64,000 bases of DNA from assembly GCA_017550285.1 (NCBI GenBank), contig JAFZPP010000005.1, positions 1-64,000 on the forward strand, read 5' to 3'. This DNA comes from Oscillospiraceae bacterium (GTDB taxonomy: Bacteria > Bacillota > Clostridia > Oscillospirales > Ruminococcaceae). Below the pieces are notes generated by a model, which saw nothing but the letters and a program-made list of their open reading frames with translations, did no database searches and had not been told where the DNA came from. The position numbers and the translations under genes are program-made. The stretch's first letter is position 1. Each line of letters starts with the position of its first letter. Positions 1 to 64,000 of the stretch are shown here, piece by piece.

Positions 1-189
1 AGCGCAAAGGAAGCATACCGGAATCCGGACACACAGTTTTACTTTCTTTATGAATGCAAACTGCCGTATTACGAGTGCAGCAATCCGGACAGCGCGATGA
101 AAGCAAATCTGGATGAACTGAACGAGCAGCTGCGACAGATCATGATCGCGCCGATCAGAGAACAGGAAGCAGCCAAACTTTGTATTTGA
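1..189 (+). CDS. C-terminal part of an unknown protein, possibly frameshifted
   Basis: The gene enters from outside the window and reads in frame 1 to a TGA at 187-189. The visible 62 residues are polar and contain two Cys residues; no family is recognised. From about position 158 frame 2 also reads as plausible protein (ending FDGTNWTIKSNDFQ, TAA at 227-229) and looks more natural than the frame-1 ending AAKLCI. The true C-terminus may therefore lie in frame 2, which would mean an indel near 155-180. A terminator follows at 245. Confidence 0.5.
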   Translation, partial: SAKEAYRNPDTQFYFLYECKLPYYECSNPDSAMKANLDELNEQLRQIMIAPIREQEAAKLCI

Positions 190-244
190 CGGCACGAACT
201 GGACGATCAAAAGCAACGATTTCCAATAATCATATTGTAATAGA

Positions 245-280
245 AAAGCCTGCAAAGAAAATTTTTTGCAGGCTTTTTTA
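245..280 (+). terminator. Rho-independent terminator
   Basis: A 12-bp stem AAAGCCTGCAAA / TTTGCAGGCTTT with an 8-nt loop runs into a T-rich tail. It closes the partial gene at the left edge. Confidence 0.85.
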
Positions 281-402
281 TGATAGACCGGTTTCAATTA
301 CAAATTTGTAATTCTGCGCACATGCGGCGTCTGATATGCTATAATGACACTGTCAACAGAGAGTTGATGAAACATGATTGAATACGAAAAGGAGAATGAA
401 CC

Positions 403-1359
403 ATGAAAAAGCAAATAATCGCAATCGCAATTCTGAGCGCAGCCGTCTGTCTGACAGGATGCACTGTCAATATCAGCGATGACACCGTGTCGCAGGCTGC
501 CGATATCGCAGCTTCCGTGCTGGAAGAAACCGACATCACACTCAACGGTCAGCCTGTTGATGTTTCGCTCGATTCCGAGGGCAATGTCAGCGTCAGCATC
601 GGACAGACAACGGCAGACGCAGCGCAAACCACACAGGCTTCTGCTGAAACCACGCAGGCATCTGCTGGACAAACTGCGGATAACACCAATATCGAGCCGC
701 TGATCGGTGAATGGTATTATCAGGAGCAGGATTCGCAGAACGGCGCACTTTATAACATGGCAGGCTTTGTCACAGTGAAGGCAGACAGCACCTACCTGTA
801 TCAGCCGCGGAACGGTGCTGCCCCGAAAAAAGGAACGGTCAAGGTAGACTATGATGAATATGGCAACGGTGACAAGGTTCCGTTCTGGGCATTTTATGAT
901 AATGACGGGAATTTCTTTATCGGCATCTACTGCACGCAGGAGCATTGCGACACGTTTTATGTCGGCAACGGCGGTTCAGAACGCATTGTCCGCAAAACCG
1001 AAAATGAGAACCCGTATGATGAATATGTCGGAACTTGGCAGTGCGACAGATGTTCCATCAGAATCAGCGACGTAAGCGAACAGGGTTACAGCTACGACGT
1101 TGAGATCCATTGGGCAGACAGCGCATCCGAGGACAATGTCTGGACATATTCCTGCTTCTGCAGCGATGACGGTACATATATCGAATGCACGGACGGCGGC
1201 ACACTCACGCATATCGTGACGGCAGATGACGGAACGGAAACCCGCACGGTGGTCTACAATGACGGCGCGGCAAAGTTCAATATCAAGGGCGGTACGCTTT
1301 TCTGGCAGGATGTCAAGGAAGACAAGGGGCATCAGATGGGCTTTGTCAAGCTTGGGTAA
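403..1359 (+). CDS. Secreted lipoprotein of unknown function
   Basis: 318 aa. The N-terminus is a lipoprotein signal peptide with lipobox LTGC (Cys20 becomes the lipidated residue), so the protein should be anchored on the outer face of the membrane. A low-complexity Thr/Gln/Ala/Ser stretch around residues 66-92, with the unit TTQASA occurring twice, links the anchor to a soluble domain of about 220 residues rich in Trp, Tyr and Asp. The domain contains two similar-looking segments (GEWYYQ near 102 and GTWQCD near 211), as in repeated beta-barrel lipoproteins. The ATG at 403 follows AAGGAG. A TATAAT at 340-345 could serve as -10. It is monocistronic, closed by the terminator at 1393. No function is assigned. 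Confidence 0.8.
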   Translation: MKKQIIAIAILSAAVCLTGCTVNISDDTVSQAADIAASVLEETDITLNGQPVDVSLDSEGNVSVSIGQTTADAAQTTQASAETTQASAGQTADNTNIEPLIGEWYYQEQDSQNGALYNMAGFVTVKADSTYLYQPRNGAAPKKGTVKVDYDEYGNGDKVPFWAFYDNDGNFFIGIYCTQEHCDTFYVGNGGSERIVRKTENENPYDEYVGTWQCDRCSIRISDVSEQGYSYDVEIHWADSASEDNVWTYSCFCSDDGTYIECTDGGTLTHIVTADDGTETRTVVYNDGAAKFNIKGGTLFWQDVKEDKGHQMGFVKLG

Positions 1360-1392
1360 TCTGTTCTGTATGATTGCTTTGCATTATGAATA

Positions 1393-1440
1393 AACCAGCC
1401 GCCGGACTTTTCCTGACGAAGTCCGGCGGCTGGTTGCTTT
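1393..1440. terminator. Bidirectional terminator
   Basis: A near-perfect 17-bp stem (AACCAGCCGCCGGACTT and its complement) lies between convergent genes ending at 1359 (+) and 1440 (-), with short T runs on both sides. Confidence 0.8.
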
Positions 1441-1922
1441 TATTCAGGAACGGAGAGACTGTCAGCAGGCAGATAGGCATTCAACAACCGTTCAATCAAC
1501 GCATCTTTTCTTTCGATCTGCTGTTCAAGTCTGGCGATATTACTGTCATATATATTTTTTCGTTCTTCATACATTGTTTTGCGAGAATCGAAATCCAATT
1601 CTTTTTCGTCAAGTTTTATCATCAGAAATTCAATCAATTTATTCTTCTCACGAATAATATGGCGCAAAGAGTCTGCATCCTCGAGACTGCTTGTATCACC
1701 GTAAATATCCATCAGGACATCTGCGATCGGCGCGATGCTGTCCTGATACCGAAAGCTCTGCTCCTCTGAGCCGTCTGCAAATACGCGTTTAATTGTAGAT
1801 TCTGATACGAACTGCCCGCGCTCTTCCAAAAGATCCATGATCTTTGGTATCGTCAGTCCCTGCTCTGATTTGATCTCTTTTAGCCTTTTGATTGTCTTTC
1901 GTTTCATTTTTTCGATTTCCAT
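1440..1922 (-). CDS. Small HTH regulator with C-terminal coiled coil
   Basis: 160 aa. The start MEIEKMKRK at 1922 is chosen because AGGAG lies about 10 nt upstream; the longer open frame has no such site. Residues 10-50 (RLKEIKSEQGLTIPKIMDLL and a following SESTIKRVF helix) fit a helix-turn-helix of the kind found in small clostridial and phage-like regulators. The remainder is strongly charged and heptad-like (residues about 95-150), suggesting coiled-coil dimerisation. It is divergent from the Spo0A-C gene at 2176; the shared 250-bp gap holds that gene's promoter, so regulation of the neighbour or itself is plausible but inferred. Confidence 0.7.
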   Translation of the reverse strand: MEIEKMKRKTIKRLKEIKSEQGLTIPKIMDLLEERGQFVSESTIKRVFADGSEEQSFRYQDSIAPIADVLMDIYGDTSSLEDADSLRHIIREKNKLIEFLMIKLDEKELDFDSRKTMYEERKNIYDSNIARLEQQIERKDALIERLLNAYLPADSLSVPE

Positions 1923-1980
1923 GGTACGAAAATCTCCTTTCCGGTTCATTTTGAGACATGTAAATGACATTTTTTTGTGC

Positions 1981-2009
1981 TTGCTATTTGCTGCGAAACT
2001 TAGTATAAT
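1981..2009 (+). promoter_or_regulatory. Sigma-A promoter of the Spo0A-C-like gene
   Basis: TTGCTA, 17 nt, TATAAT. It is the best promoter in the divergent gap and would give a leader of about 160 nt before the ATG at 2176. Confidence 0.6.
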
Positions 2010-2175
2010 ACATGCAGAAGGAGAATACCGCTTTAAGCCTACAGAAGCGATATATATTATAGCATATCTGGTGAAAAAAGTCAACCGGCAATCGAACTCT
2101 GCTGAAGGCAGTAAAAAAGGTATGCTGCACACAGATTCTGTGTGCTCATATAATAAAAATAGCAAGGAGAATTCA

Positions 2176-2628
2176 ATGTCACCAATCACTTTACTTTCTG
2201 CGGAACAGCGGATTGAAGCAATGTTCCCGCAAAACACAGGGCTACCGATTGAACACATAACACAGGCTGCCAAGCAGTTTGTCCGAAAAATGTGCATCCG
2301 TTCACATCTGAGAGGATATTCGTATCTGATTACAGCGATTGTCCTTGGAAAAAAAGAACCATACTTGCTTTCCTCACTGACAAACCTGCTTTATCCGAGT
2401 GTCGCAGCAATTTACAGTACAACACCGGCAGCTGTTGAGAGAAGTATTCGTTCTGCGATTGAATCAGCTGCCCGTCTTTACCCTGAACAAATGCAATCCG
2501 TTTTCTATTACCATACAAAAAAGCCATACATTTCTGAGGTGCTGGCACTGGCTATGGAAACAATTCAGCCGGAACTGTATACAGACATTAGTCTTGATCC
2601 AAGTCCTTCACAGTCATGCTGTCTCTGA
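2176..2628 (+). CDS. Stand-alone Spo0A C-terminal DNA-binding domain protein
   Basis: 150 aa, ATG preceded by AAGGAG at 2164-2169. Residues about 35-110 match the Spo0A effector domain: a region RGYSYLITAI, then LLYPSVAAIYSTTPAAVERS followed by IRSAIESA, the recognition-helix pattern that binds 0A boxes in sporulating Firmicutes. There is no receiver domain and no room for one, so it cannot be switched by phosphorylation as Spo0A is. It might bind 0A-like sites constitutively or compete with full-length Spo0A; that is inference. It is followed by its own terminator. Confidence 0.75.
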   Translation: MSPITLLSAEQRIEAMFPQNTGLPIEHITQAAKQFVRKMCIRSHLRGYSYLITAIVLGKKEPYLLSSLTNLLYPSVAAIYSTTPAAVERSIRSAIESAARLYPEQMQSVFYYHTKKPYISEVLALAMETIQPELYTDISLDPSPSQSCCL

Positions 2629-2649
2629 TGACTTGAGACAGAAAATAAT

Positions 2650-2688
2650 AAACCGCCGGCTGCGTTATGTGTGCAGACGGCGGTTTTT
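2650..2688 (+). terminator. Rho-independent terminator
   Basis: Stem AAACCGCCG / CGGCGGTTT with a T5 tail, 20 bp after the stop of the Spo0A-C-like gene. Confidence 0.75.
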
Positions 2689-2699
2689 GGCAGCATGAT

Positions 2700-3386
2700 T
2701 GATTATGGGAAAAATGGAACGAACGCCAGATACAGTGCATCGACGATTTAGGTCGGAAGGCATCCCGAAAGAAATTCTCATAACCATGAGAATCCAGAGG
2801 GAGCCCCCTCACTGAAAACACTGACACAGGATTCGGTGTTCTGCTCCGGGATGCAGGAACTCGTCGGGAAAGGATACATCCATTGAGAATACTGTTCTGC
2901 TTACAAAACATTGGTACAGCCGCAAAAGAACAGTACAGGAAGCTGAGGGAAAGGATGATTCTGAATGCGAAAACAATGAAGACCGGCGAATGCCGATCTT
3001 ATCCGTATGATTCATTTACAGCAGCTTGATTTTTTTCTTTTCACCGCGCTGCTCAGCAGCAAAAAGGCAGATCAAGGCGAAACGGATTGGGCAAGTGCAT
3101 TGACACTTGATGATTTCCGGTACAGCAGCACTTGAAAAAATATTTCACGCTGCTTTTGATTTATGCTCCGCAAACGGGAATATTCCCGATACCCTTTTTA
3201 CATGAACGATTACGGACTGACGTTCACTGCGTTTCAAAAATCGAACGATGATGATCGAAGCGGAGATCGATTACCTGGTGCAGCATGATCGCAGTCCGGC
3301 ACCCAGTTGAACAGGAGGTGTGTTACCAAGCAGATGAATGCGAACGATGACGAGAAGGTTTTGAGTGACGAAAGGAGGGATTCGTA
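2700..3386 (+). other. Gene-poor stretch with decayed coding remnants
   Basis: No frame longer than about 100 codons has a ribosome binding site. Short protein-like stretches in different plus-strand frames are broken by stops (an ERTPDTVHRRFRSEGIPKE-like stretch after 2716, a KADQGETDWASALTLDDF-like stretch after 3064, an EAEIDYLVQ stretch near 3255). This pattern fits remnants of degraded genes beside the integrase at 3538; the ancestor is not recognised. Confidence 0.4.
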
Positions 3387-3449
3387 TTGAATGAACAGCA
3401 GAGCGAAGCAAGCGAAGATCATAAGGTTTTGATGTTTGTCGGCGTGTAA
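3387..3449 (+). CDS. Possible 20-residue small peptide upstream of the integrase
   Basis: A TTG start at 3387 follows a strong AGGAGG (3373-3378, 8-nt spacing) and opens a 20-codon frame (peptide NEQQSEASEDHKVLMFVGV after the start) ending TAA at 3447-3449. The site quality suggests translation, either as a leader peptide or as the surviving start of a truncated gene; the second is favoured because the sequence turns AT-rich and promoter-like straight after the stop. Confidence 0.3.
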   Translation: MNEQQSEASEDHKVLMFVGV

Positions 3450-3485
3450 CTCTTTTATAGTACTTTACTTTTTCGCGGAAATGGT

Positions 3486-3539
3486 GTATACTATATCGTG
3501 AGGGTTATAGTGTATGCCTTGAGAAAAGGAGTATACTAT
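3486..3539 (+). promoter_or_regulatory. GTATACTAT repeats overlapping the integrase start
   Basis: GTATACTAT occurs at 3486-3494 and again at 3531-3539, overlapping the ATG; an inverted copy (ATAGTGTA, 3507-3514) lies between. Such spaced direct and inverted copies fit an autoregulatory operator or integrase arm-type sites. Confidence 0.4.
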
Positions 3540-4554
3540 GGCAAATGCAAAACAGATGCCTTCCGGCAACTGGAGGGTTCAGATCCACCTCGGCATCAAC
3601 AAGGAAGGTAAAAAGGAGAAGAAGTCGATCACAGCACCGACGCGCTGGCAGGCTGAGATGCTCGCTGCGAAGTTCATCCAGAATATGCAGCTGGCAAAGA
3701 GCAGGTTCACGATCGCACAGGCAGTACGGGATTACATTGACAGTAAGAAGAATGTGCTGTCGCCGTCTACGGTCTACGGCTATGAGAGCATTCTCAAGAC
3801 GCGGCTCCAGAGCATCATGGATCTTGACATCAATGAGCTTGACAGCTTCACGTTGCAGAGAGCGATCAATGAGGATGCGGTGACCATGAGCCGGAAGTCG
3901 ATTGCTGAAGCAAAGAATCTGATCGTAGCAGCATTGAAGATGTACGGCGTTCGTCCGGATTTCAATGTCACGCTGCCGCCGAAAGTTCCGAACATCAAGG
4001 AACTGCCGACAGCAGAGCAGGTCATTCAGATGATCCGCGGCACAGAAATCGAGTTGCCGTGTCTGCTGGCAATGTGGCTCAGTCTGAGAATCAGCGAAGT
4101 GCGCGGCTTGCAGTTCGGCGACATTAAGGACGGCGTGCTGACGATTCAGCGGAGCAAGCTGTTTCTTGGCGGCAAGGATGTAGTGCGCGATGTGAACAAG
4201 ACCTACAACTCTACTCGTCGGCTTGTTGTTCCAGCTTACATCCAGTCGCTGATCAATGCAGTTCCGCACCGCAGCAATGAAGACTTCATTGTTCCGCAGG
4301 ATTACCGCTTCATTACAAAGCAGCTGAAGAAACTGACCAAAGCGAACGGATACAATTTCACGTTTCATCAGCTGCGGCATTTGAACGCGAGTGTAATGCT
4401 GATGCTCGGTATTCCCGACAAATACGCAATGGAACGCGGCGGATGGGCAAGTAACGGCGTATTGAAGTCGGTTTACCAGCACACCTTCTCTGCTGAGCGC
4501 AAACAGGTAGACGAACGGATCGACGGATTCTTCAATAACTTGTTGAGGGGTTGA
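3538..4554 (+). CDS. Phage-type tyrosine integrase
   Basis: 338 aa. N-terminal residues 1-50 (SGNWRVQIHL) resemble the AP2-like arm-binding domain, residues 60-140 the SAM-like core-binding domain, and the rest the catalytic domain. Catalytic residues seen: Arg184 in LSLRISEVRG, His277 and Arg280 in FHQLRH, Trp303 in GGWAS at the usual His/Trp position, and nucleophile Tyr313 in SVYQHTF. ATG at 3538 with AAAGGAG upstream. No excisionase, relaxase or structural phage gene is near, and flanking DNA is decayed on the left and palindromic on the right, so it looks like the residue of a lost element. No tRNA or att repeat was found for it within the window. Confidence 0.9.
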   Translation: MANAKQMPSGNWRVQIHLGINKEGKKEKKSITAPTRWQAEMLAAKFIQNMQLAKSRFTIAQAVRDYIDSKKNVLSPSTVYGYESILKTRLQSIMDLDINELDSFTLQRAINEDAVTMSRKSIAEAKNLIVAALKMYGVRPDFNVTLPPKVPNIKELPTAEQVIQMIRGTEIELPCLLAMWLSLRISEVRGLQFGDIKDGVLTIQRSKLFLGGKDVVRDVNKTYNSTRRLVVPAYIQSLINAVPHRSNEDFIVPQDYRFITKQLKKLTKANGYNFTFHQLRHLNASVMLMLGIPDKYAMERGGWASNGVLKSVYQHTFSAERKQVDERIDGFFNNLLRG

Positions 4555-4651
4555 GCACCCTCTCTACCCCAAAAAGTTCCCCATCGGTTCACTTTTTTGA
4601 AAATCTGTTCTTGAAAAATACGCAAATACGATAGGTTTTTGAATGTGTTGA

Positions 4652-4817
4652 GGGGCGCTGCCCCCAAACCCCTGCCTAGGGGATACTATCCCCTAGGAAC
4701 CCCGCTGCAAGTTTTGTCTGCCCCGTATGGGGCAGGCAAAACTTGCAATGGGATTCTCAAGGGACAGTGTCCCTCAGCGTATCCCATACCACGCCGATAA
4801 ACTTCGGTTTAATATCG
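4652..4817. repeat. Cluster of GC-rich palindromes after the integrase
   Basis: Successive hairpins are packed between the integrase and proA: GGGGCGCTGCCCC (4652-4664), a 23-bp palindrome with CCTAGGGGATA arms (4675-4697), a long hairpin with GCAAGTTTTG outer arms (4707-4746), one built on GGGACAGTGTCCC inside TGGGAT/ATCCCA arms (4749-4787), and GCCGATA/TATCGGC (4792-4818). The last lies in the proA leader. The layout resembles intergenic palindromic elements of gut Firmicutes; some hairpins may terminate the integrase transcript. Confidence 0.6.
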
Positions 4818-4860
4818 GCATACGTTTCGCAGCGATTATATGAAAACGGAGGTATTCAAT

Positions 4861-6114
4861 ATGGAACAGCTTACAGTTCAGCAGCTCGGCGCGAATGCGA
4901 AGGCGGTCGCAGGTATTCTCGCCGCTGCATCCCCCAAGCAGAAAAATGACGCACTTGCAGCGATTGCAGATGCGCTGATCAGCCGCACGCCGGAGATCAT
5001 CAAGGCAAACAAGATTGATCTTGAAAATGCGGTCAAGAACAATATGTCCAAGGCGATGCAGGACAGACTCCTGCTCAATGAGGCAAGAATCGCCGGTATC
5101 GCAGACGGCGTCCGCAAGCTGATTCAGCTCGAGGAAGTCGTCGGGAAGGTCGAATCCGGCGTGGTTCGCCCGAACGGTCTGCGCATTCAGAAAACGCGCG
5201 TGCCGCTCGGCGTCATCGGCATCATTTTCGAGAGCCGTCCGAATGTTACGGTTGATGCGGCGACGCTCTGCATGAAAGCCGGAAACTGCGTGATCCTGCG
5301 CGGCGGCAAGGAGGCGTTCAGCTCGAATGTCTGCCTGACGGATATCATGCGCGACGCAGTCAAGGCGGCGGGTCTCCCTGCGGATATCATCCAGCTCGTG
5401 CCGGATACCTCGCGCGAAAGCTCCAATCAGCTCATGAAGCTCTCTGAATATCTCGATGTACTGATTCCGCGCGGCGGCGCAGGTCTGATTAACGCCGTTG
5501 CGGAGAATGCGACGGTTCCGGTGATCAAGACCGGCGTCGGCAACTGCCATGTTTTCGTCGATGCGTCCGCTGATCTGGAAATGGCGGTCAATATTGTCAA
5601 TAACGGCAAGACGCAGCGTCCTTCGGTCTGCAATGCGGTTGAGACTGTGCTGATTCATAAGGATATCGCGGCAGAATTCCTGCCGATGATGAAGGCAAAG
5701 CTCGATGAACACAGCGTTACGCTGCACGGCGATGCGGCGGCGAAGACTGTTCTGGGCGACTGCGTCCTCGATGCAAATGAAGACGACTGGGCGAATGAAT
5801 ATCTCGATTATCAGCTTGCGGTGAAGATCGTCGGCGGTCTTGACGAGGCAATGGCGCATATCTCGCGCTACGGCACGAATCACAGCGAATGCATCGTGAC
5901 GAAATCGCTTGAAAATGCGGAGAAATTCCAGCGCGAAGTGGATGCGGCGGCAGTCTATGTCAACGCTTCGACGCGCTTTACGGACGGCGGCGAATTCGGC
6001 TTCGGCGCAGAAATCGGCATCTCGACGCAGAAGCTCCATGCACGCGGTCCGATGGGTCTTTATGAGCTGACCTCGGTCAAGTATCTGATTAACGGCGACG
6101 GTCAGGTGCGCTGA
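4861..6114 (+). CDS. proA: Glutamate-5-semialdehyde dehydrogenase
   Basis: 417 aa, the usual ProA length. It reduces glutamyl-5-phosphate to glutamate-5-semialdehyde with NADPH in proline synthesis (cytosol). ProA signatures are present: GIIFESRPNVTVDAA, ILRGGKEAF, the active-site region KTQRPSVCNAVET with the catalytic Cys, and FTDGGEFGFGAEIGISTQKL near the C-terminus. An ATG at 4840 is in frame, but GGAGG at 4848-4852 lies 8 nt before the ATG at 4861, which is therefore preferred. proB is not adjacent. The next gene starts 3 nt after the stop, so the two are cotranscribed. Confidence 0.95.
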   Translation: MEQLTVQQLGANAKAVAGILAAASPKQKNDALAAIADALISRTPEIIKANKIDLENAVKNNMSKAMQDRLLLNEARIAGIADGVRKLIQLEEVVGKVESGVVRPNGLRIQKTRVPLGVIGIIFESRPNVTVDAATLCMKAGNCVILRGGKEAFSSNVCLTDIMRDAVKAAGLPADIIQLVPDTSRESSNQLMKLSEYLDVLIPRGGAGLINAVAENATVPVIKTGVGNCHVFVDASADLEMAVNIVNNGKTQRPSVCNAVETVLIHKDIAAEFLPMMKAKLDEHSVTLHGDAAAKTVLGDCVLDANEDDWANEYLDYQLAVKIVGGLDEAMAHISRYGTNHSECIVTKSLENAEKFQREVDAAAVYVNASTRFTDGGEFGFGAEIGISTQKLHARGPMGLYELTSVKYLINGDGQVR

Positions 6115-6117
6115 TTT

Positions 6118-6834
6118 ATGGCTGAAAAAGCAAAGGAACGGCATGCATCAAAAAGTAAAAAAACGCGCATACAAGCCGCAGATGCTGTGCTCGGGGCGGT
6201 GCTGCTGGTGCTGTCCGTCTGCGGCATTGCGGGGCTTGTGCATCAGGGCAGATCGCTTGCGCACCGTCTGGGAAAAGCGGCGGCGCGCGAAGAAGCGGTG
6301 ACGCAGTGTCTGCTGCCGTTTGCGCTGGCGGAAACGCCTGCCTTTGATGCGCCGGATGCGCTTTCCGATGCCGATTTTCTGACGCTTGCCGCATGGTCGA
6401 TGATCTGCGACGGCGCACTGTCCGGTTATCCGGAGCAGGACGGTCTGCGGATTGTCCCTGAAGATGATCTGACTGCGGCAGGCAATGCGCGGCTCGGAAC
6501 ATCGCGGCAGCCGGAATACAAAACAATCGGTTTTACGGACGATATCCGGTTTTATTACGATGAACCGAAGAAAAGCTGGATTCTGCCGGAAGCGCCGCGG
6601 TGGTTCGGCAGGGAGCCTGTGATCCGTGAAATGCGCAGCGAAAACGGCGGATATACGGTCGCGGCAGACCTGATGCAGGCGCAGCCGGCATGGTTGAAGC
6701 ATGCGCCGGAAACAGCTGCGTCGGCGGTGTTTACGGTCTGCGAACAGGACGGCATATGGCAGGTCACGGCGCTGCATTATGCCGGCGAGGCGGAATCCGA
6801 ACCGGATGCAGAACCGGCGGAAACTGCCGGATAA
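6118..6834 (+). CDS. Single-pass membrane protein of unknown function
   Basis: 238 aa. A basic N-terminus (residues 1-20) precedes one hydrophobic segment (about 22-42, VLGAVLLVLSVCGIAGLV); the remaining ~190 residues would be outside the cell. The outer domain has alternating charged and aromatic residues (KSWILPEAPRW) and an acidic Glu/Pro/Ala tail. It begins 3 nt after proA and is closed by a terminator, so it is the second gene of that operon, although nothing in it suggests proline metabolism. No family is recognised. Confidence 0.7.
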   Translation: MAEKAKERHASKSKKTRIQAADAVLGAVLLVLSVCGIAGLVHQGRSLAHRLGKAAAREEAVTQCLLPFALAETPAFDAPDALSDADFLTLAAWSMICDGALSGYPEQDGLRIVPEDDLTAAGNARLGTSRQPEYKTIGFTDDIRFYYDEPKKSWILPEAPRWFGREPVIREMRSENGGYTVAADLMQAQPAWLKHAPETAASAVFTVCEQDGIWQVTALHYAGEAESEPDAEPAETAG

Positions 6835-6843
6835 AATGCAAAT

Positions 6844-6884
6844 AACCGCCATGCAGCGGCATCATGCTTCTGCACGGCGGTTTT
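6844..6884 (+). terminator. Rho-independent terminator
   Basis: Stem AACCGCCATGCAG / CTGCACGGCGGTT with a 13-nt loop and T4 tail closes the proA operon. Confidence 0.75.
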
Positions 6885-6907
6885 CTCATGACGGAAGGAG
6901 GTGCCGT

Positions 6908-8122
6908 ATGCGGCTCAATGAGAATATCACGAAGCTCGAGCAGAATTATCTCTTTGCGGAGATTGCAATGCGGGTCCGGCGGCACCGCGAGGAACATCCC
7001 GAAGCGGAGATTCTTTCGCTCGGCATCAACGATGTCACAAGACCGCTTGCACCTGCCGTCTGCGATGCAATGTCGGTTGCCGCGCAGGAGATGCGCCATG
7101 CCGACCGTTTCCACGGCTACGGCGATGTGCAGGGCGAGATGTTCCTGCGGCGCGCAATCTGTGGCTATTACCGTACCTTCAAGGTCGGCATCGAGCCGGA
7201 GGATGTGTTTGTCAGTGACGGTGCGAAAAGTGATCTTGCGAATCTCTGCGATCTGTTTGCGCCGGACAGTACCGTTCTGCTGCCGAATCCGGTCTATCCT
7301 GTTTTCTATGATACGAGCGTGATGGCGGGGCGCAGGATTGTCTTTGCGCGCGGTACGAAGGAAAACGGCTTTCTGCCGATGCCGCAGGAGCATATTCATG
7401 CCGATCTGATCTATCTCTGTTCGCCGAACAATCCGACCGGCGCGGTATATACGCGCGCGCAGCTCCAAGCGTGGGTCGAGTATGCGCATGCGCATCAGGC
7501 ATGCATCATTTACGACGCCGCCTACGAAGCCTATATCCGGAATGCCGCACTGCCGCGGAGCATTTTTGAGATTGCCGGTGCGGAGACCTGCGCGATTGAG
7601 ATTAACTCCTTTTCCAAAATGGCAGGCTTTACCGGTGTACGGTGCAGCTGGGTCATTGTGCCGCGTGCGCTGACAACCGGCGGACAGTCGCTGCACCGGC
7701 TCTGGATGCGGCGGCAGGCAACAAAATACAACGGAACCTCGTATATTGTGCAGCGCGGTGCTGCGGCAGTCTTTTCGGCGGAGGGGCAGCGGCAGGTGCG
7801 CATGGATGTGCAGTATTACATGGAAAATGCAGACCTGATCCGGAATGCACTGCGCCGCAGCGGTGTCTTTACGACCGGCGGTGAGCATGCGCCGTATGTC
7901 TGGATGGAGTGCCCGTATCATCTGCGTTCATGGGACTGCTTTGAGCGGCTCCTGCGATATCACGGGATCGTCTCCTCTCCCGGTGCGGGATTCGGTGCGC
8001 AGGGCGAGGGCTGGCTGCGGTTTTCATCCTTCGGCAGCCGCGAAACAATCGAGCGTGCGGCGCATAAGCTCTCTGCGCTCGACTGGGATCAGCTTGCGCT
8101 CTGGCAGGCATCCGGCGGATAA
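6908..8122 (+). CDS. dapL: LL-diaminopimelate aminotransferase-like PLP enzyme
   Basis: 404 aa; start fixed by AGGAGG 8 nt before the ATG at 6908. It belongs to fold-type I aminotransferases and most resembles DapL, which converts tetrahydrodipicolinate to LL-diaminopimelate in lysine and peptidoglycan synthesis: LGINDVTRPLAP and FHGYGDVQGEMFLR near the N-terminus, CSPNNPTGAVYTR in the middle, and NSFSKMAGFTGVRCSW with the PLP-binding Lys237. The match is somewhat diverged, so a related aminotransferase specificity remains possible. It is monocistronic between two terminators. Confidence 0.8.
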   Translation: MRLNENITKLEQNYLFAEIAMRVRRHREEHPEAEILSLGINDVTRPLAPAVCDAMSVAAQEMRHADRFHGYGDVQGEMFLRRAICGYYRTFKVGIEPEDVFVSDGAKSDLANLCDLFAPDSTVLLPNPVYPVFYDTSVMAGRRIVFARGTKENGFLPMPQEHIHADLIYLCSPNNPTGAVYTRAQLQAWVEYAHAHQACIIYDAAYEAYIRNAALPRSIFEIAGAETCAIEINSFSKMAGFTGVRCSWVIVPRALTTGGQSLHRLWMRRQATKYNGTSYIVQRGAAAVFSAEGQRQVRMDVQYYMENADLIRNALRRSGVFTTGGEHAPYVWMECPYHLRSWDCFERLLRYHGIVSSPGAGFGAQGEGWLRFSSFGSRETIERAAHKLSALDWDQLALWQASGG

Positions 8123-8142
8123 TACAGATGCGGATATACAGA

Positions 8143-8173
8143 ACCGCCCCGTACACGAACAGTACGGGGCGGT
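8143..8173 (+). terminator. Hairpin terminator after dapL
   Basis: Perfect 12-bp stem ACCGCCCCGTAC / GTACGGGGCGGT with a 7-nt loop. The T tail is weak on both strands; it lies between convergent genes and may act on both. Confidence 0.65.
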
Positions 8174-8196
8174 ATTGTTATGCTGTTGTATATAGT

Positions 8197-8610
8197 TCAG
8201 TGAATAAATGCCTGAATCATGTTGTAAACAACATGTGCATTCTCAGCCTTTCTGACATATCCGATCAGCGCCGGAACCAGAATCAACAGCATCAGTGCGC
8301 AGAGCACAATACCGATGATCATCATGATCAGCTGGAGCTTTGCATAGTTCTTTGCGGACGGGTCCTTGACCGTGCAGAGCATGACAATCACGCCGATGAT
8401 CGGGACATAGCTGCAAAGCAGAATCCAACCGATCCAGCCCTTGACAGAGGTCACTGGCTGTCCCATTTGCGTCGGGAGCGGCTGTGCATAGGACGGCTGT
8501 GTCTGCGGAACGCCCGCAGCGCCGTCTCTGACGACCTGCGTACCGCCGCAGTTCGGGCAGCTTGTATAGTAATCCGGCAACTCAGCGCCGCATGAAGTAC
8601 ATCTTGCCAT
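8197..8610 (-). CDS. Zinc-ribbon membrane protein (copy 1)
   Basis: 137 aa. The N-terminus is a zinc ribbon (CTSCGAELP, then CPNCGG: two CxxC knuckles), followed by a Pro/Gln-rich linker and two hydrophobic segments (about 60-80 and 95-120). The start MARC at 8610 is taken because AGGAGG is 8 nt upstream of it; an ATG two codons earlier is too close. It is a paralogue of the next gene upstream: both share the layout GWxGW...LC...P-IIG and the motif KDPSAKN-AK between membrane segments. Function unknown. Confidence 0.75.
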   Translation of the reverse strand: MARCTSCGAELPDYYTSCPNCGGTQVVRDGAAGVPQTQPSYAQPLPTQMGQPVTSVKGWIGWILLCSYVPIIGVIVMLCTVKDPSAKNYAKLQLIMMIIGIVLCALMLLILVPALIGYVRKAENAHVVYNMIQAFIH

Positions 8611-8657
8611 TATCATATCCTCCTAAATTGTGTCAGTTATCAAACGAAAACAATCTC

Positions 8658-9020
8658 TTACATATTCTCGACAACGCTTTGCAGAACCGTGCGGAGTGTG
8701 GTGCTGCAAAGTGCGCTGAGAACAAAGGTGACTGCCTGCACGATGATCATTGCCTTTGCAAAATTCTTTGCCGAGGGGTCCTTTGCGGAGCTCATCATGA
8801 TGAGTGCGCCGATGATCGGCAGAATACCGCAGAGCAGTGACCAGCCGAACCAGCCGCCTGCTGTCGTGACCGGTGCTGCCTGATAAGCGGGCGGAACATA
8901 GCCGTTTGTGCCGCCGGAATAAACAGGCTGCGGAGCCGCAGCGGGCAGGATTGTGCCGCAGTTCGGGCATTGTGTGAAGTGGTCAGCATTTTGTGTGCCG
9001 CAGTTTGGACAAAGTTTCAT
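8658..9020 (-). CDS. Zinc-ribbon membrane protein (copy 2)
   Basis: 120 aa with GGGAGG before the ATG. A zinc ribbon (CPNCGTQN, then CPNCGT) leads through a Pro/Tyr/Ala linker to two membrane segments around the KDPSAKNFAKA loop. It is the first gene of a two-gene operon with its paralogue at 8197-8610 (47-bp gap), which suggests a tandem duplication. Zinc-ribbon/membrane proteins of this size are common and uncharacterised in Ruminococcus. Confidence 0.75.
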   Translation of the reverse strand: MKLCPNCGTQNADHFTQCPNCGTILPAAAPQPVYSGGTNGYVPPAYQAAPVTTAGGWFGWSLLCGILPIIGALIMMSSAKDPSAKNFAKAMIIVQAVTFVLSALCSTTLRTVLQSVVENM

Positions 9021-9103
9021 TCAATTTACCTCCCTAATGTCAGCGCCGGAAGCGCTCCGGCAGAGCGAACGGTCCGGAGCCGCGGGCTGAGACCGTTGCA
9101 GAT

Positions 9104-9133
9104 ATTATACCATATATTGGCAAAAAAAGTCAA
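9104..9133 (-). promoter_or_regulatory. Promoter of the zinc-ribbon pair
   Basis: Read on the minus strand: TTGACT, 18 nt, TATAAT, 84 bp upstream of the ATG at 9020. Confidence 0.65.
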
Positions 9134-9252
9134 GATTTGCATAATAAACACTTTTACCGAAAATTATACGCCCTGCTTGTGCATTCCGTATAGTCCTGTT
9201 CCGCGCGGCTGCGTGAAAATTTCGTGAGAAACCAAAAAATCGTAAAAGGGTA

Positions 9253-9281
9253 TGGACATTTGCTTCAAAATCATGTATAAT
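9253..9281 (+). promoter_or_regulatory. Promoter of the repeat lipoprotein
   Basis: TGGACA, 17 nt, TATAAT, 60 bp before the ATG at 9341. Confidence 0.65.
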
Positions 9282-9340
9282 AGCAATGTATCGGATTTTA
9301 TCCAATCGACTTCACATTTTTAAGGAGGCTCTTTTAACCC

Positions 9341-10885
9341 ATGAATCTGTTGAAAAAAGCAGGAGCGATCCTGCTTGCGGCATGTACGGCTGCAAGTATG
9401 GCTTCCTGCGGCGAAAATACGGCAAACGCCATGACCGTCAGCGATTATGACGTCCGTGCCGGTATTTATCTTTATTATGCAACCAGCGCCTACGGTGAAG
9501 CCGTAGAAACGCTCCGCAAGGGCGGCGAGACCTTTGAGAATGCCGAGACCTCCGCGGATTACAAGAAGATTCTGGACAAGGCGGATATCGACGGTACGAC
9601 CGCAGAGGAATGGATCCAGAACAAGGCGGAGAAATACTGCAAGACCTTTGTCGCAGTCGAGAAAGAATTTGAGGCGCTCGGTCTGACGCTTCCGGGCGAG
9701 AAGCTCGCAGCGGCGGATGCCAATGCAGCATCCAGCATGAATTATTACGGCGACTTCTTCACGAGCACAGGCATCGGTGAGGAGACCGTCAAGGCGATTG
9801 TGCTCAATTCCTACAAGCAGGATGCAATCTGGGAGGCATATTACGGCGAGGGCGGCTCTGAGAATATTCAGACCGAGGAGCTCTACGATCACTACGCAAA
9901 GAATAATCTGCGTGCAAAGTATATCGAGATGCCGCTCAAGGACGGCGAGGGCAATCTGCTCAAGGCGGACGGCAAGAAGAAGATTGAGGAGATGGCAAAC
10001 GATTACCTCAAGCGCCTTGATAAGAAGAAGGGCAATGCGACCGATCTGCTGAACGAATTTAACTTCCTGATCGAGGAGCATAACAACTATGTGACCTCGC
10101 TCTCCGAGGCAGCCGTCACGACGACCGACGAGAACGGCAGCACGATCACCACCGCAACCACCGCAAAGCTGACGACCGATAAGGACGGCAACACCGCCGC
10201 AACCACCGACGATACCGAGGATGCGGATGCAGTCACCACGCCTGCGGATGAGGACAAGGACGCGGACGAAGACAAGGATGCAGACGAGGATAAGGATGCA
10301 GACGAGAACAAGGACGCAGACGGGGATAAGGACGCAGACGAGGACAAGGACGCAGACGAGAACAAGGATGCGGACGAAGAAGCGGAGAATACGACCGTAG
10401 CCACGACCGCTACCACCACCACGACTGAGACCACGACGACCACTGCTGCAACCTATAACTTCGAGAATGAGCACATTCTGGCTGTCAGCACCACGGCAAA
10501 GCAGGATGAGGAAACGAAGGATGAAACAACGACCGAGCCGAGCTATACGCCCTGCGAAAAGGTCTATAACTGGCTGGCAGATGAAAAGACCGCGATGCTC
10601 AAGCCGGAGCTGATCAAGGATGACGAGTGCTATTATATCGTGATCAAGCTGGATATTACAGAGCGTATGACCGACGATGATCTCTGGAATGAGAGCAGAA
10701 TCGAAAGCGTCCGTCATGAACTCTATGACGATACGTTCCTCAAGAAGCTCGAAAATATCGCAAACGATCTGCCGAGCACCAGAAATAACCGCGCATTCAA
10801 GCGCTATAAGGTTCTTGACATTGATTATCTCGGCTATCAGCAGGCGCTGATGCAGAGCTACTACGGTATGTACGGCGGCTATTGA
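9341..10885 (+). CDS. Lipoprotein with a (DADEDK)n acidic repeat and Thr-rich linker
   Basis: 514 aa. Signal peptide with lipobox MASC (Cys23). The N-terminal helical domain (25-250) and a C-terminal domain (about 395-500) resemble in layout the SurA/PrsA type of extracytoplasmic chaperone split around a middle domain, but no peptidyl-prolyl isomerase signature is seen, so this is a weak guess. Where the middle domain would be, residues about 250-370 form a spacer: Thr-rich, then about eight KDADED-like hexads (nucleotides 10246-10385), then a second Thr-rich run. The C-terminus is Tyr/Gly-rich (YYGMYGGY). Start ATG follows AAGGAGG. Confidence 0.75.
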   Translation: MNLLKKAGAILLAACTAASMASCGENTANAMTVSDYDVRAGIYLYYATSAYGEAVETLRKGGETFENAETSADYKKILDKADIDGTTAEEWIQNKAEKYCKTFVAVEKEFEALGLTLPGEKLAAADANAASSMNYYGDFFTSTGIGEETVKAIVLNSYKQDAIWEAYYGEGGSENIQTEELYDHYAKNNLRAKYIEMPLKDGEGNLLKADGKKKIEEMANDYLKRLDKKKGNATDLLNEFNFLIEEHNNYVTSLSEAAVTTTDENGSTITTATTAKLTTDKDGNTAATTDDTEDADAVTTPADEDKDADEDKDADEDKDADENKDADGDKDADEDKDADENKDADEEAENTTVATTATTTTTETTTTTAATYNFENEHILAVSTTAKQDEETKDETTTEPSYTPCEKVYNWLADEKTAMLKPELIKDDECYYIVIKLDITERMTDDDLWNESRIESVRHELYDDTFLKKLENIANDLPSTRNNRAFKRYKVLDIDYLGYQQALMQSYYGMYGGY

Positions 10886-10895
10886 TGTAAAATGA

Positions 10896-10934
10896 CAGCA
10901 GGAGCATGACAATTCATGTTCCTGCTGACTTTTT
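10896..10934 (+). terminator. Rho-independent terminator
   Basis: Stem CAGCAGGAGCATGA / TCATGTTCCTGCTG with a 4-nt loop and T5 tail after the repeat lipoprotein. Confidence 0.85.
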
Positions 10935-10983
10935 GGAAGCGAATGCGGAATATTTCAAATGAAACAAACGGGAGGATTGAAAC

Positions 10984-11658
10984 ATGTCTGATTATTCTGT
11001 ACACGAACCGATGCATGCACATCTGGAAATGAAGCTGGAGCGAACCGTCAAAGCCTTACAGGCAAACCGCATGGATGCCTGCTGGGTCAGAACGAAGGAG
11101 GAGGCGCTCGCAAAGGTCAGAGAGATGCTTCCGAAGGGCGCCGTGATTGCAAGCGGCGGCTCCATGACGCTCGATGAATGCGGCATCACCGCGCTGCTGC
11201 GTTCCGGCGATTACGATTATCTCGACAGAGCAGCCGTGAAGCCGGAGGACATCCCTGCGCTTTACCGCAAGAGCTTCGGTGCCGATTTCTATCTCATGAG
11301 CAGCAATGCCGTCACAGAGCAGGGCGAGCTCTATAATGTAGACGGCAACGGCAACCGTGTCGCCGCGCTGATTTACGGTCCGGATGCTGTGATCGTGGTC
11401 GCGGGCGCGAATAAGATCGTACCGGATATCCCCGCGGCAATCAAGCGCGTGCGATGTCTTGCGGCGCCGGTCAATGCAATGCGCCTGCATCAGGATACGC
11501 CCTGCACAAAGACCGGCATCTGCGCAGGCATCAAGGGAGAGCTTGCTGCGGGCTGCAAGGCGAATCAGCGTATCTGCTGTTCCTATGTTGTCTCCGGTTT
11601 CCAGCGGCAGCCCAAGCGAATCCGTGTGATTCTGGTCGCCGAAAACCTGGGATACTGA
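10984..11658 (+). CDS. LUD-domain protein (lactate utilisation LutC/YkgG family)
   Basis: 224 aa with GGGAGG before the ATG. The whole protein fits the LUD domain (formerly DUF162): N-terminal helix, an ASGGSMTLDECGI segment, a LMSSNAVTEQGELYNVDGNGNRV segment, and a VVAGANKIVPD segment. Family members are linked with lactate oxidation (LutABC) or act alone with unknown redox substrates; here no lutA or lutB homologue is adjacent. Cys residues cluster in the C-terminal third (CTKTGICAG, CKANQRICC), a pattern that could hold a metal. It is monocistronic. Confidence 0.85.
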   Translation: MSDYSVHEPMHAHLEMKLERTVKALQANRMDACWVRTKEEALAKVREMLPKGAVIASGGSMTLDECGITALLRSGDYDYLDRAAVKPEDIPALYRKSFGADFYLMSSNAVTEQGELYNVDGNGNRVAALIYGPDAVIVVAGANKIVPDIPAAIKRVRCLAAPVNAMRLHQDTPCTKTGICAGIKGELAAGCKANQRICCSYVVSGFQRQPKRIRVILVAENLGY

Positions 11659-11690
11659 TAATTACGCATCTCCGGACAAACCGGCAGCGT

Positions 11691-11729
11691 ACCTGTTCCG
11701 CGGAAGAACTGCGGGGCAGGTCGCTTTTT
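11691..11729 (+). terminator. Rho-independent terminator
   Basis: Stem ACCTGTTCCGC / GCGGGGCAGGT (two G-T pairs) followed by CGCTTTTT. Confidence 0.65.
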
Positions 11730-11797
11730 CGCTTTGCGTTTTTGTACTTTGTGTAATATGCTGTAGGTTTGCTTGGAAAATTCGTGAAAATAGCGGC

Positions 11798-11826
11798 TTG
11801 TAAAATTGTACAAGTTGTGCTATAAT
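11798..11826 (+). promoter_or_regulatory. Promoter of cellobiose phosphorylase
   Basis: TTGTAA, 17 nt, TATAAT. The spacer contains the perfect palindrome TTGTACAA (11806-11813), a possible operator. Confidence 0.6.
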
Positions 11827-11899
11827 ATTGTATATCTGCGCAATTATTGCGCGGTATCGCAAAATATGAGTGCAATTCTGCAAAAAGGAGCGTAACACA

Positions 11900-14362
11900 A
11901 TGAAGTCATTTGGTCATTTTGATGATGTGCGCAAGGAGTATGTCATTCAGTCTCCTCAGACGCCTTATCCGTGGATCAATTACCTCGGAACGCAGGCATT
12001 TTTCTCGCTGATCTCCAATACCGCCGGAGGCTACAGCTTCTATAAGGATGCCCGTCTGCGCCGCATTACCCGCTACCGTTACAACAATGTCCCGATCGAC
12101 ATGGGCGGCAGATATTTCTATATCTCCGATAACGGTACTGTCTGGAATCCGGGCTGGTCGCCGGTCAAGACTGCACTTGATTTCTATGAGTGCCGTCACG
12201 GTATGGGCTATACCGTGATCACCGGTAAGAAAAATGACCTCAAGGCAGAGGCAACCTTCTTTGTTCCGCAGAATTATGACGGCGAAGTGCAGCAGCTCGT
12301 TCTGACCAATGAGGGCAGCACGGCAAAGAGCTTCAAGCTGTTCTCCTTTGCAGAATGGTGTCTCTGGGATGCGCAGGATGACTGCACGAACTTCCAGAGA
12401 AACTTCTCGACCGGTCGTGTTGAGGTCGAGGGCTCGACGATCTATCACAAGACCGAGTACCGCGACAGACGCGATCACTTCGCATTCTATACCGTCAATG
12501 ATACCATCGACGGCTATGATACCGACCGTGATGCGTTCATCGGTCTCTATAACGGCTTCGGCGATCCGCAGGCTGTTGCAAACGGCAAGGCTTCCAATTC
12601 CTTTGCAGACGGCTGGTCCCCGATTGCTTCCCACTACAAGGAGATTACCCTCAAGCCGGGCGAGAGCAAGACGCTTGTCTTCATCCTCGGTTATGTCGAG
12701 ATGCCGGCTGACAAGAAATTTGAGGCGGACGGTGTCACGATCAACAAGGAAAAGGCACATGCAATGATCGAGAAGTACAATACGCCTGAAAAGGTCGCTG
12801 CCGGTCTTGCAGAGCTGAAAGCCACATGGGATAAGCTCCTCGGCATCTTCAATGTCAATACCTCGGATGACAAGGTCAACCGTATGGTCAATATCTGGAA
12901 CCAGTATCAGTGCATGGTTACCTTCAACCTCTCCCGCTCCGCATCCTACTTCGAGAGCGGCATCGGCAGAGGCATGGGCTTCCGTGACTCCAATCAGGAT
13001 ATCCTCGGCTTCGTGCACCAGATTCCGGACAGAGCAAGAGAGCGCCTGATTGATCTCGCTTCCACGCAGCTCGAGGACGGCGGATGTTATCACCAGTATC
13101 AGCCGCTCACCAAGAAGGGCAATTCCGATATCGGCGGCGACTTCTCTGATGATCCGCTGTGGATGATCCTTTCCGTCGGCGCATATATCAAGGAATCCGG
13201 AGACTGGGGCATTCTGGATCAGCTCGTTCCGTATGACAACGACGAATCCAAGGCAAAGCCGATGCTGCATCACCTCGATGTCTCCTTCTATCACATCGTC
13301 AACAATCTCGGTCCGCACGGACTGCCGCTCGCTATGCGCGCAGACTGGAACGACTGTCTCAATCTCTCCTGCTATTCCGATAAGCCGGGCGAGAGCTTCC
13401 AGACCTATACGAACCCGAAGTTCGCTGCTGAGGGCGGCTACTCCAAGGTTGCGGAGTCTGTCATGGTCGCAGCACTGTTCACCTATGCAGGTCCGACCTA
13501 TGTCGGTATTCTGAAGCATCTGGGCAAGGACGCTGAGGCTGCAAAGGCACAGGCTGAGATCGACAAGATGAAGGAAAATGTCATGAAGTCCGCATTCGAC
13601 GGCGAATGGTTCCTCCGTGCATACGATTCGACCGGTGCAAAGGTCGGCTCCAAGGAGTGCGAGGAAGGCAAAATCTTCATCGAGCCGCAGGGCTTCGCTG
13701 TCATGTCCGAGATCGGCAAGGATCAGGGCGCCGATATCAAGACGCTCGATTCGATTGACAAGTACCTCAATACGAAGTACGGTCTTGTGCTGAACAATCC
13801 GGCATTCTCCAAGTACTACATCCAGTACGGCGAGATCTCGACCTATCCGGGCGGCTACAAGGAGAACGCAGGTATCTTCACGCACAACAATGCATGGATT
13901 ATCTGTGCAGAGGCATATGCAGGCAGAGGCGACAAGGCATTTGAATACTACAGCAAGATCGCGCCGGCATTCAATGAGGACATCTCCGATCTGCACAAGA
14001 CCGAGCCGTATGTTTACGGTCAGATGATCGCAGGTAAGGATGCAAGCAGATTCGGCGAGGGCAAGAATTCGTGGCTGACCGGTACGGCAGCATGGAACTT
14101 CGTCGCAATTTCGCAGTATATCCTCGGTATCTCCGCAGACTTCGACGGTCTGAAGGTTGACCCGTCCATTCCGAAGGCATGGGACGGCTTCACCGCAACC
14201 AGAAAGTTCCGCGGCGCAACCTACAATATCACTGTCAAGAATCCGGATCATGTCTCCAAGGGCATCAAGTCCCTGACCGTTGACGGCAAGGCTGTCGAGG
14301 GCAATGTGGTTCCGGTCTTCTCCGACGGCGGCGACCACGAGGTTATCGCTGTTCTGGGATAA
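11900..14362 (+). CDS. Cellobiose phosphorylase (GH94)
   Basis: 820 aa, typical length. It splits cellobiose with phosphate into alpha-glucose 1-phosphate and glucose in the cytosol, saving ATP for a cellulolytic cell. No signal peptide is present. The N-terminal beta-sandwich begins [16 protein letters not shown] and PWINYLG; the catalytic (alpha/alpha)6 barrel contains [10 protein letters not shown], with the general acid Asp expected in the DWND motif (Asp482). Start at 11900 follows AAAGGAG. Codon choice is strongly biased (GGC, AAG, CTC), as for a highly expressed gene. Cellodextrin phosphorylase is less likely because the N-terminus matches ruminococcal cellobiose phosphorylases. It feeds on products of cellulases such as the dockerin enzymes in this window. 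Confidence 0.93.
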
Positions 14363-14391
14363 GCAGACAGCGTGCATATGAAAGCAGCAAG

Positions 14392-14436
14392 AAAGCCGCT
14401 CCAATCAGCGTATTGCCTGATTGGAGCGGCTTTTTC
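14392..14436. terminator. Bidirectional terminator
   Basis: A 17-bp stem AAAGCCGCTCCAATCAG / CTGATTGGAGCGGCTTT with T tail on the plus strand and A run on the other side, between convergent genes. Confidence 0.9.
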
Positions 14437-14443
14437 GTATCTT

Positions 14444-15424
14444 TTATTGCTTTGACTGATCCGTCGAAGTCAGTGCGATGACCTTCTCGCGCAGAGCGTC
14501 AGTCGGGCGTGCCGCGGTCTGCTTCATCAGCGCCGGAATATCCGGATGCGCGGCGATTGCGGTCTGCGTGCCTCCTGCGCTGTTCTGCATGATCTTTCCT
14601 GTCCTGCGCCGGTGCAGCAGCAGTGCGGTGCATCCGCCGAGCAGCAGGATGCCTGCGCACAGAACCGGCAGCAGCGGGCGGTGATGCGGCTCCTCGGATT
14701 CCATGCCGACCGTGCCGAGCCCGGGCGATATGCCGGCGGGCAGATCAAGTCCGTCGCCTGCATCGAGCATCTGTTCCTCCTCCGCGGCAGGGACATCTTC
14801 ATCGGTTTCCTCGATTGTCACTGCGTCGGTGTCCGGCTCCCCACCGATATCAAGCTGCGGCGTATCGGTGACGTCCCCCTCCTGCGGGACGGCTTCGATC
14901 GGAACGACAGCTTTGGTCGGCGAGACGCCTTCACACTCGTAAAACTGCACTGCATCGCCGTATTTTTCCTTGCATTTCGCCATGAATGCCTCCAGCTCCG
15001 GTGAGGGATTTTCAATATCCGCACCGATCTTGACGCAGTTTTCGTTTTCGTGAATGCCCCAGGTATAGACATCCTCAGCGCCGTATTTTTCCCGCTCATC
15101 GCTCAGGCTGCCGTAGATTTCATGCAGCAGCTCATAGGAATAATCCTGCACGAGAAAGCTGACGCTGTCCTTGTCTTCGATCTGCGCGAGAATATCCGCC
15201 TTGAGCTGCTCGACATCCGCATCCGCCGCAATGCCGATGACCAGCTTATCAAGACTGCCGGTTTCCGACCAGACGCCGGTCACGCCCTCCGGATACGGAT
15301 AGCCGCCGCCCCAGCCGACCGAGTACAGCGCATATGCATTCTTATAAACCGTGACTGCCTCTGCCGTCACGCAGGGCAGCAGCAGCGACAGCGTCATGCA
15401 GAGTATCATAATCCACCGTTTCAT
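14444..15424 (-). CDS. Membrane-anchored extracytoplasmic protein paired with an ECF sigma factor
   Basis: 326 aa. N-terminal signal peptide (cut near TAEA, residue 22), an extracytoplasmic region with a Tyr/Gly-rich start and an alpha/beta domain (about 55-165), an acidic Pro/Glu linker (195-245), one membrane helix (about 262-282, LLPVLCAGILLLGGCTALLL), and a cytoplasmic tail. The ATG at 15424 overlaps the stop of the upstream sigma gene (ATGA), so the two are translationally coupled. It is not a recognisable zinc anti-sigma factor, but the topology suits a partner that senses the envelope. Confidence 0.65.
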   Translation of the reverse strand: MKRWIMILCMTLSLLLPCVTAEAVTVYKNAYALYSVGWGGGYPYPEGVTGVWSETGSLDKLVIGIAADADVEQLKADILAQIEDKDSVSFLVQDYSYELLHEIYGSLSDEREKYGAEDVYTWGIHENENCVKIGADIENPSPELEAFMAKCKEKYGDAVQFYECEGVSPTKAVVPIEAVPQEGDVTDTPQLDIGGEPDTDAVTIEETDEDVPAAEEEQMLDAGDGLDLPAGISPGLGTVGMESEEPHHRPLLPVLCAGILLLGGCTALLLHRRRTGKIMQNSAGGTQTAIAAHPDIPALMKQTAARPTDALREKVIALTSTDQSKQ

Positions 15425-15933
15425 GATCGTTCTCCTTCCTCCAGCGCGGCACGCAGCTTTTTCAGCGCACGCCGCCAGCAACGGTATGCGGCAGGGAGTG
15501 AGCAGCGCATCGCCGCGGCGATTTCCGCAAAGGAGAGCCCCGCATCCGTGCGCAGCAGTACCGCAGTGCGTTCCTCCGCCGTCAGCGTCTCGAGCGCCTG
15601 CCGGAGTGCCGTCCGCAGCAGCAGATCGGGCTGCGCCGCCGGAACGGTCTCGGGCAGCGGCTCCGGTCCCTGCCTGCGAACCGCGTCAATCGCCAGATTC
15701 TGCGTCATGCGGAGAATCCATGCGCGCGGCTTTTTGACCGTTTCCTCCGGCGGCTTGCGCCAGATGCGCAGAAAAACCTCCTGCGTGATGTCCTCCGCCA
15801 GCTCACGGCTCTGTGTGATGCGGTACGCGACGGCATACACCTGTCTGCCGAGCAGGTCATAGAGCGCGGCGAAGGATTCCGCGTCGCCTGCGCGGATGCG
15901 CTGCATGATGCTTTGAAGCTCCGCTTGTTTCAT
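15421..15933 (-). CDS. ECF RNA polymerase sigma factor
   Basis: 170 aa. Region 2 includes FAALYDLLGRQVYAVAYRI and the conserved DITQEVFLRIWR; region 4 includes ALETLTAEERTAVLL and the helix-turn-helix LSFAEIAAAMRCSLPAAYR. A strong GGGAGGAG precedes the ATG. It would direct RNA polymerase to a small stress regulon, controlled by its coupled membrane partner at 14444. A CGTCTTATATA motif on the minus strand about 35 bp upstream could be an autoregulated -10. Confidence 0.9.
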   Translation of the reverse strand: MKQAELQSIMQRIRAGDAESFAALYDLLGRQVYAVAYRITQSRELAEDITQEVFLRIWRKPPEETVKKPRAWILRMTQNLAIDAVRRQGPEPLPETVPAAQPDLLLRTALRQALETLTAEERTAVLLRTDAGLSFAEIAAAMRCSLPAAYRCWRRALKKLRAALEEGERS

Positions 15934-16089
15934 CGGCGGCTCCTCCCTTCTGTTCAGAACGTTCTGTATATAAGACGGTTGACTGCCGGATTTCTTTCGG
16001 ATATACAGCGATCTTTGTTTATGTTGTATATCTGCAATGCGGAACGGTATGCCGCAGTTGTTGACTATTCCAAACCGGACGGAGAAATC

Positions 16090-16118
16090 TTGACAAGTAT
16101 ATCGAGGTGTGATATACT
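16090..16118 (+). promoter_or_regulatory. PadR-operon promoter with embedded operator
   Basis: TTGACA (16090-16095), 17 nt, TATACT (16113-16118). A perfect inverted repeat GTATATC n7 GATATAC (16097-16103, 16111-16117) fills the spacer and overlaps the -10. Two further TATATCGA/ATACATCGA copies follow at about 16133-16156. This is the expected arrangement for PadR autorepression. Confidence 0.7.
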
Positions 16119-16181
16119 TGCATTACAGTCCGATATATCGAAGCGCGATACATCGAACTGAGATAGATAGGAGTGATATAT

Positions 16182-16493
16182 ATGACAGAAAAGCTCCGGC
16201 GTGTGTATGTCCCGATGACCGAAACAGGATTCTATATCCTGTTCTGTCTGCGCGAGGAAATGCACGGCTACAGCATCGGACAGCGCGTGAAGGAAATGAC
16301 AGACGGCGCCGTAACGATCAGCGCAGGTACGATGTACGGTACGCTCTCCAAAATGGAAAAGGACGGTCTGATACAGTTCAGCCGCGAGGAGGAAAAGCGC
16401 AAGCTCTATCAGATTACGGTGCTCGGCGAGGAAATCCTTTCGCTGGAGATTGCACGCATCAAGAGGCTTTACAGGAACATCGGAGGTGTTTGA
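16182..16493 (+). CDS. PadR-family transcriptional repressor
   Basis: 103 aa, the short PadR form. Winged helix: TGFYILFCLREEMHGYSIGQ, then the characteristic ISAGTMYGTLSKMEKDGLI, and a C-terminal dimerisation helix. Start at 16182 is 8 nt from AGGAG (a GTG at 16173 lies inside that site). The operator-like repeat in its promoter suggests autoregulation of the operon with the DUF2812 genes, which is the usual PadR/DUF2812 pairing in Firmicutes. The inducing ligand is unknown. Confidence 0.9.
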   Translation: MTEKLRRVYVPMTETGFYILFCLREEMHGYSIGQRVKEMTDGAVTISAGTMYGTLSKMEKDGLIQFSREEEKRKLYQITVLGEEILSLEIARIKRLYRNIGGV

Positions 16494-16494
16494 C

Positions 16495-17079
16495 ATGACA
16501 AATGAGATTAAGCGTGTATTCGGTTATTTTACGATTGCTGACTGGGAGCGCGAGCAGAACTGGCTCACCGAAATGTCAGAACAGGGCTGGCGCTTCGTCA
16601 AAACGAACGGCTTTTTCTATACCTTTGAACGCTGCGTGCCGGAGCGGGTCGCCTATCGGCTGGATTACAGCGGACTGCGCAGAGGTGACCGCGGCGACTA
16701 TTACGCAATGTTCCGCGATTACGGCTGGGAATATTTGCAGGATATCAACGGCTTCAGCTACTTCCGCAAACCGGCGGACGGTGTTTCAAAAGAGGAGCTT
16801 GAACTTTTCAGCGACGGCGAATCCCGCATAAAAATGGTCAAAAAATTCCTCGTCGCAAAGATGCCGCTCATCTATCTGCTGTTTATCGCGCAGCTGCTCC
16901 TGAATTGGGATAACATCCGCAATGTGACGGAAAAGCTGCTGCACGGAGAATCGCTGCAATTTGGAGAGTGCGTCCTGCTTCTGGTATTGGCTTTTCTGGT
17001 TGTTTTTTTGATTTTCATTACCGTACAGTCTGCGAATGCATATCGCCGTGTTAAGAAGGAATACCAGAAACGCGCGTAA
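16495..17079 (+). CDS. DUF2812 membrane protein
   Basis: 194 aa; GGAGG upstream, starting 1 nt after the PadR stop. Residues 1-110 are one DUF2812 domain with signature elements EQGWRFVKTNGFFYTFERC, YRLDYSG, RDYGWEY and GFSYFRKPA; two membrane helices follow (about 125-142 and 160-182) with a basic C-terminus. DUF2812 proteins of PadR operons have no established biochemical role; a cytoplasmic sensing domain attached to the membrane is the simplest reading. Confidence 0.85.
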   Translation: MTNEIKRVFGYFTIADWEREQNWLTEMSEQGWRFVKTNGFFYTFERCVPERVAYRLDYSGLRRGDRGDYYAMFRDYGWEYLQDINGFSYFRKPADGVSKEELELFSDGESRIKMVKKFLVAKMPLIYLLFIAQLLLNWDNIRNVTEKLLHGESLQFGECVLLLVLAFLVVFLIFITVQSANAYRRVKKEYQKRA

Positions 17080-17119
17080 ATTCGTCTTTCCTGAATCAAT
17101 ACATCCGGAGGTGCCTGAT

Positions 17120-18256
17120 ATGACAGAACGAACTGATATCAATAAAATATGGAAAATATTTACGCTTGCACAATATGAAAAGGAAGCGGGATTTCTCACG
17201 CATATGGCAGAACAGGGCTGGGGCTTTGTCAAAACCGACGGTTTCTGCTATACCTTTGAACGCTGCACGCCTGCGCAGTACACATACCGGCTGGATTGCT
17301 GCGGCATCCCGTTTCATCAGCGCGGCAAATACTACGAAAAGCTCCGCAGTCACGGCTGGGAGCATGTGAAGGACTGCAACGGCATCGGCTATTTCCGCAA
17401 ATCCTCTGCGGATATTTCAACGGAAGACAGCGGATTATTCGGCGGCAGCCTCTCGCTGCATACCATGACGGAAAAAGCGCACGGTGCGATGGCGGTATCG
17501 TTTCTCATCAGCTGCTTTGTGCTGCTGCTGTTCGCGTTCCGAAACAGCGGGAATCTTCTGGTGAACGGTGAAACGCTTGCCGCAAACCCGATCTATATGA
17601 TCTTCCTTGCAGCGATTCTGCTGTTTTGCATTATGTTCTTTTGCAAGTCCGCCGCAGACTGCGTGATTCTGAAAAAGAATATGGTAAAGGGTGAAGTCAA
17701 ACAGGTCAGGCGGCGTTTTACAATCGCAGACTATGAAAAAGAAGAAGCATATCTGACGGATATGGCAGCGCAGGGCTGGCGCCTCGTCACATTCACGCTG
17801 AACCGCTATACCTTTGAACATTGCGAACCGGAAAAGATTGTCTACCGGCTGGATTACAGCGGCAGGAATCAGAAGAAGCGCGAGGATTATTATACTATGT
17901 TCCGCGATTACGGCTGGGAATTTGTGACGAATCTCGGCGGATTCAGCTACTTCCGCAAATCGGCTGAGGGTGTTTCGCCGGAAGACCTCGAGATTTTCAG
18001 TGACGGCGAATCGCATCTCGAAATGGTCAAAAAGCTCATTCGCTGCGAGGTGCTGCCGTCGCTTGTAATCATGATTCTCATTGTGCTGCAAAGCATCGGC
18101 AATATCCGCGAGCAATTACTGGAAGGACAGTTGAGCATTGTCATGTGGATTATGACGGTGATTCTGCTCGTGCTGATCGTGTTCTGCGTGATCCGCTGGG
18201 TCAGAATCAGCGCAGACTTTGTGCGGCTGAAAAGAAAATACAAGAAATCTGCATAA
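17120..18256 (+). CDS. Double-DUF2812 membrane protein
   Basis: 378 aa; GGAGG upstream of the ATG at 17120. Two complete DUF2812/two-helix units in tandem: unit 1 residues 8-185 (EQGWGFVKTDGFCYTFERC, SHGWEHV, GYFRKSS, then two helices), unit 2 residues 195-375 (AQGWRLVTFTLNRYTFEHC, RDYGWEF, FSYFRKSA, then two helices). Unit 2 is closer to the preceding single-unit gene than to unit 1, which suggests the operon grew by duplication and fusion. Confidence 0.85.
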   Translation: MTERTDINKIWKIFTLAQYEKEAGFLTHMAEQGWGFVKTDGFCYTFERCTPAQYTYRLDCCGIPFHQRGKYYEKLRSHGWEHVKDCNGIGYFRKSSADISTEDSGLFGGSLSLHTMTEKAHGAMAVSFLISCFVLLLFAFRNSGNLLVNGETLAANPIYMIFLAAILLFCIMFFCKSAADCVILKKNMVKGEVKQVRRRFTIADYEKEEAYLTDMAAQGWRLVTFTLNRYTFEHCEPEKIVYRLDYSGRNQKKREDYYTMFRDYGWEFVTNLGGFSYFRKSAEGVSPEDLEIFSDGESHLEMVKKLIRCEVLPSLVIMILIVLQSIGNIREQLLEGQLSIVMWIMTVILLVLIVFCVIRWVRISADFVRLKRKYKKSA

Positions 18257-18302
18257 CAGCATGATTTCTGCGCATCCTACCAGCAGATTGGAGTGATGCA
18301 GT

Positions 18303-18773
18303 ATGACAGAAATCATCCGTTCACAGGGCGCAAAGGACCCTTCGCAGGAAGTCTACAGGGAAATGGTTGCGCAGGCTTCGCGCCGCACAAATATCACGGC
18401 AACCGTCCTGAAAGCCTTTTTCATCGGCGGAAGCATCTGTCTGCTCGGTGAGATCATCCGGCAGGCGCTGCTCCGTGCAGGTGTACCGCAGGACGATTCT
18501 GCCGCGTGGACCTCGGTGCTGCTGGTCTTTCTCTCGGCACTGCTGACCGGCTTCGGATTTTATCAGAAGCTCGCAAAGCACGGCGGTGCCGGTACGCTCG
18601 TCCCGATTACCGGCTTTGCAAATGCCGTTGCATCGGCAGCCGTCGAGGCGAAAACCGAGGGCTTTATTCTCGGTGTCGGCACAAAGATTTTCACGATTGC
18701 AGGACCCGTCATTCTCTACGGCACCGCTGCTTCGGTCGTCTACGGGGTGATTTATTATTTCTTCGGGAGATAA
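18303..18773 (+). CDS. spoVAC: SpoVAC-like membrane protein
   Basis: 156 aa. Four to five membrane segments and the family motif GFGFYQKLAKHGGAGTLVPI followed by TGFANAV. In spore formers SpoVAC acts with SpoVAD and SpoVAE-type proteins as a channel that moves Ca-dipicolinate. Neither partner is adjacent here, so either the rest is elsewhere or the protein has another role. GGAG precedes the ATG. Confidence 0.85.
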   Translation: MTEIIRSQGAKDPSQEVYREMVAQASRRTNITATVLKAFFIGGSICLLGEIIRQALLRAGVPQDDSAAWTSVLLVFLSALLTGFGFYQKLAKHGGAGTLVPITGFANAVASAAVEAKTEGFILGVGTKIFTIAGPVILYGTAASVVYGVIYYFFGR

Positions 18774-18785
18774 GCAAAAGAGAAC

Positions 18786-18834
18786 AAAGCCGCTGAAATC
18801 AAGCGTTTTCGCAGATTTCAGCGGCTTCTTTTTC
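18786..18834 (+). terminator. Rho-independent terminator
   Basis: Stem AAGCCGCTGAAATC / GATTTCAGCGGCTT followed by CTTTTT. The same stem sequence recurs at 27467. Confidence 0.85.
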
Positions 18835-18859
18835 GGGTGCAGTTGTCTGCAAACGCATC

Positions 18860-19087
18860 TTAGAACTGCGCTTTGCCTTCGAGGATGAGCATTTCATCGG
18901 CATGCGGGTCGATCTCCTGCTCCTTGACCTCGCGCTGCCAGTCCTCCGGTGCATAGGATTCGATTTTCACGGTGACTGCTTCGCGTGCGCAGCCCCATTT
19001 TTCGGTGAAGATGCGCGTAATATCCTCCGCGATCTCCTGCTTGATTTTTTCATCCTTCGGGTATGCTTTGACCACGATCAGCGGCAT
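18860..19087 (-). CDS. 4-oxalocrotonate tautomerase-family protein
   Basis: 75 aa, the size of a small tautomerase subunit. The sequence starts MPLIVVKAYP, so Met removal exposes the catalytic N-terminal Pro; later segments TRIFTEKWGCAREAVTVKIE fit the beta-alpha-beta fold. The natural substrate cannot be told. Its start overlaps the end of the upstream gene by 38 bp, so it is the last gene of a three-gene minus-strand operon. Confidence 0.8.
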   Translation of the reverse strand: MPLIVVKAYPKDEKIKQEIAEDITRIFTEKWGCAREAVTVKIESYAPEDWQREVKEQEIDPHADEMLILEGKAQF

Positions 19088-19553
19088 AGAGCTTCTTCCT
19101 TTCCTTATAATGTTTCCATGCGAGATTCAGAAAATCGTCGCTGTTATAGGCATCCCAGCCGACGCGAATCCGCTCCTTCCCGAGCTCAATGACCGTATCG
19201 ACGGGCTGCGATTTGCCTTTTTTGCGCTGTCCGAAGGGTTTGGCACGCCGGACATAGGTGATCTCCTCCCAGCGGTAGCGCCTGCGGATGCCGAGCAGAT
19301 TATGATATACAAAGCCTTTGTCCTCGTGATAATCAATGCGGATATTGCGTGTCATCATCAGCGGGACGGTCATCAGGATTGCTGCCCCGACGATGATGCA
19401 GCTGATACGCTCAGAGTGATTCAGAATGCACAGAATCAGCACAACCGAAAAGCAAGCGCAGCAGACCCAGCCGATGCCGGCAGGATCACGGTTCGGAATG
19501 ACCGTTCCGCGCCGTTTTCTGCGCTTTGCAGGCTGCTTTCGCATCTGCGCCAT
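19050..19553 (-). CDS. Two-helix membrane protein with a PH-like C-terminal domain
   Basis: 167 aa. Very basic N-terminus (KRRKRRG), two membrane helices (about 27-47 and 52-70), then a beta-rich cytoplasmic region (RIDYHEDKGFVYHNLLGIRRRYRWEEITYVRRAKPFGQ) typical of bacterial PH-like domains. The ATG overlaps the previous stop as TAATG, with GGAGG 10 nt upstream. Function unknown. Confidence 0.65.
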   Translation of the reverse strand: MAQMRKQPAKRRKRRGTVIPNRDPAGIGWVCCACFSVVLILCILNHSERISCIIVGAAILMTVPLMMTRNIRIDYHEDKGFVYHNLLGIRRRYRWEEITYVRRAKPFGQRKKGKSQPVDTVIELGKERIRVGWDAYNSDDFLNLAWKHYKERKKLYAADRGQSIPEG

Positions 19554-20932
19554 TACCGGAATGCCTCCACGCATTCACGCTTCACGAGCGCAGCAAGCTC
19601 CGCCGGCAGATTGTGCTGTGCATCCCACTCCTGCCCGAAGCCTGCGGCATCCGCCTGATACTGTGCATACAGCGGCGATTCCTGATATTTGCGGAGCAGC
19701 AGCGGCAGTGCCTCTCCGGATTGTTCTGCGCGTGCAATCGCAAGACAAAGCGAAATATTGACCTCTTTCCGGCTGCCGACGCATTCAAACGGCTTATTCG
19801 GCAGCGCACCGCAGAGCTCCTGCAAGACGGGCTCCATTTCCGGCATTTCAAACATCGGCGCACCGAGCAGTCTTGCGATCTCTTTGAGCGGCAGGAACGG
19901 CGACAGAATCACCGAGACAAACAGACATTTCGCGCAGTGTCCGCACCATTTGTCCTGCTTTGCACCGGCATTGCAGCTCCGGAAAACCTCATGATATGCA
20001 GTCGGGAGCGATGCAAAATACCGTGCAATCTGGAATTCCGTCAGCGGTCTGAGCAGCGAGAAATACTGCACGCCGCAGCGGAGATATTTCTGCTCATATT
20101 CATAGAAATCGCGCTCAAACTGATAGCTCTTGGAATACTGATGATTGACCTCTGCTTCCGAGACGGTCGATTCGCTTGCCGAGGATTCATTCGAGAGAAT
20201 GACCATTTTCAGTCCGTTGACATAGGCAGTCAGTGCGGCAGAGAATGCTACAATCGCAGAAAACGGCGTATGACCGTTCAGAAATCCCTCTTTGTTCAGG
20301 CGCAGCATATTCGGATCGAGCGTGCGCTTCACTTCAAGAATGCGCTCTTTCGGGATACCCGCGAGCAGCGCAGCCTTTTCTGAGGAATCGCGGTGATTGA
20401 TCTGATAGGCATAGGCGTTCCCGAGCTGATTTTTCAGCAGATTCAGCGTGACAATCGAATCCTTGCCGCCGCCGACCGGAATCAGAAAGCCCGAAAGGTC
20501 TGTGCGCTGTGCAGACTGCGCCGGATTGTTCCGCAATGCCGGATTGCCGTGGTCGCAGGTAAACTGCATAAAGCTGTCAAAATCCGTCTCGATGCCGTTG
20601 CGGTAGAAAAATTCGCCCAATCCGCCGAAATACAGCCGCTTCCACCACTCTGCCTGTTCTGCGGCGATTGCTTCCGGAATACGAACCTTCGGGGAACAGG
20701 TGATCTTCCAATAAGAAACCAGTTCTGTCAAGCCGAGTGAATACATCATCCGATGCAGTACAGGGTCATGCAGATCCGGTGCTGCACACGGGATGTACCA
20801 TTCCGGATGGAATTCGCACAGCCCTGCGATTTCAAAATGATATGTGATATGCAGTGTGCCGTTTTCATAAACCGGCGTAAATCCCGAAAAAATAAATTCA
20901 GGATACTGCTGCCGCAGTTCAGTAAAGGTCAT
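19553..20932 (-). CDS. PP-loop ATPase-type enzyme, possibly MurL-like muramoyl-peptide glutamate epimerase
   Basis: 459 aa; start MTFTEL at 20932 chosen for the GGAG 8 nt upstream. A PP-loop GGGKDS (about residue 155) places it among ATP-pyrophosphatases that form an adenylate. The segments HTPFSAIVAFSAAL, LSNESSASE, VNHQYSKSYQFE, and a CxxC pair in WCGHCAKCLFV match what I recall of MurL, which epimerises L-Glu to D-Glu in UDP-MurNAc-L-Ala-L-Glu with ATP. This rests on memory of the family, so other adenylating roles are open. It leads an operon with the PH-like membrane protein and the tautomerase. Confidence 0.6.
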   Translation of the reverse strand: MTFTELRQQYPEFIFSGFTPVYENGTLHITYHFEIAGLCEFHPEWYIPCAAPDLHDPVLHRMMYSLGLTELVSYWKITCSPKVRIPEAIAAEQAEWWKRLYFGGLGEFFYRNGIETDFDSFMQFTCDHGNPALRNNPAQSAQRTDLSGFLIPVGGGKDSIVTLNLLKNQLGNAYAYQINHRDSSEKAALLAGIPKERILEVKRTLDPNMLRLNKEGFLNGHTPFSAIVAFSAALTAYVNGLKMVILSNESSASESTVSEAEVNHQYSKSYQFERDFYEYEQKYLRCGVQYFSLLRPLTEFQIARYFASLPTAYHEVFRSCNAGAKQDKWCGHCAKCLFVSVILSPFLPLKEIARLLGAPMFEMPEMEPVLQELCGALPNKPFECVGSRKEVNISLCLAIARAEQSGEALPLLLRKYQESPLYAQYQADAAGFGQEWDAQHNLPAELAALVKRECVEAFR

Positions 20933-21019
20933 GTAGTTCGCTCCGTTCTGATAAATAGGCTGAATGCGCAATCCGGTCAGATCACGCATTCAGTCTTCAT
21001 CATGGTTTCGATCAATAGA

Positions 21020-21967
21020 TTATTTCGCCTTTGCAGCCTCGCGGACAACCTCTGCGATATGCTCCGCAGACAGACCGAACTGCTTGAGCAGCTCAACCGC
21101 CGGACCGGAGTGACCGAAGGTATCGTTGACGCCGATTCTGCGAACCGGAACCGGGCAAGCCTCGCAGACTGCCTCTGCGACCGCCGAGCCCAGACCGCCG
21201 ATGATGCTGTGCTCCTCTGCGGTGACGATTGTGCCGGTTTCCTTTGCCGCCTTGATGATGATATCCTTATCAAGCGGCTTGATCGTGTGAATATTGATAA
21301 CGCGGACAGAAATGCCCTCGCCTGCGAGCGTATCGGCAGCGATCAGCGCTTCATTGACCATGAGACCGGTCGCAATGACGGTGACATCCTTGCCGTCGCG
21401 GAGCTGTACGCCCTTGCCGAGCTCGAATTTGTAGGTTGCCGGATCGTTGATGACCGGAACGGCAAGTCTGCCGAAGCGGCAGTAGACCGGACCGTCATGC
21501 AGGATTGCTGCTTCGACGGCTGCCTTCGCCTCGGTATCGTCTGCCGGATTGATGACAGTCATGCCCGGGATTGTGCGCATCAGTGCGATATCCTCGCAGC
21601 ACTGGTGGGTCGCGCCGTCCTCACCGACGGAAATGCCGGCATGGGTTGCGCCGATCTTGACATTGAGATGCGGATAGCCGATGGAATTGCGGACGATCTC
21701 AAATGCTCTGCCTGCGGCGAACATTGCGAACGAGGATGCAAACGGCGTCATGCCTGCGGCTGCAAGACCTGCTGCGACGCCCATCATATTGGCTTCTGCA
21801 ATGCCGCAGTCATAGAAGCGGTCTGCATATGCCTTCTTGAACATACCGGTTTTGGTTGCGGCTGCAAGGTCTGCATCCAGAACAACCAGATTCGGATATT
21901 TTTCTGCAAGTGCGACGAGTGCTTCGCCGTAGCTTTCGCGTGTTGCCTTCTTGATGACTTCGCTCAT
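21020..21967 (-). CDS. Transketolase, C-terminal subunit
   Basis: 315 aa. Carries the pyrimidine-binding and C-terminal domains of transketolase: DADLAAATKTGMF, the conserved Glu in DCGIAEANMMGVAAGLA (TPP aminopyrimidine contact), and GVNDTFGHSGPAVELL. With the N-terminal subunit it moves two-carbon units in the pentose phosphate pathway. The start overlaps the stop of the upstream subunit by 4 bp (ATGA). Split transketolases are usual in Clostridia. Confidence 0.93.
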   Translation of the reverse strand: MSEVIKKATRESYGEALVALAEKYPNLVVLDADLAAATKTGMFKKAYADRFYDCGIAEANMMGVAAGLAAAGMTPFASSFAMFAAGRAFEIVRNSIGYPHLNVKIGATHAGISVGEDGATHQCCEDIALMRTIPGMTVINPADDTEAKAAVEAAILHDGPVYCRFGRLAVPVINDPATYKFELGKGVQLRDGKDVTVIATGLMVNEALIAADTLAGEGISVRVINIHTIKPLDKDIIIKAAKETGTIVTAEEHSIIGGLGSAVAEAVCEACPVPVRRIGVNDTFGHSGPAVELLKQFGLSAEHIAEVVREAAKAK

Positions 21968-22809
21968 GCTTCCGCCTCCAATCTGCTGAGCTCCGCAGTC
22001 AGCTCTGCCATTGCCTTTTCATACTGCTCGGTGTTCGGCGCAGTGCCGTGCCAGCCGACCTGATTCTCCATAAAGGAAACGCCCTTGCCCTTTGTGGAAT
22101 GCTGAATAATGACAACCGGCTGCTGCGTGACTTTCTCTGCCTCACGGAATGCACGGTCGATATCGTCAAAGTCATGTGCATCCATTTCGATGACATGCCA
22201 GCCGAATGCCGCGAACTTATCCGGAATCGGCTCCGGCGAGCAGACATCGGTGATCTTGCCGTCGATCTGGAGACCGTTGTTGTCCACGATTGCGGTCAGA
22301 TTGTCAAGCCCGTAATGTGCAGCAAACATCGCTGCCTCCCAGACCTGACCCTCTTCGATTTCACCGTCGCCGAGGACAGCGTAGACGCGGTAGTTATCGC
22401 CGCGGTGCTTGCCTGCCAGTGCCATGCCGCATGCTGCGGAGATGCCCTGACCGAGCGAGCCGCTGCTCATATCCACGCCCGGAATCGTGATGCAGGGGTG
22501 ACCCTGTAATCTGGCGCCGATATGACGGAGCGTCTTCATCTCATCCATGGGGAAGAAGCCGCGTTCAGCCAGCGTTGCATAGAGCGCCGGTGCGGTGTGA
22601 CCCTTGGAGAGCACAAAACGGTCGCGCTCTGCGAGATCGGGCTGATCGGGGTAGACATTCATTCTGGTGAAATAGAGGTACGTCAGCACATCCGCGATAG
22701 AGAGCGAGCCGCCCGGATGGCCGGATTTTGCATTGTACACGCCTTCAATGATGCCCATGCGGATCTTGCAGGCGTGAATCTGGAGCTGTCTGCGAAGCAA
22801 ATCGTCCAT
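21964..22809 (-). CDS. Transketolase, N-terminal subunit
   Basis: 281 aa; MDDLL at 22809 has AGGAAG upstream. TPP-binding half: SGHPGGSLSIADVLTYLYF, SKGHTAPALYA, SSGSLGQGISAA, and the thiamine motif GDGEIEEGQVWEAAMFAAHY ending in NN. First gene of the two-gene operon with a clear promoter at 22863-22891. Confidence 0.93.
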   Translation of the reverse strand: MDDLLRRQLQIHACKIRMGIIEGVYNAKSGHPGGSLSIADVLTYLYFTRMNVYPDQPDLAERDRFVLSKGHTAPALYATLAERGFFPMDEMKTLRHIGARLQGHPCITIPGVDMSSGSLGQGISAACGMALAGKHRGDNYRVYAVLGDGEIEEGQVWEAAMFAAHYGLDNLTAIVDNNGLQIDGKITDVCSPEPIPDKFAAFGWHVIEMDAHDFDDIDRAFREAEKVTQQPVVIIQHSTKGKGVSFMENQVGWHGTAPNTEQYEKAMAELTAELSRLEAEA

Positions 22810-22862
22810 ATTCGTAATCTTCCTTTCTGCTGTGCGCTGAACCGCGCTCATAGCTGATTTTT

Positions 22863-22891
22863 ATTATACTATATATTGCGAAAAAATGCAA
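22863..22891 (-). promoter_or_regulatory. Transketolase operon promoter
   Basis: Minus strand: TTGCAT, 17 nt, TATAAT, 53 bp before the ATG at 22809. Confidence 0.7.
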
Positions 22892-23032
22892 GCGATTTCG
22901 CGCAGTATTTATGACTGATTCTTGCTGATTTGTTCCTGATTTTTGCGGAAAACCGCCGGCGCGCGTCTTTCCGGCGGCGCAGATGCCGCGAACTGTCCGT
23001 TTGCCGGACAGCGGAAACTGCGAAAAACACCG

Positions 23033-23072
23033 CAAAAAATGCCCTTCTCCGAACGGAACCGGAGAAGGGCAT
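23033..23072 (-). terminator. Terminator of the GH53 gene
   Basis: Stem ATGCCCTTCTCCG / CGGAGAAGGGCAT with an 8-nt loop and, on the minus strand, a T6 tail, starting 6 bp after the stop. Confidence 0.9.
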
Positions 23073-23077
23073 CTGCA

Positions 23078-25270
23078 TCAGTCGAGCTTTGCGATTTTCC
23101 GAAGGATTGCAATGACATCCTCGCTTGTGATTTCACCGTCTGCGTCGCAGTCCGCATTGCGGCGTCCCTGCGCAGTCATATTCGCGCCGGCATCCTCTGC
23201 GACAAACCGTGCCAGCAGCACCGCATCGGAAACATCGACAATGCCGCTGCAATTACAGTCGCCGCGGTTGATCTGCGGACGGTCATCAGGCGGTGCGGCG
23301 GCAGTTGTTGTCGTGGTCGTTGTTGTGGTGGTTGCGGCGGAAGTCGTTTTGGTCGTGGTGGTTGCAGTAGTTTTTGCTGTCGTTGTCGTTGTTGTCGTTG
23401 TAGTAGTGGTTGTGGTCGTTGTTTTCTTTGTGGTGGTTGTCGTTGCCTTTTTTGTGGTGGTTGTCTGCGTGGTTGTGACCGGATCCGCCTGCTTTAAGCA
23501 GAGTACGCATTCGTCTGCTGAGCCGAAGGCTTCTCCTTCGCCGTTCACGCTGATCATGATATCAATGTTTTCGCCGGCATTTGCGTGCACAGTAATCGGC
23601 GGCGCAAACCAGTTGTTCCAGCCGGTCGGGCTGAATGTCATGAAGCGGCTGTCGCTGTCGGAATACAGTCCGACCTTGATCGAGCTTGCCGGATTGCCCT
23701 GAAAACTCGCTTTGAATTCATATGTACCGGAAACGGGCGCCTTGACCGAAGCCGTTGCCGTTGCGAACCGGAAGGATGATTTGCTGTACCAGTGCAGCGC
23801 ATATTCGCCGTTTTTTGCATCCTCCTTGCGGACATCCATATGACCGTCCGCGGGCGGATCGGTGATCGTCCAGCCGGTCGGATTCTGCGTCGCCTTTTTA
23901 TCCAGCTCAAAATCCGGATTCTGCAACAGATTTTCACCGGATGCATCCGGACTGACCGTGCCCGTCACGGCAGGCGTGACCGTATCACCGTGGACGCTGT
24001 TGAAGACATAGAGCGATTCGAGCGGCTTTCCGGAGGCATCAAACAGCGCCTGATTCTCCCAGCTGCTTCCGCCGTAATACTTCGCATCCGCGTCATATTC
24101 CATTGCATTCTGCGTTGCCCAGCCGCCGCCGTACTGATTCCAGAGCTGTTTCCGCTGATTGTCGTCGGCATTGATCGCAAGCCATGCAGGTTCCCAGTAG
24201 AATACGCCGATGCCCTTGCCGTCCGGAATCGCGGCGACCGCGCGGAACAGGTCCTCAAGGAACGCAAGTTGCCCGTCCGCACCGACCGGATAACTGACAT
24301 AATTGCCGAGGTCCTGCTGCGAGGAGATCACATTAGACCCCGCATCTTTATTCTCGAAGTTATATGCCCACGAGGTCTCCGCGACGAGCACCTTTTTGCC
24401 GTAGGTCTTTGCGATATTTGTCAGCGTATTTTTCAGCCCGTCGGGCGTGCCGTGCCAGTAGGGATAATAGGACGTTGCAAAGACATCGTAATCCACATTG
24501 TTCTGGCGGAGCTTTCCGGCGATATAATTCATGTTGTCGGATTTTTCCGGATTGGTAAAATGCAGTGCGACAAGGACATTTTTATCAAATTCGCGGACCG
24601 CCTTTGCACCTGCACTGAACAGGCTCGTGAGGTCCTTCCAGACGGCATCGCCCCAGTTTCCCTTGTCGAGCGACACACCGCACATGCCGGTTGTTGTCTC
24701 GTTGCCGACCTGCACCATTGCGATTTCTGCACCGGTCGCTTTCAGCTTTTTGAGCGTTTCACCGGTAAAACGGTAGATTGCATCCGCCTTCTGGCTGACG
24801 GAATAATTTTCCCATGCCTTCGGTGCGCGCTGCTTGCCGGGGTCTGCCCAGAAATCCGAATAATGGAAATCGACAAAGAGCTTTAAGCCTGCATCGGCGC
24901 AGCGCTTTGCGATTTTCTCTGCACACGCGACATCATTGGCGCCGCCGCCGTATGTCATGTGATTCTGTGCGCCGGTCGGATCGTTCCAGATGCGGACGCG
25001 GATTGTATTGACGCCTGCCTCTGCAAGCGTCTTGAAGATGTCCTGTTCTTTTCCGCTGCGGTCATAGAATTTGACGCCGCTCTGCTCCAGCGCAATCACG
25101 GATGAGATATCGGCGCCTTTGAACGGATCGCCGTTTGCAAACGGCAGTCCCGAAATGCCGGAGAACGTGATCGGTACGGCTGCGTCCGCATTTTGCGGCA
25201 TGACAAATCCGCTGCCAGTACACAGCAGCACGGCTGCCGCAGCAGCGGAAAACAGTTTCCTCAGCTTCAT
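23078..25270 (-). CDS. Cellulosomal arabinogalactan endo-beta-1,4-galactanase (GH53, CBM61-like, dockerin)
   Basis: 730 aa. Signal peptide (1-31, cut near ADA-AV), GH53 catalytic domain (about 35-430) with acid/base Glu191 in VQVGNET and nucleophile Glu298 in LVAETSWAY, a beta-sandwich resembling CBM61 (about 455-600), an uninterrupted Thr-rich linker (about 608-665), and a dockerin (670-730) with two calcium-loop/helix repeats: DCNCSGIVDVSDAVLLARF and DCDADGEITSEDVIAIL. It should cleave pectic beta-1,4-galactan outside the cell while docked to a scaffoldin cohesin. MKLRK at 25270 is the natural signal-peptide start, with GAGAGG upstream. Confidence 0.93.
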   Translation of the reverse strand: MKLRKLFSAAAAAVLLCTGSGFVMPQNADAAVPITFSGISGLPFANGDPFKGADISSVIALEQSGVKFYDRSGKEQDIFKTLAEAGVNTIRVRIWNDPTGAQNHMTYGGGANDVACAEKIAKRCADAGLKLFVDFHYSDFWADPGKQRAPKAWENYSVSQKADAIYRFTGETLKKLKATGAEIAMVQVGNETTTGMCGVSLDKGNWGDAVWKDLTSLFSAGAKAVREFDKNVLVALHFTNPEKSDNMNYIAGKLRQNNVDYDVFATSYYPYWHGTPDGLKNTLTNIAKTYGKKVLVAETSWAYNFENKDAGSNVISSQQDLGNYVSYPVGADGQLAFLEDLFRAVAAIPDGKGIGVFYWEPAWLAINADDNQRKQLWNQYGGGWATQNAMEYDADAKYYGGSSWENQALFDASGKPLESLYVFNSVHGDTVTPAVTGTVSPDASGENLLQNPDFELDKKATQNPTGWTITDPPADGHMDVRKEDAKNGEYALHWYSKSSFRFATATASVKAPVSGTYEFKASFQGNPASSIKVGLYSDSDSRFMTFSPTGWNNWFAPPITVHANAGENIDIMISVNGEGEAFGSADECVLCLKQADPVTTTQTTTTKKATTTTTKKTTTTTTTTTTTTTTTAKTTATTTTKTTSAATTTTTTTTTTAAAPPDDRPQINRGDCNCSGIVDVSDAVLLARFVAEDAGANMTAQGRRNADCDADGEITSEDVIAILRKIAKLD

Positions 25271-25337
25271 AAATAAAAAGACCTCTCTTATATAAATTTT
25301 TCCCCGTAACAAAGCATTCTCTTTTCTGCTTTGTCTC

Positions 25338-25367
25338 ATTATATCATGTTTGTCCCATTTATTGCAA
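25338..25367 (-). promoter_or_regulatory. GH53 promoter
   Basis: Minus strand: TTGCAA, 18 nt, TATAAT, 67 bp upstream of the start. The 360-bp gap to the divergent gene at 25632 holds this and the plus-strand promoter at 25557; nothing else was recognised in it. Confidence 0.6.
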
Positions 25368-25556
25368 TGGAATTTGAATATTTTTTATGTACTATTTGCA
25401 GATATATCACAAAATGTGAGAGAATAAAAATCATCAGATCAAAAAATGAGAAAACAAATACAGTACGGAATCTTTCTATGTTGATCCTGTGTCCGGTTTT
25501 TTTATCGGGCGCGGGACGCTGCCGGAAATCTTCGGATGATTGGATGCAGTCACTGC

Positions 25557-25585
25557 TTGACATCAATATCGGTTTGTGATAAAAT
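25557..25585 (+). promoter_or_regulatory. Promoter of the 25632 gene
   Basis: TTGACA, 17 nt, TAAAAT, 47 bp before the ATG. Confidence 0.65.
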
Positions 25586-25631
25586 AGAAGTGTATGACAG
25601 ACTGATTCTGTATTGAAAGGCGGTATGAAAT

Positions 25632-26312
25632 ATGCGCGATCTGTTTTTCTGCCCCGAGCGCTGGGAACCGGACCCGATGATCTCGACAAATGCGGCTTCG
25701 GAGACCCGTGTGCGCGGCTTTTCCGGCAGAACCGTCGATGCGTGGCAGCTCGGAGACTTCGGCGCCGACTGGACGGCAATCACCTCGCAGATTCCCATGG
25801 AGACGGGCTGGCTCGAAGCCGGTGCGCAGTACCGCTTCTGCTTCTGGCTCAACGGCGGCGAGAACAGCCGCGGCGATGAAACCTGCATGCTCGAAATCTT
25901 CGGCGATGCATGGGAGCAGCGCCTGCGCTTCCGCCTCAACCGCAATCACACAAAGCCGCTGCTCGAAAAGAATCACTGGCTGCTCTTTGCCGTTCCGTTT
26001 ACGGCACCCGAGGCAGCCGAGGCGCTGAATTTCCGGTTTGTTGCGGCAGGCGCCGTCTGCACAATCGCCGGTATCCCCGATATGGACATGTCTGCCTGCG
26101 AATCGCTGACGCCGGATGCGCCCGATACAGAGCATGCAGCACGGCATAATCTCTTCTTCCCCCACGGCTGGCAGGATGAAAAATCCGCCGCAGCCGCCGA
26201 GCAGGAGCAGAAGACTTCCCGCAGAAAAAAGATTGCCGCAGCCGCTGCGGTTACTGCATTCTGCGCCGTCGGTGCCGTTGCGCTTGGAACATATCTCAAA
26301 AAGAAACGGTAA
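25632..26312 (+). CDS. Tail-anchored membrane protein with a beta-sandwich-like domain
   Basis: 226 aa. No signal peptide; the N-terminal ~155 residues alternate Trp/Phe-rich strands (YRFCFWLNGGENS, HWLLFAVPF) reminiscent of carbohydrate-binding beta sandwiches. A charged linker leads to one C-terminal hydrophobic helix (about 200-220) ending LKKKR, so the domain should face the cytoplasm. It lies 51 bp upstream of ychF and may be cotranscribed with it. No family is recognised. Confidence 0.65.
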   Translation: MRDLFFCPERWEPDPMISTNAASETRVRGFSGRTVDAWQLGDFGADWTAITSQIPMETGWLEAGAQYRFCFWLNGGENSRGDETCMLEIFGDAWEQRLRFRLNRNHTKPLLEKNHWLLFAVPFTAPEAAEALNFRFVAAGAVCTIAGIPDMDMSACESLTPDAPDTEHAARHNLFFPHGWQDEKSAAAAEQEQKTSRRKKIAAAAAVTAFCAVGAVALGTYLKKKR

Positions 26313-26363
26313 TCCGTTTTCTATAATCTGGATTGACAGAATCCACAGGAGGAATTTAGTTAC

Positions 26364-27461
26364 ATGAAACTCGGAATGGTCGGACTGCCGAACGTCGGCA
26401 AAAGTACACTGTTCAATGCGCTGACAAATGCCGGCGCGGAATCCGCGAACTACCCGTTCTGCACAATCGACAAGAACGTCGGCATCGTCTCGGTGCCGGA
26501 TGCGCGGCTCGAGAAGCTCGCAGAAATCTATCAGCCGAAAAAGTTTACGCCGGCGACGCTGCAATTCGTTGATATCGCAGGTCTGGTCAAGGGCGCATCC
26601 AAGGGTGAGGGCCTCGGCAACCGCTTCCTTGCGGATATCCGCGAGGTAGATGCGATTATCCATGTTGTGCGCTGCTTTGAGGATGACAATATTGTGCATG
26701 TGGACGGCTCGATTGATCCGAAGCGGGATATTGACGTCATCAATCTGGAACTGATCTTCTCGGATATCGAGCTGATCGAGCGCCGCATTGACAAGACCGC
26801 CAAGCTCGCAAAGGGCGATAAGAAATATCAGGCGGATGTCGAGCTGCTCAAGCGTTTGCAGGCACATCTCAGCGACGAAAAACCGGCGCGCAGCTTTGAC
26901 TGCACGGAGGATGAATGGGCAGTGATTCTCGAAACACCGCTCCTCACTGCAAAGCCGGTCATTTATGCGGCGAATCTTTCCGAAGGCGATTTCTCCGGCG
27001 ACCTGAACAGCAATCCGCATTTTCAGGCGGTCGAGGCAATCGCAAAGGCGGAGAACGCTGCGGTCTTCCCGATCTGTGCGCAGATTGAAGCGGAGATTTC
27101 CGATATGGCAGAGGATGAGCAGAAGGAATTTCTTGCCGATCTCGGTCTGGAGGAATCCGGTCTGAACCGTATTATTCACGCAGGCTATGCGCTGCTCGGT
27201 CTGATCTCATTCCTGACCGGCGGCTCCGATGAGTGCCGCGCATGGACGATCCGCAAGGGGACCAAAGCGCCGCAGGCGGCCGGTAAAATCCATTCGGATT
27301 TTGAAAAGGGCTTCATCCGCGCCGAGGTCATTTCCTTCGAGGACTTCATGGCAAACGGCGGCAATATGGTCGCTGCAAAGGAAAAGGGCGTTGTCCGCAT
27401 GGAGGGCAAGACCTACGAAGTCGCCGACGGCGATATCATTACGTTCCACTTCACATCATAA
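26364..27461 (+). CDS. ychF: Redox-regulated ATPase/GTPase YchF
   Basis: 365 aa, normal YchF length. G1 GLPNVGKSTLFNAL, switch region YPFCTIDKN, G3 VDIAGLVKGAS, the atypical G4 position that gives the family its ATP preference (YAANLSE), and the C-terminal TGS domain (FLTGGSDECRAW, then ATTIHSDFEKGFIRAEV-like segment ending ITFHF). Obg-family protein that binds ribosomes and affects the oxidative stress response. AGGAGG lies before the ATG. Confidence 0.97.
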   Translation: MKLGMVGLPNVGKSTLFNALTNAGAESANYPFCTIDKNVGIVSVPDARLEKLAEIYQPKKFTPATLQFVDIAGLVKGASKGEGLGNRFLADIREVDAIIHVVRCFEDDNIVHVDGSIDPKRDIDVINLELIFSDIELIERRIDKTAKLAKGDKKYQADVELLKRLQAHLSDEKPARSFDCTEDEWAVILETPLLTAKPVIYAANLSEGDFSGDLNSNPHFQAVEAIAKAENAAVFPICAQIEAEISDMAEDEQKEFLADLGLEESGLNRIIHAGYALLGLISFLTGGSDECRAWTIRKGTKAPQAAGKIHSDFEKGFIRAEVISFEDFMANGGNMVAAKEKGVVRMEGKTYEVADGDIITFHFTS

Positions 27462-27466
27462 AGAAA

Positions 27467-27504
27467 AGCCGCTGAAATCTGATAACTTTACAGATTTCAG
27501 CGGC
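27467..27504. terminator. Bidirectional terminator
   Basis: AGCCGCTGAAATCTG / CAGATTTCAGCGGC stem between convergent ychF and the EF-G-like gene; the better T tail is on the minus strand. Same stem core as at 18786. Confidence 0.75.
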
Positions 27505-27574
27505 ATTCTCTATCTTATGATTGGCAGAGATTTGCGGACAGCGTCCCCATAATCATTCTGCCGGAGACAACTGA

Positions 27575-29665
27575 TTATTCATCCTCATCGTCATTCTTGA
27601 CGCTGGCAACAACCTCGTCGATGAGGTTTGCAGGCAGTGCTTCATAGCGCTCGAAATCGAACGTGAATTCGCCCATGCCCTTTGCGACCTGACGCAGATA
27701 CATGGTAAAGTCATGCATCTCGCGGACCGGAACCTCAGCAGCGATTGTGGTCATGCCGTCGCCGGAGGGCTCCATGCCGAGCACTCTGCCGCGGCGCTTA
27801 TTGATATCGCCCATGATATCGCCGTTCTTATCGTCAGGAATGGTGACCTTGAGGGAACCGATCGGCTCAAGCAGGATCGGATTCGCCTGCTTCATGCCTT
27901 CCTTGAATGCGAGGGAAGCAGCGATCTTGAACGCCATTTCAGAGGAATCAACAGGGTGATAGGAACCGTCGAGCAGCGTTGCCTTGATTCCGACGACCGG
28001 GCAGCCTGCGAGCACGCCCTTCTTGACGCTGTCCTGCAAGCCCTTTTCGATTGCCGGGAAGAAGTTCTTCGGGACTGCGCCGCCGAAAATCTTTTCCTCA
28101 AAGACGAGGGAATCGCTGTCGGTCGGCTCAAACTCGATCCAGACATCACCGAACTGACCGTGACCGCCGGACTGCTTCTTATGACGTCCCTGCACCTTGT
28201 CGGTCTTCTTGCGGATTGTCTCGCGGTAAGCGATCTTCGGCTCCTCGAGAACGATATCGACGCCGAACTTGCCCTTCATCTTTGCCTTGACGACATCCAG
28301 ATGCTGGTCGCCGAGACCTGCGAGCACCTGCTCCTTGGTCGTTGCATCGAGACCGAAGGAGAGCGCCTGATCCTCCTCGAGCAGTCTCTGGAGACCGTTC
28401 GAGATTTTTGCCTCGTCGCCCTGCTTGCTTGCCTTGACCGCCATGCGGTAGGTCGGGTTCGGATACTGCACCTTTGCATAGGAGAGCACCTTTGCCGCAT
28501 CACAGAGCGTATCGCCGGTGTTAGCGGAAATCTTGGTTGCAATCACGATATCGCCTGCGACCGCGGAGCTGACCTCGGTCTGCTTCTTGCCGAGCATTGT
28601 GTAGAGCTTGCCGATATGCTCGGAAGCGCCGGTCGATGCATTGACAAGGTCCTTATCGGGCGTCAGCGTGCCGGTGATGACCTTAATGAAGCTCATCTTG
28701 CCGACGAACGGGTCAGCAACGGTACGGAATACGAAAGCGGAAAGCGGAGCGGAGGAATCGACCTTGACCTCGACTTCCTTGCCGTCCTTGTCGGTTGCCT
28801 TGAGTGCGGATGCAGTCGAGGGATCCGGCATGTACTTGAGGAACTCAAGCAGCAGGTCGCAGCCGGCAGGATTCGTGCAGGAAACCGTGAAGACCGGCAT
28901 TGCACGGCCGGTACGCATTGCCTCGTGGATACCGTGGCTGATTTCCTCCTGCGTGAAGGGCTCGCCCTCGAAGAATTTTTCCATGAGCTCGTCGCTGGTC
29001 TCTGCGACAGCCTCCGAGAGACCGTCCATGAGCGAATCGGCGGTGACGCCTTCCTTATCGTTGAGCACGATGCCGGTTGCATCGGCTGCAACGGAAACGC
29101 CCTTCTTATCATAGGTATAGGACTTCATTCTGCCGAGGTGGACGAGCGATTTGAACTGATTGTTGACGATCTCCGGTACGATAACCGGGCAGACGGCTGC
29201 GCCGAAATTCTCCTTGAGAGAGTTGAGAACGGTATAGAAATCCTGATTCGGGTCGTCGATCTTCGTGACGACGAAGAGGATATGCTTGCCGAGCTTCTTG
29301 GCTGCCTGGAACGCCTTGATCGTTCCGACATGGACGCCGGACTTTGCGGATACGCAGATAATGACAGTGTCGCCTGCATAAACGCCTTCATTGGTTGCGG
29401 CTGCAAAATCAATCAGACCGGGAACATCCAGCAGATTGATCTTGAAATCGCTGTATTCAAAACTCGCGAGCGAGAGATTGATTGAATATTTGCGCTTGAT
29501 CTCCTCCGGATCAAAATCGCAAACGGTATTTCCGTCTGCTGCTTTTCCGATACGGTCGATGATACCGGCACGATAGAGCAGTGCTTCAGCAAGAGCGGTC
29601 TTACCGCAGCCGCTGTGTCCGGTGAGAACGATGTTTTTGATTTTTGCGGTGTCTAAGTTTTTCAT
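27575..29665 (-). CDS. Elongation factor G-like translational GTPase (not canonical FusA)
   Basis: 696 aa. Five-domain EF-G architecture with a GTPase domain at the N-terminus. P loop is GHSGCGKT instead of the canonical GHIDAGKT, G3 is DVPG and G4 TKID, which mark the EF-G-like subfamily seen beside true EF-G in many Firmicutes. Domain IV begins RETIRKK...GRHKKQSGGHGQFGDV, and domain V ends with the EVPVREMHDFTMYLRQVAKGMGEF segment. Start MKNLD at 29665 with AGGAGA upstream. Role likely in ribosome rescue or recycling; a tetracycline-protection role is unlikely. Confidence 0.9.
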   Translation of the reverse strand: MKNLDTAKIKNIVLTGHSGCGKTALAEALLYRAGIIDRIGKAADGNTVCDFDPEEIKRKYSINLSLASFEYSDFKINLLDVPGLIDFAAATNEGVYAGDTVIICVSAKSGVHVGTIKAFQAAKKLGKHILFVVTKIDDPNQDFYTVLNSLKENFGAAVCPVIVPEIVNNQFKSLVHLGRMKSYTYDKKGVSVAADATGIVLNDKEGVTADSLMDGLSEAVAETSDELMEKFFEGEPFTQEEISHGIHEAMRTGRAMPVFTVSCTNPAGCDLLLEFLKYMPDPSTASALKATDKDGKEVEVKVDSSAPLSAFVFRTVADPFVGKMSFIKVITGTLTPDKDLVNASTGASEHIGKLYTMLGKKQTEVSSAVAGDIVIATKISANTGDTLCDAAKVLSYAKVQYPNPTYRMAVKASKQGDEAKISNGLQRLLEEDQALSFGLDATTKEQVLAGLGDQHLDVVKAKMKGKFGVDIVLEEPKIAYRETIRKKTDKVQGRHKKQSGGHGQFGDVWIEFEPTDSDSLVFEEKIFGGAVPKNFFPAIEKGLQDSVKKGVLAGCPVVGIKATLLDGSYHPVDSSEMAFKIAASLAFKEGMKQANPILLEPIGSLKVTIPDDKNGDIMGDINKRRGRVLGMEPSGDGMTTIAAEVPVREMHDFTMYLRQVAKGMGEFTFDFERYEALPANLIDEVVASVKNDDEDE

Positions 29666-29778
29666 GTGTGAGACTCTCCTTACTGCCGCATGCGCCGACA
29701 TAGATCCGATGCGAAAATTTCGGAAACACGCGATTTTTGAAAAACGGGCTGTCTGGCGCAAACGGAATTTATACGCTT

Positions 29779-29807
29779 ATTATACCATGTGTTAAAAATC
29801 CTTGCAA
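29779..29807 (-). promoter_or_regulatory. Promoter of the EF-G-like gene
   Basis: Minus strand: TTGCAA, 17 nt, TATAAT, 114 bp upstream of the start. Confidence 0.65.
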
Positions 29808-29932
29808 GTGTGAAAATCATTTTCTACGTTTTACCGAAAATCAGGCTTTCCGTTTGTGCATTTTCACAAGATATTTTACGCAATTACCGGAATTACAGTG
29901 ATAGATAAACTATCATCTGATTACACACAGGA

Positions 29933-29986
29933 TTGAAAACCGGATTCTCAGCTTGTCGCTGCCGGTGCTGAGAACACTGTTTTCAA
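29933..29986. repeat. Interrupted inverted repeat between divergent promoters
   Basis: TTGAAAAC cgga TTCTCAGC n14 GCTGAGAA cact GTTTTCAA: two perfect 8-bp stem blocks separated by a symmetric 4+4 internal loop. It lies between the EF-G-like promoter (29807) and the GH74 promoter (30053), inside neither transcript, so it could be a cruciform or an operator. Confidence 0.5.
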
Positions 29987-30052
29987 GCTGACAGTGCAAA
30001 AATCACCGCCGCAGAAAAGGAACAATCGGACAGCATATTTCATTATTAGGCA

Positions 30053-30082
30053 TTGAAACCCGTGCGGAAAACATGATATAAT
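30053..30082 (+). promoter_or_regulatory. GH74 promoter
   Basis: TTGAAA, 18 nt, TATAAT, 82 bp before the ATG at 30165. Confidence 0.6.
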
Positions 30083-30164
30083 ATAGCAGGCTGAGGCAGT
30101 TACGGGCGCCGCAGCCGAAAGAAACCGCAAATCCACAATATTTTATTTTCGAGAGGTTATCATT

Positions 30165-32888
30165 ATGAAAAAAACTGCACTGCGGCATATTCTCGCCGCG
30201 CTGACGGCAGTTTCCCTGCTCGGAGCGGCTGTTCCGCTCACGGGCACGGTCTCTGCTGCCGCAACAAAGGACATCTCCGACACGATGACATGGGGCACGC
30301 TGCGCATCGGCGGCGGCGGCTTCGTCTCCGGTATTGTCACCGGAAAAAAGGTTATGTATGCACGTACCGACGTCGGCGGTGCATACCGCTACAATTACGA
30401 AACAGAGGCATGGGAGCAGCTCTTCGGCTTCATCACCGATGCAGACCGCGGCCTGCTTTCCGTCGATGCCATGGCAATCGACCCGACCGATGACAATACG
30501 GTCTATTTCCTCTGCGGCTGCGCTTACTTCTCCTCTGAGAAGACGGTTGTCTTCAAGACGACTGACGGCGGCAAGACCTTCAAGGAAATCAATATCACAA
30601 ACCTGATTAAGGTCATGGGCAACGGCGACGGCAGACAGTTCGGCGAGTCGATCGCAGTCGATCCGGATAACCCGAAGGTGATCTATGCCGGCGGCGATGT
30701 GACCTCGGATGAAAATTCCAAGTCTGCGCTGATCAAGTCCACAGACGGCGGCGAGACATGGGCGCCGGTCATCGGCTATGACGATCTCGGACTTTTCTCC
30801 GAAACGACCCTCTGGCCGACATGGACGGAGAATGTTGCGCGCTGCACGATGAAGGGCGCATATCAGACGCAGAACGGCGTCTCTGCAATCGCAATCACCG
30901 GCGGCAAGGTCTATGTCGCAACGGCAAAATCCGGCGTTGCAAACGTCCATGTTGCCGATGTCAAGTCGGACAAGTTCACGGCGCTTTCCAAGGATCTTCC
31001 GACGGAATATTATCCTTCCCGCATCAATGTCGATCCGAGCGGCAGACTGCTCATCAGCTATATGGCAGGTCTGGCATTTCAGGGTACGGCAGGCGGCGGC
31101 TACCGCTATGATCCGAAAGCCGGCACGGTCGAAAAATTCGATCTCGAGGGCGGCTACGGCTCGATCTGGGCGGACCCTTCCAATCCCGACCACATGATCG
31201 CAGGTACCTGCGGCTGCTGGAAGGATCAGGAATGGGAGCCGTGGACAGAGGAGCACGGTCCGGCATGGGGCGACCAGTATTTCCGTTCCTTCGACGGCGG
31301 CAAGACATGGGAGAACTTTACCCCCGGCAAGACCAAGGGCTGGAATCAGCCGCTCATCTCCAATTATTTGCAGGACGGCGGCTATGCATGGATTCGTGAT
31401 AAGGCGATCCACTGGTCCGGTACGGTTGTGACGGACCCGCGCAATCCGGACAGAATGTTCATTACATCCGGAAACGGCGTGTTTATCTGCACGAATCTCT
31501 GGAGTCAGGATGAAGACAATCTCCCGACCTTCACCTTCCATCCGGACGGCATTGAGGAGGTCGTTTCGCTCGACTTCACCAGTACGCCGGACGGTCTGAA
31601 TCTCTCTGCAATCGGCGACTATGACGGCTTCGTGCATGACGATGTGTATTCGATTCCGCCGCAGTATAATCCGAATATGGGCAGCACCTCCGCAATCGCG
31701 GTCTGCCCGCAGGATACGAATGTCTGGGCAAGAACCGCAAACGGCGACGGCAACAATACCGGCAGCGCATTCTATACGCTCGACCGCGGCAAGACTTGGA
31801 CACCGTTTACACCTGCTGCAACCGGCGGCAAGCTCTCGATTACCATGCTCTCTAAGGGCAAATACCGCATTCTCAATTCCAGCGCATCGGGCGGCGTCAG
31901 CTATTCCGATGACCTCGGCAAGACATGGTCGAAGTGTGAGGGTATCTCCGCATCCAAGACCGTCTATACGCTTGTCGATCCCAACGATGCGTCCATTGTC
32001 TATGCATCCGGCGTCCAGCATAATGATTACTGGGCATCCGACATCAGCAAGAAGGAACCGACGCTGGAAGAATCCCACTACGGCTTCTTCATCAGCAAGG
32101 ACTACGGCAAGACCTTTACCGGTCAGACGATCTGCCGCTATGATATGTGTGACAGCACCGGTGATCCGGCTTATATTACGAAGGATACGATTGCAATGGC
32201 TGCGGGCTGGGAAGGCATGTATATCCTGACTGACGGCGCATCCAAGGCGGAGAAGCTGGATACTGTGTTCTATGCAAAAACCGTCGGCTACGGTGCACCG
32301 GAAAAGACCGGCGGCATCAATACGCTGTATATGTACGGCAAGCCGCAGGAGACCGATCCGGAGGGCATCTACCGTTCGACAGATGCGGGCAAAACATGGG
32401 TCTGCATCAATACCGATCACCTCTACGGCGGTACGGGCAACGGCAATTATCTCTGCGGCGATATGAGCACATTCGGCAAGGTCTATATGTCCACGGTCGG
32501 CTGCGGCATCGTGTACGGCGAGATCACGGGCACCTCGAAGCCCCCTGTCACCACTGCAACAACTGCGACCACGAAGAAGACCACTACGACAACGACCGCG
32601 AAGACTGAGAGCAGCGCTTCGACGAGCACGAACAAGGATAAGACAACTGAGACCGGTGCGAAGAACACGGTCTGGGGCGATGCGAACTGCGACGGTGAAA
32701 TTGATGTATCCGATGCGGTTCTCGTGGCACGCTTTGCTGCCGAGGATAAAACAGTGCAGATCACCGCGGAAGGCAAGCAAAATGCGGATGTATCGCACAA
32801 CGGGAATATTGATGCGGATGATACGCTGCAAATTCTGCGCTATATCAGCAAGCTCATAACGGCTGCGGATCTGGCACCGAAAGCGTAA
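30165..32888 (+). CDS. Cellulosomal xyloglucanase (GH74 with dockerin)
   Basis: 907 aa. Signal peptide (1-32), then the double seven-bladed propeller of GH74 (about 38-790) with recurring Asp-box-like motifs (STDGGETW, SFDGGKTW, STDAGKTW). Catalytic Asp69 lies in YARTDVGGAYR; the second is expected in AIGDYDGFVHDD (around Asp485). A Thr-rich linker (about 792-830) leads to a dockerin whose repeats are DANCDGEIDVSDAVLVARF and a degenerate second loop (VSHNGNIDADDTLQILRYI). It cuts the xyloglucan backbone outside the cell. The first dockerin helix is almost identical to that of the GH53 enzyme, so both likely bind the same cohesin class. Confidence 0.95.
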   Translation: MKKTALRHILAALTAVSLLGAAVPLTGTVSAAATKDISDTMTWGTLRIGGGGFVSGIVTGKKVMYARTDVGGAYRYNYETEAWEQLFGFITDADRGLLSVDAMAIDPTDDNTVYFLCGCAYFSSEKTVVFKTTDGGKTFKEINITNLIKVMGNGDGRQFGESIAVDPDNPKVIYAGGDVTSDENSKSALIKSTDGGETWAPVIGYDDLGLFSETTLWPTWTENVARCTMKGAYQTQNGVSAIAITGGKVYVATAKSGVANVHVADVKSDKFTALSKDLPTEYYPSRINVDPSGRLLISYMAGLAFQGTAGGGYRYDPKAGTVEKFDLEGGYGSIWADPSNPDHMIAGTCGCWKDQEWEPWTEEHGPAWGDQYFRSFDGGKTWENFTPGKTKGWNQPLISNYLQDGGYAWIRDKAIHWSGTVVTDPRNPDRMFITSGNGVFICTNLWSQDEDNLPTFTFHPDGIEEVVSLDFTSTPDGLNLSAIGDYDGFVHDDVYSIPPQYNPNMGSTSAIAVCPQDTNVWARTANGDGNNTGSAFYTLDRGKTWTPFTPAATGGKLSITMLSKGKYRILNSSASGGVSYSDDLGKTWSKCEGISASKTVYTLVDPNDASIVYASGVQHNDYWASDISKKEPTLEESHYGFFISKDYGKTFTGQTICRYDMCDSTGDPAYITKDTIAMAAGWEGMYILTDGASKAEKLDTVFYAKTVGYGAPEKTGGINTLYMYGKPQETDPEGIYRSTDAGKTWVCINTDHLYGGTGNGNYLCGDMSTFGKVYMSTVGCGIVYGEITGTSKPPVTTATTATTKKTTTTTTAKTESSASTSTNKDKTTETGAKNTVWGDANCDGEIDVSDAVLVARFAAEDKTVQITAEGKQNADVSHNGNIDADDTLQILRYISKLITAADLAPKA

Positions 32889-32904
32889 ACCGGTTTCTGA
32901 TGCA

Positions 32905-32942
32905 AACGGCAGATGCTTTTCAGAAGGCATCTGCCGTTTTTT
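32905..32942 (+). terminator. GH74 terminator
   Basis: Stem AAACGGCAGATGC / GCATCTGCCGTTT with T6 tail, 16 bp after the stop. Confidence 0.9.
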
Positions 32943-32954
32943 ATCTGTGAATGC

Positions 32955-32983
32955 TTGACCTGATGTGGAAGATGTGGTATAAT
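32955..32983 (+). promoter_or_regulatory. Promoter of the (now split) tRNA-Arg locus
   Basis: TTGACC, 17 nt, TATAAT, 36 bp upstream of the first tRNA 5' half at 33020. It lies in chromosomal DNA just left of the element, and no good promoter was found directly before the intact tRNA at 33186, so it probably transcribes through both halves into that tRNA. Confidence 0.7.
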
Positions 32984-33019
32984 ATGAGTGCTGTGTGGTG
33001 TCCGCGCAGTGAAATATAT

Positions 33020-33058
33020 GCCCCGATAGCTCAGTAGGATAGAGTGGCTGCCTCCTAA
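33020..33058 (+). pseudogene. 5' half of the chromosomal tRNA-Arg(CCU) gene, split by the element
   Basis: Acceptor strand GCCCCGA, D arm, 5' anticodon stem GCTGC and loop CTCCTAA are intact, then homology stops. The missing partner GCAGC and the whole T arm lie 21.6 kb away at 54660-54701. CTGCCTCCTAA is shared by both junctions (33048-33058 and 54656-54666). Confidence 0.8.
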
Positions 33059-33102
33059 ACTATCAACCGGGCGATTGCCTTTTCTGTTATTTTTTATGAT
33101 AT

Positions 33103-33141
33103 GTCCCAGTACCTCAGCTGGATAGAGGATCCGCCTCCTAA
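33103..33141 (+). pseudogene. Orphan 5' half of a different tRNA-Arg(CCU)
   Basis: GTCCCAG acceptor strand, D arm CCTC/GAGG, anticodon stem TCCGC and loop CTCCTAA, after which the sequence does not fold (GAGTATTTTT). It differs at many positions from the other two copies, so it derives from another tRNA-Arg gene, and it breaks at exactly the same point, the integration site. Confidence 0.7.
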
Positions 33142-33185
33142 GAGTATTTTTCTCTCACGCAATAATCTGTTTTATATAATTATAA

Positions 33186-33259
33186 GCCCCGATAGCTCAG
33201 TAGGATAGAGCGGGTGCCTCCTAAGCACCAGGCCATCGGTTCGATTCCGGTTCGGGGTG
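33186..33259 (+). tRNA. tRNA-Arg (anticodon CCU), carried by the element
   Basis: 74 nt cloverleaf: acceptor GCCCCGA / TCGGGGT (G1-U72 wobble) with discriminator G, D stem GCTC/GAGC, anticodon stem GGTGC/GCACC with loop CTCCTAA (anticodon 33220-33222), T stem ATCGG/CCGGT with loop TTCGATT. CCA is not encoded. Compared with the reassembled chromosomal tRNA it has one compensatory pair change in the anticodon stem and a G-C for G-U in the D stem, so both molecules fold. Confidence 0.93.
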
Positions 33260-33262
33260 TTT

Positions 33263-33305
33263 GATTATGGCGAAAATGCGTGAAAAACGCGTTTTCGCCA
33301 TAATC
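33263..33305 (+). terminator. Hairpin after tRNA-Arg
   Basis: GATTATGGCGAAAA / TTTTCGCCATAATC, extended inward by GCGT/ACGC with one mismatch. It starts 3 bp after the tRNA and is the likely 3' end of its transcript. Confidence 0.65.
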
Positions 33306-33417
33306 CATTTTAGACCTTTGTAGATGGCGAAGGACTAATCGTGCAAAGCAAAAGATGCGGTTCTTTGGCTGAGCAATATAGTTTCAATTACGATTATGAA
33401 GCACGCTGAAAACTCAA

Positions 33418-33440
33418 AATCTTCAAAGAATCTTCAAATC
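33418..33440. repeat. Direct repeats resembling integrase arm sites
   Basis: AATCTTCAAA occurs at 33418-33427 and 33429-33438, 11 bp apart, between the tRNA and the integrase. TCTTCAAATC (33431-33440) recurs at 54510-54519 near the right end of the element. Confidence 0.4.
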
Positions 33441-33481
33441 AAGCGATAATCCGGTTATTTCTTCTAATGGTTCTAAACTCT

Positions 33482-34978
33482 CTATTTAGCATCGTTTTTG
33501 AGAGGATCATCGTCAATATTTGAAGGGTTTGCAGTGAGCGATTCCAGTTTTTGAAAAAGCTCTTTCTGCTGATCTTCTGAAAGCGATTGAAGCAGAGACC
33601 AAAAGCTATCCGGCGTAATCTGTTTATTCCGATCCTGCTCAGCTGCTTTGTGCGCTTTTTCAGCTTCCAAAGGCTCGAATACTACCGCATCCAGTTGTCT
33701 GGCAATTTCTTTTCGATGCTCTTCAACCGGGGATAAATAAATCCGGGTGAGCATCTCTGTTGTCGAATGTCCCATGTTTGCCTGCACTGCCTTAATATCA
33801 TTGCCTGAAACAGCCATCTGAATCGTGGCTCCCGAATGACGAAGGCTGTAAAGCTGGACCTGCTTGAGCGAACAAAACGATACATACTTATTGAAGCGCT
33901 TGGTCATAAGCTCGTCTGTATAAGGGCGTCCGTTTTTCTGATGAAAAACAAGGTCAAAATCCTGATAGGCACCCTTATAATTCTTCTTGTACTCTTCATC
34001 CTGCGCTTTTTGAATCAGCAGTCTGCGCAGCACATAATCCGGGATATAGTTATCTCGGTCGCTGCGTTCGGTTTTAACTTCCTTCAAAAACAATGCACTT
34101 TTGCTGTTGGGGACTTCATTTGGAAACTGAAAATGGATCACCGTCCCAGTGCGACGGATATCCTCAAATGTCAGCCGGGCGAGTTCACTACGAATATTCA
34201 ATTTTCCGATTGTGTCATGCTCTGACAGCTCGATGTCAGACCAGCGGAGCCCCAAAATCTCCCCCGATCTCAGCACACAAGCACACATAAAGCTGATGAT
34301 CAGCTCCAATTCACGGTCAGGACACTTGCGGAGAGCTTCCTGCACTTCCTCCAATGTCCACTGCTTTCTCTTGAACGGCTTTTCTCTGGGCAAAGATACT
34401 TCATTGGCTGGATTCACTGTAATCACTCCTAACTGAACGGCATACTTAAAGGCTGGACGAAGGATTTTATGAATCTCCTTAATGGTACGGGCTGAAATAT
34501 TAGGGTTTTCCGGGTCTCTCGGATGAATTGACGGATGGTTCTGCAAATCTTGATAGTATAATTGAATATAAGGTGTGTCTACGACATCAACAGTATCATC
34601 ACCGATATATGGATAGATATAGTTTTCTGCTAAATGCCTGTTAGAATAGGCTGTTCGGGCTTGCCACTCCCCGTCCCGGCATTTCTTTTCCATATATCGT
34701 TCAATCAACTCTTGGTTTTTCATGCCATTCGATGATTCTGTATTCGCATAATGAAGAGGCTTTTTCTTGGCATATCGCGGCTTTTTGTAGATTACACCCT
34801 TGTCCTCCGCTTTTTGAACGAGAGGCAACAATTCGTCTGCTTCCTCTTTGTTTTTGCATTTGTGCCAATGCTGAGGTTTTTTGCCGGAATGAATCATCTC
34901 ATATTCTTCGTCATGATAAGTCTGTATGACATAGTATCGGTCTTCTTTTTTCAGCCTTTTTACGAAAATCGAAGCCAT
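33482..34978 (-). CDS. int: Element integrase (tyrosine recombinase)
   Basis: 498 aa; MASIF at 34978 begins 4 nt after the stop of the excisionase-like gene, so the two are coupled. N-terminal arm-binding part, SAM-like core-binding domain (about 85-190) and a catalytic domain with Arg in CVLRSGEILGLRW, Arg in LYSLRHSGAT (the usual first His of HxxR is Tyr here), His in MGHSTTEM and nucleophile Tyr in TRIYLSP. A C-terminal extension of about 70 residues is charged. Its place beside the left tRNA junction makes it the enzyme for the tRNA-Arg insertion. Confidence 0.92.
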   Translation of the reverse strand: MASIFVKRLKKEDRYYVIQTYHDEEYEMIHSGKKPQHWHKCKNKEEADELLPLVQKAEDKGVIYKKPRYAKKKPLHYANTESSNGMKNQELIERYMEKKCRDGEWQARTAYSNRHLAENYIYPYIGDDTVDVVDTPYIQLYYQDLQNHPSIHPRDPENPNISARTIKEIHKILRPAFKYAVQLGVITVNPANEVSLPREKPFKRKQWTLEEVQEALRKCPDRELELIISFMCACVLRSGEILGLRWSDIELSEHDTIGKLNIRSELARLTFEDIRRTGTVIHFQFPNEVPNSKSALFLKEVKTERSDRDNYIPDYVLRRLLIQKAQDEEYKKNYKGAYQDFDLVFHQKNGRPYTDELMTKRFNKYVSFCSLKQVQLYSLRHSGATIQMAVSGNDIKAVQANMGHSTTEMLTRIYLSPVEEHRKEIARQLDAVVFEPLEAEKAHKAAEQDRNKQITPDSFWSLLQSLSEDQQKELFQKLESLTANPSNIDDDPLKNDAK

Positions 34979-34982
34979 TTTG

Positions 34983-35249
34983 TTAATCCCTTGTACCGAA
35001 GGCATATGCGAAAAACGAAGATTTTTCGATCAAATACGTTCGATTGAACAAAATCACGCGAAAGGGCTTATTCGTTTCGGCAGCTTGCTTCGCCATGTTG
35101 TAAACGGAAGCCAGACTTACGCCGAGTATGCTCTGGCATTCCTCAACGCGCATAAAAGCACACTGATCGGATTTCGTGGCGGCTCGGCGCCTGTGTTCCG
35201 GTTCCATCGGTTCAGTTTCCGCGATGATCGCTTCATTCTTAGTGGTCAT
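34983..35249 (-). CDS. xis: Excisionase-like small DNA-binding protein
   Basis: 88 aa; AGGAGG lies 8 nt before the ATG at 35249. After a disordered charged N-terminus, residues about 35-85 (MRVEECQSILGVSLASVYNMAKQAAETNKPF then RTYLIEKSSFFAYAF) form a winged HTH like MerR/excisionase folds. Position directly upstream of int is classic for Xis, which bends attL/attR and drives excision. Confidence 0.7.
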   Translation of the reverse strand: MTTKNEAIIAETEPMEPEHRRRAATKSDQCAFMRVEECQSILGVSLASVYNMAKQAAETNKPFRVILFNRTYLIEKSSFFAYAFGTRD

Positions 35250-35277
35250 TTTATTTTCCTCCTTCACATTGTTTTAT

Positions 35278-35302
35278 ATTCTCTGTACTGAATTCAGAGA
35301 AT
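35278..35302. promoter_or_regulatory. Palindromic operator upstream of xis
   Basis: ATTCTCTG n9 CAGAGAAT, arms perfect, 29 bp upstream of the xis start and in the gap shared with the divergent XRE regulator, which is the likely ligand. Confidence 0.5.
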
Positions 35303-35476
35303 TTCCACCAGCCATCTTAATTCGATACAGGTAGCACATTTCTGTGCCGTTATTATTATATCATATTTTCTATCTGGGCGCAAGGCGTTTTCTAAAATCC
35401 GTGGTAGAACCTTTTCAAGAATATTCATAAATTTCTGTTTGAGCTGCTTATCTGTGGCTTTCGGGGAGGCGATTTT

Positions 35477-36523
35477 GTGTTTGAATGGCTTTTGAAAAAG
35501 AAGATAGATCTGAACCAATCTACAGGATCGAAAATTCGTCGAATCCGTACACGGCGAAAAATGACTACGGATGCTCTAGCCAAAAAGTGTAACATTACAA
35601 AATCGGCTATCAGGCATTATGAAGGAGATTTCCGGATACCAAATGAAGAAAAGCTCCAGGAGATCGCTGCTGTATTGAATGTTGATATCTCTGCTTTATA
35701 TGACAGAAAGATCAGCAGCATCGCTGATATGATGCAAACTCTGTTTGAACTGGAAAATGACGGATATGTAGCTCCGACTCAAATTGTCACTGATGACAGC
35801 ACGCCTCGAATCGCTTACGGTGTTTGTTCTCTCAATGAAGCACTCAGCGAGGCTTTGGAAAACTGGCATCAGATGCATGAGCTATTAGCAAAAGAACAGC
35901 TTACAGAGGAAGAATATAAAGACTGGCAAGATGCTTTTCCACTTCAATATCAAACTGAGCAGCCAGATGAGACCGCAATCATTAAGGAAATAGAACAAAG
36001 CCCGCAGCAATCAAATACCGGCTCCGGATCTCGATATAGAAGAAAAGGGCTGTTGCGAATTCGTACGCATGAAGGTCACTTGATTGCGATGAGAAATGGT
36101 TCCGAGATATCTGAGGAACAGCTTAATCGGATTTGTGAATATGTCAACTGCTCTGTAGAATATCTGACTGATGATATGAATCTCCAATTTACGCCCAAAA
36201 CCAAGCAGTCACAAATCGTATCTGCTGACCGAGAAATGCTCGATGATGTTCTTGGCATGATGGACATGAACGCAGATACAGAGATATTCCGTGTTGTTCA
36301 GGTTCAGCTTTCCCGAATAGTGCTTTATCATTTGGCGCAGAAGGGGTTTGACCGTGAAAGCTTCCGCAGCAGAGACTTTTTACAGGAAAAAATGGACTAT
36401 TTGTATTTAGGAAAGAAACCTCGTTATAATACTTCGTGTCTTGGATTCTTTTATACCGAGCTCGCACTGATCAGAAAAACAACAGGATTATCCTTTCAGG
36501 AAATGTTTACAGGTATAAAGTAA
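35477..36523 (+). CDS. XRE-family regulator of the element
   Basis: 348 aa with a GTG start 7 nt after GGGGAGG. Residues 15-75 form an XRE/lambda-repressor HTH (KIRRIRTRRKMTTDALAKKCNITKSAIRHYEG). A middle region is acidic and a second HTH-like stretch may lie near 195-235 (HEGHLIAMRNGSEISEEQLNRICEYVNCSVEYL). It is divergent from xis-int and probably holds the element in its integrated state; no protease or sensor domain is visible. Confidence 0.75.
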   Translation: MFEWLLKKKIDLNQSTGSKIRRIRTRRKMTTDALAKKCNITKSAIRHYEGDFRIPNEEKLQEIAAVLNVDISALYDRKISSIADMMQTLFELENDGYVAPTQIVTDDSTPRIAYGVCSLNEALSEALENWHQMHELLAKEQLTEEEYKDWQDAFPLQYQTEQPDETAIIKEIEQSPQQSNTGSGSRYRRKGLLRIRTHEGHLIAMRNGSEISEEQLNRICEYVNCSVEYLTDDMNLQFTPKTKQSQIVSADREMLDDVLGMMDMNADTEIFRVVQVQLSRIVLYHLAQKGFDRESFRSRDFLQEKMDYLYLGKKPRYNTSCLGFFYTELALIRKTTGLSFQEMFTGIK

Positions 36524-36535
36524 TCGTTGAGAACG

Positions 36536-36572
36536 ACAGCCGCCGGTGTGTTCTATGCACATCGGCGGCTGT
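36536..36572 (+). terminator. Terminator of the XRE gene
   Basis: ACAGCCGCCG GTG / CAC ATCGGCGGCTGT stem, 13 bp after the stop; T tail is short. Confidence 0.6.
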
Positions 36573-36621
36573 TTCGCAATATATCAATGGCAATTGACTT
36601 CAAAATAATATTTCGCTTTTG

Positions 36622-36666
36622 TGTTAGTTTTTAATGGAGAATGGTGTCAAATAAAGTGAGGGTGAA
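36622..36666 (+). promoter_or_regulatory. Candidate ECF-dependent promoter
   Basis: TGTTAG (36622), GTCAAATA (36646) and GTGAGGGTGAA (36656-36666) occur with the same offsets (24 and 34 nt) as TGTTAC, GTCTATAT and GTGAGGGTGAA before the sigma gene at 63186. This shared spacing suggests autoregulation by the sigma factor. Confidence 0.5.
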
Positions 36667-36691
36667 TCATTTAGAGAAAGGAGGACGCGCA

Positions 36692-37252
36692 ATGACCGAA
36701 GATGAAAAGCTGCTGCGACTGTTTCAGGCACGCGATGAACGGGCACTCAAAGCTGCCGAACAGCAATACGGAAAGCTTTGCCGCACAATGGCATACCGGA
36801 TTCTGGGCGATCGACAGGATGCGGAGGAATGTGTCGACGATGTGCTGATGAAGCTCTGGGATACAATTCCGCCCGCAGCACCGCGCTCCCTGACAGCGTA
36901 TATCTCCGGTATTACGCGGAATCACGCACTGAATGTTCTCCGTGCAAAAAACAAAGCAAAGCGCGGCGGAAAGCAATATGATGCGGCGCTGGATGAGCTT
37001 TCACCCTATCTCAAATCAGACGAAGATATGGAGGACAGACTCGGAACAATCGCCTTGCAGGATGCCATTAACCGTTTTCTGGAAATGCTGCCGGAGGAAA
37101 CGAGCATGATTTTTCTTGCACGGTATTATTCCATGCAGCCAATCAAGGAAATTGCTGCAAAGCATTCCTCAACCGTCGGGCGTGTGCAAATGATTTTGAA
37201 ACGAACCAAAGAAAAGCTCCGTGCTTTTCTCAAAGAGGAGGGTTTACTATGA
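36692..37252 (+). CDS. ECF sigma factor on the element
   Basis: 186 aa; AAAGGAGG precedes the ATG at 36692. Region 2: ERALKAAEQQYGKLCRTMAY and DAEECVDDVLMKLWDTIPP; region 4: FLEMLPEETSMIFLARYYSMQPIKEIAAKHSSTVGRVQM. It is a paralogue of the chromosomal factor at 63186-63749 (shared ARDERAL, RKAL/EKLRAFLKEEGLL-type ends). Its stop overlaps the next start (ATGA), pairing it with a membrane partner. Confidence 0.92.
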   Translation: MTEDEKLLRLFQARDERALKAAEQQYGKLCRTMAYRILGDRQDAEECVDDVLMKLWDTIPPAAPRSLTAYISGITRNHALNVLRAKNKAKRGGKQYDAALDELSPYLKSDEDMEDRLGTIALQDAINRFLEMLPEETSMIFLARYYSMQPIKEIAAKHSSTVGRVQMILKRTKEKLRAFLKEEGLL

Positions 37253-38751
37253 AGCCGCAGGATTTTATGGAAGCACTCGGCGGTGTATCGCAGGAAAAGC
37301 TGGATGCGCTGGCAAAATGGCAGGAAGCCGGAACGCCGATTACCGGCAAAGCGCCTGCGCAGGAAAAACGCATCATGCAGACTGCTGCCGAGCCTGTCCC
37401 CACACAAAGGAGGAGAGGAAATATGAAACAGAATACGAGAAAGAAAGCATCCGTGCCGAGACTTTTCCCATGGAATATCGGTATTGGTGCAGCCGTTGTC
37501 GCCTGCGCGGTGATTGCGGTATCCATCGGAAAAGAGGTCATCGGGCAGGAACGGCAAATGCAGGTTGGCAGCAATGCGGGAACATCCATGTCAGAGCAAA
37601 TTGCTGAAAGCATAGCAGATGAGGTGAAGAACGAAGAAGACTCGGATCTGTCGCTGCCGGATGAATGCACAGAGGTGCAGGCAACTGAACCCGAAACACT
37701 GCCAGAGCCGTTTTCCGCGTGGTACTGGGTCACCTACGAGGGCAAATCCATCCCGCTGGACGGCATAACGGTTGACCTCATCCGCACCGCCGCAGACGGC
37801 GAAAAGTATCTGACCGGCGATCCGGAACAGAATCAGACCTCGCTTCGCACGCAGCTTTCAAAGGAATGGCTCGAAACCGGCTTTGACGAGCAGCAGATCA
37901 CAGACCCAGTTTCCGGTACGGTCTTTTCCATTGATCCGGATAATCCGGTGCAAGATATACTTTTTATCGGTGTGCCGGCAAGAGAAATGCCGAGCAATGT
38001 CGTGCGATGGGGGTATCATAACGGCACAATCACACCGTCCGGCAAGCTGCATCTGGATTTCAGCGTGCAAACAGTTAGTGATACAGCTATCAAGGCGCTG
38101 GGTGCGGAATATGATGATGATACGAATTTCTACTTCTTCATTTCGATTCCGGAGGGTTCGATTCCGAAGCTGACAGACTGGGATATCACCTTCAGCACAT
38201 TCTATACGGGTGCCGAGCCGGATGCGTACACCGCAGAGGCGCCGGAGAAAGTCGGGTTTGACGGCATGGATCGTATGCACGCATGGCTCAGCGAACAGCC
38301 GGAGAGCGAAAGCTACTGGTACAGCGTGCTCGGCGCAAAGCATATCACCCCGGTTCCGGAGGAGCAGCCGGGCACAGTGACACTCACGGACATCTCTGCA
38401 TGCCCAATCGAAGAACCGCCGCTTGAGAACAAGCCGATTGTCTCTGTCTTAGAATGCGGAGACATTGATAACATCACGCTGGTGCTGCCGATACATGATG
38501 CGGATGCCGCAGTCGCACTGAGCGATCTTCATGTTTCCGCAGACGGCATTCTCTCGCTGACGCTGAACGAGTATTACGAAAAGCACGGTGTTGACCTGAC
38601 ACAGGATACTGCAAGTTATCAGTGGGTGCTGGGTGTTCCGCACGGCAGCCTGCCGGAGATTAAAGACATAGATATTAGTCGTGTGAATTGTGACGATGAA
38701 GATGCTTTTATACAGATTGCCGGTCAGCTTTGCACCGTGACCATTGAATAA
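37249..38751 (+). CDS. Putative anti-sigma membrane protein
   Basis: 500 aa. A cytoplasmic N-terminus of about 75 residues (MKPQDFMEALGGVSQEKLD) precedes one membrane helix (about 80-98, IGIGAAVVACAVIAVSIG); the rest is an acidic extracytoplasmic region with two repeated units of the type ISIPEGSIPKLTDWDITFS and GVPHGSLPEIKDIDIS. Coupling to the sigma gene and the topology indicate an anti-sigma factor with a sensor domain; the N-terminus resembles the start of the protein at 63746 (MKAKDLLDIMGEIDAG). Confidence 0.7.
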   Translation: MKPQDFMEALGGVSQEKLDALAKWQEAGTPITGKAPAQEKRIMQTAAEPVPTQRRRGNMKQNTRKKASVPRLFPWNIGIGAAVVACAVIAVSIGKEVIGQERQMQVGSNAGTSMSEQIAESIADEVKNEEDSDLSLPDECTEVQATEPETLPEPFSAWYWVTYEGKSIPLDGITVDLIRTAADGEKYLTGDPEQNQTSLRTQLSKEWLETGFDEQQITDPVSGTVFSIDPDNPVQDILFIGVPAREMPSNVVRWGYHNGTITPSGKLHLDFSVQTVSDTAIKALGAEYDDDTNFYFFISIPEGSIPKLTDWDITFSTFYTGAEPDAYTAEAPEKVGFDGMDRMHAWLSEQPESESYWYSVLGAKHITPVPEEQPGTVTLTDISACPIEEPPLENKPIVSVLECGDIDNITLVLPIHDADAAVALSDLHVSADGILSLTLNEYYEKHGVDLTQDTASYQWVLGVPHGSLPEIKDIDISRVNCDDEDAFIQIAGQLCTVTIE

Positions 38752-38761
38752 GCCAATCCAA

Positions 38762-38839
38762 GGGCGTGCCTGCGGGTGCGCCCGTATTTTTCCGTATGAG
38801 ACAAATCGCCGCCGGTGTGCATGAAACATACCGGCGGCT
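38762..38839 (+). terminator. Two hairpins after the sigma operon
   Basis: GGGCG n12 CGCCC followed by TATTTTT (38762-38790), then a second stem GCCGCCGGTGTG / CATACCGGCGGC (38808-38838). Confidence 0.6.
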
Positions 38840-38913
38840 GTTGCTATTATGTTCGAAGAAGTGTTTTGTGAAATACAATACCCTTTCAGCTTTACTGTGG
38901 GGTGACAATCGAA

Positions 38914-38967
38914 TTTACATTTTGTTTACCTTGCGATGAATACTTGATGCTCTTTTTCCGTTACAAT
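38914..38967 (+). promoter_or_regulatory. Putative response-regulator box, copy 1
   Basis: TTTACA and TTTACC at 38914 and 38925, an 11-bp spaced direct repeat of OmpR/PhoB type. TTGATG starts 14 nt after it and TACAAT follows (38962). The same block occurs at 42696 before the ABC operon. Confidence 0.6.
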
Positions 38968-38980
38968 AGTCTTATAAGGT

Positions 38981-39009
38981 TTGATTTATATACCGGGATG
39001 TGGTATACT
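38981..39009 (+). promoter_or_regulatory. Sigma-A promoter of the lipoprotein/two-component operon
   Basis: TTGATT, 17 nt, TATACT, 21 bp before the ATG at 39030; it may give basal expression below the activator box. Confidence 0.55.
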
Positions 39010-39029
39010 ATGGAAAAGGAGTGCAAACG

Positions 39030-40646
39030 ATGAAACAGGGAAGATTCATTGCGGCGGCACTGGCGATGCTCCTGCTTGCGGGCTGCGCCGAAAATCCGGA
39101 TTCGGATATCGTGATTCACAAGGATATGGAAAAGGTCATTGACGAAGCGCAGCAGACCGATGAAAGCAAGGCAGATGTCGAGGAGCTTCGGCAATATGAC
39201 AGCTACACCGCCGATATTGAAAACGAAAGCCTGCGTGTCAGCATTCACGCAGATGCAAAGGTGGATATCCCGCAAACGGACAAGCTCTCAATTTTCCGCG
39301 TGAAGCAGCATGAATTCACGCAGGATGATGTCGATGCGGTGCGGGCGGCTTTGCTCGGCGATACAGAGCTGTATGACGGCGTGCTCATGACGCAGAAAAC
39401 AAAAGCTGAACTTGAACCGGAGATCGCCTATGTCCGTGAACAAATGGATGCAGAAATCGCCAAAGTCCCGAAGGACGATGCAGAAGAACATGACCGCGAA
39501 GTCATGATAGAGGAATGGCAGAGGTTTCTTGACAGATTGCAGACGCAATATGAAGCCGCGCCGTTTGAAACCCAAAAAGTTATTTCGGACGGCAAGCTGC
39601 AAAATGCCGCGGAAATGCTGCAAAAAGGTGAAAGCCCGGAATACTGGAGATGGCAGAATGACCTTGAATGCAAGGAATCCATCATGCTGCGCAATGCGGA
39701 CAATACCGCCGTGTTCTATGCGCAGAACAACCCGAATTACAGCAACAAAATCTGCTTCCGGACATCGCCGGTCGGGTCAGAGGAATACGGCGGTGTCACG
39801 GTGATGACCGACTCGCTGGATGCAAAAACAAAGAACGGCATTGACGATCCGTTTCTCGATCATCGCGGGGATTTACAGGGAGTCAAGGTCGAGCCGATGC
39901 CCGGTGATTCCTGTACGCTGACCCGCGAACAGGCAGAGCAGCAGGCACTGGCATTTTTGCAGCAGATCGGTCAGGCGGATTTCGCCTGCTTCGAGGGCGG
40001 CAGATATGCGGAATATCTCATGGTTGCTCGCAATGCTGACGATGACCGCCGCTATTACCGCACCTGCTGGATTCTGCGCTATTGCAGAGAGATCGGCGGC
40101 GTACTGCTGGAACAGAACAGCGGCATGAAATACGGAGAAACCGGCTCAGGCGAGGACTACAAAAAACATCTCTGGCCGCCGGAAATGATCGAGCTGCATA
40201 TCAATGATGCGGGCATCGTCTGGCTGGACTGGCATGCGCCGCTTGAGATCGCGGAAACGGTCGTGGATCATACTGCGCTGAAGCCGTTTTCAGATATCTG
40301 CGGGACATTTGAAAAAATGATGCCGATTATCGCAGCACCGCCGGAGCAGGCGTATACACCGGTTTCGGAGAACAACAGCTCAGATATAAAGATGACGGAG
40401 ATACCCGGAGAGCCGCCCGAACAGGCGGAAGCGGAGCTTTCGACCGAGATCAGCATCGACCGCGTGACACTGAGCTATTCGCGCATCAGCGAAAAGGACA
40501 GCTTTGATACCGGTCTGATTGTGCCGGTCTGGGGCTTTCTCGGCAGCCGGAAGGATTATAACAATTTTCATGAAGCAATATACGGCGTGCAGATGGCGGT
40601 CAATGCGATCGACGGCTCGGTCATAGATTCTGCACTCGGCTATTAA
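39030..40646 (+). CDS. DUF6034-like lipoprotein of a two-component operon
   Basis: 538 aa; AAAGGAG before the ATG at 39030. Lipobox LAGC (Cys19). The large extracytoplasmic part has a helical segment (about 115-185) and two PepSY-like halves with Trp/Asp-rich strands; the overall layout resembles proteins annotated DUF6034 in Clostridia. It lies 12 bp before the response regulator, so it is probably a surface sensor or a target of the system. Ligand unknown. Confidence 0.7.
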   Translation: MKQGRFIAAALAMLLLAGCAENPDSDIVIHKDMEKVIDEAQQTDESKADVEELRQYDSYTADIENESLRVSIHADAKVDIPQTDKLSIFRVKQHEFTQDDVDAVRAALLGDTELYDGVLMTQKTKAELEPEIAYVREQMDAEIAKVPKDDAEEHDREVMIEEWQRFLDRLQTQYEAAPFETQKVISDGKLQNAAEMLQKGESPEYWRWQNDLECKESIMLRNADNTAVFYAQNNPNYSNKICFRTSPVGSEEYGGVTVMTDSLDAKTKNGIDDPFLDHRGDLQGVKVEPMPGDSCTLTREQAEQQALAFLQQIGQADFACFEGGRYAEYLMVARNADDDRRYYRTCWILRYCREIGGVLLEQNSGMKYGETGSGEDYKKHLWPPEMIELHINDAGIVWLDWHAPLEIAETVVDHTALKPFSDICGTFEKMMPIIAAPPEQAYTPVSENNSSDIKMTEIPGEPPEQAEAELSTEISIDRVTLSYSRISEKDSFDTGLIVPVWGFLGSRKDYNNFHEAIYGVQMAVNAIDGSVIDSALGY

Positions 40647-40658
40647 AGGAGAAAATCA

Positions 40659-41324
40659 ATGTCAAAACGAATCCTGATCGCGGAGGATGACGAAGCGATC
40701 GCAAAGCTCATTGCCATGAATCTGAAAGCGGCGGGCATGGAACCGGTGATCTTTCCGGACGGCGAATCGGCGGCGGAATCCCTGCCCGCCGATCACCGCT
40801 ACGATCTGGCGCTGCTCGATATCATGATGCCGAAAAAGGATGGCTTTGCGCTGTTTCAGGACATCAAACCCTACGGCATCCCCGTCATCTTCCTCACTGC
40901 AAAGGATGACCTCACATCCAAAATTACTGGCTTGCAGGACGGCGCGGAGGATTATATCGTCAAGCCATTTGAAATGCTCGAACTGCTTGTGCGCATGGAA
41001 AAAGTCATGAGCCGGACAAAACAGCCCGCAGGCACGCTGAATGTCTGCGGGCTGACGGTGCGTCTGGACGAGCACCGCATTTTGCGTGGAGGCACCGAAA
41101 TCCCGCTGAAACCGATGGAATTTGAGCTGTTTGTGATGCTCGCAAAGCACAAAAACACGGCAATTTCCCGCGAAGATCTGCTCTCGATGGTCTGGGGCGT
41201 GAATTATCTCGGCGAAACACGGACAGTCGATGTGCATATCGGGCAGCTCCGTAAAAAGCTCGGTTTGCAAAAGCAGATCGTCACCGTGCCGAAAATCGGC
41301 TATCGCCTGGAGGACGACCAATGA
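40659..41324 (+). CDS. OmpR-family response regulator
   Basis: 221 aa. Receiver domain with acidic pocket (AEDDE) and phosphoacceptor Asp in LLDIMMPKKDG, Thr in FLTAKDD, Lys in DYIVKPFE; winged-helix effector with FELFVMLAKHKNTAISREDLL and TRTVDVHIGQLRKKLG, then the GYRLE wing. AAAGGAG precedes the ATG. Likely binds the 11-bp spaced TTTACA repeats at 38914 and 42696. Confidence 0.95.
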   Translation: MSKRILIAEDDEAIAKLIAMNLKAAGMEPVIFPDGESAAESLPADHRYDLALLDIMMPKKDGFALFQDIKPYGIPVIFLTAKDDLTSKITGLQDGAEDYIVKPFEMLELLVRMEKVMSRTKQPAGTLNVCGLTVRLDEHRILRGGTEIPLKPMEFELFVMLAKHKNTAISREDLLSMVWGVNYLGETRTVDVHIGQLRKKLGLQKQIVTVPKIGYRLEDDQ

Positions 41325-42685
41325 AGCTGCGCACGAGAATCACGCTGATCGCGGCGCTTGTGATTCTGTTTGCCGCGGCGGTCAGCGACAGCATCATCTG
41401 GGGAATTTGCCGCCGCACCCTGATGCGTGAGGCGGAGCAGACCGTTTATGCAAAAATGCTTTCGCTGCAAACGGACTATCTGGATTTTAACGCGCAGTCG
41501 CACGGCATTCTGAGCGATGCTGAGCAGCGATTTTTCTTCAAGCAACGCGGCGATGACTATGTGATCTGTCTGGACGGCGCTGCCGAAATCTTCAATCAGA
41601 CGATTCTCACGCCGTCCGATCTGCGGGGAATGGAAACGACCGAATATGCGAATTCGTTTTCCGTATCGCACGGTTTCCTGCAAAGCAGCGGACACAGACT
41701 GCTGATTGCAAAGGGCGAATCTGCGGGACTGACGCTCTATGCGGTGCATGATCTTGCCGATGTGACGCGGCGTCTGCGGCTGCTTGCGCTGGGAATGCTC
41801 GGCGTATTGCTCTGTGTCTGTATTCCGGCAGTGATCGTGCTGTATCTGCTGTTGCACCGGACGATGAAGCCGCTCGGCAGTCTTTCAGATAGTGCGAAAC
41901 AGATCGCCGCGGGTGCGTATGAAGAACGCGCGGCCGTATCCGGGAATGATGAAATCGGTCTGCTTGCGCAGGATTTCAACCTCATGGCAGACGCGGTGCA
42001 GGAGAAAATCAATGCTCTGGCAGAATCCGAGCAGCGAAAAACGATGTTCATGGCGGATTTTTCGCATGAGCTGAAAACGCCGCTGACCGCGATTTCCGGC
42101 TATGCACAGACGCTCCGGACGGTGAAGCTCTCCGAGGAAGACAAAGCCGAAGCGCTCGGCTATATCTATTCCGAAAGCAAGCGGCTCGACCGTCTTGCAA
42201 AGAAAATGATGCGCCTGATGCAGCTTGACCGTACCGAATCGCTGCAAATGCTGCCGGTTGACAATCGGGAACTGCTGGATGCGGTGCTTGCAACCTGTCA
42301 GCCTGCGGCGCGTGCAAAGGACATCACATTGCAGATCGAAAAATGCAGCGGCATAGTGCGCGGTGATTTTGATTTGCTGCACGATGCGCTCTGCAATCTG
42401 ACGGATAACGCGGTCAAGGCGAGCAAACAGGGAAAGACCGTTCGGCTGTCAGCGGAACTAGACAATCTGACGGTCACGGACGAGGGCTGCGGCATTCCGC
42501 CGGAGGAGATCAAAAACCTCACAGAGCCGTTTTATATGGTCGATAAATCCCGTAGCCGACAATCGGGCGGGGCGGGACTAGGACTGTCACTGGTGAAGCA
42601 AATCGTACAGCTTCACGGGGCAAATCTGGAGATAGAAAGCACACTCGGCAAAGGAACACAAATCCACCTGCGATTTTCAGAATAA
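41321..42685 (+). CDS. Sensor histidine kinase
   Basis: 454 aa; start overlaps the regulator's stop (ATGA). Two membrane helices (about 8-28 and 155-178) enclose a ~125-residue extracytoplasmic sensor, then HAMP, HisKA with phospho-His in FSHELKTPLTAISGYAQ, and a HATPase domain (N box LTDNAVKASKQ, G1 DEGCGIPPEEI, G2 GGAGLGLSLVKQI). Partner of the regulator at 40659. Confidence 0.95.
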   Translation: MKLRTRITLIAALVILFAAAVSDSIIWGICRRTLMREAEQTVYAKMLSLQTDYLDFNAQSHGILSDAEQRFFFKQRGDDYVICLDGAAEIFNQTILTPSDLRGMETTEYANSFSVSHGFLQSSGHRLLIAKGESAGLTLYAVHDLADVTRRLRLLALGMLGVLLCVCIPAVIVLYLLLHRTMKPLGSLSDSAKQIAAGAYEERAAVSGNDEIGLLAQDFNLMADAVQEKINALAESEQRKTMFMADFSHELKTPLTAISGYAQTLRTVKLSEEDKAEALGYIYSESKRLDRLAKKMMRLMQLDRTESLQMLPVDNRELLDAVLATCQPAARAKDITLQIEKCSGIVRGDFDLLHDALCNLTDNAVKASKQGKTVRLSAELDNLTVTDEGCGIPPEEIKNLTEPFYMVDKSRSRQSGGAGLGLSLVKQIVQLHGANLEIESTLGKGTQIHLRFSE

Positions 42686-42695
42686 TAGGCTCCCA

Positions 42696-42750
42696 CTTAC
42701 ATTTTGTTTACATTTCGCTGAATACTTGATGCATTAAAATCTGCTATCAT
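42696..42750 (+). promoter_or_regulatory. Putative response-regulator box, copy 2
   Basis: CTTACA/TTTACA at 42696 and 42707 (11-bp spacing), TTGATG 14 nt later and TATCAT at 42745; nearly the same sequence as 38914-38967. It lies in front of the five-gene ABC module. Confidence 0.6.
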
Positions 42751-42785
42751 TATGGTAGCAGATTTTTGTTTTCGGGGGTGAATGC

Positions 42786-43409
42786 ATGAACAGCTTGCTG
42801 AATGATCTATACCGCGCTGTTGTTTCGGTACTGTTTTTCTGTGCGGTTCTGCTGCAATTTCTAATCTTGCAATACAGCGGATTTGACAGCGAGCTGTATC
42901 GCATGAGCGTTCCGCTGGTCTGCACATTTCCGTTTTCGTGCGCATGGCTTGATGAATCCCGCAGCGGCTTTATAAGACTTGCTCTGCACCGCACCTCTGT
43001 TTTCTGGTATATCGCCGGAAAATTTACAGCCTGCGCGGTTTCGGGCGGGTTTGCGGAATGGCTTGCAGCGTTCATCTATACGAAAATACAGCATCAGCCA
43101 ATGCCGGAAAATGCTGCACTGATCTTTTTCTGCGGCTCGTTCTGGGCGGGTATCTCTGCCCTGCTCGCGGCAGCGACCGGCAGCAAGTATTCCGCATACG
43201 GCGGCGCATTTGTCGTGTGTTATTTCCTTGTTATCCTGCATGAGCGGTATGTGCCGTACTGTCAGTATCTTGATCCGTTTGAATGGCTCGCGCCCAAGTC
43301 TGTCTGGATGTTCGATGAGTCCGGTATCCGCATGATGCTTGGCGGCATGACCGTGCTGAGCGGTCTGATCTATGCGATTATTCTGGAAAGGAGGATTTCT
43401 CATGGCTGA
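42786..43409 (+). CDS. ABC transporter membrane subunit, small
   Basis: 207 aa with five or six hydrophobic segments and no periplasmic domain; first gene of the ABC operon. It overlaps the next gene by 8 bp. Sequence does not show a named permease family, but the position before a second permease and an ATPase indicates an ABC-2-type membrane subunit. Confidence 0.65.
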   Translation: MNSLLNDLYRAVVSVLFFCAVLLQFLILQYSGFDSELYRMSVPLVCTFPFSCAWLDESRSGFIRLALHRTSVFWYIAGKFTACAVSGGFAEWLAAFIYTKIQHQPMPENAALIFFCGSFWAGISALLAAATGSKYSAYGGAFVVCYFLVILHERYVPYCQYLDPFEWLAPKSVWMFDESGIRMMLGGMTVLSGLIYAIILERRISHG

Positions 43410-44298
43410 CGCACTCCGGCAGATTCTAATATTGACGGCGACGGGATTCCGGCGCTGGCGCAGATCACCGCAGATCTGGCTGGCGTTCGGGCTGGGGTTT
43501 GTCGCCTGCTTCCTGCTGACGGATAAAGCCGTGCAGTTTGCGCGGGCGCACGACACCGTTCTGCAAATCTTCGAGCCGTTTATCTGGACATTCGGGGATG
43601 CAAAATCCATTCTGCTGATTTCGCTCTGCCTACTGCTGTTATTTGCGGATATGCCGCAGCTCGGCGCGGAGGTTCCGCTGCTGCTCATCCGCACAACGCG
43701 ACGCCGCTGGATGGCATCACAAATCCTGTATCTGGCGCTCTCTACGCTGATTTTTACCGCATTTCTGCTGCTTTCGAGCTGTCTGCTCTGTGCGCAGTAT
43801 GGTTATCCCGCGAACATCTGGAGCGAAACGGCGGCGATTCTCAGCTATTCTTCAATCGGGCAGCAAATCGCCGTGCCGACATTTGTCAAGGTGCTGGAGC
43901 TGACCTATCCCTACCCCTGCACCGCGCATATTTTCCTGCTGATGCTCGGATATTCGATGACGCTTACCGGTTTGATGTTTCTCGGAAATCTGCTGAAAGC
44001 ACGGCTCGGCATGATCTTCGGTATTGTGTTCAGCGGTTTCGGATTTTTCCTCAATCCGGATATTGTTTCACAGTGGTTTCATTTGTCGATCTACCAGTCC
44101 CGTAAGGCTAATATCCTATTCGGCTGGCTCTCGCCGCTCAATCACGCGACCTATTATATGCACAATTTCGGCTATGACAATCTACCTCGGCTGAAAACAT
44201 CCTATCTGATATTTGCAGGAACAGCAACGGTGCTCTTTCTTCTCGCCTTCCGGCGGTCGAAGAAATACGCATTTCACTTTACGGGAACGGAGCGATGA
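43402..44298 (+). CDS. ABC transporter membrane subunit, large
   Basis: 298 aa; AAAGGAGG lies before the ATG at 43402. About six membrane segments (first at 28-48, LAFGLGFVACFLL; last at 270-290), typical for ABC-2 permeases. The start overlaps the preceding gene and the stop overlaps the ATPase (ATGA). Confidence 0.7.
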   Translation: MADALRQILILTATGFRRWRRSPQIWLAFGLGFVACFLLTDKAVQFARAHDTVLQIFEPFIWTFGDAKSILLISLCLLLLFADMPQLGAEVPLLLIRTTRRRWMASQILYLALSTLIFTAFLLLSSCLLCAQYGYPANIWSETAAILSYSSIGQQIAVPTFVKVLELTYPYPCTAHIFLLMLGYSMTLTGLMFLGNLLKARLGMIFGIVFSGFGFFLNPDIVSQWFHLSIYQSRKANILFGWLSPLNHATYYMHNFGYDNLPRLKTSYLIFAGTATVLFLLAFRRSKKYAFHFTGTER

Positions 44299-44933
44299 AT
44301 ATGAATGAGAATACGGGCATTTCGGCAATGCATATCTATAAATCATTCGGGAAGGAAACCGTGCTGCGAGATGTGTCGCTGACGGTGAAACGCGGGGAGA
44401 TCGCGGGGCTGGTCGGTAACAACGGCAGCGGCAAAACAGTCCTGATGAAATGCATCTGCGGCTTTCTGCGCCCTGAGCGCGGCGAGATCACGGTCTGCGG
44501 CAAGCGTATCGGCAAGGACTGCGACTTTCCGGAAAGTCTGGGACTGATTATCGAAACACCGGGCTTTCTGCCGTCCCTGTCCGGCTACCGCAGTCTGCGT
44601 ACACTTGCAGCACTGCGCGGCAAGATCGGCAAAGCAGAAATTCTGGATACGCTGCGACGTGTCGGGCTGTATGATGCGCGGCGAAAATCCGTCGGGAAAT
44701 ATTCACTCGGTATGCGACAGCGGCTCGGCATCGCACAAGCGATTATGGAAAACCCGGATGTGCTGATTCTCGATGAGCCGTTTAACGGGTTGGATGCAGC
44801 AACCGTCGCGGAGATGCGCACGCTGCTGCTCGACCTGAAAGCACAGGGCAAGACGATCCTGCTTGCAAGCCATAATGCGGAGGACATCCGCACACTCTGC
44901 GACTTCGTGCATGAAATGGAGGTGACCGTATGA
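44295..44933 (+). CDS. ABC transporter ATPase
   Basis: 212 aa, single nucleotide-binding domain. Walker A GLVGNNGSGKT, Q loop region LIIETPGFLPSL, signature YSLGMRQRLGIAQAI, Walker B VLILDEPFNGLD, switch His in LLASHNAED. It ends soon after the H loop, the compact form typical of bacteriocin-immunity and ABC-2 exporters. Confidence 0.93.
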   Translation: MNMNENTGISAMHIYKSFGKETVLRDVSLTVKRGEIAGLVGNNGSGKTVLMKCICGFLRPERGEITVCGKRIGKDCDFPESLGLIIETPGFLPSLSGYRSLRTLAALRGKIGKAEILDTLRRVGLYDARRKSVGKYSLGMRQRLGIAQAIMENPDVLILDEPFNGLDAATVAEMRTLLLDLKAQGKTILLASHNAEDIRTLCDFVHEMEVTV

Positions 44934-46294
44934 AGCTTATTCCAATTCTGACAGCATTTGTTTGCGCCTGTACGCTTGGTGTCTCCGCATTTGCGGAAGA
45001 ACTGCCAGCTGAGACAGAGATACCGGAAATCGTACCGAAAGCCGCGCCCGTTCTGCAAATCGACAATTCACATATCTACGGATTTATGGAACAAAGCTAC
45101 GCGCAGGGCTACGAGCCGCTGACCGACGGCGGCTATGCGGTCATCGTACTGCCGCTCTGCTGTGCGGATGACGAAAAGCCGGAATCGCTGCGGGTTTCTG
45201 TCGGGCTGGATGCGGGCAGCGCGGCATTTATCGTGAAGAATTACGAGCAGACTGTTCCGCTGGCAATGCATACCGCAAATGACGGCACAGAGCAGGAAAT
45301 CTATCTTGCCGAATTCTGGCTGGAACTTTCGCCGGAGCGTGTCAACGGCTGTTATCCGGTGCAGATTCAGGTTGAAGATTTCAGCGCATACACAGTCTTT
45401 GTCAACATCACCGACGGCATTGACCCGAATGCCAAAGAACCCGAACCGCCTGTCACAACACCGCCGGAAGAACCGGTCATTTTACAGCCAAAAATTCTGA
45501 TTCAGCGCATTTCCGGCGGGGAGATTGAAGCAGGAGAAACTGCGGAACTGCATATCACGCTAAAAAACACTTCTCATACAGAGACTCTCCAAAACCTGAC
45601 CGTGACCGCATCTACGCCGGAGCATCTGACGCTTGAGGCTGCTGCTGATATGCTGTATTTTGAGCGTATCCCCGCCGATGCGGAATTTGAGGCGGTATTT
45701 CGCTGCAAGACCGCTGCCGATACCCCTGCCGGCACCTATGATCTCCCGCTGCAATTTGATTTCGCATATGGCAAAGGCATGACCGGCACAGGCAGCGGCA
45801 AGGCACGCATCACAGTCGGGCAACCGGTGAAAATGGAATTTCCGCTTGTTGCTATTCCGGCGGAAGCGGTCGTTTCGGATCGTCTAGAGCTGCACTTGCA
45901 GGCACTTAATCTTGGTACGGCTCCCGTCTCGAATGTCCGCGCTGAACTGTCGGCAGACGGACTGCTGCCGGAAGGTACCGCGTTTATCGGCATGGTCACA
46001 GGCGGTACATCCGCTGACGCAGTGCTAAATGTGCAGGTATCCTCTAAGCACGGCGCGGATCCTTACGGTGAGACAAACGGACAGATCATCTTCACATATA
46101 CTGATGAATCCGGCGCAGACCATACCGAAACGCAGAATTTCTCGATCACGCTGAAATCGCCGTTCTCAAATCACACAGCAGAACCGAAACAGGCGGATTC
46201 TCACGCATGGGTGTGGATTATGGCAGGTATCGGCGGCGCGATTCTACTGCTTTCTGCTGTGCTTATCTTCCGGAGAAAACGGGGTGCATCATGA
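44930..46294 (+). CDS. Membrane-anchored extracellular protein of the ABC module
   Basis: 454 aa. Signal peptide (1-22, cut after AFA), an N-terminal beta domain (45-165), a Pro/Glu linker, then two Ig-like CARDB/NEW3-type domains (about 185-295 and 300-400: ISGGEIEAGETAELHITLKN and ALNLGTAPVSNVRAELS), a single C-terminal membrane helix (about 425-446) and RRKRGAS tail. Start overlaps the ATPase stop. It could be an adaptor reaching from the exporter into the wall. Confidence 0.75.
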   Translation: MKLIPILTAFVCACTLGVSAFAEELPAETEIPEIVPKAAPVLQIDNSHIYGFMEQSYAQGYEPLTDGGYAVIVLPLCCADDEKPESLRVSVGLDAGSAAFIVKNYEQTVPLAMHTANDGTEQEIYLAEFWLELSPERVNGCYPVQIQVEDFSAYTVFVNITDGIDPNAKEPEPPVTTPPEEPVILQPKILIQRISGGEIEAGETAELHITLKNTSHTETLQNLTVTASTPEHLTLEAAADMLYFERIPADAEFEAVFRCKTAADTPAGTYDLPLQFDFAYGKGMTGTGSGKARITVGQPVKMEFPLVAIPAEAVVSDRLELHLQALNLGTAPVSNVRAELSADGLLPEGTAFIGMVTGGTSADAVLNVQVSSKHGADPYGETNGQIIFTYTDESGADHTETQNFSITLKSPFSNHTAEPKQADSHAWVWIMAGIGGAILLLSAVLIFRRKRGAS

Positions 46295-47010
46295 AAATGC
46301 TGCGGCTGTTTTGGCAATACGACAGCGTGAAAGCGGCGGTTCTGCTCCTTGCGCTGGCAATCTTTCTTGCGGGATACTGTATCCGAGCTGCCGTTTCCTA
46401 TGCCGTTATTTTGGAAGCGCCGACGGAATATGTCTGCACCGCGCCCGATATCGGCAAGATTCTGCCGCAGCTTACGAATACAGACGGTCTCCGTGCATAC
46501 AGCCGGCAGAAGAAAGCATATCTTGCCGGAGAGAATCAAACGGGTTCTATTGTCATGCTCTCTGCTGCATATCTGGCAGATTGCTATGGGCTGGACGGAG
46601 ATGCACACACGGTCTGGATGAACGCGGAGGCATTTGCAGCATGGGGTGATGCTGCTTCACAAAGTACAGCCGTTTTTCACGGGACGCTTAACGGTGAACC
46701 GTTCTCCGCGCAGCTGATCTGTACGGAGAATCTTCCGCAGAGTGAACCGTATGCCGTGCTGGCTTCCAGCGCTTCAGAGCTGCACGATGCGGACGCACTT
46801 CGTGTCTGCGCCGCGAACAGGGATACATTTGCACCGGACAGCTTAGGCTTAACGGTTATCAATCCCGAACAGGAATGCGCCACCGATTATGAGCAGCAGT
46901 TAGTGTTGCTGCGGATTCGGTTCGGTGTGCTTTCTGCAATTCTGGCGCTGATCGGTGCTGCGGCGTTTCTGAACATCTATCAAGTGAAAAGGAACCGGAT
47001 TCTTCTATAG
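46291..47010 (+). CDS. Bitopic membrane protein, last gene of the ABC module
   Basis: 239 aa; start overlaps the previous stop (ATGA). N-terminal helix (about 17-37), a ~165-residue extracytoplasmic domain, and a C-terminal helix (about 210-230, FGVLSAILALIGAAAFLNIY) ending in a basic tail. The layout recalls a MacB/FtsX permease reduced to two helices with its periplasmic domain. No recognised family. Confidence 0.65.
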   Translation: MKMLRLFWQYDSVKAAVLLLALAIFLAGYCIRAAVSYAVILEAPTEYVCTAPDIGKILPQLTNTDGLRAYSRQKKAYLAGENQTGSIVMLSAAYLADCYGLDGDAHTVWMNAEAFAAWGDAASQSTAVFHGTLNGEPFSAQLICTENLPQSEPYAVLASSASELHDADALRVCAANRDTFAPDSLGLTVINPEQECATDYEQQLVLLRIRFGVLSAILALIGAAAFLNIYQVKRNRILL

Positions 47011-47160
47011 TTATGAATGCAGAAAAAATGATATATACTGCTCCAAAAGATGCCCCGTAGCCGGATCATATCCGACTACGGGGATCACAAATGCTCCATT
47101 TTGCTCCTTATTCAGATTGCCTTCAGCATCTGATTCTGGGTGCTCAAAGTAATCAATCTC
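47011..47160 (-). pseudogene. In-frame protein-like extension after the TIR stop codon
   Basis: Directly after the TAA of the TIR gene the same frame continues for 49 codons (EIDYFEHPESDAEGNLNKEQ... ending ISFFLHS, TAA at 47011-47013). Composition looks coding. A strong hairpin (CCCCGTAG...CTACGGGG, 47053-47083) lies within it and may instead be the TIR terminator. Either the TIR gene has acquired an early stop or this is the end of another truncated gene. Confidence 0.35.
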
Positions 47161-47847
47161 TTACAACCTTACTAATTCTGCGATTTTAGCCGCAATGCTT
47201 TCCATTGATTCTTCATTTGTGCTTAAACCACTGCGTGATCCAAGCAATGGACTAGCATCACGTAATTTTTCAAAGGTTGTGTTATGCACAATTGGCACAA
47301 GTAAATCACGGGCGAGCAGCGCGGAGAGTTCTTTTTCAGCTATTCCTTCCCCTTTAATGCGACTGATAAATGACGGTGTGACTAACACTATGCCTATGCG
47401 TGATTTCACAAGACCTTTGTCAATTTCACGAAGAAGGGTTGAACCTAAAGGAACATCTTTTTCGCTGAACCAAACATTTACGCCTTTTGATTCAAGTAAA
47501 TCATGTAGCTCTTTAGCTGCCCCTTTGCGATCGTCCCAAGCATGACAAAGAAAGACATCTCGCAAATCTTGCATTTCCGCTCGCTTTTCAATATTTTCGC
47601 GTACCGGAGTAAGAGTTCGTATTTCAGCATCGGTATATAAAATAGTAGAATTACTTGGAGCCCAACGTGCCTTAACCTTACCTTGTTTTACACCTCGACT
47701 ACTTGTTGCGTGAGTAATTGAGGAAGTACTCGACGGGAAAACATAGGGATATTTAGGGTAGGAGCCAAAAGATCTACCACCACATACCGGACAATTTGCT
47801 CTTCCACTCGCAGTACGATGACCTTGGACTGGAGCTGTACATCGCAT
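47161..47847 (-). CDS. TIR-domain protein with N-terminal zinc-binding motif
   Basis: 228 aa; GAGGGG 8 nt before the ATG. Residues 1-25 (CTAPVQGHRTASGRANCPVCGG) contain Cys3, Cys19, Cys22 and His10, a possible small zinc site. The TIR domain spans about 96-225: DVFLCHAWDDRKGAAKELHD, GVNVWFSEKDVPLGS (BB loop), and AEKEL with Glu173 at the catalytic position of NAD-cleaving TIRs. Bacterial TIR proteins of this kind often act in phage defence by depleting NAD or making signals. It is the second gene after a 54-aa protein (12-bp gap), on the mobile element near RloAB. Confidence 0.85.
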   Translation of the reverse strand: MRCTAPVQGHRTASGRANCPVCGGRSFGSYPKYPYVFPSSTSSITHATSSRGVKQGKVKARWAPSNSTILYTDAEIRTLTPVRENIEKRAEMQDLRDVFLCHAWDDRKGAAKELHDLLESKGVNVWFSEKDVPLGSTLLREIDKGLVKSRIGIVLVTPSFISRIKGEGIAEKELSALLARDLLVPIVHNTTFEKLRDASPLLGSRSGLSTNEESMESIAAKIAELVRL

Positions 47848-47859
47848 TATAGATTCCCC

Positions 47860-48024
47860 TCACTTTCCATGCTTAGTCTTGTCAACGAGTACGAATGTAG
47901 TTGCACCCTTGGGTGTCGGCGGAACGGTTTTTCCCTTAACAAGCGTAACCTCCGTCTTGCTGCCAACGGGTTTATACTGACCCGAAACAGGGGCTTTTTG
48001 CCCAGTTTTTATCTTTGTAGCCAT
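47860..48024 (-). CDS. YjzC-like small protein
   Basis: 54 aa, ATG at 48024 with AAGGAG about 10 nt upstream. The sequence KTGQKAPVSGQYKPVG, TLVKGKTVPPTPKG resembles the YjzC family of short Firmicutes proteins (KTGEKAP-SG pattern and KGE-FPPTP pattern). It starts the two-gene unit with the TIR protein, whose N-terminus has the similar string APVQGH. A role as partner or regulator of the TIR protein is inference from linkage only. Confidence 0.7.
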   Translation of the reverse strand: MATKIKTGQKAPVSGQYKPVGSKTEVTLVKGKTVPPTPKGATTFVLVDKTKHGK

Positions 48025-48097
48025 CAAGACCACGCTCCTTAAAATATATTTAAAGAGATCACACGCTTAATTTTTACTTTCTGCCGACAAAAAACTA

Positions 48098-48126
48098 TTG
48101 CATTCTGTGAGAGAATATGATATAAT
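48098..48126 (+). promoter_or_regulatory. Plus-strand promoter between the defence genes
   Basis: TTGCAT, 17 nt, TATAAT, pointing away from both minus-strand neighbours. Confidence 0.65.
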
Positions 48127-48131
48127 AGTAG

Positions 48132-48214
48132 TTGCTACACTGGCTAAAGTATCATATTCTGTATGAAATGCTTTTGCCGACTTAAGAGATGCCCCTCACA
48201 CGGGCATCTTTTTT
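48132..48214 (+). ncRNA. Candidate small RNA, about 80 nt
   Basis: Transcription from the promoter at 48098 would run into a strong terminator (GATGCCC ctcaca CGGGCATC then T6, 48188-48214). No frame with a ribosome binding site lies between. The stretch ATCATATTCTGTATGA (about 48150-48165) is partly complementary to the promoter region AGAATATGAT. It does not match an RNA family I know. Confidence 0.5.
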
Positions 48215-48329
48215 CATGTGATCGCTTTATTGCGAATTATTGATGATAGTCTCCATTGCGCTGAATACTCCATCTATCATCTTGCCCTTTTGGGGTATGA
48301 CTCCTTATTCTTGTTCCATGTTTAATCAC

Positions 48330-48977
48330 TTACTTGTGGCTTTTTGCTTTGATTTCTCTAATTAAACAATGAACTGTTGTACACGGACACATTTCTGAAG
48401 GTTTGTGTTTTCCCACGGATAGGTGTTCGTTATACTTCTGTTGCGCAAGCTTGATTGCTTGTTCCTCATCCCCAAAACGATTGAGTTTCTCGTAGATGTC
48501 CTTATCAGCCTTGGAGTATTTTTGACCTGTAACTTTATGAAAGGCTTGTGCGAAGCCGTTACAACAAGCTACTGAATCTTGATATGTAGGCATAGCGCCG
48601 AAATATGCATTGAACCATTCCTCGATGCATGGATTCGTCCACCCAACGCTAATGCCCTTTTCCTCGGCTTGACGGATGATTTCATCAAAGTTCTTGACTT
48701 TATCACGATCAAAGATTATCCATATCTCACCGTATTGTGGATTCATGGAAGCAAGATTTCGGGCCTCATCGACAAGATTATTAGATTTCGTCTTAATGAC
48801 TTTGATGACCAGCTTTCCCTGTAGTTCTTTGGGAATAGAATCCCTCAGCCCATACATATAGTTCTGTTCAGTTTCTTCTGTATCGGTGACAATAAAGTAG
48901 TAGCCCAGTTCAGGCACTCTTCTTCTGGCAAGTTGGTCACGAGTTTTTCGTATTCCGTTTCTTTCAGCACGAGCCAT
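48330..48977 (-). CDS. RloB-family protein (AbiLii-like, Toprim fold)
   Basis: 215 aa. Toprim-like elements: YYFIVTDTEETEQNYMYGL with the acidic residue near the N-terminus and IWIIFDRDK with the DxD pair, then NPCIEEWFNAYF. It starts 2 bp after the RloA stop. RloB pairs with an RloA ATPase in AbiL-type abortive infection and in restriction-linked loci, where the Toprim partner is the presumed nuclease. Confidence 0.85.
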   Translation of the reverse strand: MARAERNGIRKTRDQLARRRVPELGYYFIVTDTEETEQNYMYGLRDSIPKELQGKLVIKVIKTKSNNLVDEARNLASMNPQYGEIWIIFDRDKVKNFDEIIRQAEEKGISVGWTNPCIEEWFNAYFGAMPTYQDSVACCNGFAQAFHKVTGQKYSKADKDIYEKLNRFGDEEQAIKLAQQKYNEHLSVGKHKPSEMCPCTTVHCLIREIKAKSHK

Positions 48978-48979
48978 AT

Positions 48980-50248
48980 TTATTCCCCCTTGAACATATC
49001 AAAATGCTTCAAAGTCGGAATTGCTCCATACTTACCTAACAGGTAGTTTTTCTCAAAATTCTCGTCCTTACGAATCTTAACACCGTCTTCGTCAACAAAA
49101 TCAGCTAATGAGAAAAGATATGAGATACCATTAGAATCTTTTTCAGTAAACCAGATTTCGTCTCTTCTGAGAATATCACCGTTAAGCTGCCAGGAATCGT
49201 GGGAAGTAAATATTAACTGTGCATGATTTGTATTGATCTCAGGATCAAGGAACGTAATCACAAAAGCTCTCACAAGCAAGGGGTGAAGTCTTGCATTCAG
49301 TTCGTCAATAAACAGAACACCACCTGTAGACAATACATCCTGAAGCATAGGATACAAGGCAAACATCTTAAGTGTTCCAGCGGATTCGTATTGAAGCGGA
49401 ATTGATGTGGTCTGATCGGAATCGATCATTTTGTGAATAGCATCAATTCTTATTTTTGTGTTCTCTTCATCATTTTCAGATTTCAATACTTCAACATTAA
49501 ACCCGATTATAGAAGGATCAAATGCCGAGAAGTAGTCTACTACCTTTTGTTGTATTTCCTTATCCTCATCAAAGCCATCCGGAATCAGCTGAGATAAGAA
49601 GTAGTTCTCGATTGGCCTTCCAAAATCGGCAAAATCATTATGCAGGAACCAATCTCTGATTAGTTTTAACTTGGATATTTTGAGCTTGGCACCGAGAGAA
49701 ACGATAAGTGTTTCTTTCTCTAAAGCAATTTTCAGGTTTTCCTGGCTTTTGATTGGGATACCTGAAAATTCCAATTCATCACCGCGTCGATAAAAAATAC
49801 GCTTTAATTCTCCTCGGGATGATTTGGCCTTATAATTCAGCCATTCTTCGCATACACCATTGCTATCAACCGTAAATCCGTAATTATAAGTCTTGGCGCC
49901 GTTCTCCTCGGAGTCAATAAAGTACACTTCAAATGAAGATTCTGCTGTTTTACTCGTAGTATCAAACAAAAACGGTGTCGGCTTAAAAAACCTGGATTTT
50001 TTCTTAGTGTCGGATTCGTTTCCGTATTCCAGTGAATTGAGGACATATGTTGCCATATACCTGAAAGCTTCCTGCACGTTGGACTTACCGCTTGCATTTG
50101 CACCAAAGATAGCTGCGACAGGAAGTACTTTCTCGTTTGCTATAGAAATAACATGATTATTGAACTCGGATATTTTAGTTGCTGTGAGATCTAGAGTTGT
50201 GTCATCCTTAAATGATTTGAAGTTTTTATAATTAAACTGAAGTAGCAT
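48980..50248 (-). CDS. RloA/AbiLi-family AAA ATPase
   Basis: 422 aa; AAGGAGG 8 nt before the ATG. SMC/OLD-like ATPase: N-terminal FNYKNFKSFKDDTTLDL, Walker A IFGANASGKSN, signature-like YESAGTLKMFALYP, Walker B GVLFIDELNARLHP, switch TSHDSWQ. With RloB it forms a two-gene OLD-type defence system (AbiL family). An inverted repeat at 50309-50340 lies just upstream and may control expression. Confidence 0.88.
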   Translation of the reverse strand: MLLQFNYKNFKSFKDDTTLDLTATKISEFNNHVISIANEKVLPVAAIFGANASGKSNVQEAFRYMATYVLNSLEYGNESDTKKKSRFFKPTPFLFDTTSKTAESSFEVYFIDSEENGAKTYNYGFTVDSNGVCEEWLNYKAKSSRGELKRIFYRRGDELEFSGIPIKSQENLKIALEKETLIVSLGAKLKISKLKLIRDWFLHNDFADFGRPIENYFLSQLIPDGFDEDKEIQQKVVDYFSAFDPSIIGFNVEVLKSENDEENTKIRIDAIHKMIDSDQTTSIPLQYESAGTLKMFALYPMLQDVLSTGGVLFIDELNARLHPLLVRAFVITFLDPEINTNHAQLIFTSHDSWQLNGDILRRDEIWFTEKDSNGISYLFSLADFVDEDGVKIRKDENFEKNYLLGKYGAIPTLKHFDMFKGE

Positions 50249-50308
50249 ACTATCAAGCCTCCTTTTTCTCCTTACTATATATTATACTCAAAATTTCAGA
50301 AATGTCAA

Positions 50309-50340
50309 CGCCCAAATGAGAAAAAGTCTCATTTGGGTGT
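50309..50340 (-). promoter_or_regulatory. Inverted repeat upstream of RloA
   Basis: CGCCCAAATGAGA / TCTCATTTGGGTG with a 5-nt loop, about 60 bp before the RloA start. On the minus strand it is not followed by a T run, so it is more likely an operator or leader hairpin than a terminator. Confidence 0.5.
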
Positions 50341-50465
50341 TGAAAAAGTGGCCAGAAACAAAATAACGAGTCCAACAAATAGTTCTTGCGTCTCAATGCC
50401 TTGATACGCACAGTACAATTTATGATTAGGCACCTGGTGCATTTGCGAGATAAAAACGCCAAAAA

Positions 50466-50762
50466 TCACACTCTTGTCACCGCTATCAAAACCCGCTCCC
50501 GCATGACTGTACTATTTATATAGTAGTCGCGGGTATACTTCCATGTTCGGTATGCTTCCGGATCATCGGGCGGCGGATTCTGCTGCGCATATTGCTTCCG
50601 CAGCAAATCACAGTAATCACACGCACTGCGATCCACCGAACGCGCCACTTCCTCATATGTTCCGCATTTCTGCAACTGCGCAGCGAGCTTCGCGTAATTC
50701 TCTTCCATGAAGCTCATCCATGCTTGACCGTAATAGCCGATCTGCTCTGTTTCCTGATTCAT
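50466..50762 (-). CDS. TnpV-like small protein
   Basis: 98 aa starting 12 bp after the relaxase stop. Helical, with the layout YGQAWMSFMEENYAKLAAQLQKCGTYEEV and a C-terminal YTRDYYINSTVMRERVL that resembles TnpV proteins, which accompany relaxases and recombinases in clostridial mobile elements. Molecular role unknown. Confidence 0.6.
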   Translation of the reverse strand: MNQETEQIGYYGQAWMSFMEENYAKLAAQLQKCGTYEEVARSVDRSACDYCDLLRKQYAQQNPPPDDPEAYRTWKYTRDYYINSTVMRERVLIAVTRV

Positions 50763-50774
50763 ATTCGTTCCTCC

Positions 50775-52646
50775 TCATCTGTGATAAAAACTATTCGGCG
50801 GAAAATATCCGTTCGGAAATAAGCCTGCTGCTCTCTGCGTATTGCAGCGATCAATCGCATCCTGCACAAAAGTCGTGCCAAATACTCGCTCTGCCACGCC
50901 CGCCAGTTCTGCCGCTTCCTGAAACGCTGCTTCAGCCTGTTCAAATTTTGAGCTCAGTTCCATCAGCTTTTTCTGTTGGGATTCTGTCAGTTCATAGATT
51001 CTCTTCCAGTTCCTCAGTGTGATATCCGGATACAGTTTCACCGTCTTTTCCGCCTGCTCCCGCGTGAAGTGCGCCGAAGGTTTGCCTCCGAACACCAATT
51101 CCAGCTTTTCTTGTAATTCCAAAATTGTTTTCGTTTCTTTTTCCACGTCCGCAAGCTGTTCGCGCAGATTTGTGACGACATCTTCTTTTTCAGCAAAATC
51201 CTTCCGAATCGAACCAAGCGTCGCACCGTCGTTTATCCGTTTGTTCAACCGCAGCAGGGCATTCATCTCCGGATCATTTTTCCATATGAAAGGTTTGGTT
51301 TTGTCCATGCGCTGCATCCGGATTTTTCCATCGCGGACTGTCTGCATATAATGCGCTATCGTTTCCATTACAATCAGATTCGGCACACGGCGCTCCCGCA
51401 TCTTGGGCAATTCGGTGCGGAAATACTGCTCACACTGAGAGAGGTATGCCATCCGACGTTTGAGTGCCTCTTCTGTATATTTTTCTCCGAGCGAACGGAG
51501 CCGAATAAAATTGGTGCCGTACTGCGGGCGCAATGCAAGATACTTGCCATACTTGATTTCATAGTTTGCCTTTCGCATCCGTTCTAGCAGCTCATCAAAA
51601 TTGTTTGACAACAAAGCGAAGCGGTCAATGTCCTCACGCATCTGTTCCCGGATATTCAGCGTCGGCGCTTTGTATTGCTTTTCGATTTTGCGAATCTCAT
51701 CAATGTAGCATTGCTGCGCCTCGAAGCCGGTGTCCGTTTCACGGAACGGAATACTTCGCAGGGTGAGCTGTGCTTGTACGAAAGCTTGCTTCTCTGCATC
51801 GGAATAGAAGAATGCTCGGTACGGCGATTGCTTTTCGTGTTCCAGTACTTTTGCACGAGCAGATAATTCTGCAATCCGAAACTTGATGTTCTGCGTAACC
51901 GCAATGTCTGAGAGATCGTATGTCTGCCGCAGCCGTTCCCTCATACGCTGCCGGTCCTGTGTGCGTTTGTATTCGTCAACGGTCATGTGATCGTAATGCG
52001 CTTGTTTATCCTCGCGTAGAAAACCGCGCCGCTGTAAAATCTTTTCCATTGCAATGCGTTCGGATTCTTCCCACCCAATCACGGGAGACTGATACTTTCC
52101 CCTCGCAGCAAATCCCATTTCGATCAGCGCTGCTTTCATTGACACCCCTTTGCTGAGTCCGCACTTCCGTTCTTTTGAATAAAACGGAATAAAGTCAATG
52201 TGCAGATGCGGCGATGCCTCGTCCATGTGCAGCACGGCATTAAAGATATGCAGATTCGGATTGCGCTGCTGAAACTGCTCCATGTATTCGATCAGCATTT
52301 CTTTTGCTATCTCTCCGCGCGGACTACCGCACGGAGAATTTTTGCTGTCACCAAATTGCACAATCACTTCATAGAAAGATTCCTCACGCTTTCCGTTCAG
52401 GATATGTGAGTAGTAATCATCAATGCGTCGGCTCGGACGATTTTGCTTCGCATTGTATGCAGCAAGTGCCTCGTCAAACAAATCTTCATATGCTGCTTCG
52501 ATTGATTCCGTCCTGAAAAAAATATTTTGATCGGAGCGTGCCTGCACGATATTCGATGCAGAAAACTCGCGGTTGTTGTGTGCGAGGTTTGCACCATGCG
52601 GCGCACTCGGCTTACCGAGCCGGAAGCTAATGCTGAACTGTTCCAT
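50775..52646 (-). CDS. mob: MobV-family relaxase
   Basis: 623 aa. N-terminal Plasmid_rec/MobV domain (1-230) with motif I HNNREF (His23) and the metal-binding motif HMDEASPHLHIDFIP (His140, His147, His149). The remainder is long coiled coil (about 255-600). It nicks at oriT, stays covalently bound to the 5' end, and leads the strand into a helper conjugation channel. It is what makes the element mobilizable. The candidate oriT lies 75 bp upstream. Confidence 0.92.
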   Translation of the reverse strand: MEQFSISFRLGKPSAPHGANLAHNNREFSASNIVQARSDQNIFFRTESIEAAYEDLFDEALAAYNAKQNRPSRRIDDYYSHILNGKREESFYEVIVQFGDSKNSPCGSPRGEIAKEMLIEYMEQFQQRNPNLHIFNAVLHMDEASPHLHIDFIPFYSKERKCGLSKGVSMKAALIEMGFAARGKYQSPVIGWEESERIAMEKILQRRGFLREDKQAHYDHMTVDEYKRTQDRQRMRERLRQTYDLSDIAVTQNIKFRIAELSARAKVLEHEKQSPYRAFFYSDAEKQAFVQAQLTLRSIPFRETDTGFEAQQCYIDEIRKIEKQYKAPTLNIREQMREDIDRFALLSNNFDELLERMRKANYEIKYGKYLALRPQYGTNFIRLRSLGEKYTEEALKRRMAYLSQCEQYFRTELPKMRERRVPNLIVMETIAHYMQTVRDGKIRMQRMDKTKPFIWKNDPEMNALLRLNKRINDGATLGSIRKDFAEKEDVVTNLREQLADVEKETKTILELQEKLELVFGGKPSAHFTREQAEKTVKLYPDITLRNWKRIYELTESQQKKLMELSSKFEQAEAAFQEAAELAGVAERVFGTTFVQDAIDRCNTQRAAGLFPNGYFPPNSFYHR

Positions 52647-52720
52647 ACGAATTCCTTTCTCTTTTCAGATTAGCCGCGAAAAATCGTAAAAGATGCGAAA
52701 TATGTACTGTTCAGATAGTT

Positions 52721-52795
52721 AACCCAATACCAGTTGTGTACGCCCCGTTCAGGACATACACAACTGCCGATTTGCTCCGCGAAACGGATTGGGTT
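52721..52795. other. Nested inverted repeats, candidate oriT
   Basis: Outer arms AACCCAAT / ATTGGGTT (52721-52728, 52788-52795) enclose inner arms CAGTTGTGTA / TACACAACTG (52731-52740, 52757-52766). Both are perfect. The position directly upstream of a MobV relaxase is where such origins lie. Confidence 0.55.
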
Positions 52796-52809
52796 TCCTG
52801 CAATCGCAT

Positions 52810-53169
52810 TCACACTTGTCCGGAAATATTCTGCTCCGCTGTTTTGGGAATTCCCAAGCCCTTTTTATGGATGCGACCGATTTCCGGATAATAATCTTTT
52901 TCGATTCTCAGCACGGAAGAAAGGAACAGCGCTGTCAGCCGAATCAGATTTCCAGCCTCATTGTCATAGAAAAACAGCGAAACACCGTCTGTGTCCTTGT
53001 GCTGATATGTTCGACCGTGCTTGATGATTTTTTCTTTCAGCTTCACAGCATCCGTCGCAAACATATTCTCAGTGTCCGCGACCGAAATAAAATGCAGCAT
53101 TTGTAGCAGCGCATTGATCTGGTTCCGATCGAATGTGACTGCGACAGAGCCAAGTGTAGTTTTTTTCAT
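52810..53169 (-). CDS. Small unknown protein of the element backbone
   Basis: 119 aa; the ATG at 53169 has AAGGAG at 8-nt spacing, whereas the longer reading would need TTG. Residues form an alternating strand/helix pattern (SVAVTFDRNQINALLQML, HKDTDGVSLFFYDNEAGNLIRLTALFLSSV). It lies between the replication initiator and the relaxase, suggesting a role in maintenance or transfer. No family is recognised. Confidence 0.65.
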   Translation of the reverse strand: MKKTTLGSVAVTFDRNQINALLQMLHFISVADTENMFATDAVKLKEKIIKHGRTYQHKDTDGVSLFFYDNEAGNLIRLTALFLSSVLRIEKDYYPEIGRIHKKGLGIPKTAEQNISGQV

Positions 53170-53312
53170 TTTCAAAACTCCTTTTCTTTTTTGAACACAC
53201 GCGTGCGTTCGACTGCTTATGCATGAAACTTTTCAATGATGCAATCAATCTCAAAACAAAAAAATGATTTTTGAAATGCTTGCAAAGCATCGAGAAATGT
53301 GGTATAATATAA

Positions 53313-54437
53313 TCATATCACCGCAATCTCCGTGTTCAGCTTGACACGATAGGATTTCAGACTGCTCCAAAGAACAGACTTTGCGTAACCAGCATAGTTT
53401 TTGATATGCGTGCTTGCGAGTGCTTCGGTGTAATCGTCCAGAGCAGAGAACATCATCTCCGAGAGTGAACCATATCCACCGCATACGGATGCCGCATTGA
53501 TCGCGTCGATTATTGTGCAGGCATCGGTCTGTTCCTTGCAGTAAGTTTGTGTGCCTGCTGTCGTTGCCATGCTGACCAGACTGCTGACTAAAAGAACGAA
53601 ACTGTCGAAACGGTCAGTTGTCTTCAATTCAGTTTTCTCACAGGGATACTTCATGTAGAAATCATATTCGCAAAGCCAACGAATCGCAGCCTGCATCTTC
53701 TTCGGACTTTGAGAATAAGCATACGGAATTTTCTGCATGGTCGTAATCTCTGAAGCCACCTGTTCGGTGATCTGAGAATCCGTCAATCCATCTGTCGAAG
53801 CGGCTTCGTCGCACGTAGATGGATTGATAGAAATCTCTGTAGAAGTCTTTGTAGTAATCTCTGTATTTGTCTGGGAAAATTTCCCATAGGGGTCTGTCGA
53901 AATTTCGGCACACCCCCCTCGAAATTCCGACACAGGGGTATCAGAGATTTCATCAGATACCACATCCGTTTTTTCGGGACACCCGTCCGGTGAAATTTCA
54001 CCACATGGGAATGTCAGTTCTTTCAGGCGCTCAACATTGAGCTCCAGATAGAGAACATTCGCGTATACCATGCCGTTGGATTGCAACGTGCGGAATTCAC
54101 GGCGTACGACACCCATGTGTTCCAGAAAGACAATTGCATCCTTCGCTTGTCCGGCTGAACAGCCGAACTGTTCTGCGATCTGCGCATAGCTGCGCTGCAA
54201 GAGATCATCGCGGAACTTCTTCTGATATCCGATCACCTGACCGCTGCCCTCATCCCGAATCTCGCGAGGACGATACCAATAAACGATGTCTGCAAGGATA
54301 TTGATCGCCAGGAGATGTGGCTTCGGGTGTTGGAGCCCTGACTTCACGAAAATACGATACCAAATCTGCGGAATGACATTACCGCTGAATATTGTGCCCA
54401 TGAGCTGATCGCAAGTTGGAATCCCAGTAGTGAACAT
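53313..54437 (-). CDS. Replication initiator-like protein
   Basis: 374 aa; MFTTG at 54437 with GGAG upstream is preferred to an upstream TTG. Residues 1-140 look like the winged-helix N-terminal domain of RepA_N/replisome-organiser proteins (ILADIVYWYRPREIRDEG, RSYAQIAEQFGCSAGQAKDAIVFLEHMGVV). A Thr/Ser-rich linker leads to a C-terminal domain (about 275-374) like DUF6017/DnaD-type modules (SEMMFSALDDYTEAL, NYAGYAKSVLWSSL). It is first in the right-hand backbone and should start replication of the excised circle. Confidence 0.7.
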   Translation of the reverse strand: MFTTGIPTCDQLMGTIFSGNVIPQIWYRIFVKSGLQHPKPHLLAINILADIVYWYRPREIRDEGSGQVIGYQKKFRDDLLQRSYAQIAEQFGCSAGQAKDAIVFLEHMGVVRREFRTLQSNGMVYANVLYLELNVERLKELTFPCGEISPDGCPEKTDVVSDEISDTPVSEFRGGCAEISTDPYGKFSQTNTEITTKTSTEISINPSTCDEAASTDGLTDSQITEQVASEITTMQKIPYAYSQSPKKMQAAIRWLCEYDFYMKYPCEKTELKTTDRFDSFVLLVSSLVSMATTAGTQTYCKEQTDACTIIDAINAASVCGGYGSLSEMMFSALDDYTEALASTHIKNYAGYAKSVLWSSLKSYRVKLNTEIAVI

Positions 54438-54655
54438 GATGATTTTCTCCGTTTCCTGAAAAATTGGAACAGATATTGCATCAGGTTCGTTGTTTTCAAT
54501 CTGCAAATTTCTTCAAATCTAAGATTGCCATATAGAGAATATTACTGCATAGAATGAAATGATCTATATAGAATACTTAGAGCCTAAAAGCACAAAAAAA
54601 TCACGCATTTCCTAGAAAAAGCGTGACTGGGTAGAAATTTGCCGAAGACAACTAA
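54438..54655. other. Right-end region of the element
   Basis: No gene. It holds TCTTCAAATC at 54510-54519 (also at 33431 near the left end) and a TCACGC/GCGTGA hairpin (54601-54626). Probable attP arm region with binding sites for integrase and excisionase. Confidence 0.4.
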
Positions 54656-54659
54656 CTGC

Positions 54660-54701
54660 CTCCTAAGCAGCAGGCCATCGGTTCGATTCCGGTTCGGGGT
54701 G
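54660..54701 (+). pseudogene. 3' half of the split tRNA-Arg(CCU), right junction of the element
   Basis: Anticodon loop CTCCTAA, stem GCAGC, variable loop, T arm and 3' acceptor strand TCGGGGT plus G. GCAGC pairs perfectly with GCTGC of the half at 33020 but leaves a G-G mismatch with GGTGC of the intact copy, which identifies the original partner. A terminator hairpin follows as expected for the ancestral tRNA. Confidence 0.8.
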
Positions 54702-54705
54702 TTTG

Positions 54706-54754
54706 GCATCAGCGGAAATGTGCAGGATTGTGCATGATTTCGCTGGTGCTTTTT
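54706..54754 (+). terminator. Terminator of the ancestral tRNA-Arg gene
   Basis: GCATCAGCGGAAATGTGCA / TGCATGATTTCGCTGGTGC stem with T5 tail, 4 bp after the tRNA 3' half. Confidence 0.75.
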
Positions 54755-54773
54755 CGTTTGTATCGCATGATGC

Positions 54774-54803
54774 TTGACTTTTCGCGGCTGCGTGTGCTAT
54801 AAT
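54774..54803 (+). promoter_or_regulatory. Promoter of the 54857 operon
   Basis: TTGACT, 18 nt, TATAAT, 53 bp before the ATG. Confidence 0.65.
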
Positions 54804-54856
54804 GATTTCAGCAGGATATTTTATCCGTATATGCAATTCCGAAAAGGAGGTCATTT

Positions 54857-55132
54857 ATGAAAATTACACTGAGACGGTCTGAGCCTATTTTCTGGTTACT
54901 GTATTTTGCAGTGCATTTCAGCTTTCTGATGGTTGTGCTGTTTGTATTCCGCTGGCTGTGGATTCGGATGACACATGCAAATATGCCGCTGGATTTTGCA
55001 GAAATGGCATTTGAATCGGTTTGCTATGCGATTCTGATCACGATCAGCAAATATATCGGCTATTGCATCGGCAAAAAGAAATATGAGAAGAATCCTGTTG
55101 ACCGCAGAAAGAACAATTTGTTCCGCGAGTGA
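54857..55132 (+). CDS. Small two-helix membrane protein
   Basis: 91 aa; AAAGGAGG upstream. Two hydrophobic helices (about 11-35 with many Phe/Val/Trp, and 52-70) and a basic C-terminus (KKKYEKN). First gene of a two-gene unit with the SMI1/KNR4 protein. No family is recognised. Confidence 0.7.
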   Translation: MKITLRRSEPIFWLLYFAVHFSFLMVVLFVFRWLWIRMTHANMPLDFAEMAFESVCYAILITISKYIGYCIGKKKYEKNPVDRRKNNLFRE

Positions 55133-55145
55133 ACGGAGAATGAGC

Positions 55146-55625
55146 GTGAAAGATGCATGGAAAGGAAAATTGCAGGAAATCGTCGCAGCTGATCTCATTG
55201 ATGATGATTCGACGCTGACGGATGCGGAGCTTGCACAGTTTGAGCAGGAAAAGGGCATCCGGATTCCGGATGCATACAAGGAATTTCTGACAGAGCAGTG
55301 TTCTTTTTACGTGACGGAGGATTACGGCTTTCCGATGCAGGAGACCTCGGACATGACGAGCGATGACGGCTGCGAAAAGCTGGATTTATTCTATAACCGC
55401 GAATTCATCACCGGCAGCGACAGCTTCCGTGCGCAGTGGGGCAGCAGCGTTCTGCCGATCGGCGAAAATATGGGCGGCGATTATGTCTGCATCGGTGTTG
55501 ACGAAAAGCATTACGGCAAAATCTATTTCCTCTATCATGAGGATGAAGAACGGGAAGACGGTCTGTATCTGATTGCAGACAGCTTTGAAGCGTTCCTGCT
55601 CAGTTTTCGGAATATCGGCTGGTAA
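55146..55625 (+). CDS. SMI1/KNR4 (SUKH) family protein
   Basis: 159 aa from a GTG start 7 nt after GGAG; the ATG at 55140 lies too close to that site. SUKH signatures: LTDAELAQFEQEKGIRIPDAYKEFLTEQC near the N-terminus, then VLPIGENMGGDYVCIGVDEK and a C-terminal IADSFEAFLLSF. SUKH proteins are commonly immunity proteins against polymorphic toxins; no toxin gene is next to it, so it may be an orphan immunity gene or have a housekeeping role. Confidence 0.85.
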   Translation: MKDAWKGKLQEIVAADLIDDDSTLTDAELAQFEQEKGIRIPDAYKEFLTEQCSFYVTEDYGFPMQETSDMTSDDGCEKLDLFYNREFITGSDSFRAQWGSSVLPIGENMGGDYVCIGVDEKHYGKIYFLYHEDEEREDGLYLIADSFEAFLLSFRNIGW

Positions 55626-55647
55626 TCCGAGTATGACGCAGAACAAT

Positions 55648-55687
55648 AAAACCGGAACCGACTTTCGGGTCAGTTCCGGTTTTTTTA
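55648..55687. terminator. Bidirectional terminator
   Basis: AAACCGGAACCGAC / TCAGTTCCGGTTT stem with T7 on the plus strand, between convergent genes. Confidence 0.85.
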
Positions 55688-55688
55688 T

Positions 55689-57086
55689 TTATATGCTGTA
55701 TTTTCGCAGCTCGCAGTTGCCCATGAAGAATTGCGAAAATGCATCGGTGCTCATATCGCGGAAATAGGTCTCTGCGATGCGGCAGACGCCGCCGTGACAG
55801 ACGCAGAGCACGGTCATGCCCGCATACTGCCTGCGGATATCGTCAATGCAGCTGTAGACGCGGTGTGCAAGCTGCAAGAGCGATTCGCCGCCGTCCTTCA
55901 TGCGGACGCCGAATTCACGCTTTGCCGCCTGAAAATCCGGCGTTTCGCTGCGCGGCTGGTTTTCATAGGAGCCGTAATCCCATTCGCGCAGACGTTCATC
56001 CGTGCGCACCGGAACATGCAGCGTTTCTGCAATGATTTCCGCAGTTTTTCGGGCGCGTTTCAGCGGCGAGCAGAGAATCAGACCGATCTCCCGATGTGCT
56101 GCGCAGACTTCTGCAAGCTGTTTCGCCTGTGCGATGCCGTTTTCAGTCAGCTCGCAGTCCGTGACGCCGCTGATATGATCTTCGACGTTCATTGTCGTTT
56201 CGCCGTGACGGGTAAAGCAGATGCATGTTTGCCGTGCATCCGGTTCTGTCCGGATGATATCCTCCGGCAGATGTCCGTTTGTATCGCGGAACAGCTGCAT
56301 CATCTCATTTGTCAGGCTGTGCTGCTGCGGCTGCAATGTGATCTCATCCGGTTTGCACCAGCAAGCGGAGCGCAGCTCGGAATCGTCCATTTTGATCGCA
56401 TCGCTGCCGTCCGCCTCGCAGAAGAAGCCCGTAAGGATATCCTGTGCCATGCCCCACGGCTGTGACTTGTAATAGCGGATATTTTTCACGCGCAGACCTG
56501 TTTCCTCCATGACCTCACGCCGGACGCATTCCTCGAGTGTTTCGCCGATCTCCGTGAAGCCTGCGACCAGCGCATTATGCGCATAGCCGCGGCGATACTG
56601 CGTGATGAGGATTCTGCCGCGGCTGATCACGCCGACGATCACTGCCGGATTGATGCGCGGATAGACCTTGTGTCCGCATGCCTTGCAGACGAGTGCGCGT
56701 TCCCTGTCATCATGCTGCATTTCGCCGCGGCAGATGCCGCAGAACCGGTTATCCGCATACCACTGATGCAGATGAAACGCCGTGAATGCCGCATAGAGAT
56801 ATTTTCCGCTGCACTGATCGCGCAGTGCACGGATTGAAAAGGGCTGATAACCGCCGAAGGCTTCCGCGGTCTCCGTCAGAAAGAAGGCTTCGTCATCGAC
56901 GGAGAACAGATAAACCGGCGGTTTTTCCGTTTCTGTCAGATCGCGGTACCGCGGAAACTGCGGCACGCCGTCCGAGACCGCCGCAAGCAGTTCTCCGCCG
57001 CAGAAGCACATCATGATGCTGTCCGGCTGCGGTGCTGTTTTCTGCCAGCTGTTGTTCAATCTGCTCGGGGATATATCCTGAATCAT
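55689..57086 (-). CDS. Fused NADH pyrophosphatase (NudC-like Nudix) and histidine phosphatase
   Basis: 465 aa; MIQDIS at 57086 with AGGAGG upstream. Residues 1-115 are the NudC N-terminal domain, 118-140 a zinc ribbon (CGIC n CKAC), 145-270 a Nudix domain with box GFTEIGETLEECVRREVMEE and the NudC tag SQPWGMAQDI. From about 285 a phosphoglycerate-mutase-like phosphatase follows: FTRHGETTMN (phospho-His), LCSPLKRARKTAEII, and CHGGVCR. NudC cleaves NAD(H) and removes NAD caps from RNA; the second domain could process the nucleotide products, which is inference. The two-domain join is clean, without frameshift. Confidence 0.9.
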   Translation of the reverse strand: MIQDISPSRLNNSWQKTAPQPDSIMMCFCGGELLAAVSDGVPQFPRYRDLTETEKPPVYLFSVDDEAFFLTETAEAFGGYQPFSIRALRDQCSGKYLYAAFTAFHLHQWYADNRFCGICRGEMQHDDRERALVCKACGHKVYPRINPAVIVGVISRGRILITQYRRGYAHNALVAGFTEIGETLEECVRREVMEETGLRVKNIRYYKSQPWGMAQDILTGFFCEADGSDAIKMDDSELRSACWCKPDEITLQPQQHSLTNEMMQLFRDTNGHLPEDIIRTEPDARQTCICFTRHGETTMNVEDHISGVTDCELTENGIAQAKQLAEVCAAHREIGLILCSPLKRARKTAEIIAETLHVPVRTDERLREWDYGSYENQPRSETPDFQAAKREFGVRMKDGGESLLQLAHRVYSCIDDIRRQYAGMTVLCVCHGGVCRIAETYFRDMSTDAFSQFFMGNCELRKYSI

Positions 57087-57122
57087 TCTTTTCCTCCTGT
57101 ATGGAATCTTCCGGTATTTCAT

Positions 57123-57151
57123 ATTATACCACAATTTTCGCGGAAGAGCAA
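57123..57151 (-). promoter_or_regulatory. Promoter of the Nudix/phosphatase gene
   Basis: Minus strand: TTGCTC, 17 nt, TATAAT, 36 bp before the start. Confidence 0.6.
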
Positions 57152-57201
57152 GCAGCAGGAGAAGGGTATGATCTTATGGTTTTATGCTTCTCGTTTCGTG
57201 T

Positions 57202-57228
57202 AAAAACGGCAGCGGATACTGTCTGCCG
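57202..57228 (-). terminator. Terminator of the radical SAM/DUF2207 operon
   Basis: Minus strand: CGGCAG n10 CTGCCG followed by T5, a few bases after the DUF2207 stop. Confidence 0.65.
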
Positions 57229-57231
57229 CGG

Positions 57232-58893
57232 TCAGTCGGCGCCGCCTCCGCCGCAGCCGGAGCAGCTTGAACAGCTGGAGCAGCTGGAACAGCTCGAACA
57301 GCTTGAGCCGCTGCTGGAACGGTCGCTGCTGTCGTAGGACGAAGAAGAATACGCGGAATTGCTGAGGAAATAGACCAGATCATGCAGCGTATCATCGCTT
57401 CCGCCTGCATATCCGGGGAACAGGTCCGGCCGGAACAGATAGGTCAGAATCGGGTTGCTGTCGATCTTTCCATTGCGCTGATACGAGAGAATACAGTCAT
57501 AGATGCTGACCGATATCTTGCAGTACTGTGCATAGTTTGACCATGTTTTCAGGTCCGCTTCAATCTGTTTCAGATCGCCGGATGCGGCAAGCTGCTGATA
57601 CTCCGGACTCTTGTACATCTCGGATCGATAGGAGCTGTGCCAGCTTTCCAGTGCCTTATAGAAATTATATTCGCTCTTGTAATCAGACAGCGCATTCTGA
57701 ATCCACGAATAGGGAATCGAAATGCTCTTGGCGCCGTCATTATATTTGAAGCTGGCTGCGAGCAGATTGAGAAGCGCCATATTCCAGCGCTCCGCAGCGC
57801 CTGCCTGCGCAGAAATCGCGGCGCTTTTGTCCAGTACGATGCTGTCCGTTCCGAATTTGAGCCAGCCCTGCTTTGCCAGATCAAACAGCGCGAGATAAAA
57901 TTTTGCGTACCGGTCCACAATATGCGTTTCCGAGGTTGCGATCATCGTATACCATTCATACGGGATGTTCATTCTCTCCAGACGATCTGCGGCTTCCGGC
58001 AGAAGGTCGGGATTCTTTTTCAGATTATGTCTGCGTTTGAAGTCGGGGATTTTGCACAGCATCACGATGCAGAAAATGAAGCCTGCCGGAATCAGCATCA
58101 GCTGGAGTATCTCAAAGAGAAATGTAAATACTTCCTTTGCAGTCGGACCTTCGGTGCGGTCGGGGTCTTGCAGGTCTGCCGGAATCTGCACATCGACGAT
58201 TCTGCCGAGACTGTGAAAGCTGCCTGCATCCATATCCAGCTTGATTTTATACATGCCGTTTACATTGTCCGCAGTGCAGATCAGCATCCTGCCGTCCTGT
58301 GCGGTGCTGCCTGCGGAGACCGTTGCTTCAAGCGTACTGTCCGCTGCCGGCAGATCAAAATGCGCCGAAACCGAGCTGACACGCTTCGGGAAATTCGTGC
58401 CGATAAAGCGGTAGCAGAACTCTGCGCGGTTATGCTCATCGCGTTTGACCGCACCGGGGATCACATACGAAATATGATACTGTACGGTTTCATTTTCCGC
58501 CGACTGGAACCAGTGAATCGTGTACTTATCCGGCTGCTTTTCGAGATAATAATGCCCGTCGATCCGGTCGGTGCTGTTGTTCTGTGCAACGGCATCCTTC
58601 CCGTTGATCTGGCATTTCTCATCGCGGATATCCTGAATATACTCAAGCTGATTGTTCGGATTGTAGATATCCTTATAGAAGCGTGTGAAGCTGCCGCGCG
58701 TATAGGTGACAATCCAGTCCTCGGTGATGCAGGCATCGCCGTTCTCCGTAAATGAAACATTGAAATCCGCAGCATCAACCTGATACTGCTTGTCATCTGC
58801 AAATGCAGTCAGCGGCTGCATCATGAGCACGGTGAGCAGCAGAAGCGCTGCCGCAAACAGATGCTGCATGCGTTTGATTTGTTTTTTTGTCAT
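57232..58893 (-). CDS. DUF2207 membrane protein with C-terminal SSC repeats
   Basis: 553 aa; MTKKQ at 58893 with GGAGG upstream. Signal peptide (1-31), extracytoplasmic DUF2207 beta domain (35-235, FNVSFTENGDACITEDWIV), one clear membrane helix (about 255-278), and a cytoplasmic helical region. The last 30 residues are Ser/Cys/Gly only: a Ser-rich run, then five SSC/SGC units and GCGGGGAD. Ordinary DUF2207 proteins end in Gly-rich tails; regular Cys every third residue is unusual. The radical SAM/SPASM enzyme encoded 23 bp upstream is a candidate to modify this tail. Confidence 0.8.
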   Translation of the reverse strand: MTKKQIKRMQHLFAAALLLLTVLMMQPLTAFADDKQYQVDAADFNVSFTENGDACITEDWIVTYTRGSFTRFYKDIYNPNNQLEYIQDIRDEKCQINGKDAVAQNNSTDRIDGHYYLEKQPDKYTIHWFQSAENETVQYHISYVIPGAVKRDEHNRAEFCYRFIGTNFPKRVSSVSAHFDLPAADSTLEATVSAGSTAQDGRMLICTADNVNGMYKIKLDMDAGSFHSLGRIVDVQIPADLQDPDRTEGPTAKEVFTFLFEILQLMLIPAGFIFCIVMLCKIPDFKRRHNLKKNPDLLPEAADRLERMNIPYEWYTMIATSETHIVDRYAKFYLALFDLAKQGWLKFGTDSIVLDKSAAISAQAGAAERWNMALLNLLAASFKYNDGAKSISIPYSWIQNALSDYKSEYNFYKALESWHSSYRSEMYKSPEYQQLAASGDLKQIEADLKTWSNYAQYCKISVSIYDCILSYQRNGKIDSNPILTYLFRPDLFPGYAGGSDDTLHDLVYFLSNSAYSSSSYDSSDRSSSGSSCSSCSSCSSCSSCSGCGGGGAD

Positions 58894-58916
58894 AAGAAAC
58901 CTCCGTCTTTTTCGTT

Positions 58917-59924
58917 TCATCGGTAATAGCAGTTGATATCCTTCCGGTGCCAGTCTCCGGTGACGGCATAGCTCAGGCATTTTGCGCCGCCGCGGCAGAA
59001 TTCCGCCTTCGGGCAGCAGATGCAGTCCTGCGGAATCTCGTGTGCCCGCAGCTCTGCGATCAGCGGACTGTTCTGCCAGAGCGTCAGCATATCCGTTTCA
59101 AGGCAGTTCCCAATCGGAATCGGCAGCCTTCTGCACGGCAGCAGCGTACCGTCTGCAAGCAGTGTCAGCAGCGTATCGCCTGCGGCACACTGATAATAAC
59201 AGCCGCCGCCCTCGAGGAACTGCATTGCGCGGTTAATATGGACATCGGTATGCGAAAACAGGTGCTTTCCGGTATGCGCTTTCGTCAGGCACTGCACAAC
59301 CGTCCGGAATTCCTCCGTCGAGAGGATATCCTCGCGGCTGCTGCCCATCGGAATGAGGCGGTCTGCCCAGAAGCGGTCGATGCCCTTGCGGCGTACCGTC
59401 CGGATCACCTGCGGCAGCGTGCGGTAATTGCCCTTGTGGCAGGTGAATGCCGCCATGGTCTGAATGCCCTGTCGCCGGAGCAGCTTCAGTCCTGCAAATG
59501 CCTTGTCAAAATTGCCTTTTCCGCGGACGCGGTCATGCGTTTCTCTGGTGCCGTCGATGCTGACCTGCACGAAGGACAGGCTGCGGATTGTTCCGAGCCG
59601 TGCTGCGGTTTCACGGTCAATCAAAGTACCGTTTGTCAGGATGCCGCAGCTGATGCCGTCCGCATCGCAGCGTTCCAGCAGCTCGAACAGATCAGGCGAA
59701 AGCAGCGGTTCGCCGCCCGTGAAATTGATATGTCCGCGAAAGCCGTTTGCTTTGCAGAAATTGAGATACTGCCCGTATAGCTGCATGCGCTGCGCAGCCG
59801 TGCATTCTGCCGCATAATCCTCCTGATAACAGTGCGTACAGCGGAGATTGCAGCGGTGCAGGATATGCCATTGCAGTACATGCTTTTTCATCGGCTTTTT
59901 CGCGGTTTCTGCGCCCTGACTCAT
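58917..59924 (-). CDS. Radical SAM/SPASM peptide-modifying enzyme
   Basis: 335 aa. The cluster motif CNLRCTHCYQ (Cys25, 29, 32) binds the SAM-cleaving [4Fe-4S]; GGEPL and the VQVSIDGTRETHD strand follow. The C-terminal SPASM domain has Cys in GGGCYYQCAAG, LLPCRRLPIPIGNC, CICCPKAEFCRGGAKC and a final Cys, enough for two auxiliary clusters. SPASM enzymes make thioethers, C-C bonds or epimers in peptides. The start overlaps the DUF1963 stop by 4 bp, and the next gene has a Cys-repeat tail. No classical short precursor peptide was seen nearby. Confidence 0.9.
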   Translation of the reverse strand: MSQGAETAKKPMKKHVLQWHILHRCNLRCTHCYQEDYAAECTAAQRMQLYGQYLNFCKANGFRGHINFTGGEPLLSPDLFELLERCDADGISCGILTNGTLIDRETAARLGTIRSLSFVQVSIDGTRETHDRVRGKGNFDKAFAGLKLLRRQGIQTMAAFTCHKGNYRTLPQVIRTVRRKGIDRFWADRLIPMGSSREDILSTEEFRTVVQCLTKAHTGKHLFSHTDVHINRAMQFLEGGGCYYQCAAGDTLLTLLADGTLLPCRRLPIPIGNCLETDMLTLWQNSPLIAELRAHEIPQDCICCPKAEFCRGGAKCLSYAVTGDWHRKDINCYYR

Positions 59925-60757
59925 GAGCAGTTCCAGTTGAAGTCCGTTTTATCAAACGCGCGTGCTTTCAGATCACTGCGCTGAATGAAGAAATGCATGA
60001 CGCCGCAGTCGCCGATCACGACCTTTGCGCCCTCACGCCAGTTCCTGCCGAGGGAATGATCGTATTCGAGCTGAAACAGCAGCAGCCATTCATCCTCCGC
60101 GCCGAGCTTTGCATCGAAATCCGGTTCATAGCGGAAGCTCAGCCATGACTGCGGATCGTACTGATAACCGCCGAGCTTATGTCCGCCGCTTTCCCCGCTG
60201 TTCGGGTCAAAGAGATCGCCGAGATCCATCCACTCCCGGATGACCCTGCCCTCGGAGAGATCATTGAGATATTTGCACATCAGCGCACCGTAGCGCTCGT
60301 CACAGGGACCCATAGATTCTGTACAGTATTCCGCTTTGATGCCGTAGCCGCCGTCAATGACCGGAAACGCCCCTGTTTCGCCCTCGATAAAGGGCGCGGT
60401 CTTTGCAAGCACTTCTTCCGCGGTGACAGTACGGTCCGTCTGCGCGTGATAGGTGACGTGCCATTCCTGCCACGGATACTGTACCGTGAGCCAGAATTGC
60501 AGCATCCCCTCATGCGGATAATCCGGCAAATCTGCGAGCAGCTTGCAGTCAAACTGCGCAAGCAGCTTCATCTGTCTGCCGCTGCTGTCAAGCGGAATCT
60601 GTGCATCATGCGGCAGATACGGGATGCCCCCGATCTTGCTTGTAAAAAGATCGGGCTCGCTGTCTGTCAGTTCAAAATGCACTGCCGGTATTTCGGTTTC
60701 TTTGCGGAGCAGCGCGTCAGCCTGATCTGCATATGCCCATGCCTGTTCCTGATCCAT
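59921..60757 (-). CDS. DUF1963 (YwqG-like) protein
   Basis: 278 aa. DUF1963 hallmarks: TSKIGGIPYLPHDAQIP, LLAQFDCKLLADLPDYPHEGMLQFWL, GGYQYDPQSW, LLLFQLEYDHSLGRNW, and a terminal GDCGVMHFFIQRSDLKARAF. The family is linked by comparative genomics with immunity functions and with ubiquitin-like or toxin systems; biochemical role unknown. It precedes the radical SAM gene with a 4-bp overlap. GGAGG-type site before the ATG. Confidence 0.85.
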   Translation of the reverse strand: MDQEQAWAYADQADALLRKETEIPAVHFELTDSEPDLFTSKIGGIPYLPHDAQIPLDSSGRQMKLLAQFDCKLLADLPDYPHEGMLQFWLTVQYPWQEWHVTYHAQTDRTVTAEEVLAKTAPFIEGETGAFPVIDGGYGIKAEYCTESMGPCDERYGALMCKYLNDLSEGRVIREWMDLGDLFDPNSGESGGHKLGGYQYDPQSWLSFRYEPDFDAKLGAEDEWLLLFQLEYDHSLGRNWREGAKVVIGDCGVMHFFIQRSDLKARAFDKTDFNWNCS

Positions 60758-60776
60758 ATTGTCCCTCCTGTTCTGC

Positions 60777-61115
60777 TTACCCGTACTGTGCTTCGTTCAG
60801 CGGCTTGTCCCAGAAGATTTTCGCATGCTGCTCCGCCGCGAGGATATCCGCCTGTCCGCGCAGTGTTTCGAGCATACTCTGCTCACGTTTTCTGGAGCGT
60901 CTGCCCTTTCCTTCGTATAATACTTTTGAGAATGCTGCATCATAGGTGATGCGGAAATCCTCCGGATTTTCAAAGGGGAAGAATGTTGCCGTCAGCGTAT
61001 AGCGGATTTCGCCGCCGCCGGAGGACGATGTCAGCATGACAGCGACGCCGCGTCGCTTCACACCGGAAAAGCATCCCTCCGCTGAAAAATACTGCTTGTA
61101 TACATCAATATCCAT
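60777..61115 (-). CDS. Small unknown protein of the radical SAM operon
   Basis: 112 aa; AAGGAG before the ATG. N-terminal half beta-rich (VAVMLTSSSGGGEIRYTLTATFFPF), C-terminal half helical and basic (KGRRSRKREQSMLETLRGQADIL). Lies 19 bp upstream of the DUF1963 gene and 14 bp after the methyltransferase, so it is in the same transcript. No family is recognised; it is not Cys-rich, so it is not an obvious precursor. Confidence 0.65.
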   Translation of the reverse strand: MDIDVYKQYFSAEGCFSGVKRRGVAVMLTSSSGGGEIRYTLTATFFPFENPEDFRITYDAAFSKVLYEGKGRRSRKREQSMLETLRGQADILAAEQHAKIFWDKPLNEAQYG

Positions 61116-61129
61116 TTTGCAGCTCCTTT

Positions 61130-62320
61130 TTATCTGCGCTGCGAACCGGATTTCCGGTGCAGGACGCAGACGGTTTCGATGCCGGTTGTATGCGGGAACA
61201 TATCGACCGGCTGAATATCCGTGACGCGGTAACCCGACTGCACGAGCTGCTTTAAGTCGCGCTCGAGCGTTTCGATCTTGCAGGAAACATAGACGATCCG
61301 TTCCGGCAGGAGCGCCGCGGCTGCACGCAGAAAGGCTGTCGATGCGCCGGCACGCGGCGGGTCCATCAGCAGAACATCGCAGCTGCCGCCTTCCTTTGCC
61401 ATGCGCTGCATGAACTTTCCGGCATCTTCATTGCAGAAGCGGATATTCGCAAGCTGATTGCGTCTGGCATTTTCAGCGGCGTCCTTGCAGGCGGAACGGT
61501 TCACCTCCACGCCGATGACCTCTGCACCCTGCTTTGCACAGATCATGCCGATTGTGCCGGTGCCGCAGTAGGCGTCAATGACCGTGACGCCCTCGTGAAT
61601 TTCCGCCGCCTTGACCGCATAGGCATAGAGCTTTTCGGTCTGCACGGGATTCACCTGATAAAACGATGCAGGCGAAATACGGAACCGGCAGCCGCAGAGT
61701 ACATCCTCGATATAGCCCTTGCCTGCGAGCACGATGCTGCGGTCGCCGAGTGTCAGCGGGAGTCCGTCCGGACAGATATTCTGCACGATTGTCGTCAGCT
61801 CGGGATGCGCCTTTTGCAGCGCCGCGATCAGATTCTTTTTTGCAGGCAGCATCGGCGCCGCGGTGACGAGCACGAGCATGATCTCGCCGGTCGAAGCGGA
61901 GGTGCGGATCAGCGTATGACGCAGCAGACCGCTGCCCGTCCGGAGATCATAGGGCTGGATTCGGAAGTCGCGCATGAGCTGTTTGAGCGTCCGGATAATC
62001 GGTGCGGCGCGGCGGTCTTCCAGCATGCAGTCATCGACGGAAACCATTTTCTGTCCCGTGGACTGAAAGATGCCGGAGATGATTTCGCCGCCTCTGCCTC
62101 TGCCGTAAACATTCTGCACCTTGCAGCGGTAATAATAGGGCTCATCCATTGTAATGATCGGGCGAACTTTTGCAAATTTCGAGAGCATGCGCTCTGCTTT
62201 TTCCTGTTTGCGCCTGATCTGTTCGGCATATGGCTCCGCAAGCTGACATCCGCCGCAGCGCTTGAAGCAGCGGCAGATTTTCTCTCCTGTTTTCGGATCG
62301 GTGATAATCTGGCGGTTCAT
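61130..62320 (-). CDS. rlmD: RlmD-type 23S rRNA (uracil-5-)-methyltransferase
   Basis: 396 aa; AAGGAG 8 nt before the ATG. N-terminal Fe-S motif CRCFKRCGGCQL, then a Rossmann methyltransferase domain: FYQVNPVQTEKLY, VIDAYCGTGTIGM, LLMDPPRAGAS and the catalytic Cys in VYVSCKIETLERDL. The N-terminal TRAM domain is absent or very short, as in several Firmicutes members. RlmCD-type dual specificity cannot be excluded. It is the first gene of the minus-strand run that includes the radical SAM enzyme. Confidence 0.9.
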   Translation of the reverse strand: MNRQIITDPKTGEKICRCFKRCGGCQLAEPYAEQIRRKQEKAERMLSKFAKVRPIITMDEPYYYRCKVQNVYGRGRGGEIISGIFQSTGQKMVSVDDCMLEDRRAAPIIRTLKQLMRDFRIQPYDLRTGSGLLRHTLIRTSASTGEIMLVLVTAAPMLPAKKNLIAALQKAHPELTTIVQNICPDGLPLTLGDRSIVLAGKGYIEDVLCGCRFRISPASFYQVNPVQTEKLYAYAVKAAEIHEGVTVIDAYCGTGTIGMICAKQGAEVIGVEVNRSACKDAAENARRNQLANIRFCNEDAGKFMQRMAKEGGSCDVLLMDPPRAGASTAFLRAAAALLPERIVYVSCKIETLERDLKQLVQSGYRVTDIQPVDMFPHTTGIETVCVLHRKSGSQRR

Positions 62321-63123
62321 GATCGGTCTCCTTCCGCGCCGTTAGTTTTCTATACTCTCATTTAACAAAAGTGATTCTGCGATAAATCAGAATTTGTCAG
62401 GCAGTTCAGGTATTGATCTTGTATTGCTTTCGTCATTCTTTCTTTATCATTAGTCCTATCGTAAAATCCGCTGGGCGCGCATGTTTCGCAAAGCGAAACT
62501 GCGCAGTTTGCCTGCGGCAAACATGCGGGGCACGCGAATGCGAGGGGAAGAACCACAGGGAGAGGGAAGTCTTCGCAAACTCAGGTCTCCCCTCTCCCTA
62601 AGGTTCTCCCCCTCGCGCTCCCTCATTCCTTATCCTCTCCTCTCTGGGGCGCGGCTTCTGAGTTGTGCGGAGCTTAGGGGGATAGGGTTCAGGAAAGCGG
62701 GGGCTCGGGGGCGAAAACCTAAGGGGAAGGGGGAATGTGAGCTTTGCGAACTTCCTCCTTCCACTTGGGTTGTCACCCCCGTTCTGTGGGGGAAAGTGAC
62801 GCTTATGGTTTTATATGATTGATTGGGAGTGTTAAGCCGCTAAATTCTGATTTATCTTGGCAACACAATTCATAAAAGAAACTTTCTTTATAAGTATAGC
62901 ACATCTTCCCTCAAAACGCAAGCGCGGGCAGGCGGGGAGCCCCCGCTGGCATTTCGTTTTGCCCCGCGCCGTGCGCGGCTCTCCGCCGCTATCCGAATAG
63001 GCGCAGCCCTTGCGATGCTTACAGCCAAGCACTTGACCGCGTATCAAAGACGAGTATTGAATCTTTTTTTCATGGTGCGATTTTCGGTGCAGAAACAAAA
63101 AAACAAAAAATTTTCGTCGGGTG
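62321..63123. repeat. Gene-free region with large GC-rich imperfect inverted repeats
   Basis: No gene with a ribosome binding site. Small hairpins near 62480-62520 (CGCAAAGCG, TTTGCCTGCGGCAAA), a long one at 62541-62617 with arms GCGAGGGG.AGAACC and an internal GGGAGAGGG, and a second at 62716-62771 (AACCTAAGGGGAAGG arm). Both carry TTTGCGAA-like loops and short GA-rich arms, suggesting related copies of one intergenic element. Confidence 0.5.
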
Positions 63124-63168
63124 TGTTACATTCGGGGGGATTTTGTCGTCTATATGGGTGAGGGTGAA
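63124..63168 (+). promoter_or_regulatory. Candidate ECF promoter
   Basis: TGTTACATT (63124), CGTCTATA (63147) and GTGAGGGTGAA (63158-63168). The CGTCTATA -10 is typical of ECF promoters. The offsets match those before the element-borne sigma gene at 36692. Confidence 0.55.
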
Positions 63169-63185
63169 GAAAGGCGGTGAACATC

Positions 63186-63749
63186 TTGAACGTGAAAGAC
63201 AGCCAGATCATTGAACAGATCACGGCGCGCGACGAGCGGGCACTCGATGCGCTGACCGATGCATACGGCAGAATCTGCCGGAAGACCGCGCAGAATATTC
63301 TCGGGAATGCTGCCGATGCGGATGAGGTGTTCAATGATGCATTGTTTCGGGCATGGAACGCAATTCCGATGAACCCTCCGGCGCATTTGCAGGCGTATCT
63401 CATCACCCTCACACGCCGCATTGCGCTCGACCGGATCAAAGCCGAAAGCCGTGAAAAGCGCGGCGGCGGAGAGGTTCCGGCTGCGCTCAGTGAGCTGGAA
63501 GAATGCATTGCATCCGGCGAGAGCATTGACGCGATCCTGAACCGCAATGCGCTCCGCACGGCAATGAACGATTTTCTCGAAACGCTTTCCGACGACAAGC
63601 GGCGCATTTTCATCGAGCGGTATACATTTTTATTGTCTGCCGGTGAGATTGCGCGGCGGCACAGGACAACCGCACCTGCCGTGAAAATGGCGCTCAGCCG
63701 GATGCGGAAGGCGCTCAAACAATATCTGGAAGAGGAGGGATTGCTGTGA
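63186..63749 (+). CDS. ECF sigma factor
   Basis: 187 aa from a TTG start 8 nt after AAAGGCGG; a GTG at 63177 lies within that site. Region 2: ALDALTDAYGRICRKTAQNIL and DADEVFNDALFRAWNAIP; region 4: FLETLSDDKRRIFIERYTFLLSAGEIARRHRTTAPAVKMALSR. Paralogue of the factor at 36692. Its stop overlaps a GTG start of the partner gene (GTGA). Confidence 0.9.
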   Translation: MNVKDSQIIEQITARDERALDALTDAYGRICRKTAQNILGNAADADEVFNDALFRAWNAIPMNPPAHLQAYLITLTRRIALDRIKAESREKRGGGEVPAALSELEECIASGESIDAILNRNALRTAMNDFLETLSDDKRRIFIERYTFLLSAGEIARRHRTTAPAVKMALSRMRKALKQYLEEEGLL

Positions 63750-64000
63750 AAGCGAAGGATTTGCTTGATATCATGGGCGAAATCGACGCCGGTCTCATAG
63801 AGGATGCAGCCGGTACGGCGGAAAACAGTACACCGGTCATCAGCCGCCTCAGCCGTTACGGCGCGGTCGCTGCGGCAATCGGCATCGTCAGCATCAGCGT
63901 CTATGCGATTTACAGCGTTGTGCGCGACGGCATCGTCCAGACGCAGGCGCCGCAGTCCGGATACACAAGCTCTGCCGATTCCGGAGAGACCGGCATCACC
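63746..64000 (+). CDS. Putative anti-sigma membrane protein (partial)
   Basis: 85 codons to the window edge. Cytoplasmic N-terminus KAKDLLDIMGEIDAGLIEDA, then a membrane helix (about 40-56, GAVAAAIGIVSISVYAIY) and the beginning of an outer region. The arrangement matches the pair at 36692-38751, so it is probably the membrane-bound control protein of the sigma factor. Confidence 0.75.
   Translation, partial: MKAKDLLDIMGEIDAGLIEDAAGTAENSTPVISRLSRYGAVAAAIGIVSISVYAIYSVVRDGIVQTQAPQSGYTSSADSGETGIT

Follow-up and report, generated by a model that had tools for sequence, protein, structure and literature searches.

An integrative element interrupting tRNA-Arg(CCU) in an Oscillospiraceae bacterium carries a complete replacement tRNA gene and suggests a relay of successive tRNA targets

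This study analyzed a window of 64,000 nucleotides (assembly GCA_017550285.1, contig JAFZPP010000005.1, positions 1 to 64,000) from an Oscillospiraceae bacterium, in which a tRNA-Arg(CCU) gene is interrupted by 21.6 kb. The 5' half of the host gene, T1, lies at 33020-33058 and its 3' half at 54667-54701, both on the forward strand. The initial annotation had recognized this split, but its start for the 3' half, 54660, takes in core sequence. An 11-bp match, CTGCCTCCTAA, occurs on the forward strand at 33048-33058, the outer left core and attL of the whole unit, and at 54656-54666, the right core and attR. The 11-bp core described previously is thus present at both junctions, but its length is partly coincidental: in 9 of 14 loci with a right end, the stretch in common there is just CTCCTAA, the 7-nt anticodon loop. 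The left junction continues into a spacer and the right junction consists of the 3' half alone, and the tRNA is rebuilt at neither. When rejoined, the T1 halves form all 12 pairs of the acceptor and anticodon stems, as had been claimed, and the product is one nucleotide off an uninterrupted tRNA-Arg(CCU) present letter for letter in five genomes of the same genus. The cloverleaf is also the minimum-energy fold of rejoined T1, which is weak evidence because the z-score is only -0.70.

The left end contains further tRNA sequence on the forward strand. T1 is followed by a 44-bp lineage A spacer (33059-33102), a second 5' half, T2 (33103-33141), cut at an inner left core (33131-33141), a 44-bp lineage E spacer (33142-33185), and an intact tRNA-Arg(CCU), T3 (33186-33259), in which the core is repeated at 33214-33224. 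The spacing from T1 to T2 and from T2 to T3 is exactly 83 bp, and the copies diverge in sequence (T2, 72%). The anatomy of an outer half and an intact tRNA given earlier holds, but it overlooked the third 5' half and the 83-bp periodicity. ARAGORN found T3 as the only tRNA in the window, and T3 is the only complete tRNA-Arg(CCU) match in the genome, the remaining two matches being two halves; its minimum-energy fold is likewise the cloverleaf. The host genome also contains a tRNA-Arg(UCU), and tRNA-Arg(CCU) may therefore not be essential. Directly 3' of T3, an inverted repeat with 19-nt arms forms a hairpin (33263-33305, forward strand) that is perhaps the T3 terminator, although a simple terminator scan gave it no score.

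The element body begins with a tyrosine recombinase of 507 aa on the reverse strand (33482-35005; PF00589, 5.7e-14; PHROG integrase, 1.1e-51). An adjoining 94-aa protein (34983-35267, reverse strand) may be an excisionase, judging from its position; it matched nothing in Pfam or NCBIfam and one weak PHROG whose function is not known. The cargo region (35477-47010, forward strand) encodes an HTH regulator, an ECF sigma factor, a DUF6034 protein, a response regulator, a histidine kinase, an ABC ATPase, and several proteins without a family. Three features on the reverse strand follow: a TIR protein like ThsB of Thoeris (47161-47847; PADLOC, 1.6e-100; PF13676), a putative defence pair resembling RloB/AbiLii and AAA/AbiLi (48330-50248; Pfam and PADLOC), and a Mob_Pre/MobV-type relaxase (50775-52646; PF01076, 6e-20; NCBIfam MobV, 1.1e-08, under its cut-off). 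A replication-initiator-like protein (53313-54506, reverse strand) matched PHROG 270, replication initiation protein (1.7e-10), and had no match in Pfam, NCBIfam, or PADLOC. No phage structural or lysis family was found among 20 element ORFs compared with Pfam and 10 compared with PHROGs, and no conjugation-apparatus family was found among the 20 by Pfam. The element thus has its own integrase and a relaxase without a conjugation apparatus, as expected of an integrative and mobilizable element, although the lack of a conjugation apparatus is provisional because 7 of the 20 ORFs have no Pfam family; transfer would be by a helper.

A host tRNA promoter, TTGACC-17-TATAAT (32955-32983, forward strand), lies upstream of every tRNA layer. 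It showed 11 of 12 matches and was the sole site in 32900-33350, where shuffled sequences averaged 0.9. T3 is probably transcribed from this promoter. A perfect TATAAT lies 5 bp upstream of T3 with a poor -35 region, and a weak promoter of its own may therefore exist. In the arrays of relatives, outer promoters exceeded shuffled sequence whereas inner promoters did not (70-bp stretches, single-base shuffles); 5 of 13 outer stretches in the genus carried 3-5 mismatches, and the host promoter of G299 lay beyond 70 bp. A promoter inside the spacers as a general feature was accordingly abandoned, the inner stretches being no better than shuffled ones.

Which 5' half belongs to the distal 3' half determines how the locus is read. 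On a conventional reading, T3 would be the restored target of a tRNA-targeting island, the half at 54667 a displaced fragment, and the upstream halves unrelated relics. The order of tRNA, integrase, and distal 3' fragment is the standard signature of such islands (Islander, PMC4383910), and T3 matches the distal half over 48 bp at 98%. The distal half pairs with T1 at 12 of 12 positions, T2 at 9, and T3 at 11; because T3 reaches 11, the two readings are hardly distinguishable from the window by itself. The G-G mismatch previously advanced against T3 as the target is real, but 11 against 12 pairs is weak by itself, and the relatives make the case. The intact tRNA paired with the distal 3' half at only 7 (G302), 8 (G719), 9 (G314 and G549), and 10 (G304) of 12 positions, whereas the outermost half paired at all 12 in these five. 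A 5' half pairing perfectly with the distal 3' half was present in 10 of the 14 loci having a right end, and among those 10 the intact tRNA's own half paired worse in 9 and tied in 1 (G298); the right ends of G313, G188, G320, and G452 had no perfect partner. For G304, G313, and G314 the right end is on another contig and the link is assumed. In G297, G299, G303, and G311 the search gave no right end, and the contig of G317 ends; the pairing table leaves out the orphan 3' halves of G308, G315, and G321 because they have no attributable left end.

The conventional reading is refuted outright for G298 and its sister G310. In G310, an uninterrupted tRNA connects the two flanks of the G298 element, the outermost half meets the right flank directly, and there is neither spacer nor replacement tRNA. 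An empty-site comparison had been proposed as a check, and at this sister locus it bore out insertion into the anticodon loop of the outer tRNA with a left junction that does not rebuild it, as did the right-end pairing in relatives; for the site in the window itself, no empty allele that includes both flanks was found. The stems of the targets vary: over 63 steps, a conventional chimera would pair on average at 9.35 of 12 positions, versus 11.95 for the element's own tRNA, and would pair fully in 13 of them, 7 with identical stems. These steps came from 82 arrays once duplicates had been removed, together with 3' halves that could not be read and tRNAs with fewer than 11 of 12 pairs. For the window, the conventional reading is very improbable.

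The innermost spacer type followed the integrase, with identities of 72-98% within types and 34-55% between them; no integrase homologue lay within reach of the innermost type in G452. Each integrase lineage has a spacer and a tRNA of its own. A near-identical lineage A spacer adjoins lineage-A integrases in G188 and G311, and the lineage E spacer is common to the window and G299/L009. The T2 tRNA is intact in G188 and G311, and also in G313, G314, and G320 behind another spacer. By this matching, T2 belongs to the replacement tRNA of a lineage other than that of the window integrase, and the integrase-owning element probably starts at the inner left core (33131-33141). The initial 83 bp of the left end look like another lineage's relic, now perhaps carried along. 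The insertion claimed earlier thus stands, but the left end reflects more than one. G188 holds the predicted first-generation state, namely the T1 half, the same spacer, and an intact T2. The window lacks both the T2 3' half and the lineage-A body, and we therefore infer that this body was lost.

Nesting is directly visible in G140, where a newer element splits the tRNA of an older one and a single contig keeps both side by side. The older tRNA, when rejoined, is intact at 5 other loci. The integrase of the older element has been retained and shares 87-89% identity with the integrases adjoining these five intact copies. In G140 a score of 12 of 12 is reached by three halves alike, and sequence was used to assign the fourth layer. 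These findings bear on the possibility that spacer A, the T2 half, spacer E, and T3 form the fixed left end of one composite element that moves as a unit, with no stepwise nesting in this genome. G299/L009 indeed has the same A-under-E combination, an 85% identical integrase, and a different upstream flank, and in the window the right core and the first left core share an 11-bp match. Such a composite would leave the origin of the A layer unexplained, as A is innermost beside the A-type integrases of G188 and G311, and the retained older integrase of G140 speaks for nesting. We regard the composite as possible but rather doubtful; it can account for recent moves and be compatible with a relay at the origin.

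Thirteen of 30 genomes of the genus, own included, share this arrangement: a host 5' half with the core in the anticodon loop, then a short spacer, an entire replacement tRNA-Arg(CCU), and an integrase. The 13 are 14 pattern matches minus G319, whose matches were unrelated repeats and were discarded. Across the order, a related pattern occurred in 41 of 394 genomes, compared with 4 for the reversed control, the survey core being CCTCCTAA only. A run giving 40 of 396 genomes is an upper bound because eight genomes hold matches that were not tRNA-like by eye: all matches in G184, G296, G102, G125, G193, and G337, and single matches in G381 and G275. Arrays reached six tRNA copies in tandem. Many relatives' genomes are fragmented, and L009 and G299 are apparently one contig (19,205 bases) and not independent. 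Regular spacing and a single functional copy at the end could suggest tandem duplication of tRNA-Arg(CCU) with decay of the upstream copies and no mobile elements. We consider this exceedingly improbable, because each broken copy ends at the anticodon-loop core, the copies differ in sequence, the spacer types follow the integrases, and the 3' halves that match are located on the same contig at distances of about 6 to 48 kb.

The DNA pattern was far more sensitive than the integrase search for finding loci. At E 1e-60, the latter recovered 2 of 297 family genomes, own among them, and one locus in the genome contigs. No integrase relative was found in viral contigs by a search that detects close relatives only, and all 68 plasmid records had less than 60% identity, the best-ranked reaching 31%. 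The two-core pattern matched 25 stretches in viral contigs, which were dropped, as ARAGORN found a tRNA in none of the 25.

Core-to-core distances over all arrays were 70-124 bp and fell into classes of 70-71, 80-83, 91-95, 101-106, 114, and 124 bp, in steps of about 10.8 bp. Because the search patterns permitted only about 68-103 bp between cores, longer steps were seen just as extra layers. The periodicity had p values of about 0.08 (5 clusters), 0.0015 (12), and at most 5e-05 (20) in the first set. In an enlarged set, ahead of which five duplicate loci were removed, p was about 0.004 with 7 clusters, and 0 of 10,000 simulations matched it with 17 or 27. A single-linkage clustering (12 clusters, p about 0.008) was replaced because it had chained unrelated spacers. 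We tentatively propose, at somewhat below even confidence, that the replacement tRNA gene is a functional component of a two-core attP held in helical register, and that the layers form an ordered record of element invasions at a single locus throughout the order. If so, the tRNA gene both rescues the host and offers the next landing site.

The best explanation, which we hold with high confidence, is a relay in which a relaxase-bearing integrative element carries a whole replacement tRNA and successive layers re-target it. The tyrosine integrase would recombine at CTCCTAA and split the target without rebuilding it. The element's complete tRNA sits a fixed distance downstream of the left junction, and hence behind the old tRNA's promoter. 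Because the replacement retains the core, it would become the next target; another lineage may then insert into it, break it, and supply its own replacement. Recombination of the two right-hand cores could remove the older body, leaving an 83-bp footprint of spacer and 5' half. The window would represent two such steps, from host T1 through the lineage-A footprint with T2 to the lineage-E element with T3. Lineage-specific spacers and tRNAs, together with a T2 of another lineage, indicate that the current tRNA has been broken, replaced, and targeted in turn.

Carriage of a replacement tRNA, also annotated earlier, is present here, but whole-tRNA replacement has already been described for phages. 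In tRNA-dependent lysogeny, reported in 2024, actinobacteriophages (Fionnbharth, Cluster L, Gaia, and others) break a tRNA and carry a whole replacement; in Fionnbharth this tRNA overlaps with another gene and is driven by a strong promoter of its own, and in Gaia it lies downstream of int (PMC10865867). The short core (7-11 bp) within an unrebuilt tRNA and the complete tRNA of the same isotype (T3, CCU) agree with that system. Its carriers are temperate phages of Actinobacteria, whereas the carrier here has a relaxase and, among the ORFs scanned, no phage structural or lysis family; it therefore works like tRNA-dependent lysogeny without being classed as lysogeny. The available text of that report describes neither re-targeting of phage tRNAs nor stacked halves, both of which occur here, and unlike its phages the present element has the tRNA at a constant distance behind attL (core to core, 70-124 bp across the arrays), keeps the core, and apparently uses the host promoter. 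As here, Rhizobium vTRX32-1-like phages in tRNA-Leu provide a complete replacement for the interrupted tRNA (PMC8631192). Conventional tDNA islands share the anticodon-centred crossover, common among them, the internal integrase, and the far-end fragment, but in the account consulted their attP fragment restores the target (PMC4383910); here no such fragment restores it at the junction, a whole gene is carried, and the target stays broken. Dehalococcoides ssrA islands likewise integrate repeatedly at a single RNA gene, where repeats border the tandem islands, but are described with 20-bp 3'-end repeats and a serine recombinase rather than successive whole replacement genes (PMC3146451). Against these sources, the relay, the phased spacing of about 10.8 bp, the apparent use of a host promoter, and the relaxase-bearing non-phage carrier look new.

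Such integration dispenses with the usual need of tRNA-targeting elements to match the other half of their target. Whole-gene carriage would allow a single lineage to use targets whose stems differ, and core retention would let many lineages share one site while the host keeps its tRNA. Because left-over halves record insertion order, the history of competition at one site could be read from single genomes. A bacterial tRNA-Arg(CCU) can thus be foreign in origin and repeatedly replaced, and annotation that sets the left end at the intact tRNA puts the element boundaries in the wrong place. Core mutations in outer layers were noted by eye in G303, L112, and L125.

Our analysis demonstrated the splitting of a host tRNA gene, its replacement, the nesting of such elements, and an empty site in a relative. 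At the left end of the window, three 5' parts of tRNA-Arg(CCU) lie in register, 83 and 83 bp apart from start to start: T1, the split host tRNA (33012-33058), and T2 (33095-33141) both stop after the anticodon loop, and the third (33178-33224) belongs to the complete tRNA-Arg(CCU) T3 (33186-33259). All three end in GCCTCCTAA, whose only other exact occurrence in the window is at 54658. With the 3' half at 54667-54701, T1 formed 12/12 pairs of the acceptor and anticodon stems, T2 9/12, and T3 11/12, and the 5' half of T1, but not that of T2, folded into a cloverleaf. The pairing agrees with the initial annotation in assigning this distal half to the outer split tRNA; its count of two halves and one intact copy was correct for the split and for T3 but overlooked T2. 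Five same-genus genomes share an identical, uninterrupted tRNA, from which rejoined T1 departs by one base and T3 by two. T3 is the sole complete match in the window's own genome, in which the other arginine tRNAs encountered were UCU, ACG, and CCG (22 of 30 loci scanned, from 45 tRNA matches).

That an element splits a tRNA and brings its replacement, the central point of the initial annotation, is real but of a known kind, because Guerrero-Bustamante and Hatfull (PMC10865867) describe phages, with 8-17-bp cores, that disrupt a tRNA gene and supply an entire one themselves. In an akin phage case (PMC8631192) the tRNA is without the core, and PMC11476347 mentions replacement in Sinorhizobium. 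Searches covering open-licence papers only turned up no account of replacement tRNAs being targeted again, of stacked 5' halves, or of phased spacing.

A pattern search for two cores (the match in the anticodon loop where element joins target) 68-98 bp apart identified 14 of 30 same-genus genomes; G319 was dropped as an unrelated repeat, leaving 13 with the layout, the window's own counted. Their parts are ordered as tRNA 5' half, core, 43-53-bp spacer, and next tRNA. The innermost tRNA was complete (ARAGORN) in every genuine genus locus scanned, the window's included, except G317, whose contig stops inside it. A family-wide scan covered 396 genomes and gave matches in 40, not all of them genuine; in the genuine loci read, the innermost tRNA was complete except in L111, L118, and L132, whose contigs run out. 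Order-wide, a stricter pattern occurred in 41 of 394 genomes and 31 of 169 genera, and the reversed pattern in 4 genomes. Among 82 arrays (rows of such layers), 54 contained two 5' halves, 19 three, and 6 four, the intact one included; the longest contained five (1 array) and six (2 arrays).

G310 is an empty allele of the G298 site: it follows the left flank of G298 up to the core and the right flank past it, with neither spacer nor second tRNA between. The comparison with element-free genomes proposed in the initial annotation was thereby obtained for the G298 site, but no empty allele with both flanks was found for the window's own site. G319 has a left flank similar to the window's and, at the end of its contig, an intact tRNA of a different type. 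The left flanks of G317:C57 and G319:C47 are like the window's, yet their tRNA-Arg(CCU) type differs (GCCCCGG); closely related species thus seem to have host tRNAs of different types at the same locus.

The integrase-adjoining spacer and tRNA fall into types that track integrase identity: A (G188 and G311, 72%), B (G297 and G304, 90%), C (G298 and G302, 90%), D (G313, G314, and G320, 90-98%), E (the window and G299, 90% over 307 aa and 85% over 494), and F (G303 alone). Identity across types was 34-55%, the comparisons of G313 and G299 being partial with interrupted reading frames. T2 and its spacer are of type A, foreign to the window's type E integrase. G188 carries the type A tRNA in intact form 83 bp behind the host half, which matches a prior prediction of the nesting idea; type A lies over another layer in G311, and G303 carries F over B over C. 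In L009 (G299:C71), whose integrase is the closest to the window's, stop codons interrupt the matched stretch, so this sister element may be stuck in place.

Nesting is also visible in G140. The fourth of its six layers, joined to the 3' half at 9239, gives the tRNA that is intact in L109, L110, L113, L122, and L128. The older integrase (9633-10880), after that 3' half, shares 87-89% identity with the integrases next to these five copies, and the newer element's integrase only about 29-30%. The newer element lies within the older element's tRNA gene, with the older integrase still present; no right end of the older element turned up in the 60 kb read.

Right ends were compared at 14 loci, comprising 8 genus loci (in three of them the right end lies on a separate contig) and 6 long contigs selected from other genera. 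At 10 loci the distal 3' half had a 12/12 partner among the 5' halves. This was the outermost one in G000, G298, G302, G304, G314, G719, G426, and G549; in G729 and G140 it was a middle layer, with three layers tying in G140. The intact tRNA's own half paired worse in nine of these ten and tied in G298. No 5' half paired perfectly in G313, G188, G320, or G452. The far half in G188 and the hairpin behind it resemble type F by eye, so the type A element probably landed in an F element. In the first 13 kb of the oriented contig G452:C1 (L186), a 124-bp-spaced layer with a tRNA beginning GTCCATA precedes genes that look ParA/ParB-like by eye, and an integrase homologue is lacking there; yet over the 20 bases ahead of its right core it is identical to integrase-bearing elements of G719 and G549. 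Possibly this element borrows an integrase.

Recombination would occur at the 7-nt anticodon loop CTCCTAA, the part common to all 14 right ends, partly since the search required it. Old element bodies may be lost when right-hand cores recombine with each other, a loss that would leave behind precisely a spacer and a 5' half. For 63 distinct steps, we considered hypothetical chimeras of the target's 5' half with a 3' half only from the incoming element: mean pairing was 9.35/12, against 11.95/12 for the elements' own tRNA, and the chimera paired at 10/12 or less in 45 steps but at 12/12 in 13. Many spacers in other genera (L108-L133) start with a seemingly decayed tRNA 3' half, GCGGCAGTTCGTTCGAATCC, perhaps, in our interpretation, the remains of a conventional attP relieved of its task. 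In G312:C31 (L205) and G316:C50 (L204), element-type replacement tRNAs with their hairpins are seen as the chromosomal tRNA-Arg(CCU), that of L205 behind a seemingly decayed 5' half (by eye); domestication after element loss is possible.

Judging from promoter-like sequences, transcription of the replacement tRNAs probably starts from the host promoter, which remains upstream of every layer. Within the 70 bp preceding the outermost half, the best sigma-70-like site had a mean of 3.3/12 mismatches (82 arrays; shuffled, 4.65), and that before inner tRNAs 4.85/12 (n=117; shuffled, 4.57), a difference with a Mann-Whitney p of 3e-9 among arrays that are not independent. The host promoter TTGACC-17-TATAAT (32955-32983) was the sole site in a stricter scan. 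Evidence against host promoter use is a perfect TATAAT with a poor -35 (3 mismatches) at 33175-33180, 5 bp before T3; a start from it would land at or inside T3.

The core-to-core distances of 124 steps were 70-71, 80-83, 91-95, 101-106, 114, and 124 bp. With 17 spacer-cluster lineages, the vector length was 0.784 at 10.2-10.8 bp, which 0 of 10,000 simulations reached under two nulls; p was about 0.004 with 7 clusters and about 0.08 with 5 in a smaller first set. The best-fitting period was 10.7-10.9. Helical phasing is well supported but not proven, because the lineages may not be fully independent; the spacing points to a DNA-level constraint, such as an intasome needing the tRNA, or something beside it, on a given helix face.

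In the window, a tyrosine integrase adjoins T3, and a Mob_Pre/MobV-type relaxase (MobV score under the curated cut-off) and a replication-initiator-like protein lie near the element's far end. We take it for a mobilizable element, because a Pfam scan of 20 element ORFs detected no phage structural or conjugation-apparatus family. Among the cargo are an ECF sigma factor, a response regulator and histidine kinase, an ABC ATPase, and, on the right side (47161-50248), putative defence genes for a ThsB-like TIR protein and an AbiL/Rlo-like pair. The tRNA site is directly preceded by a gene (30165-32888) for a large, putatively secreted protein; by eye, its C-terminus resembles a dockerin, and the protein looks like a cellulosomal GH74-type enzyme.
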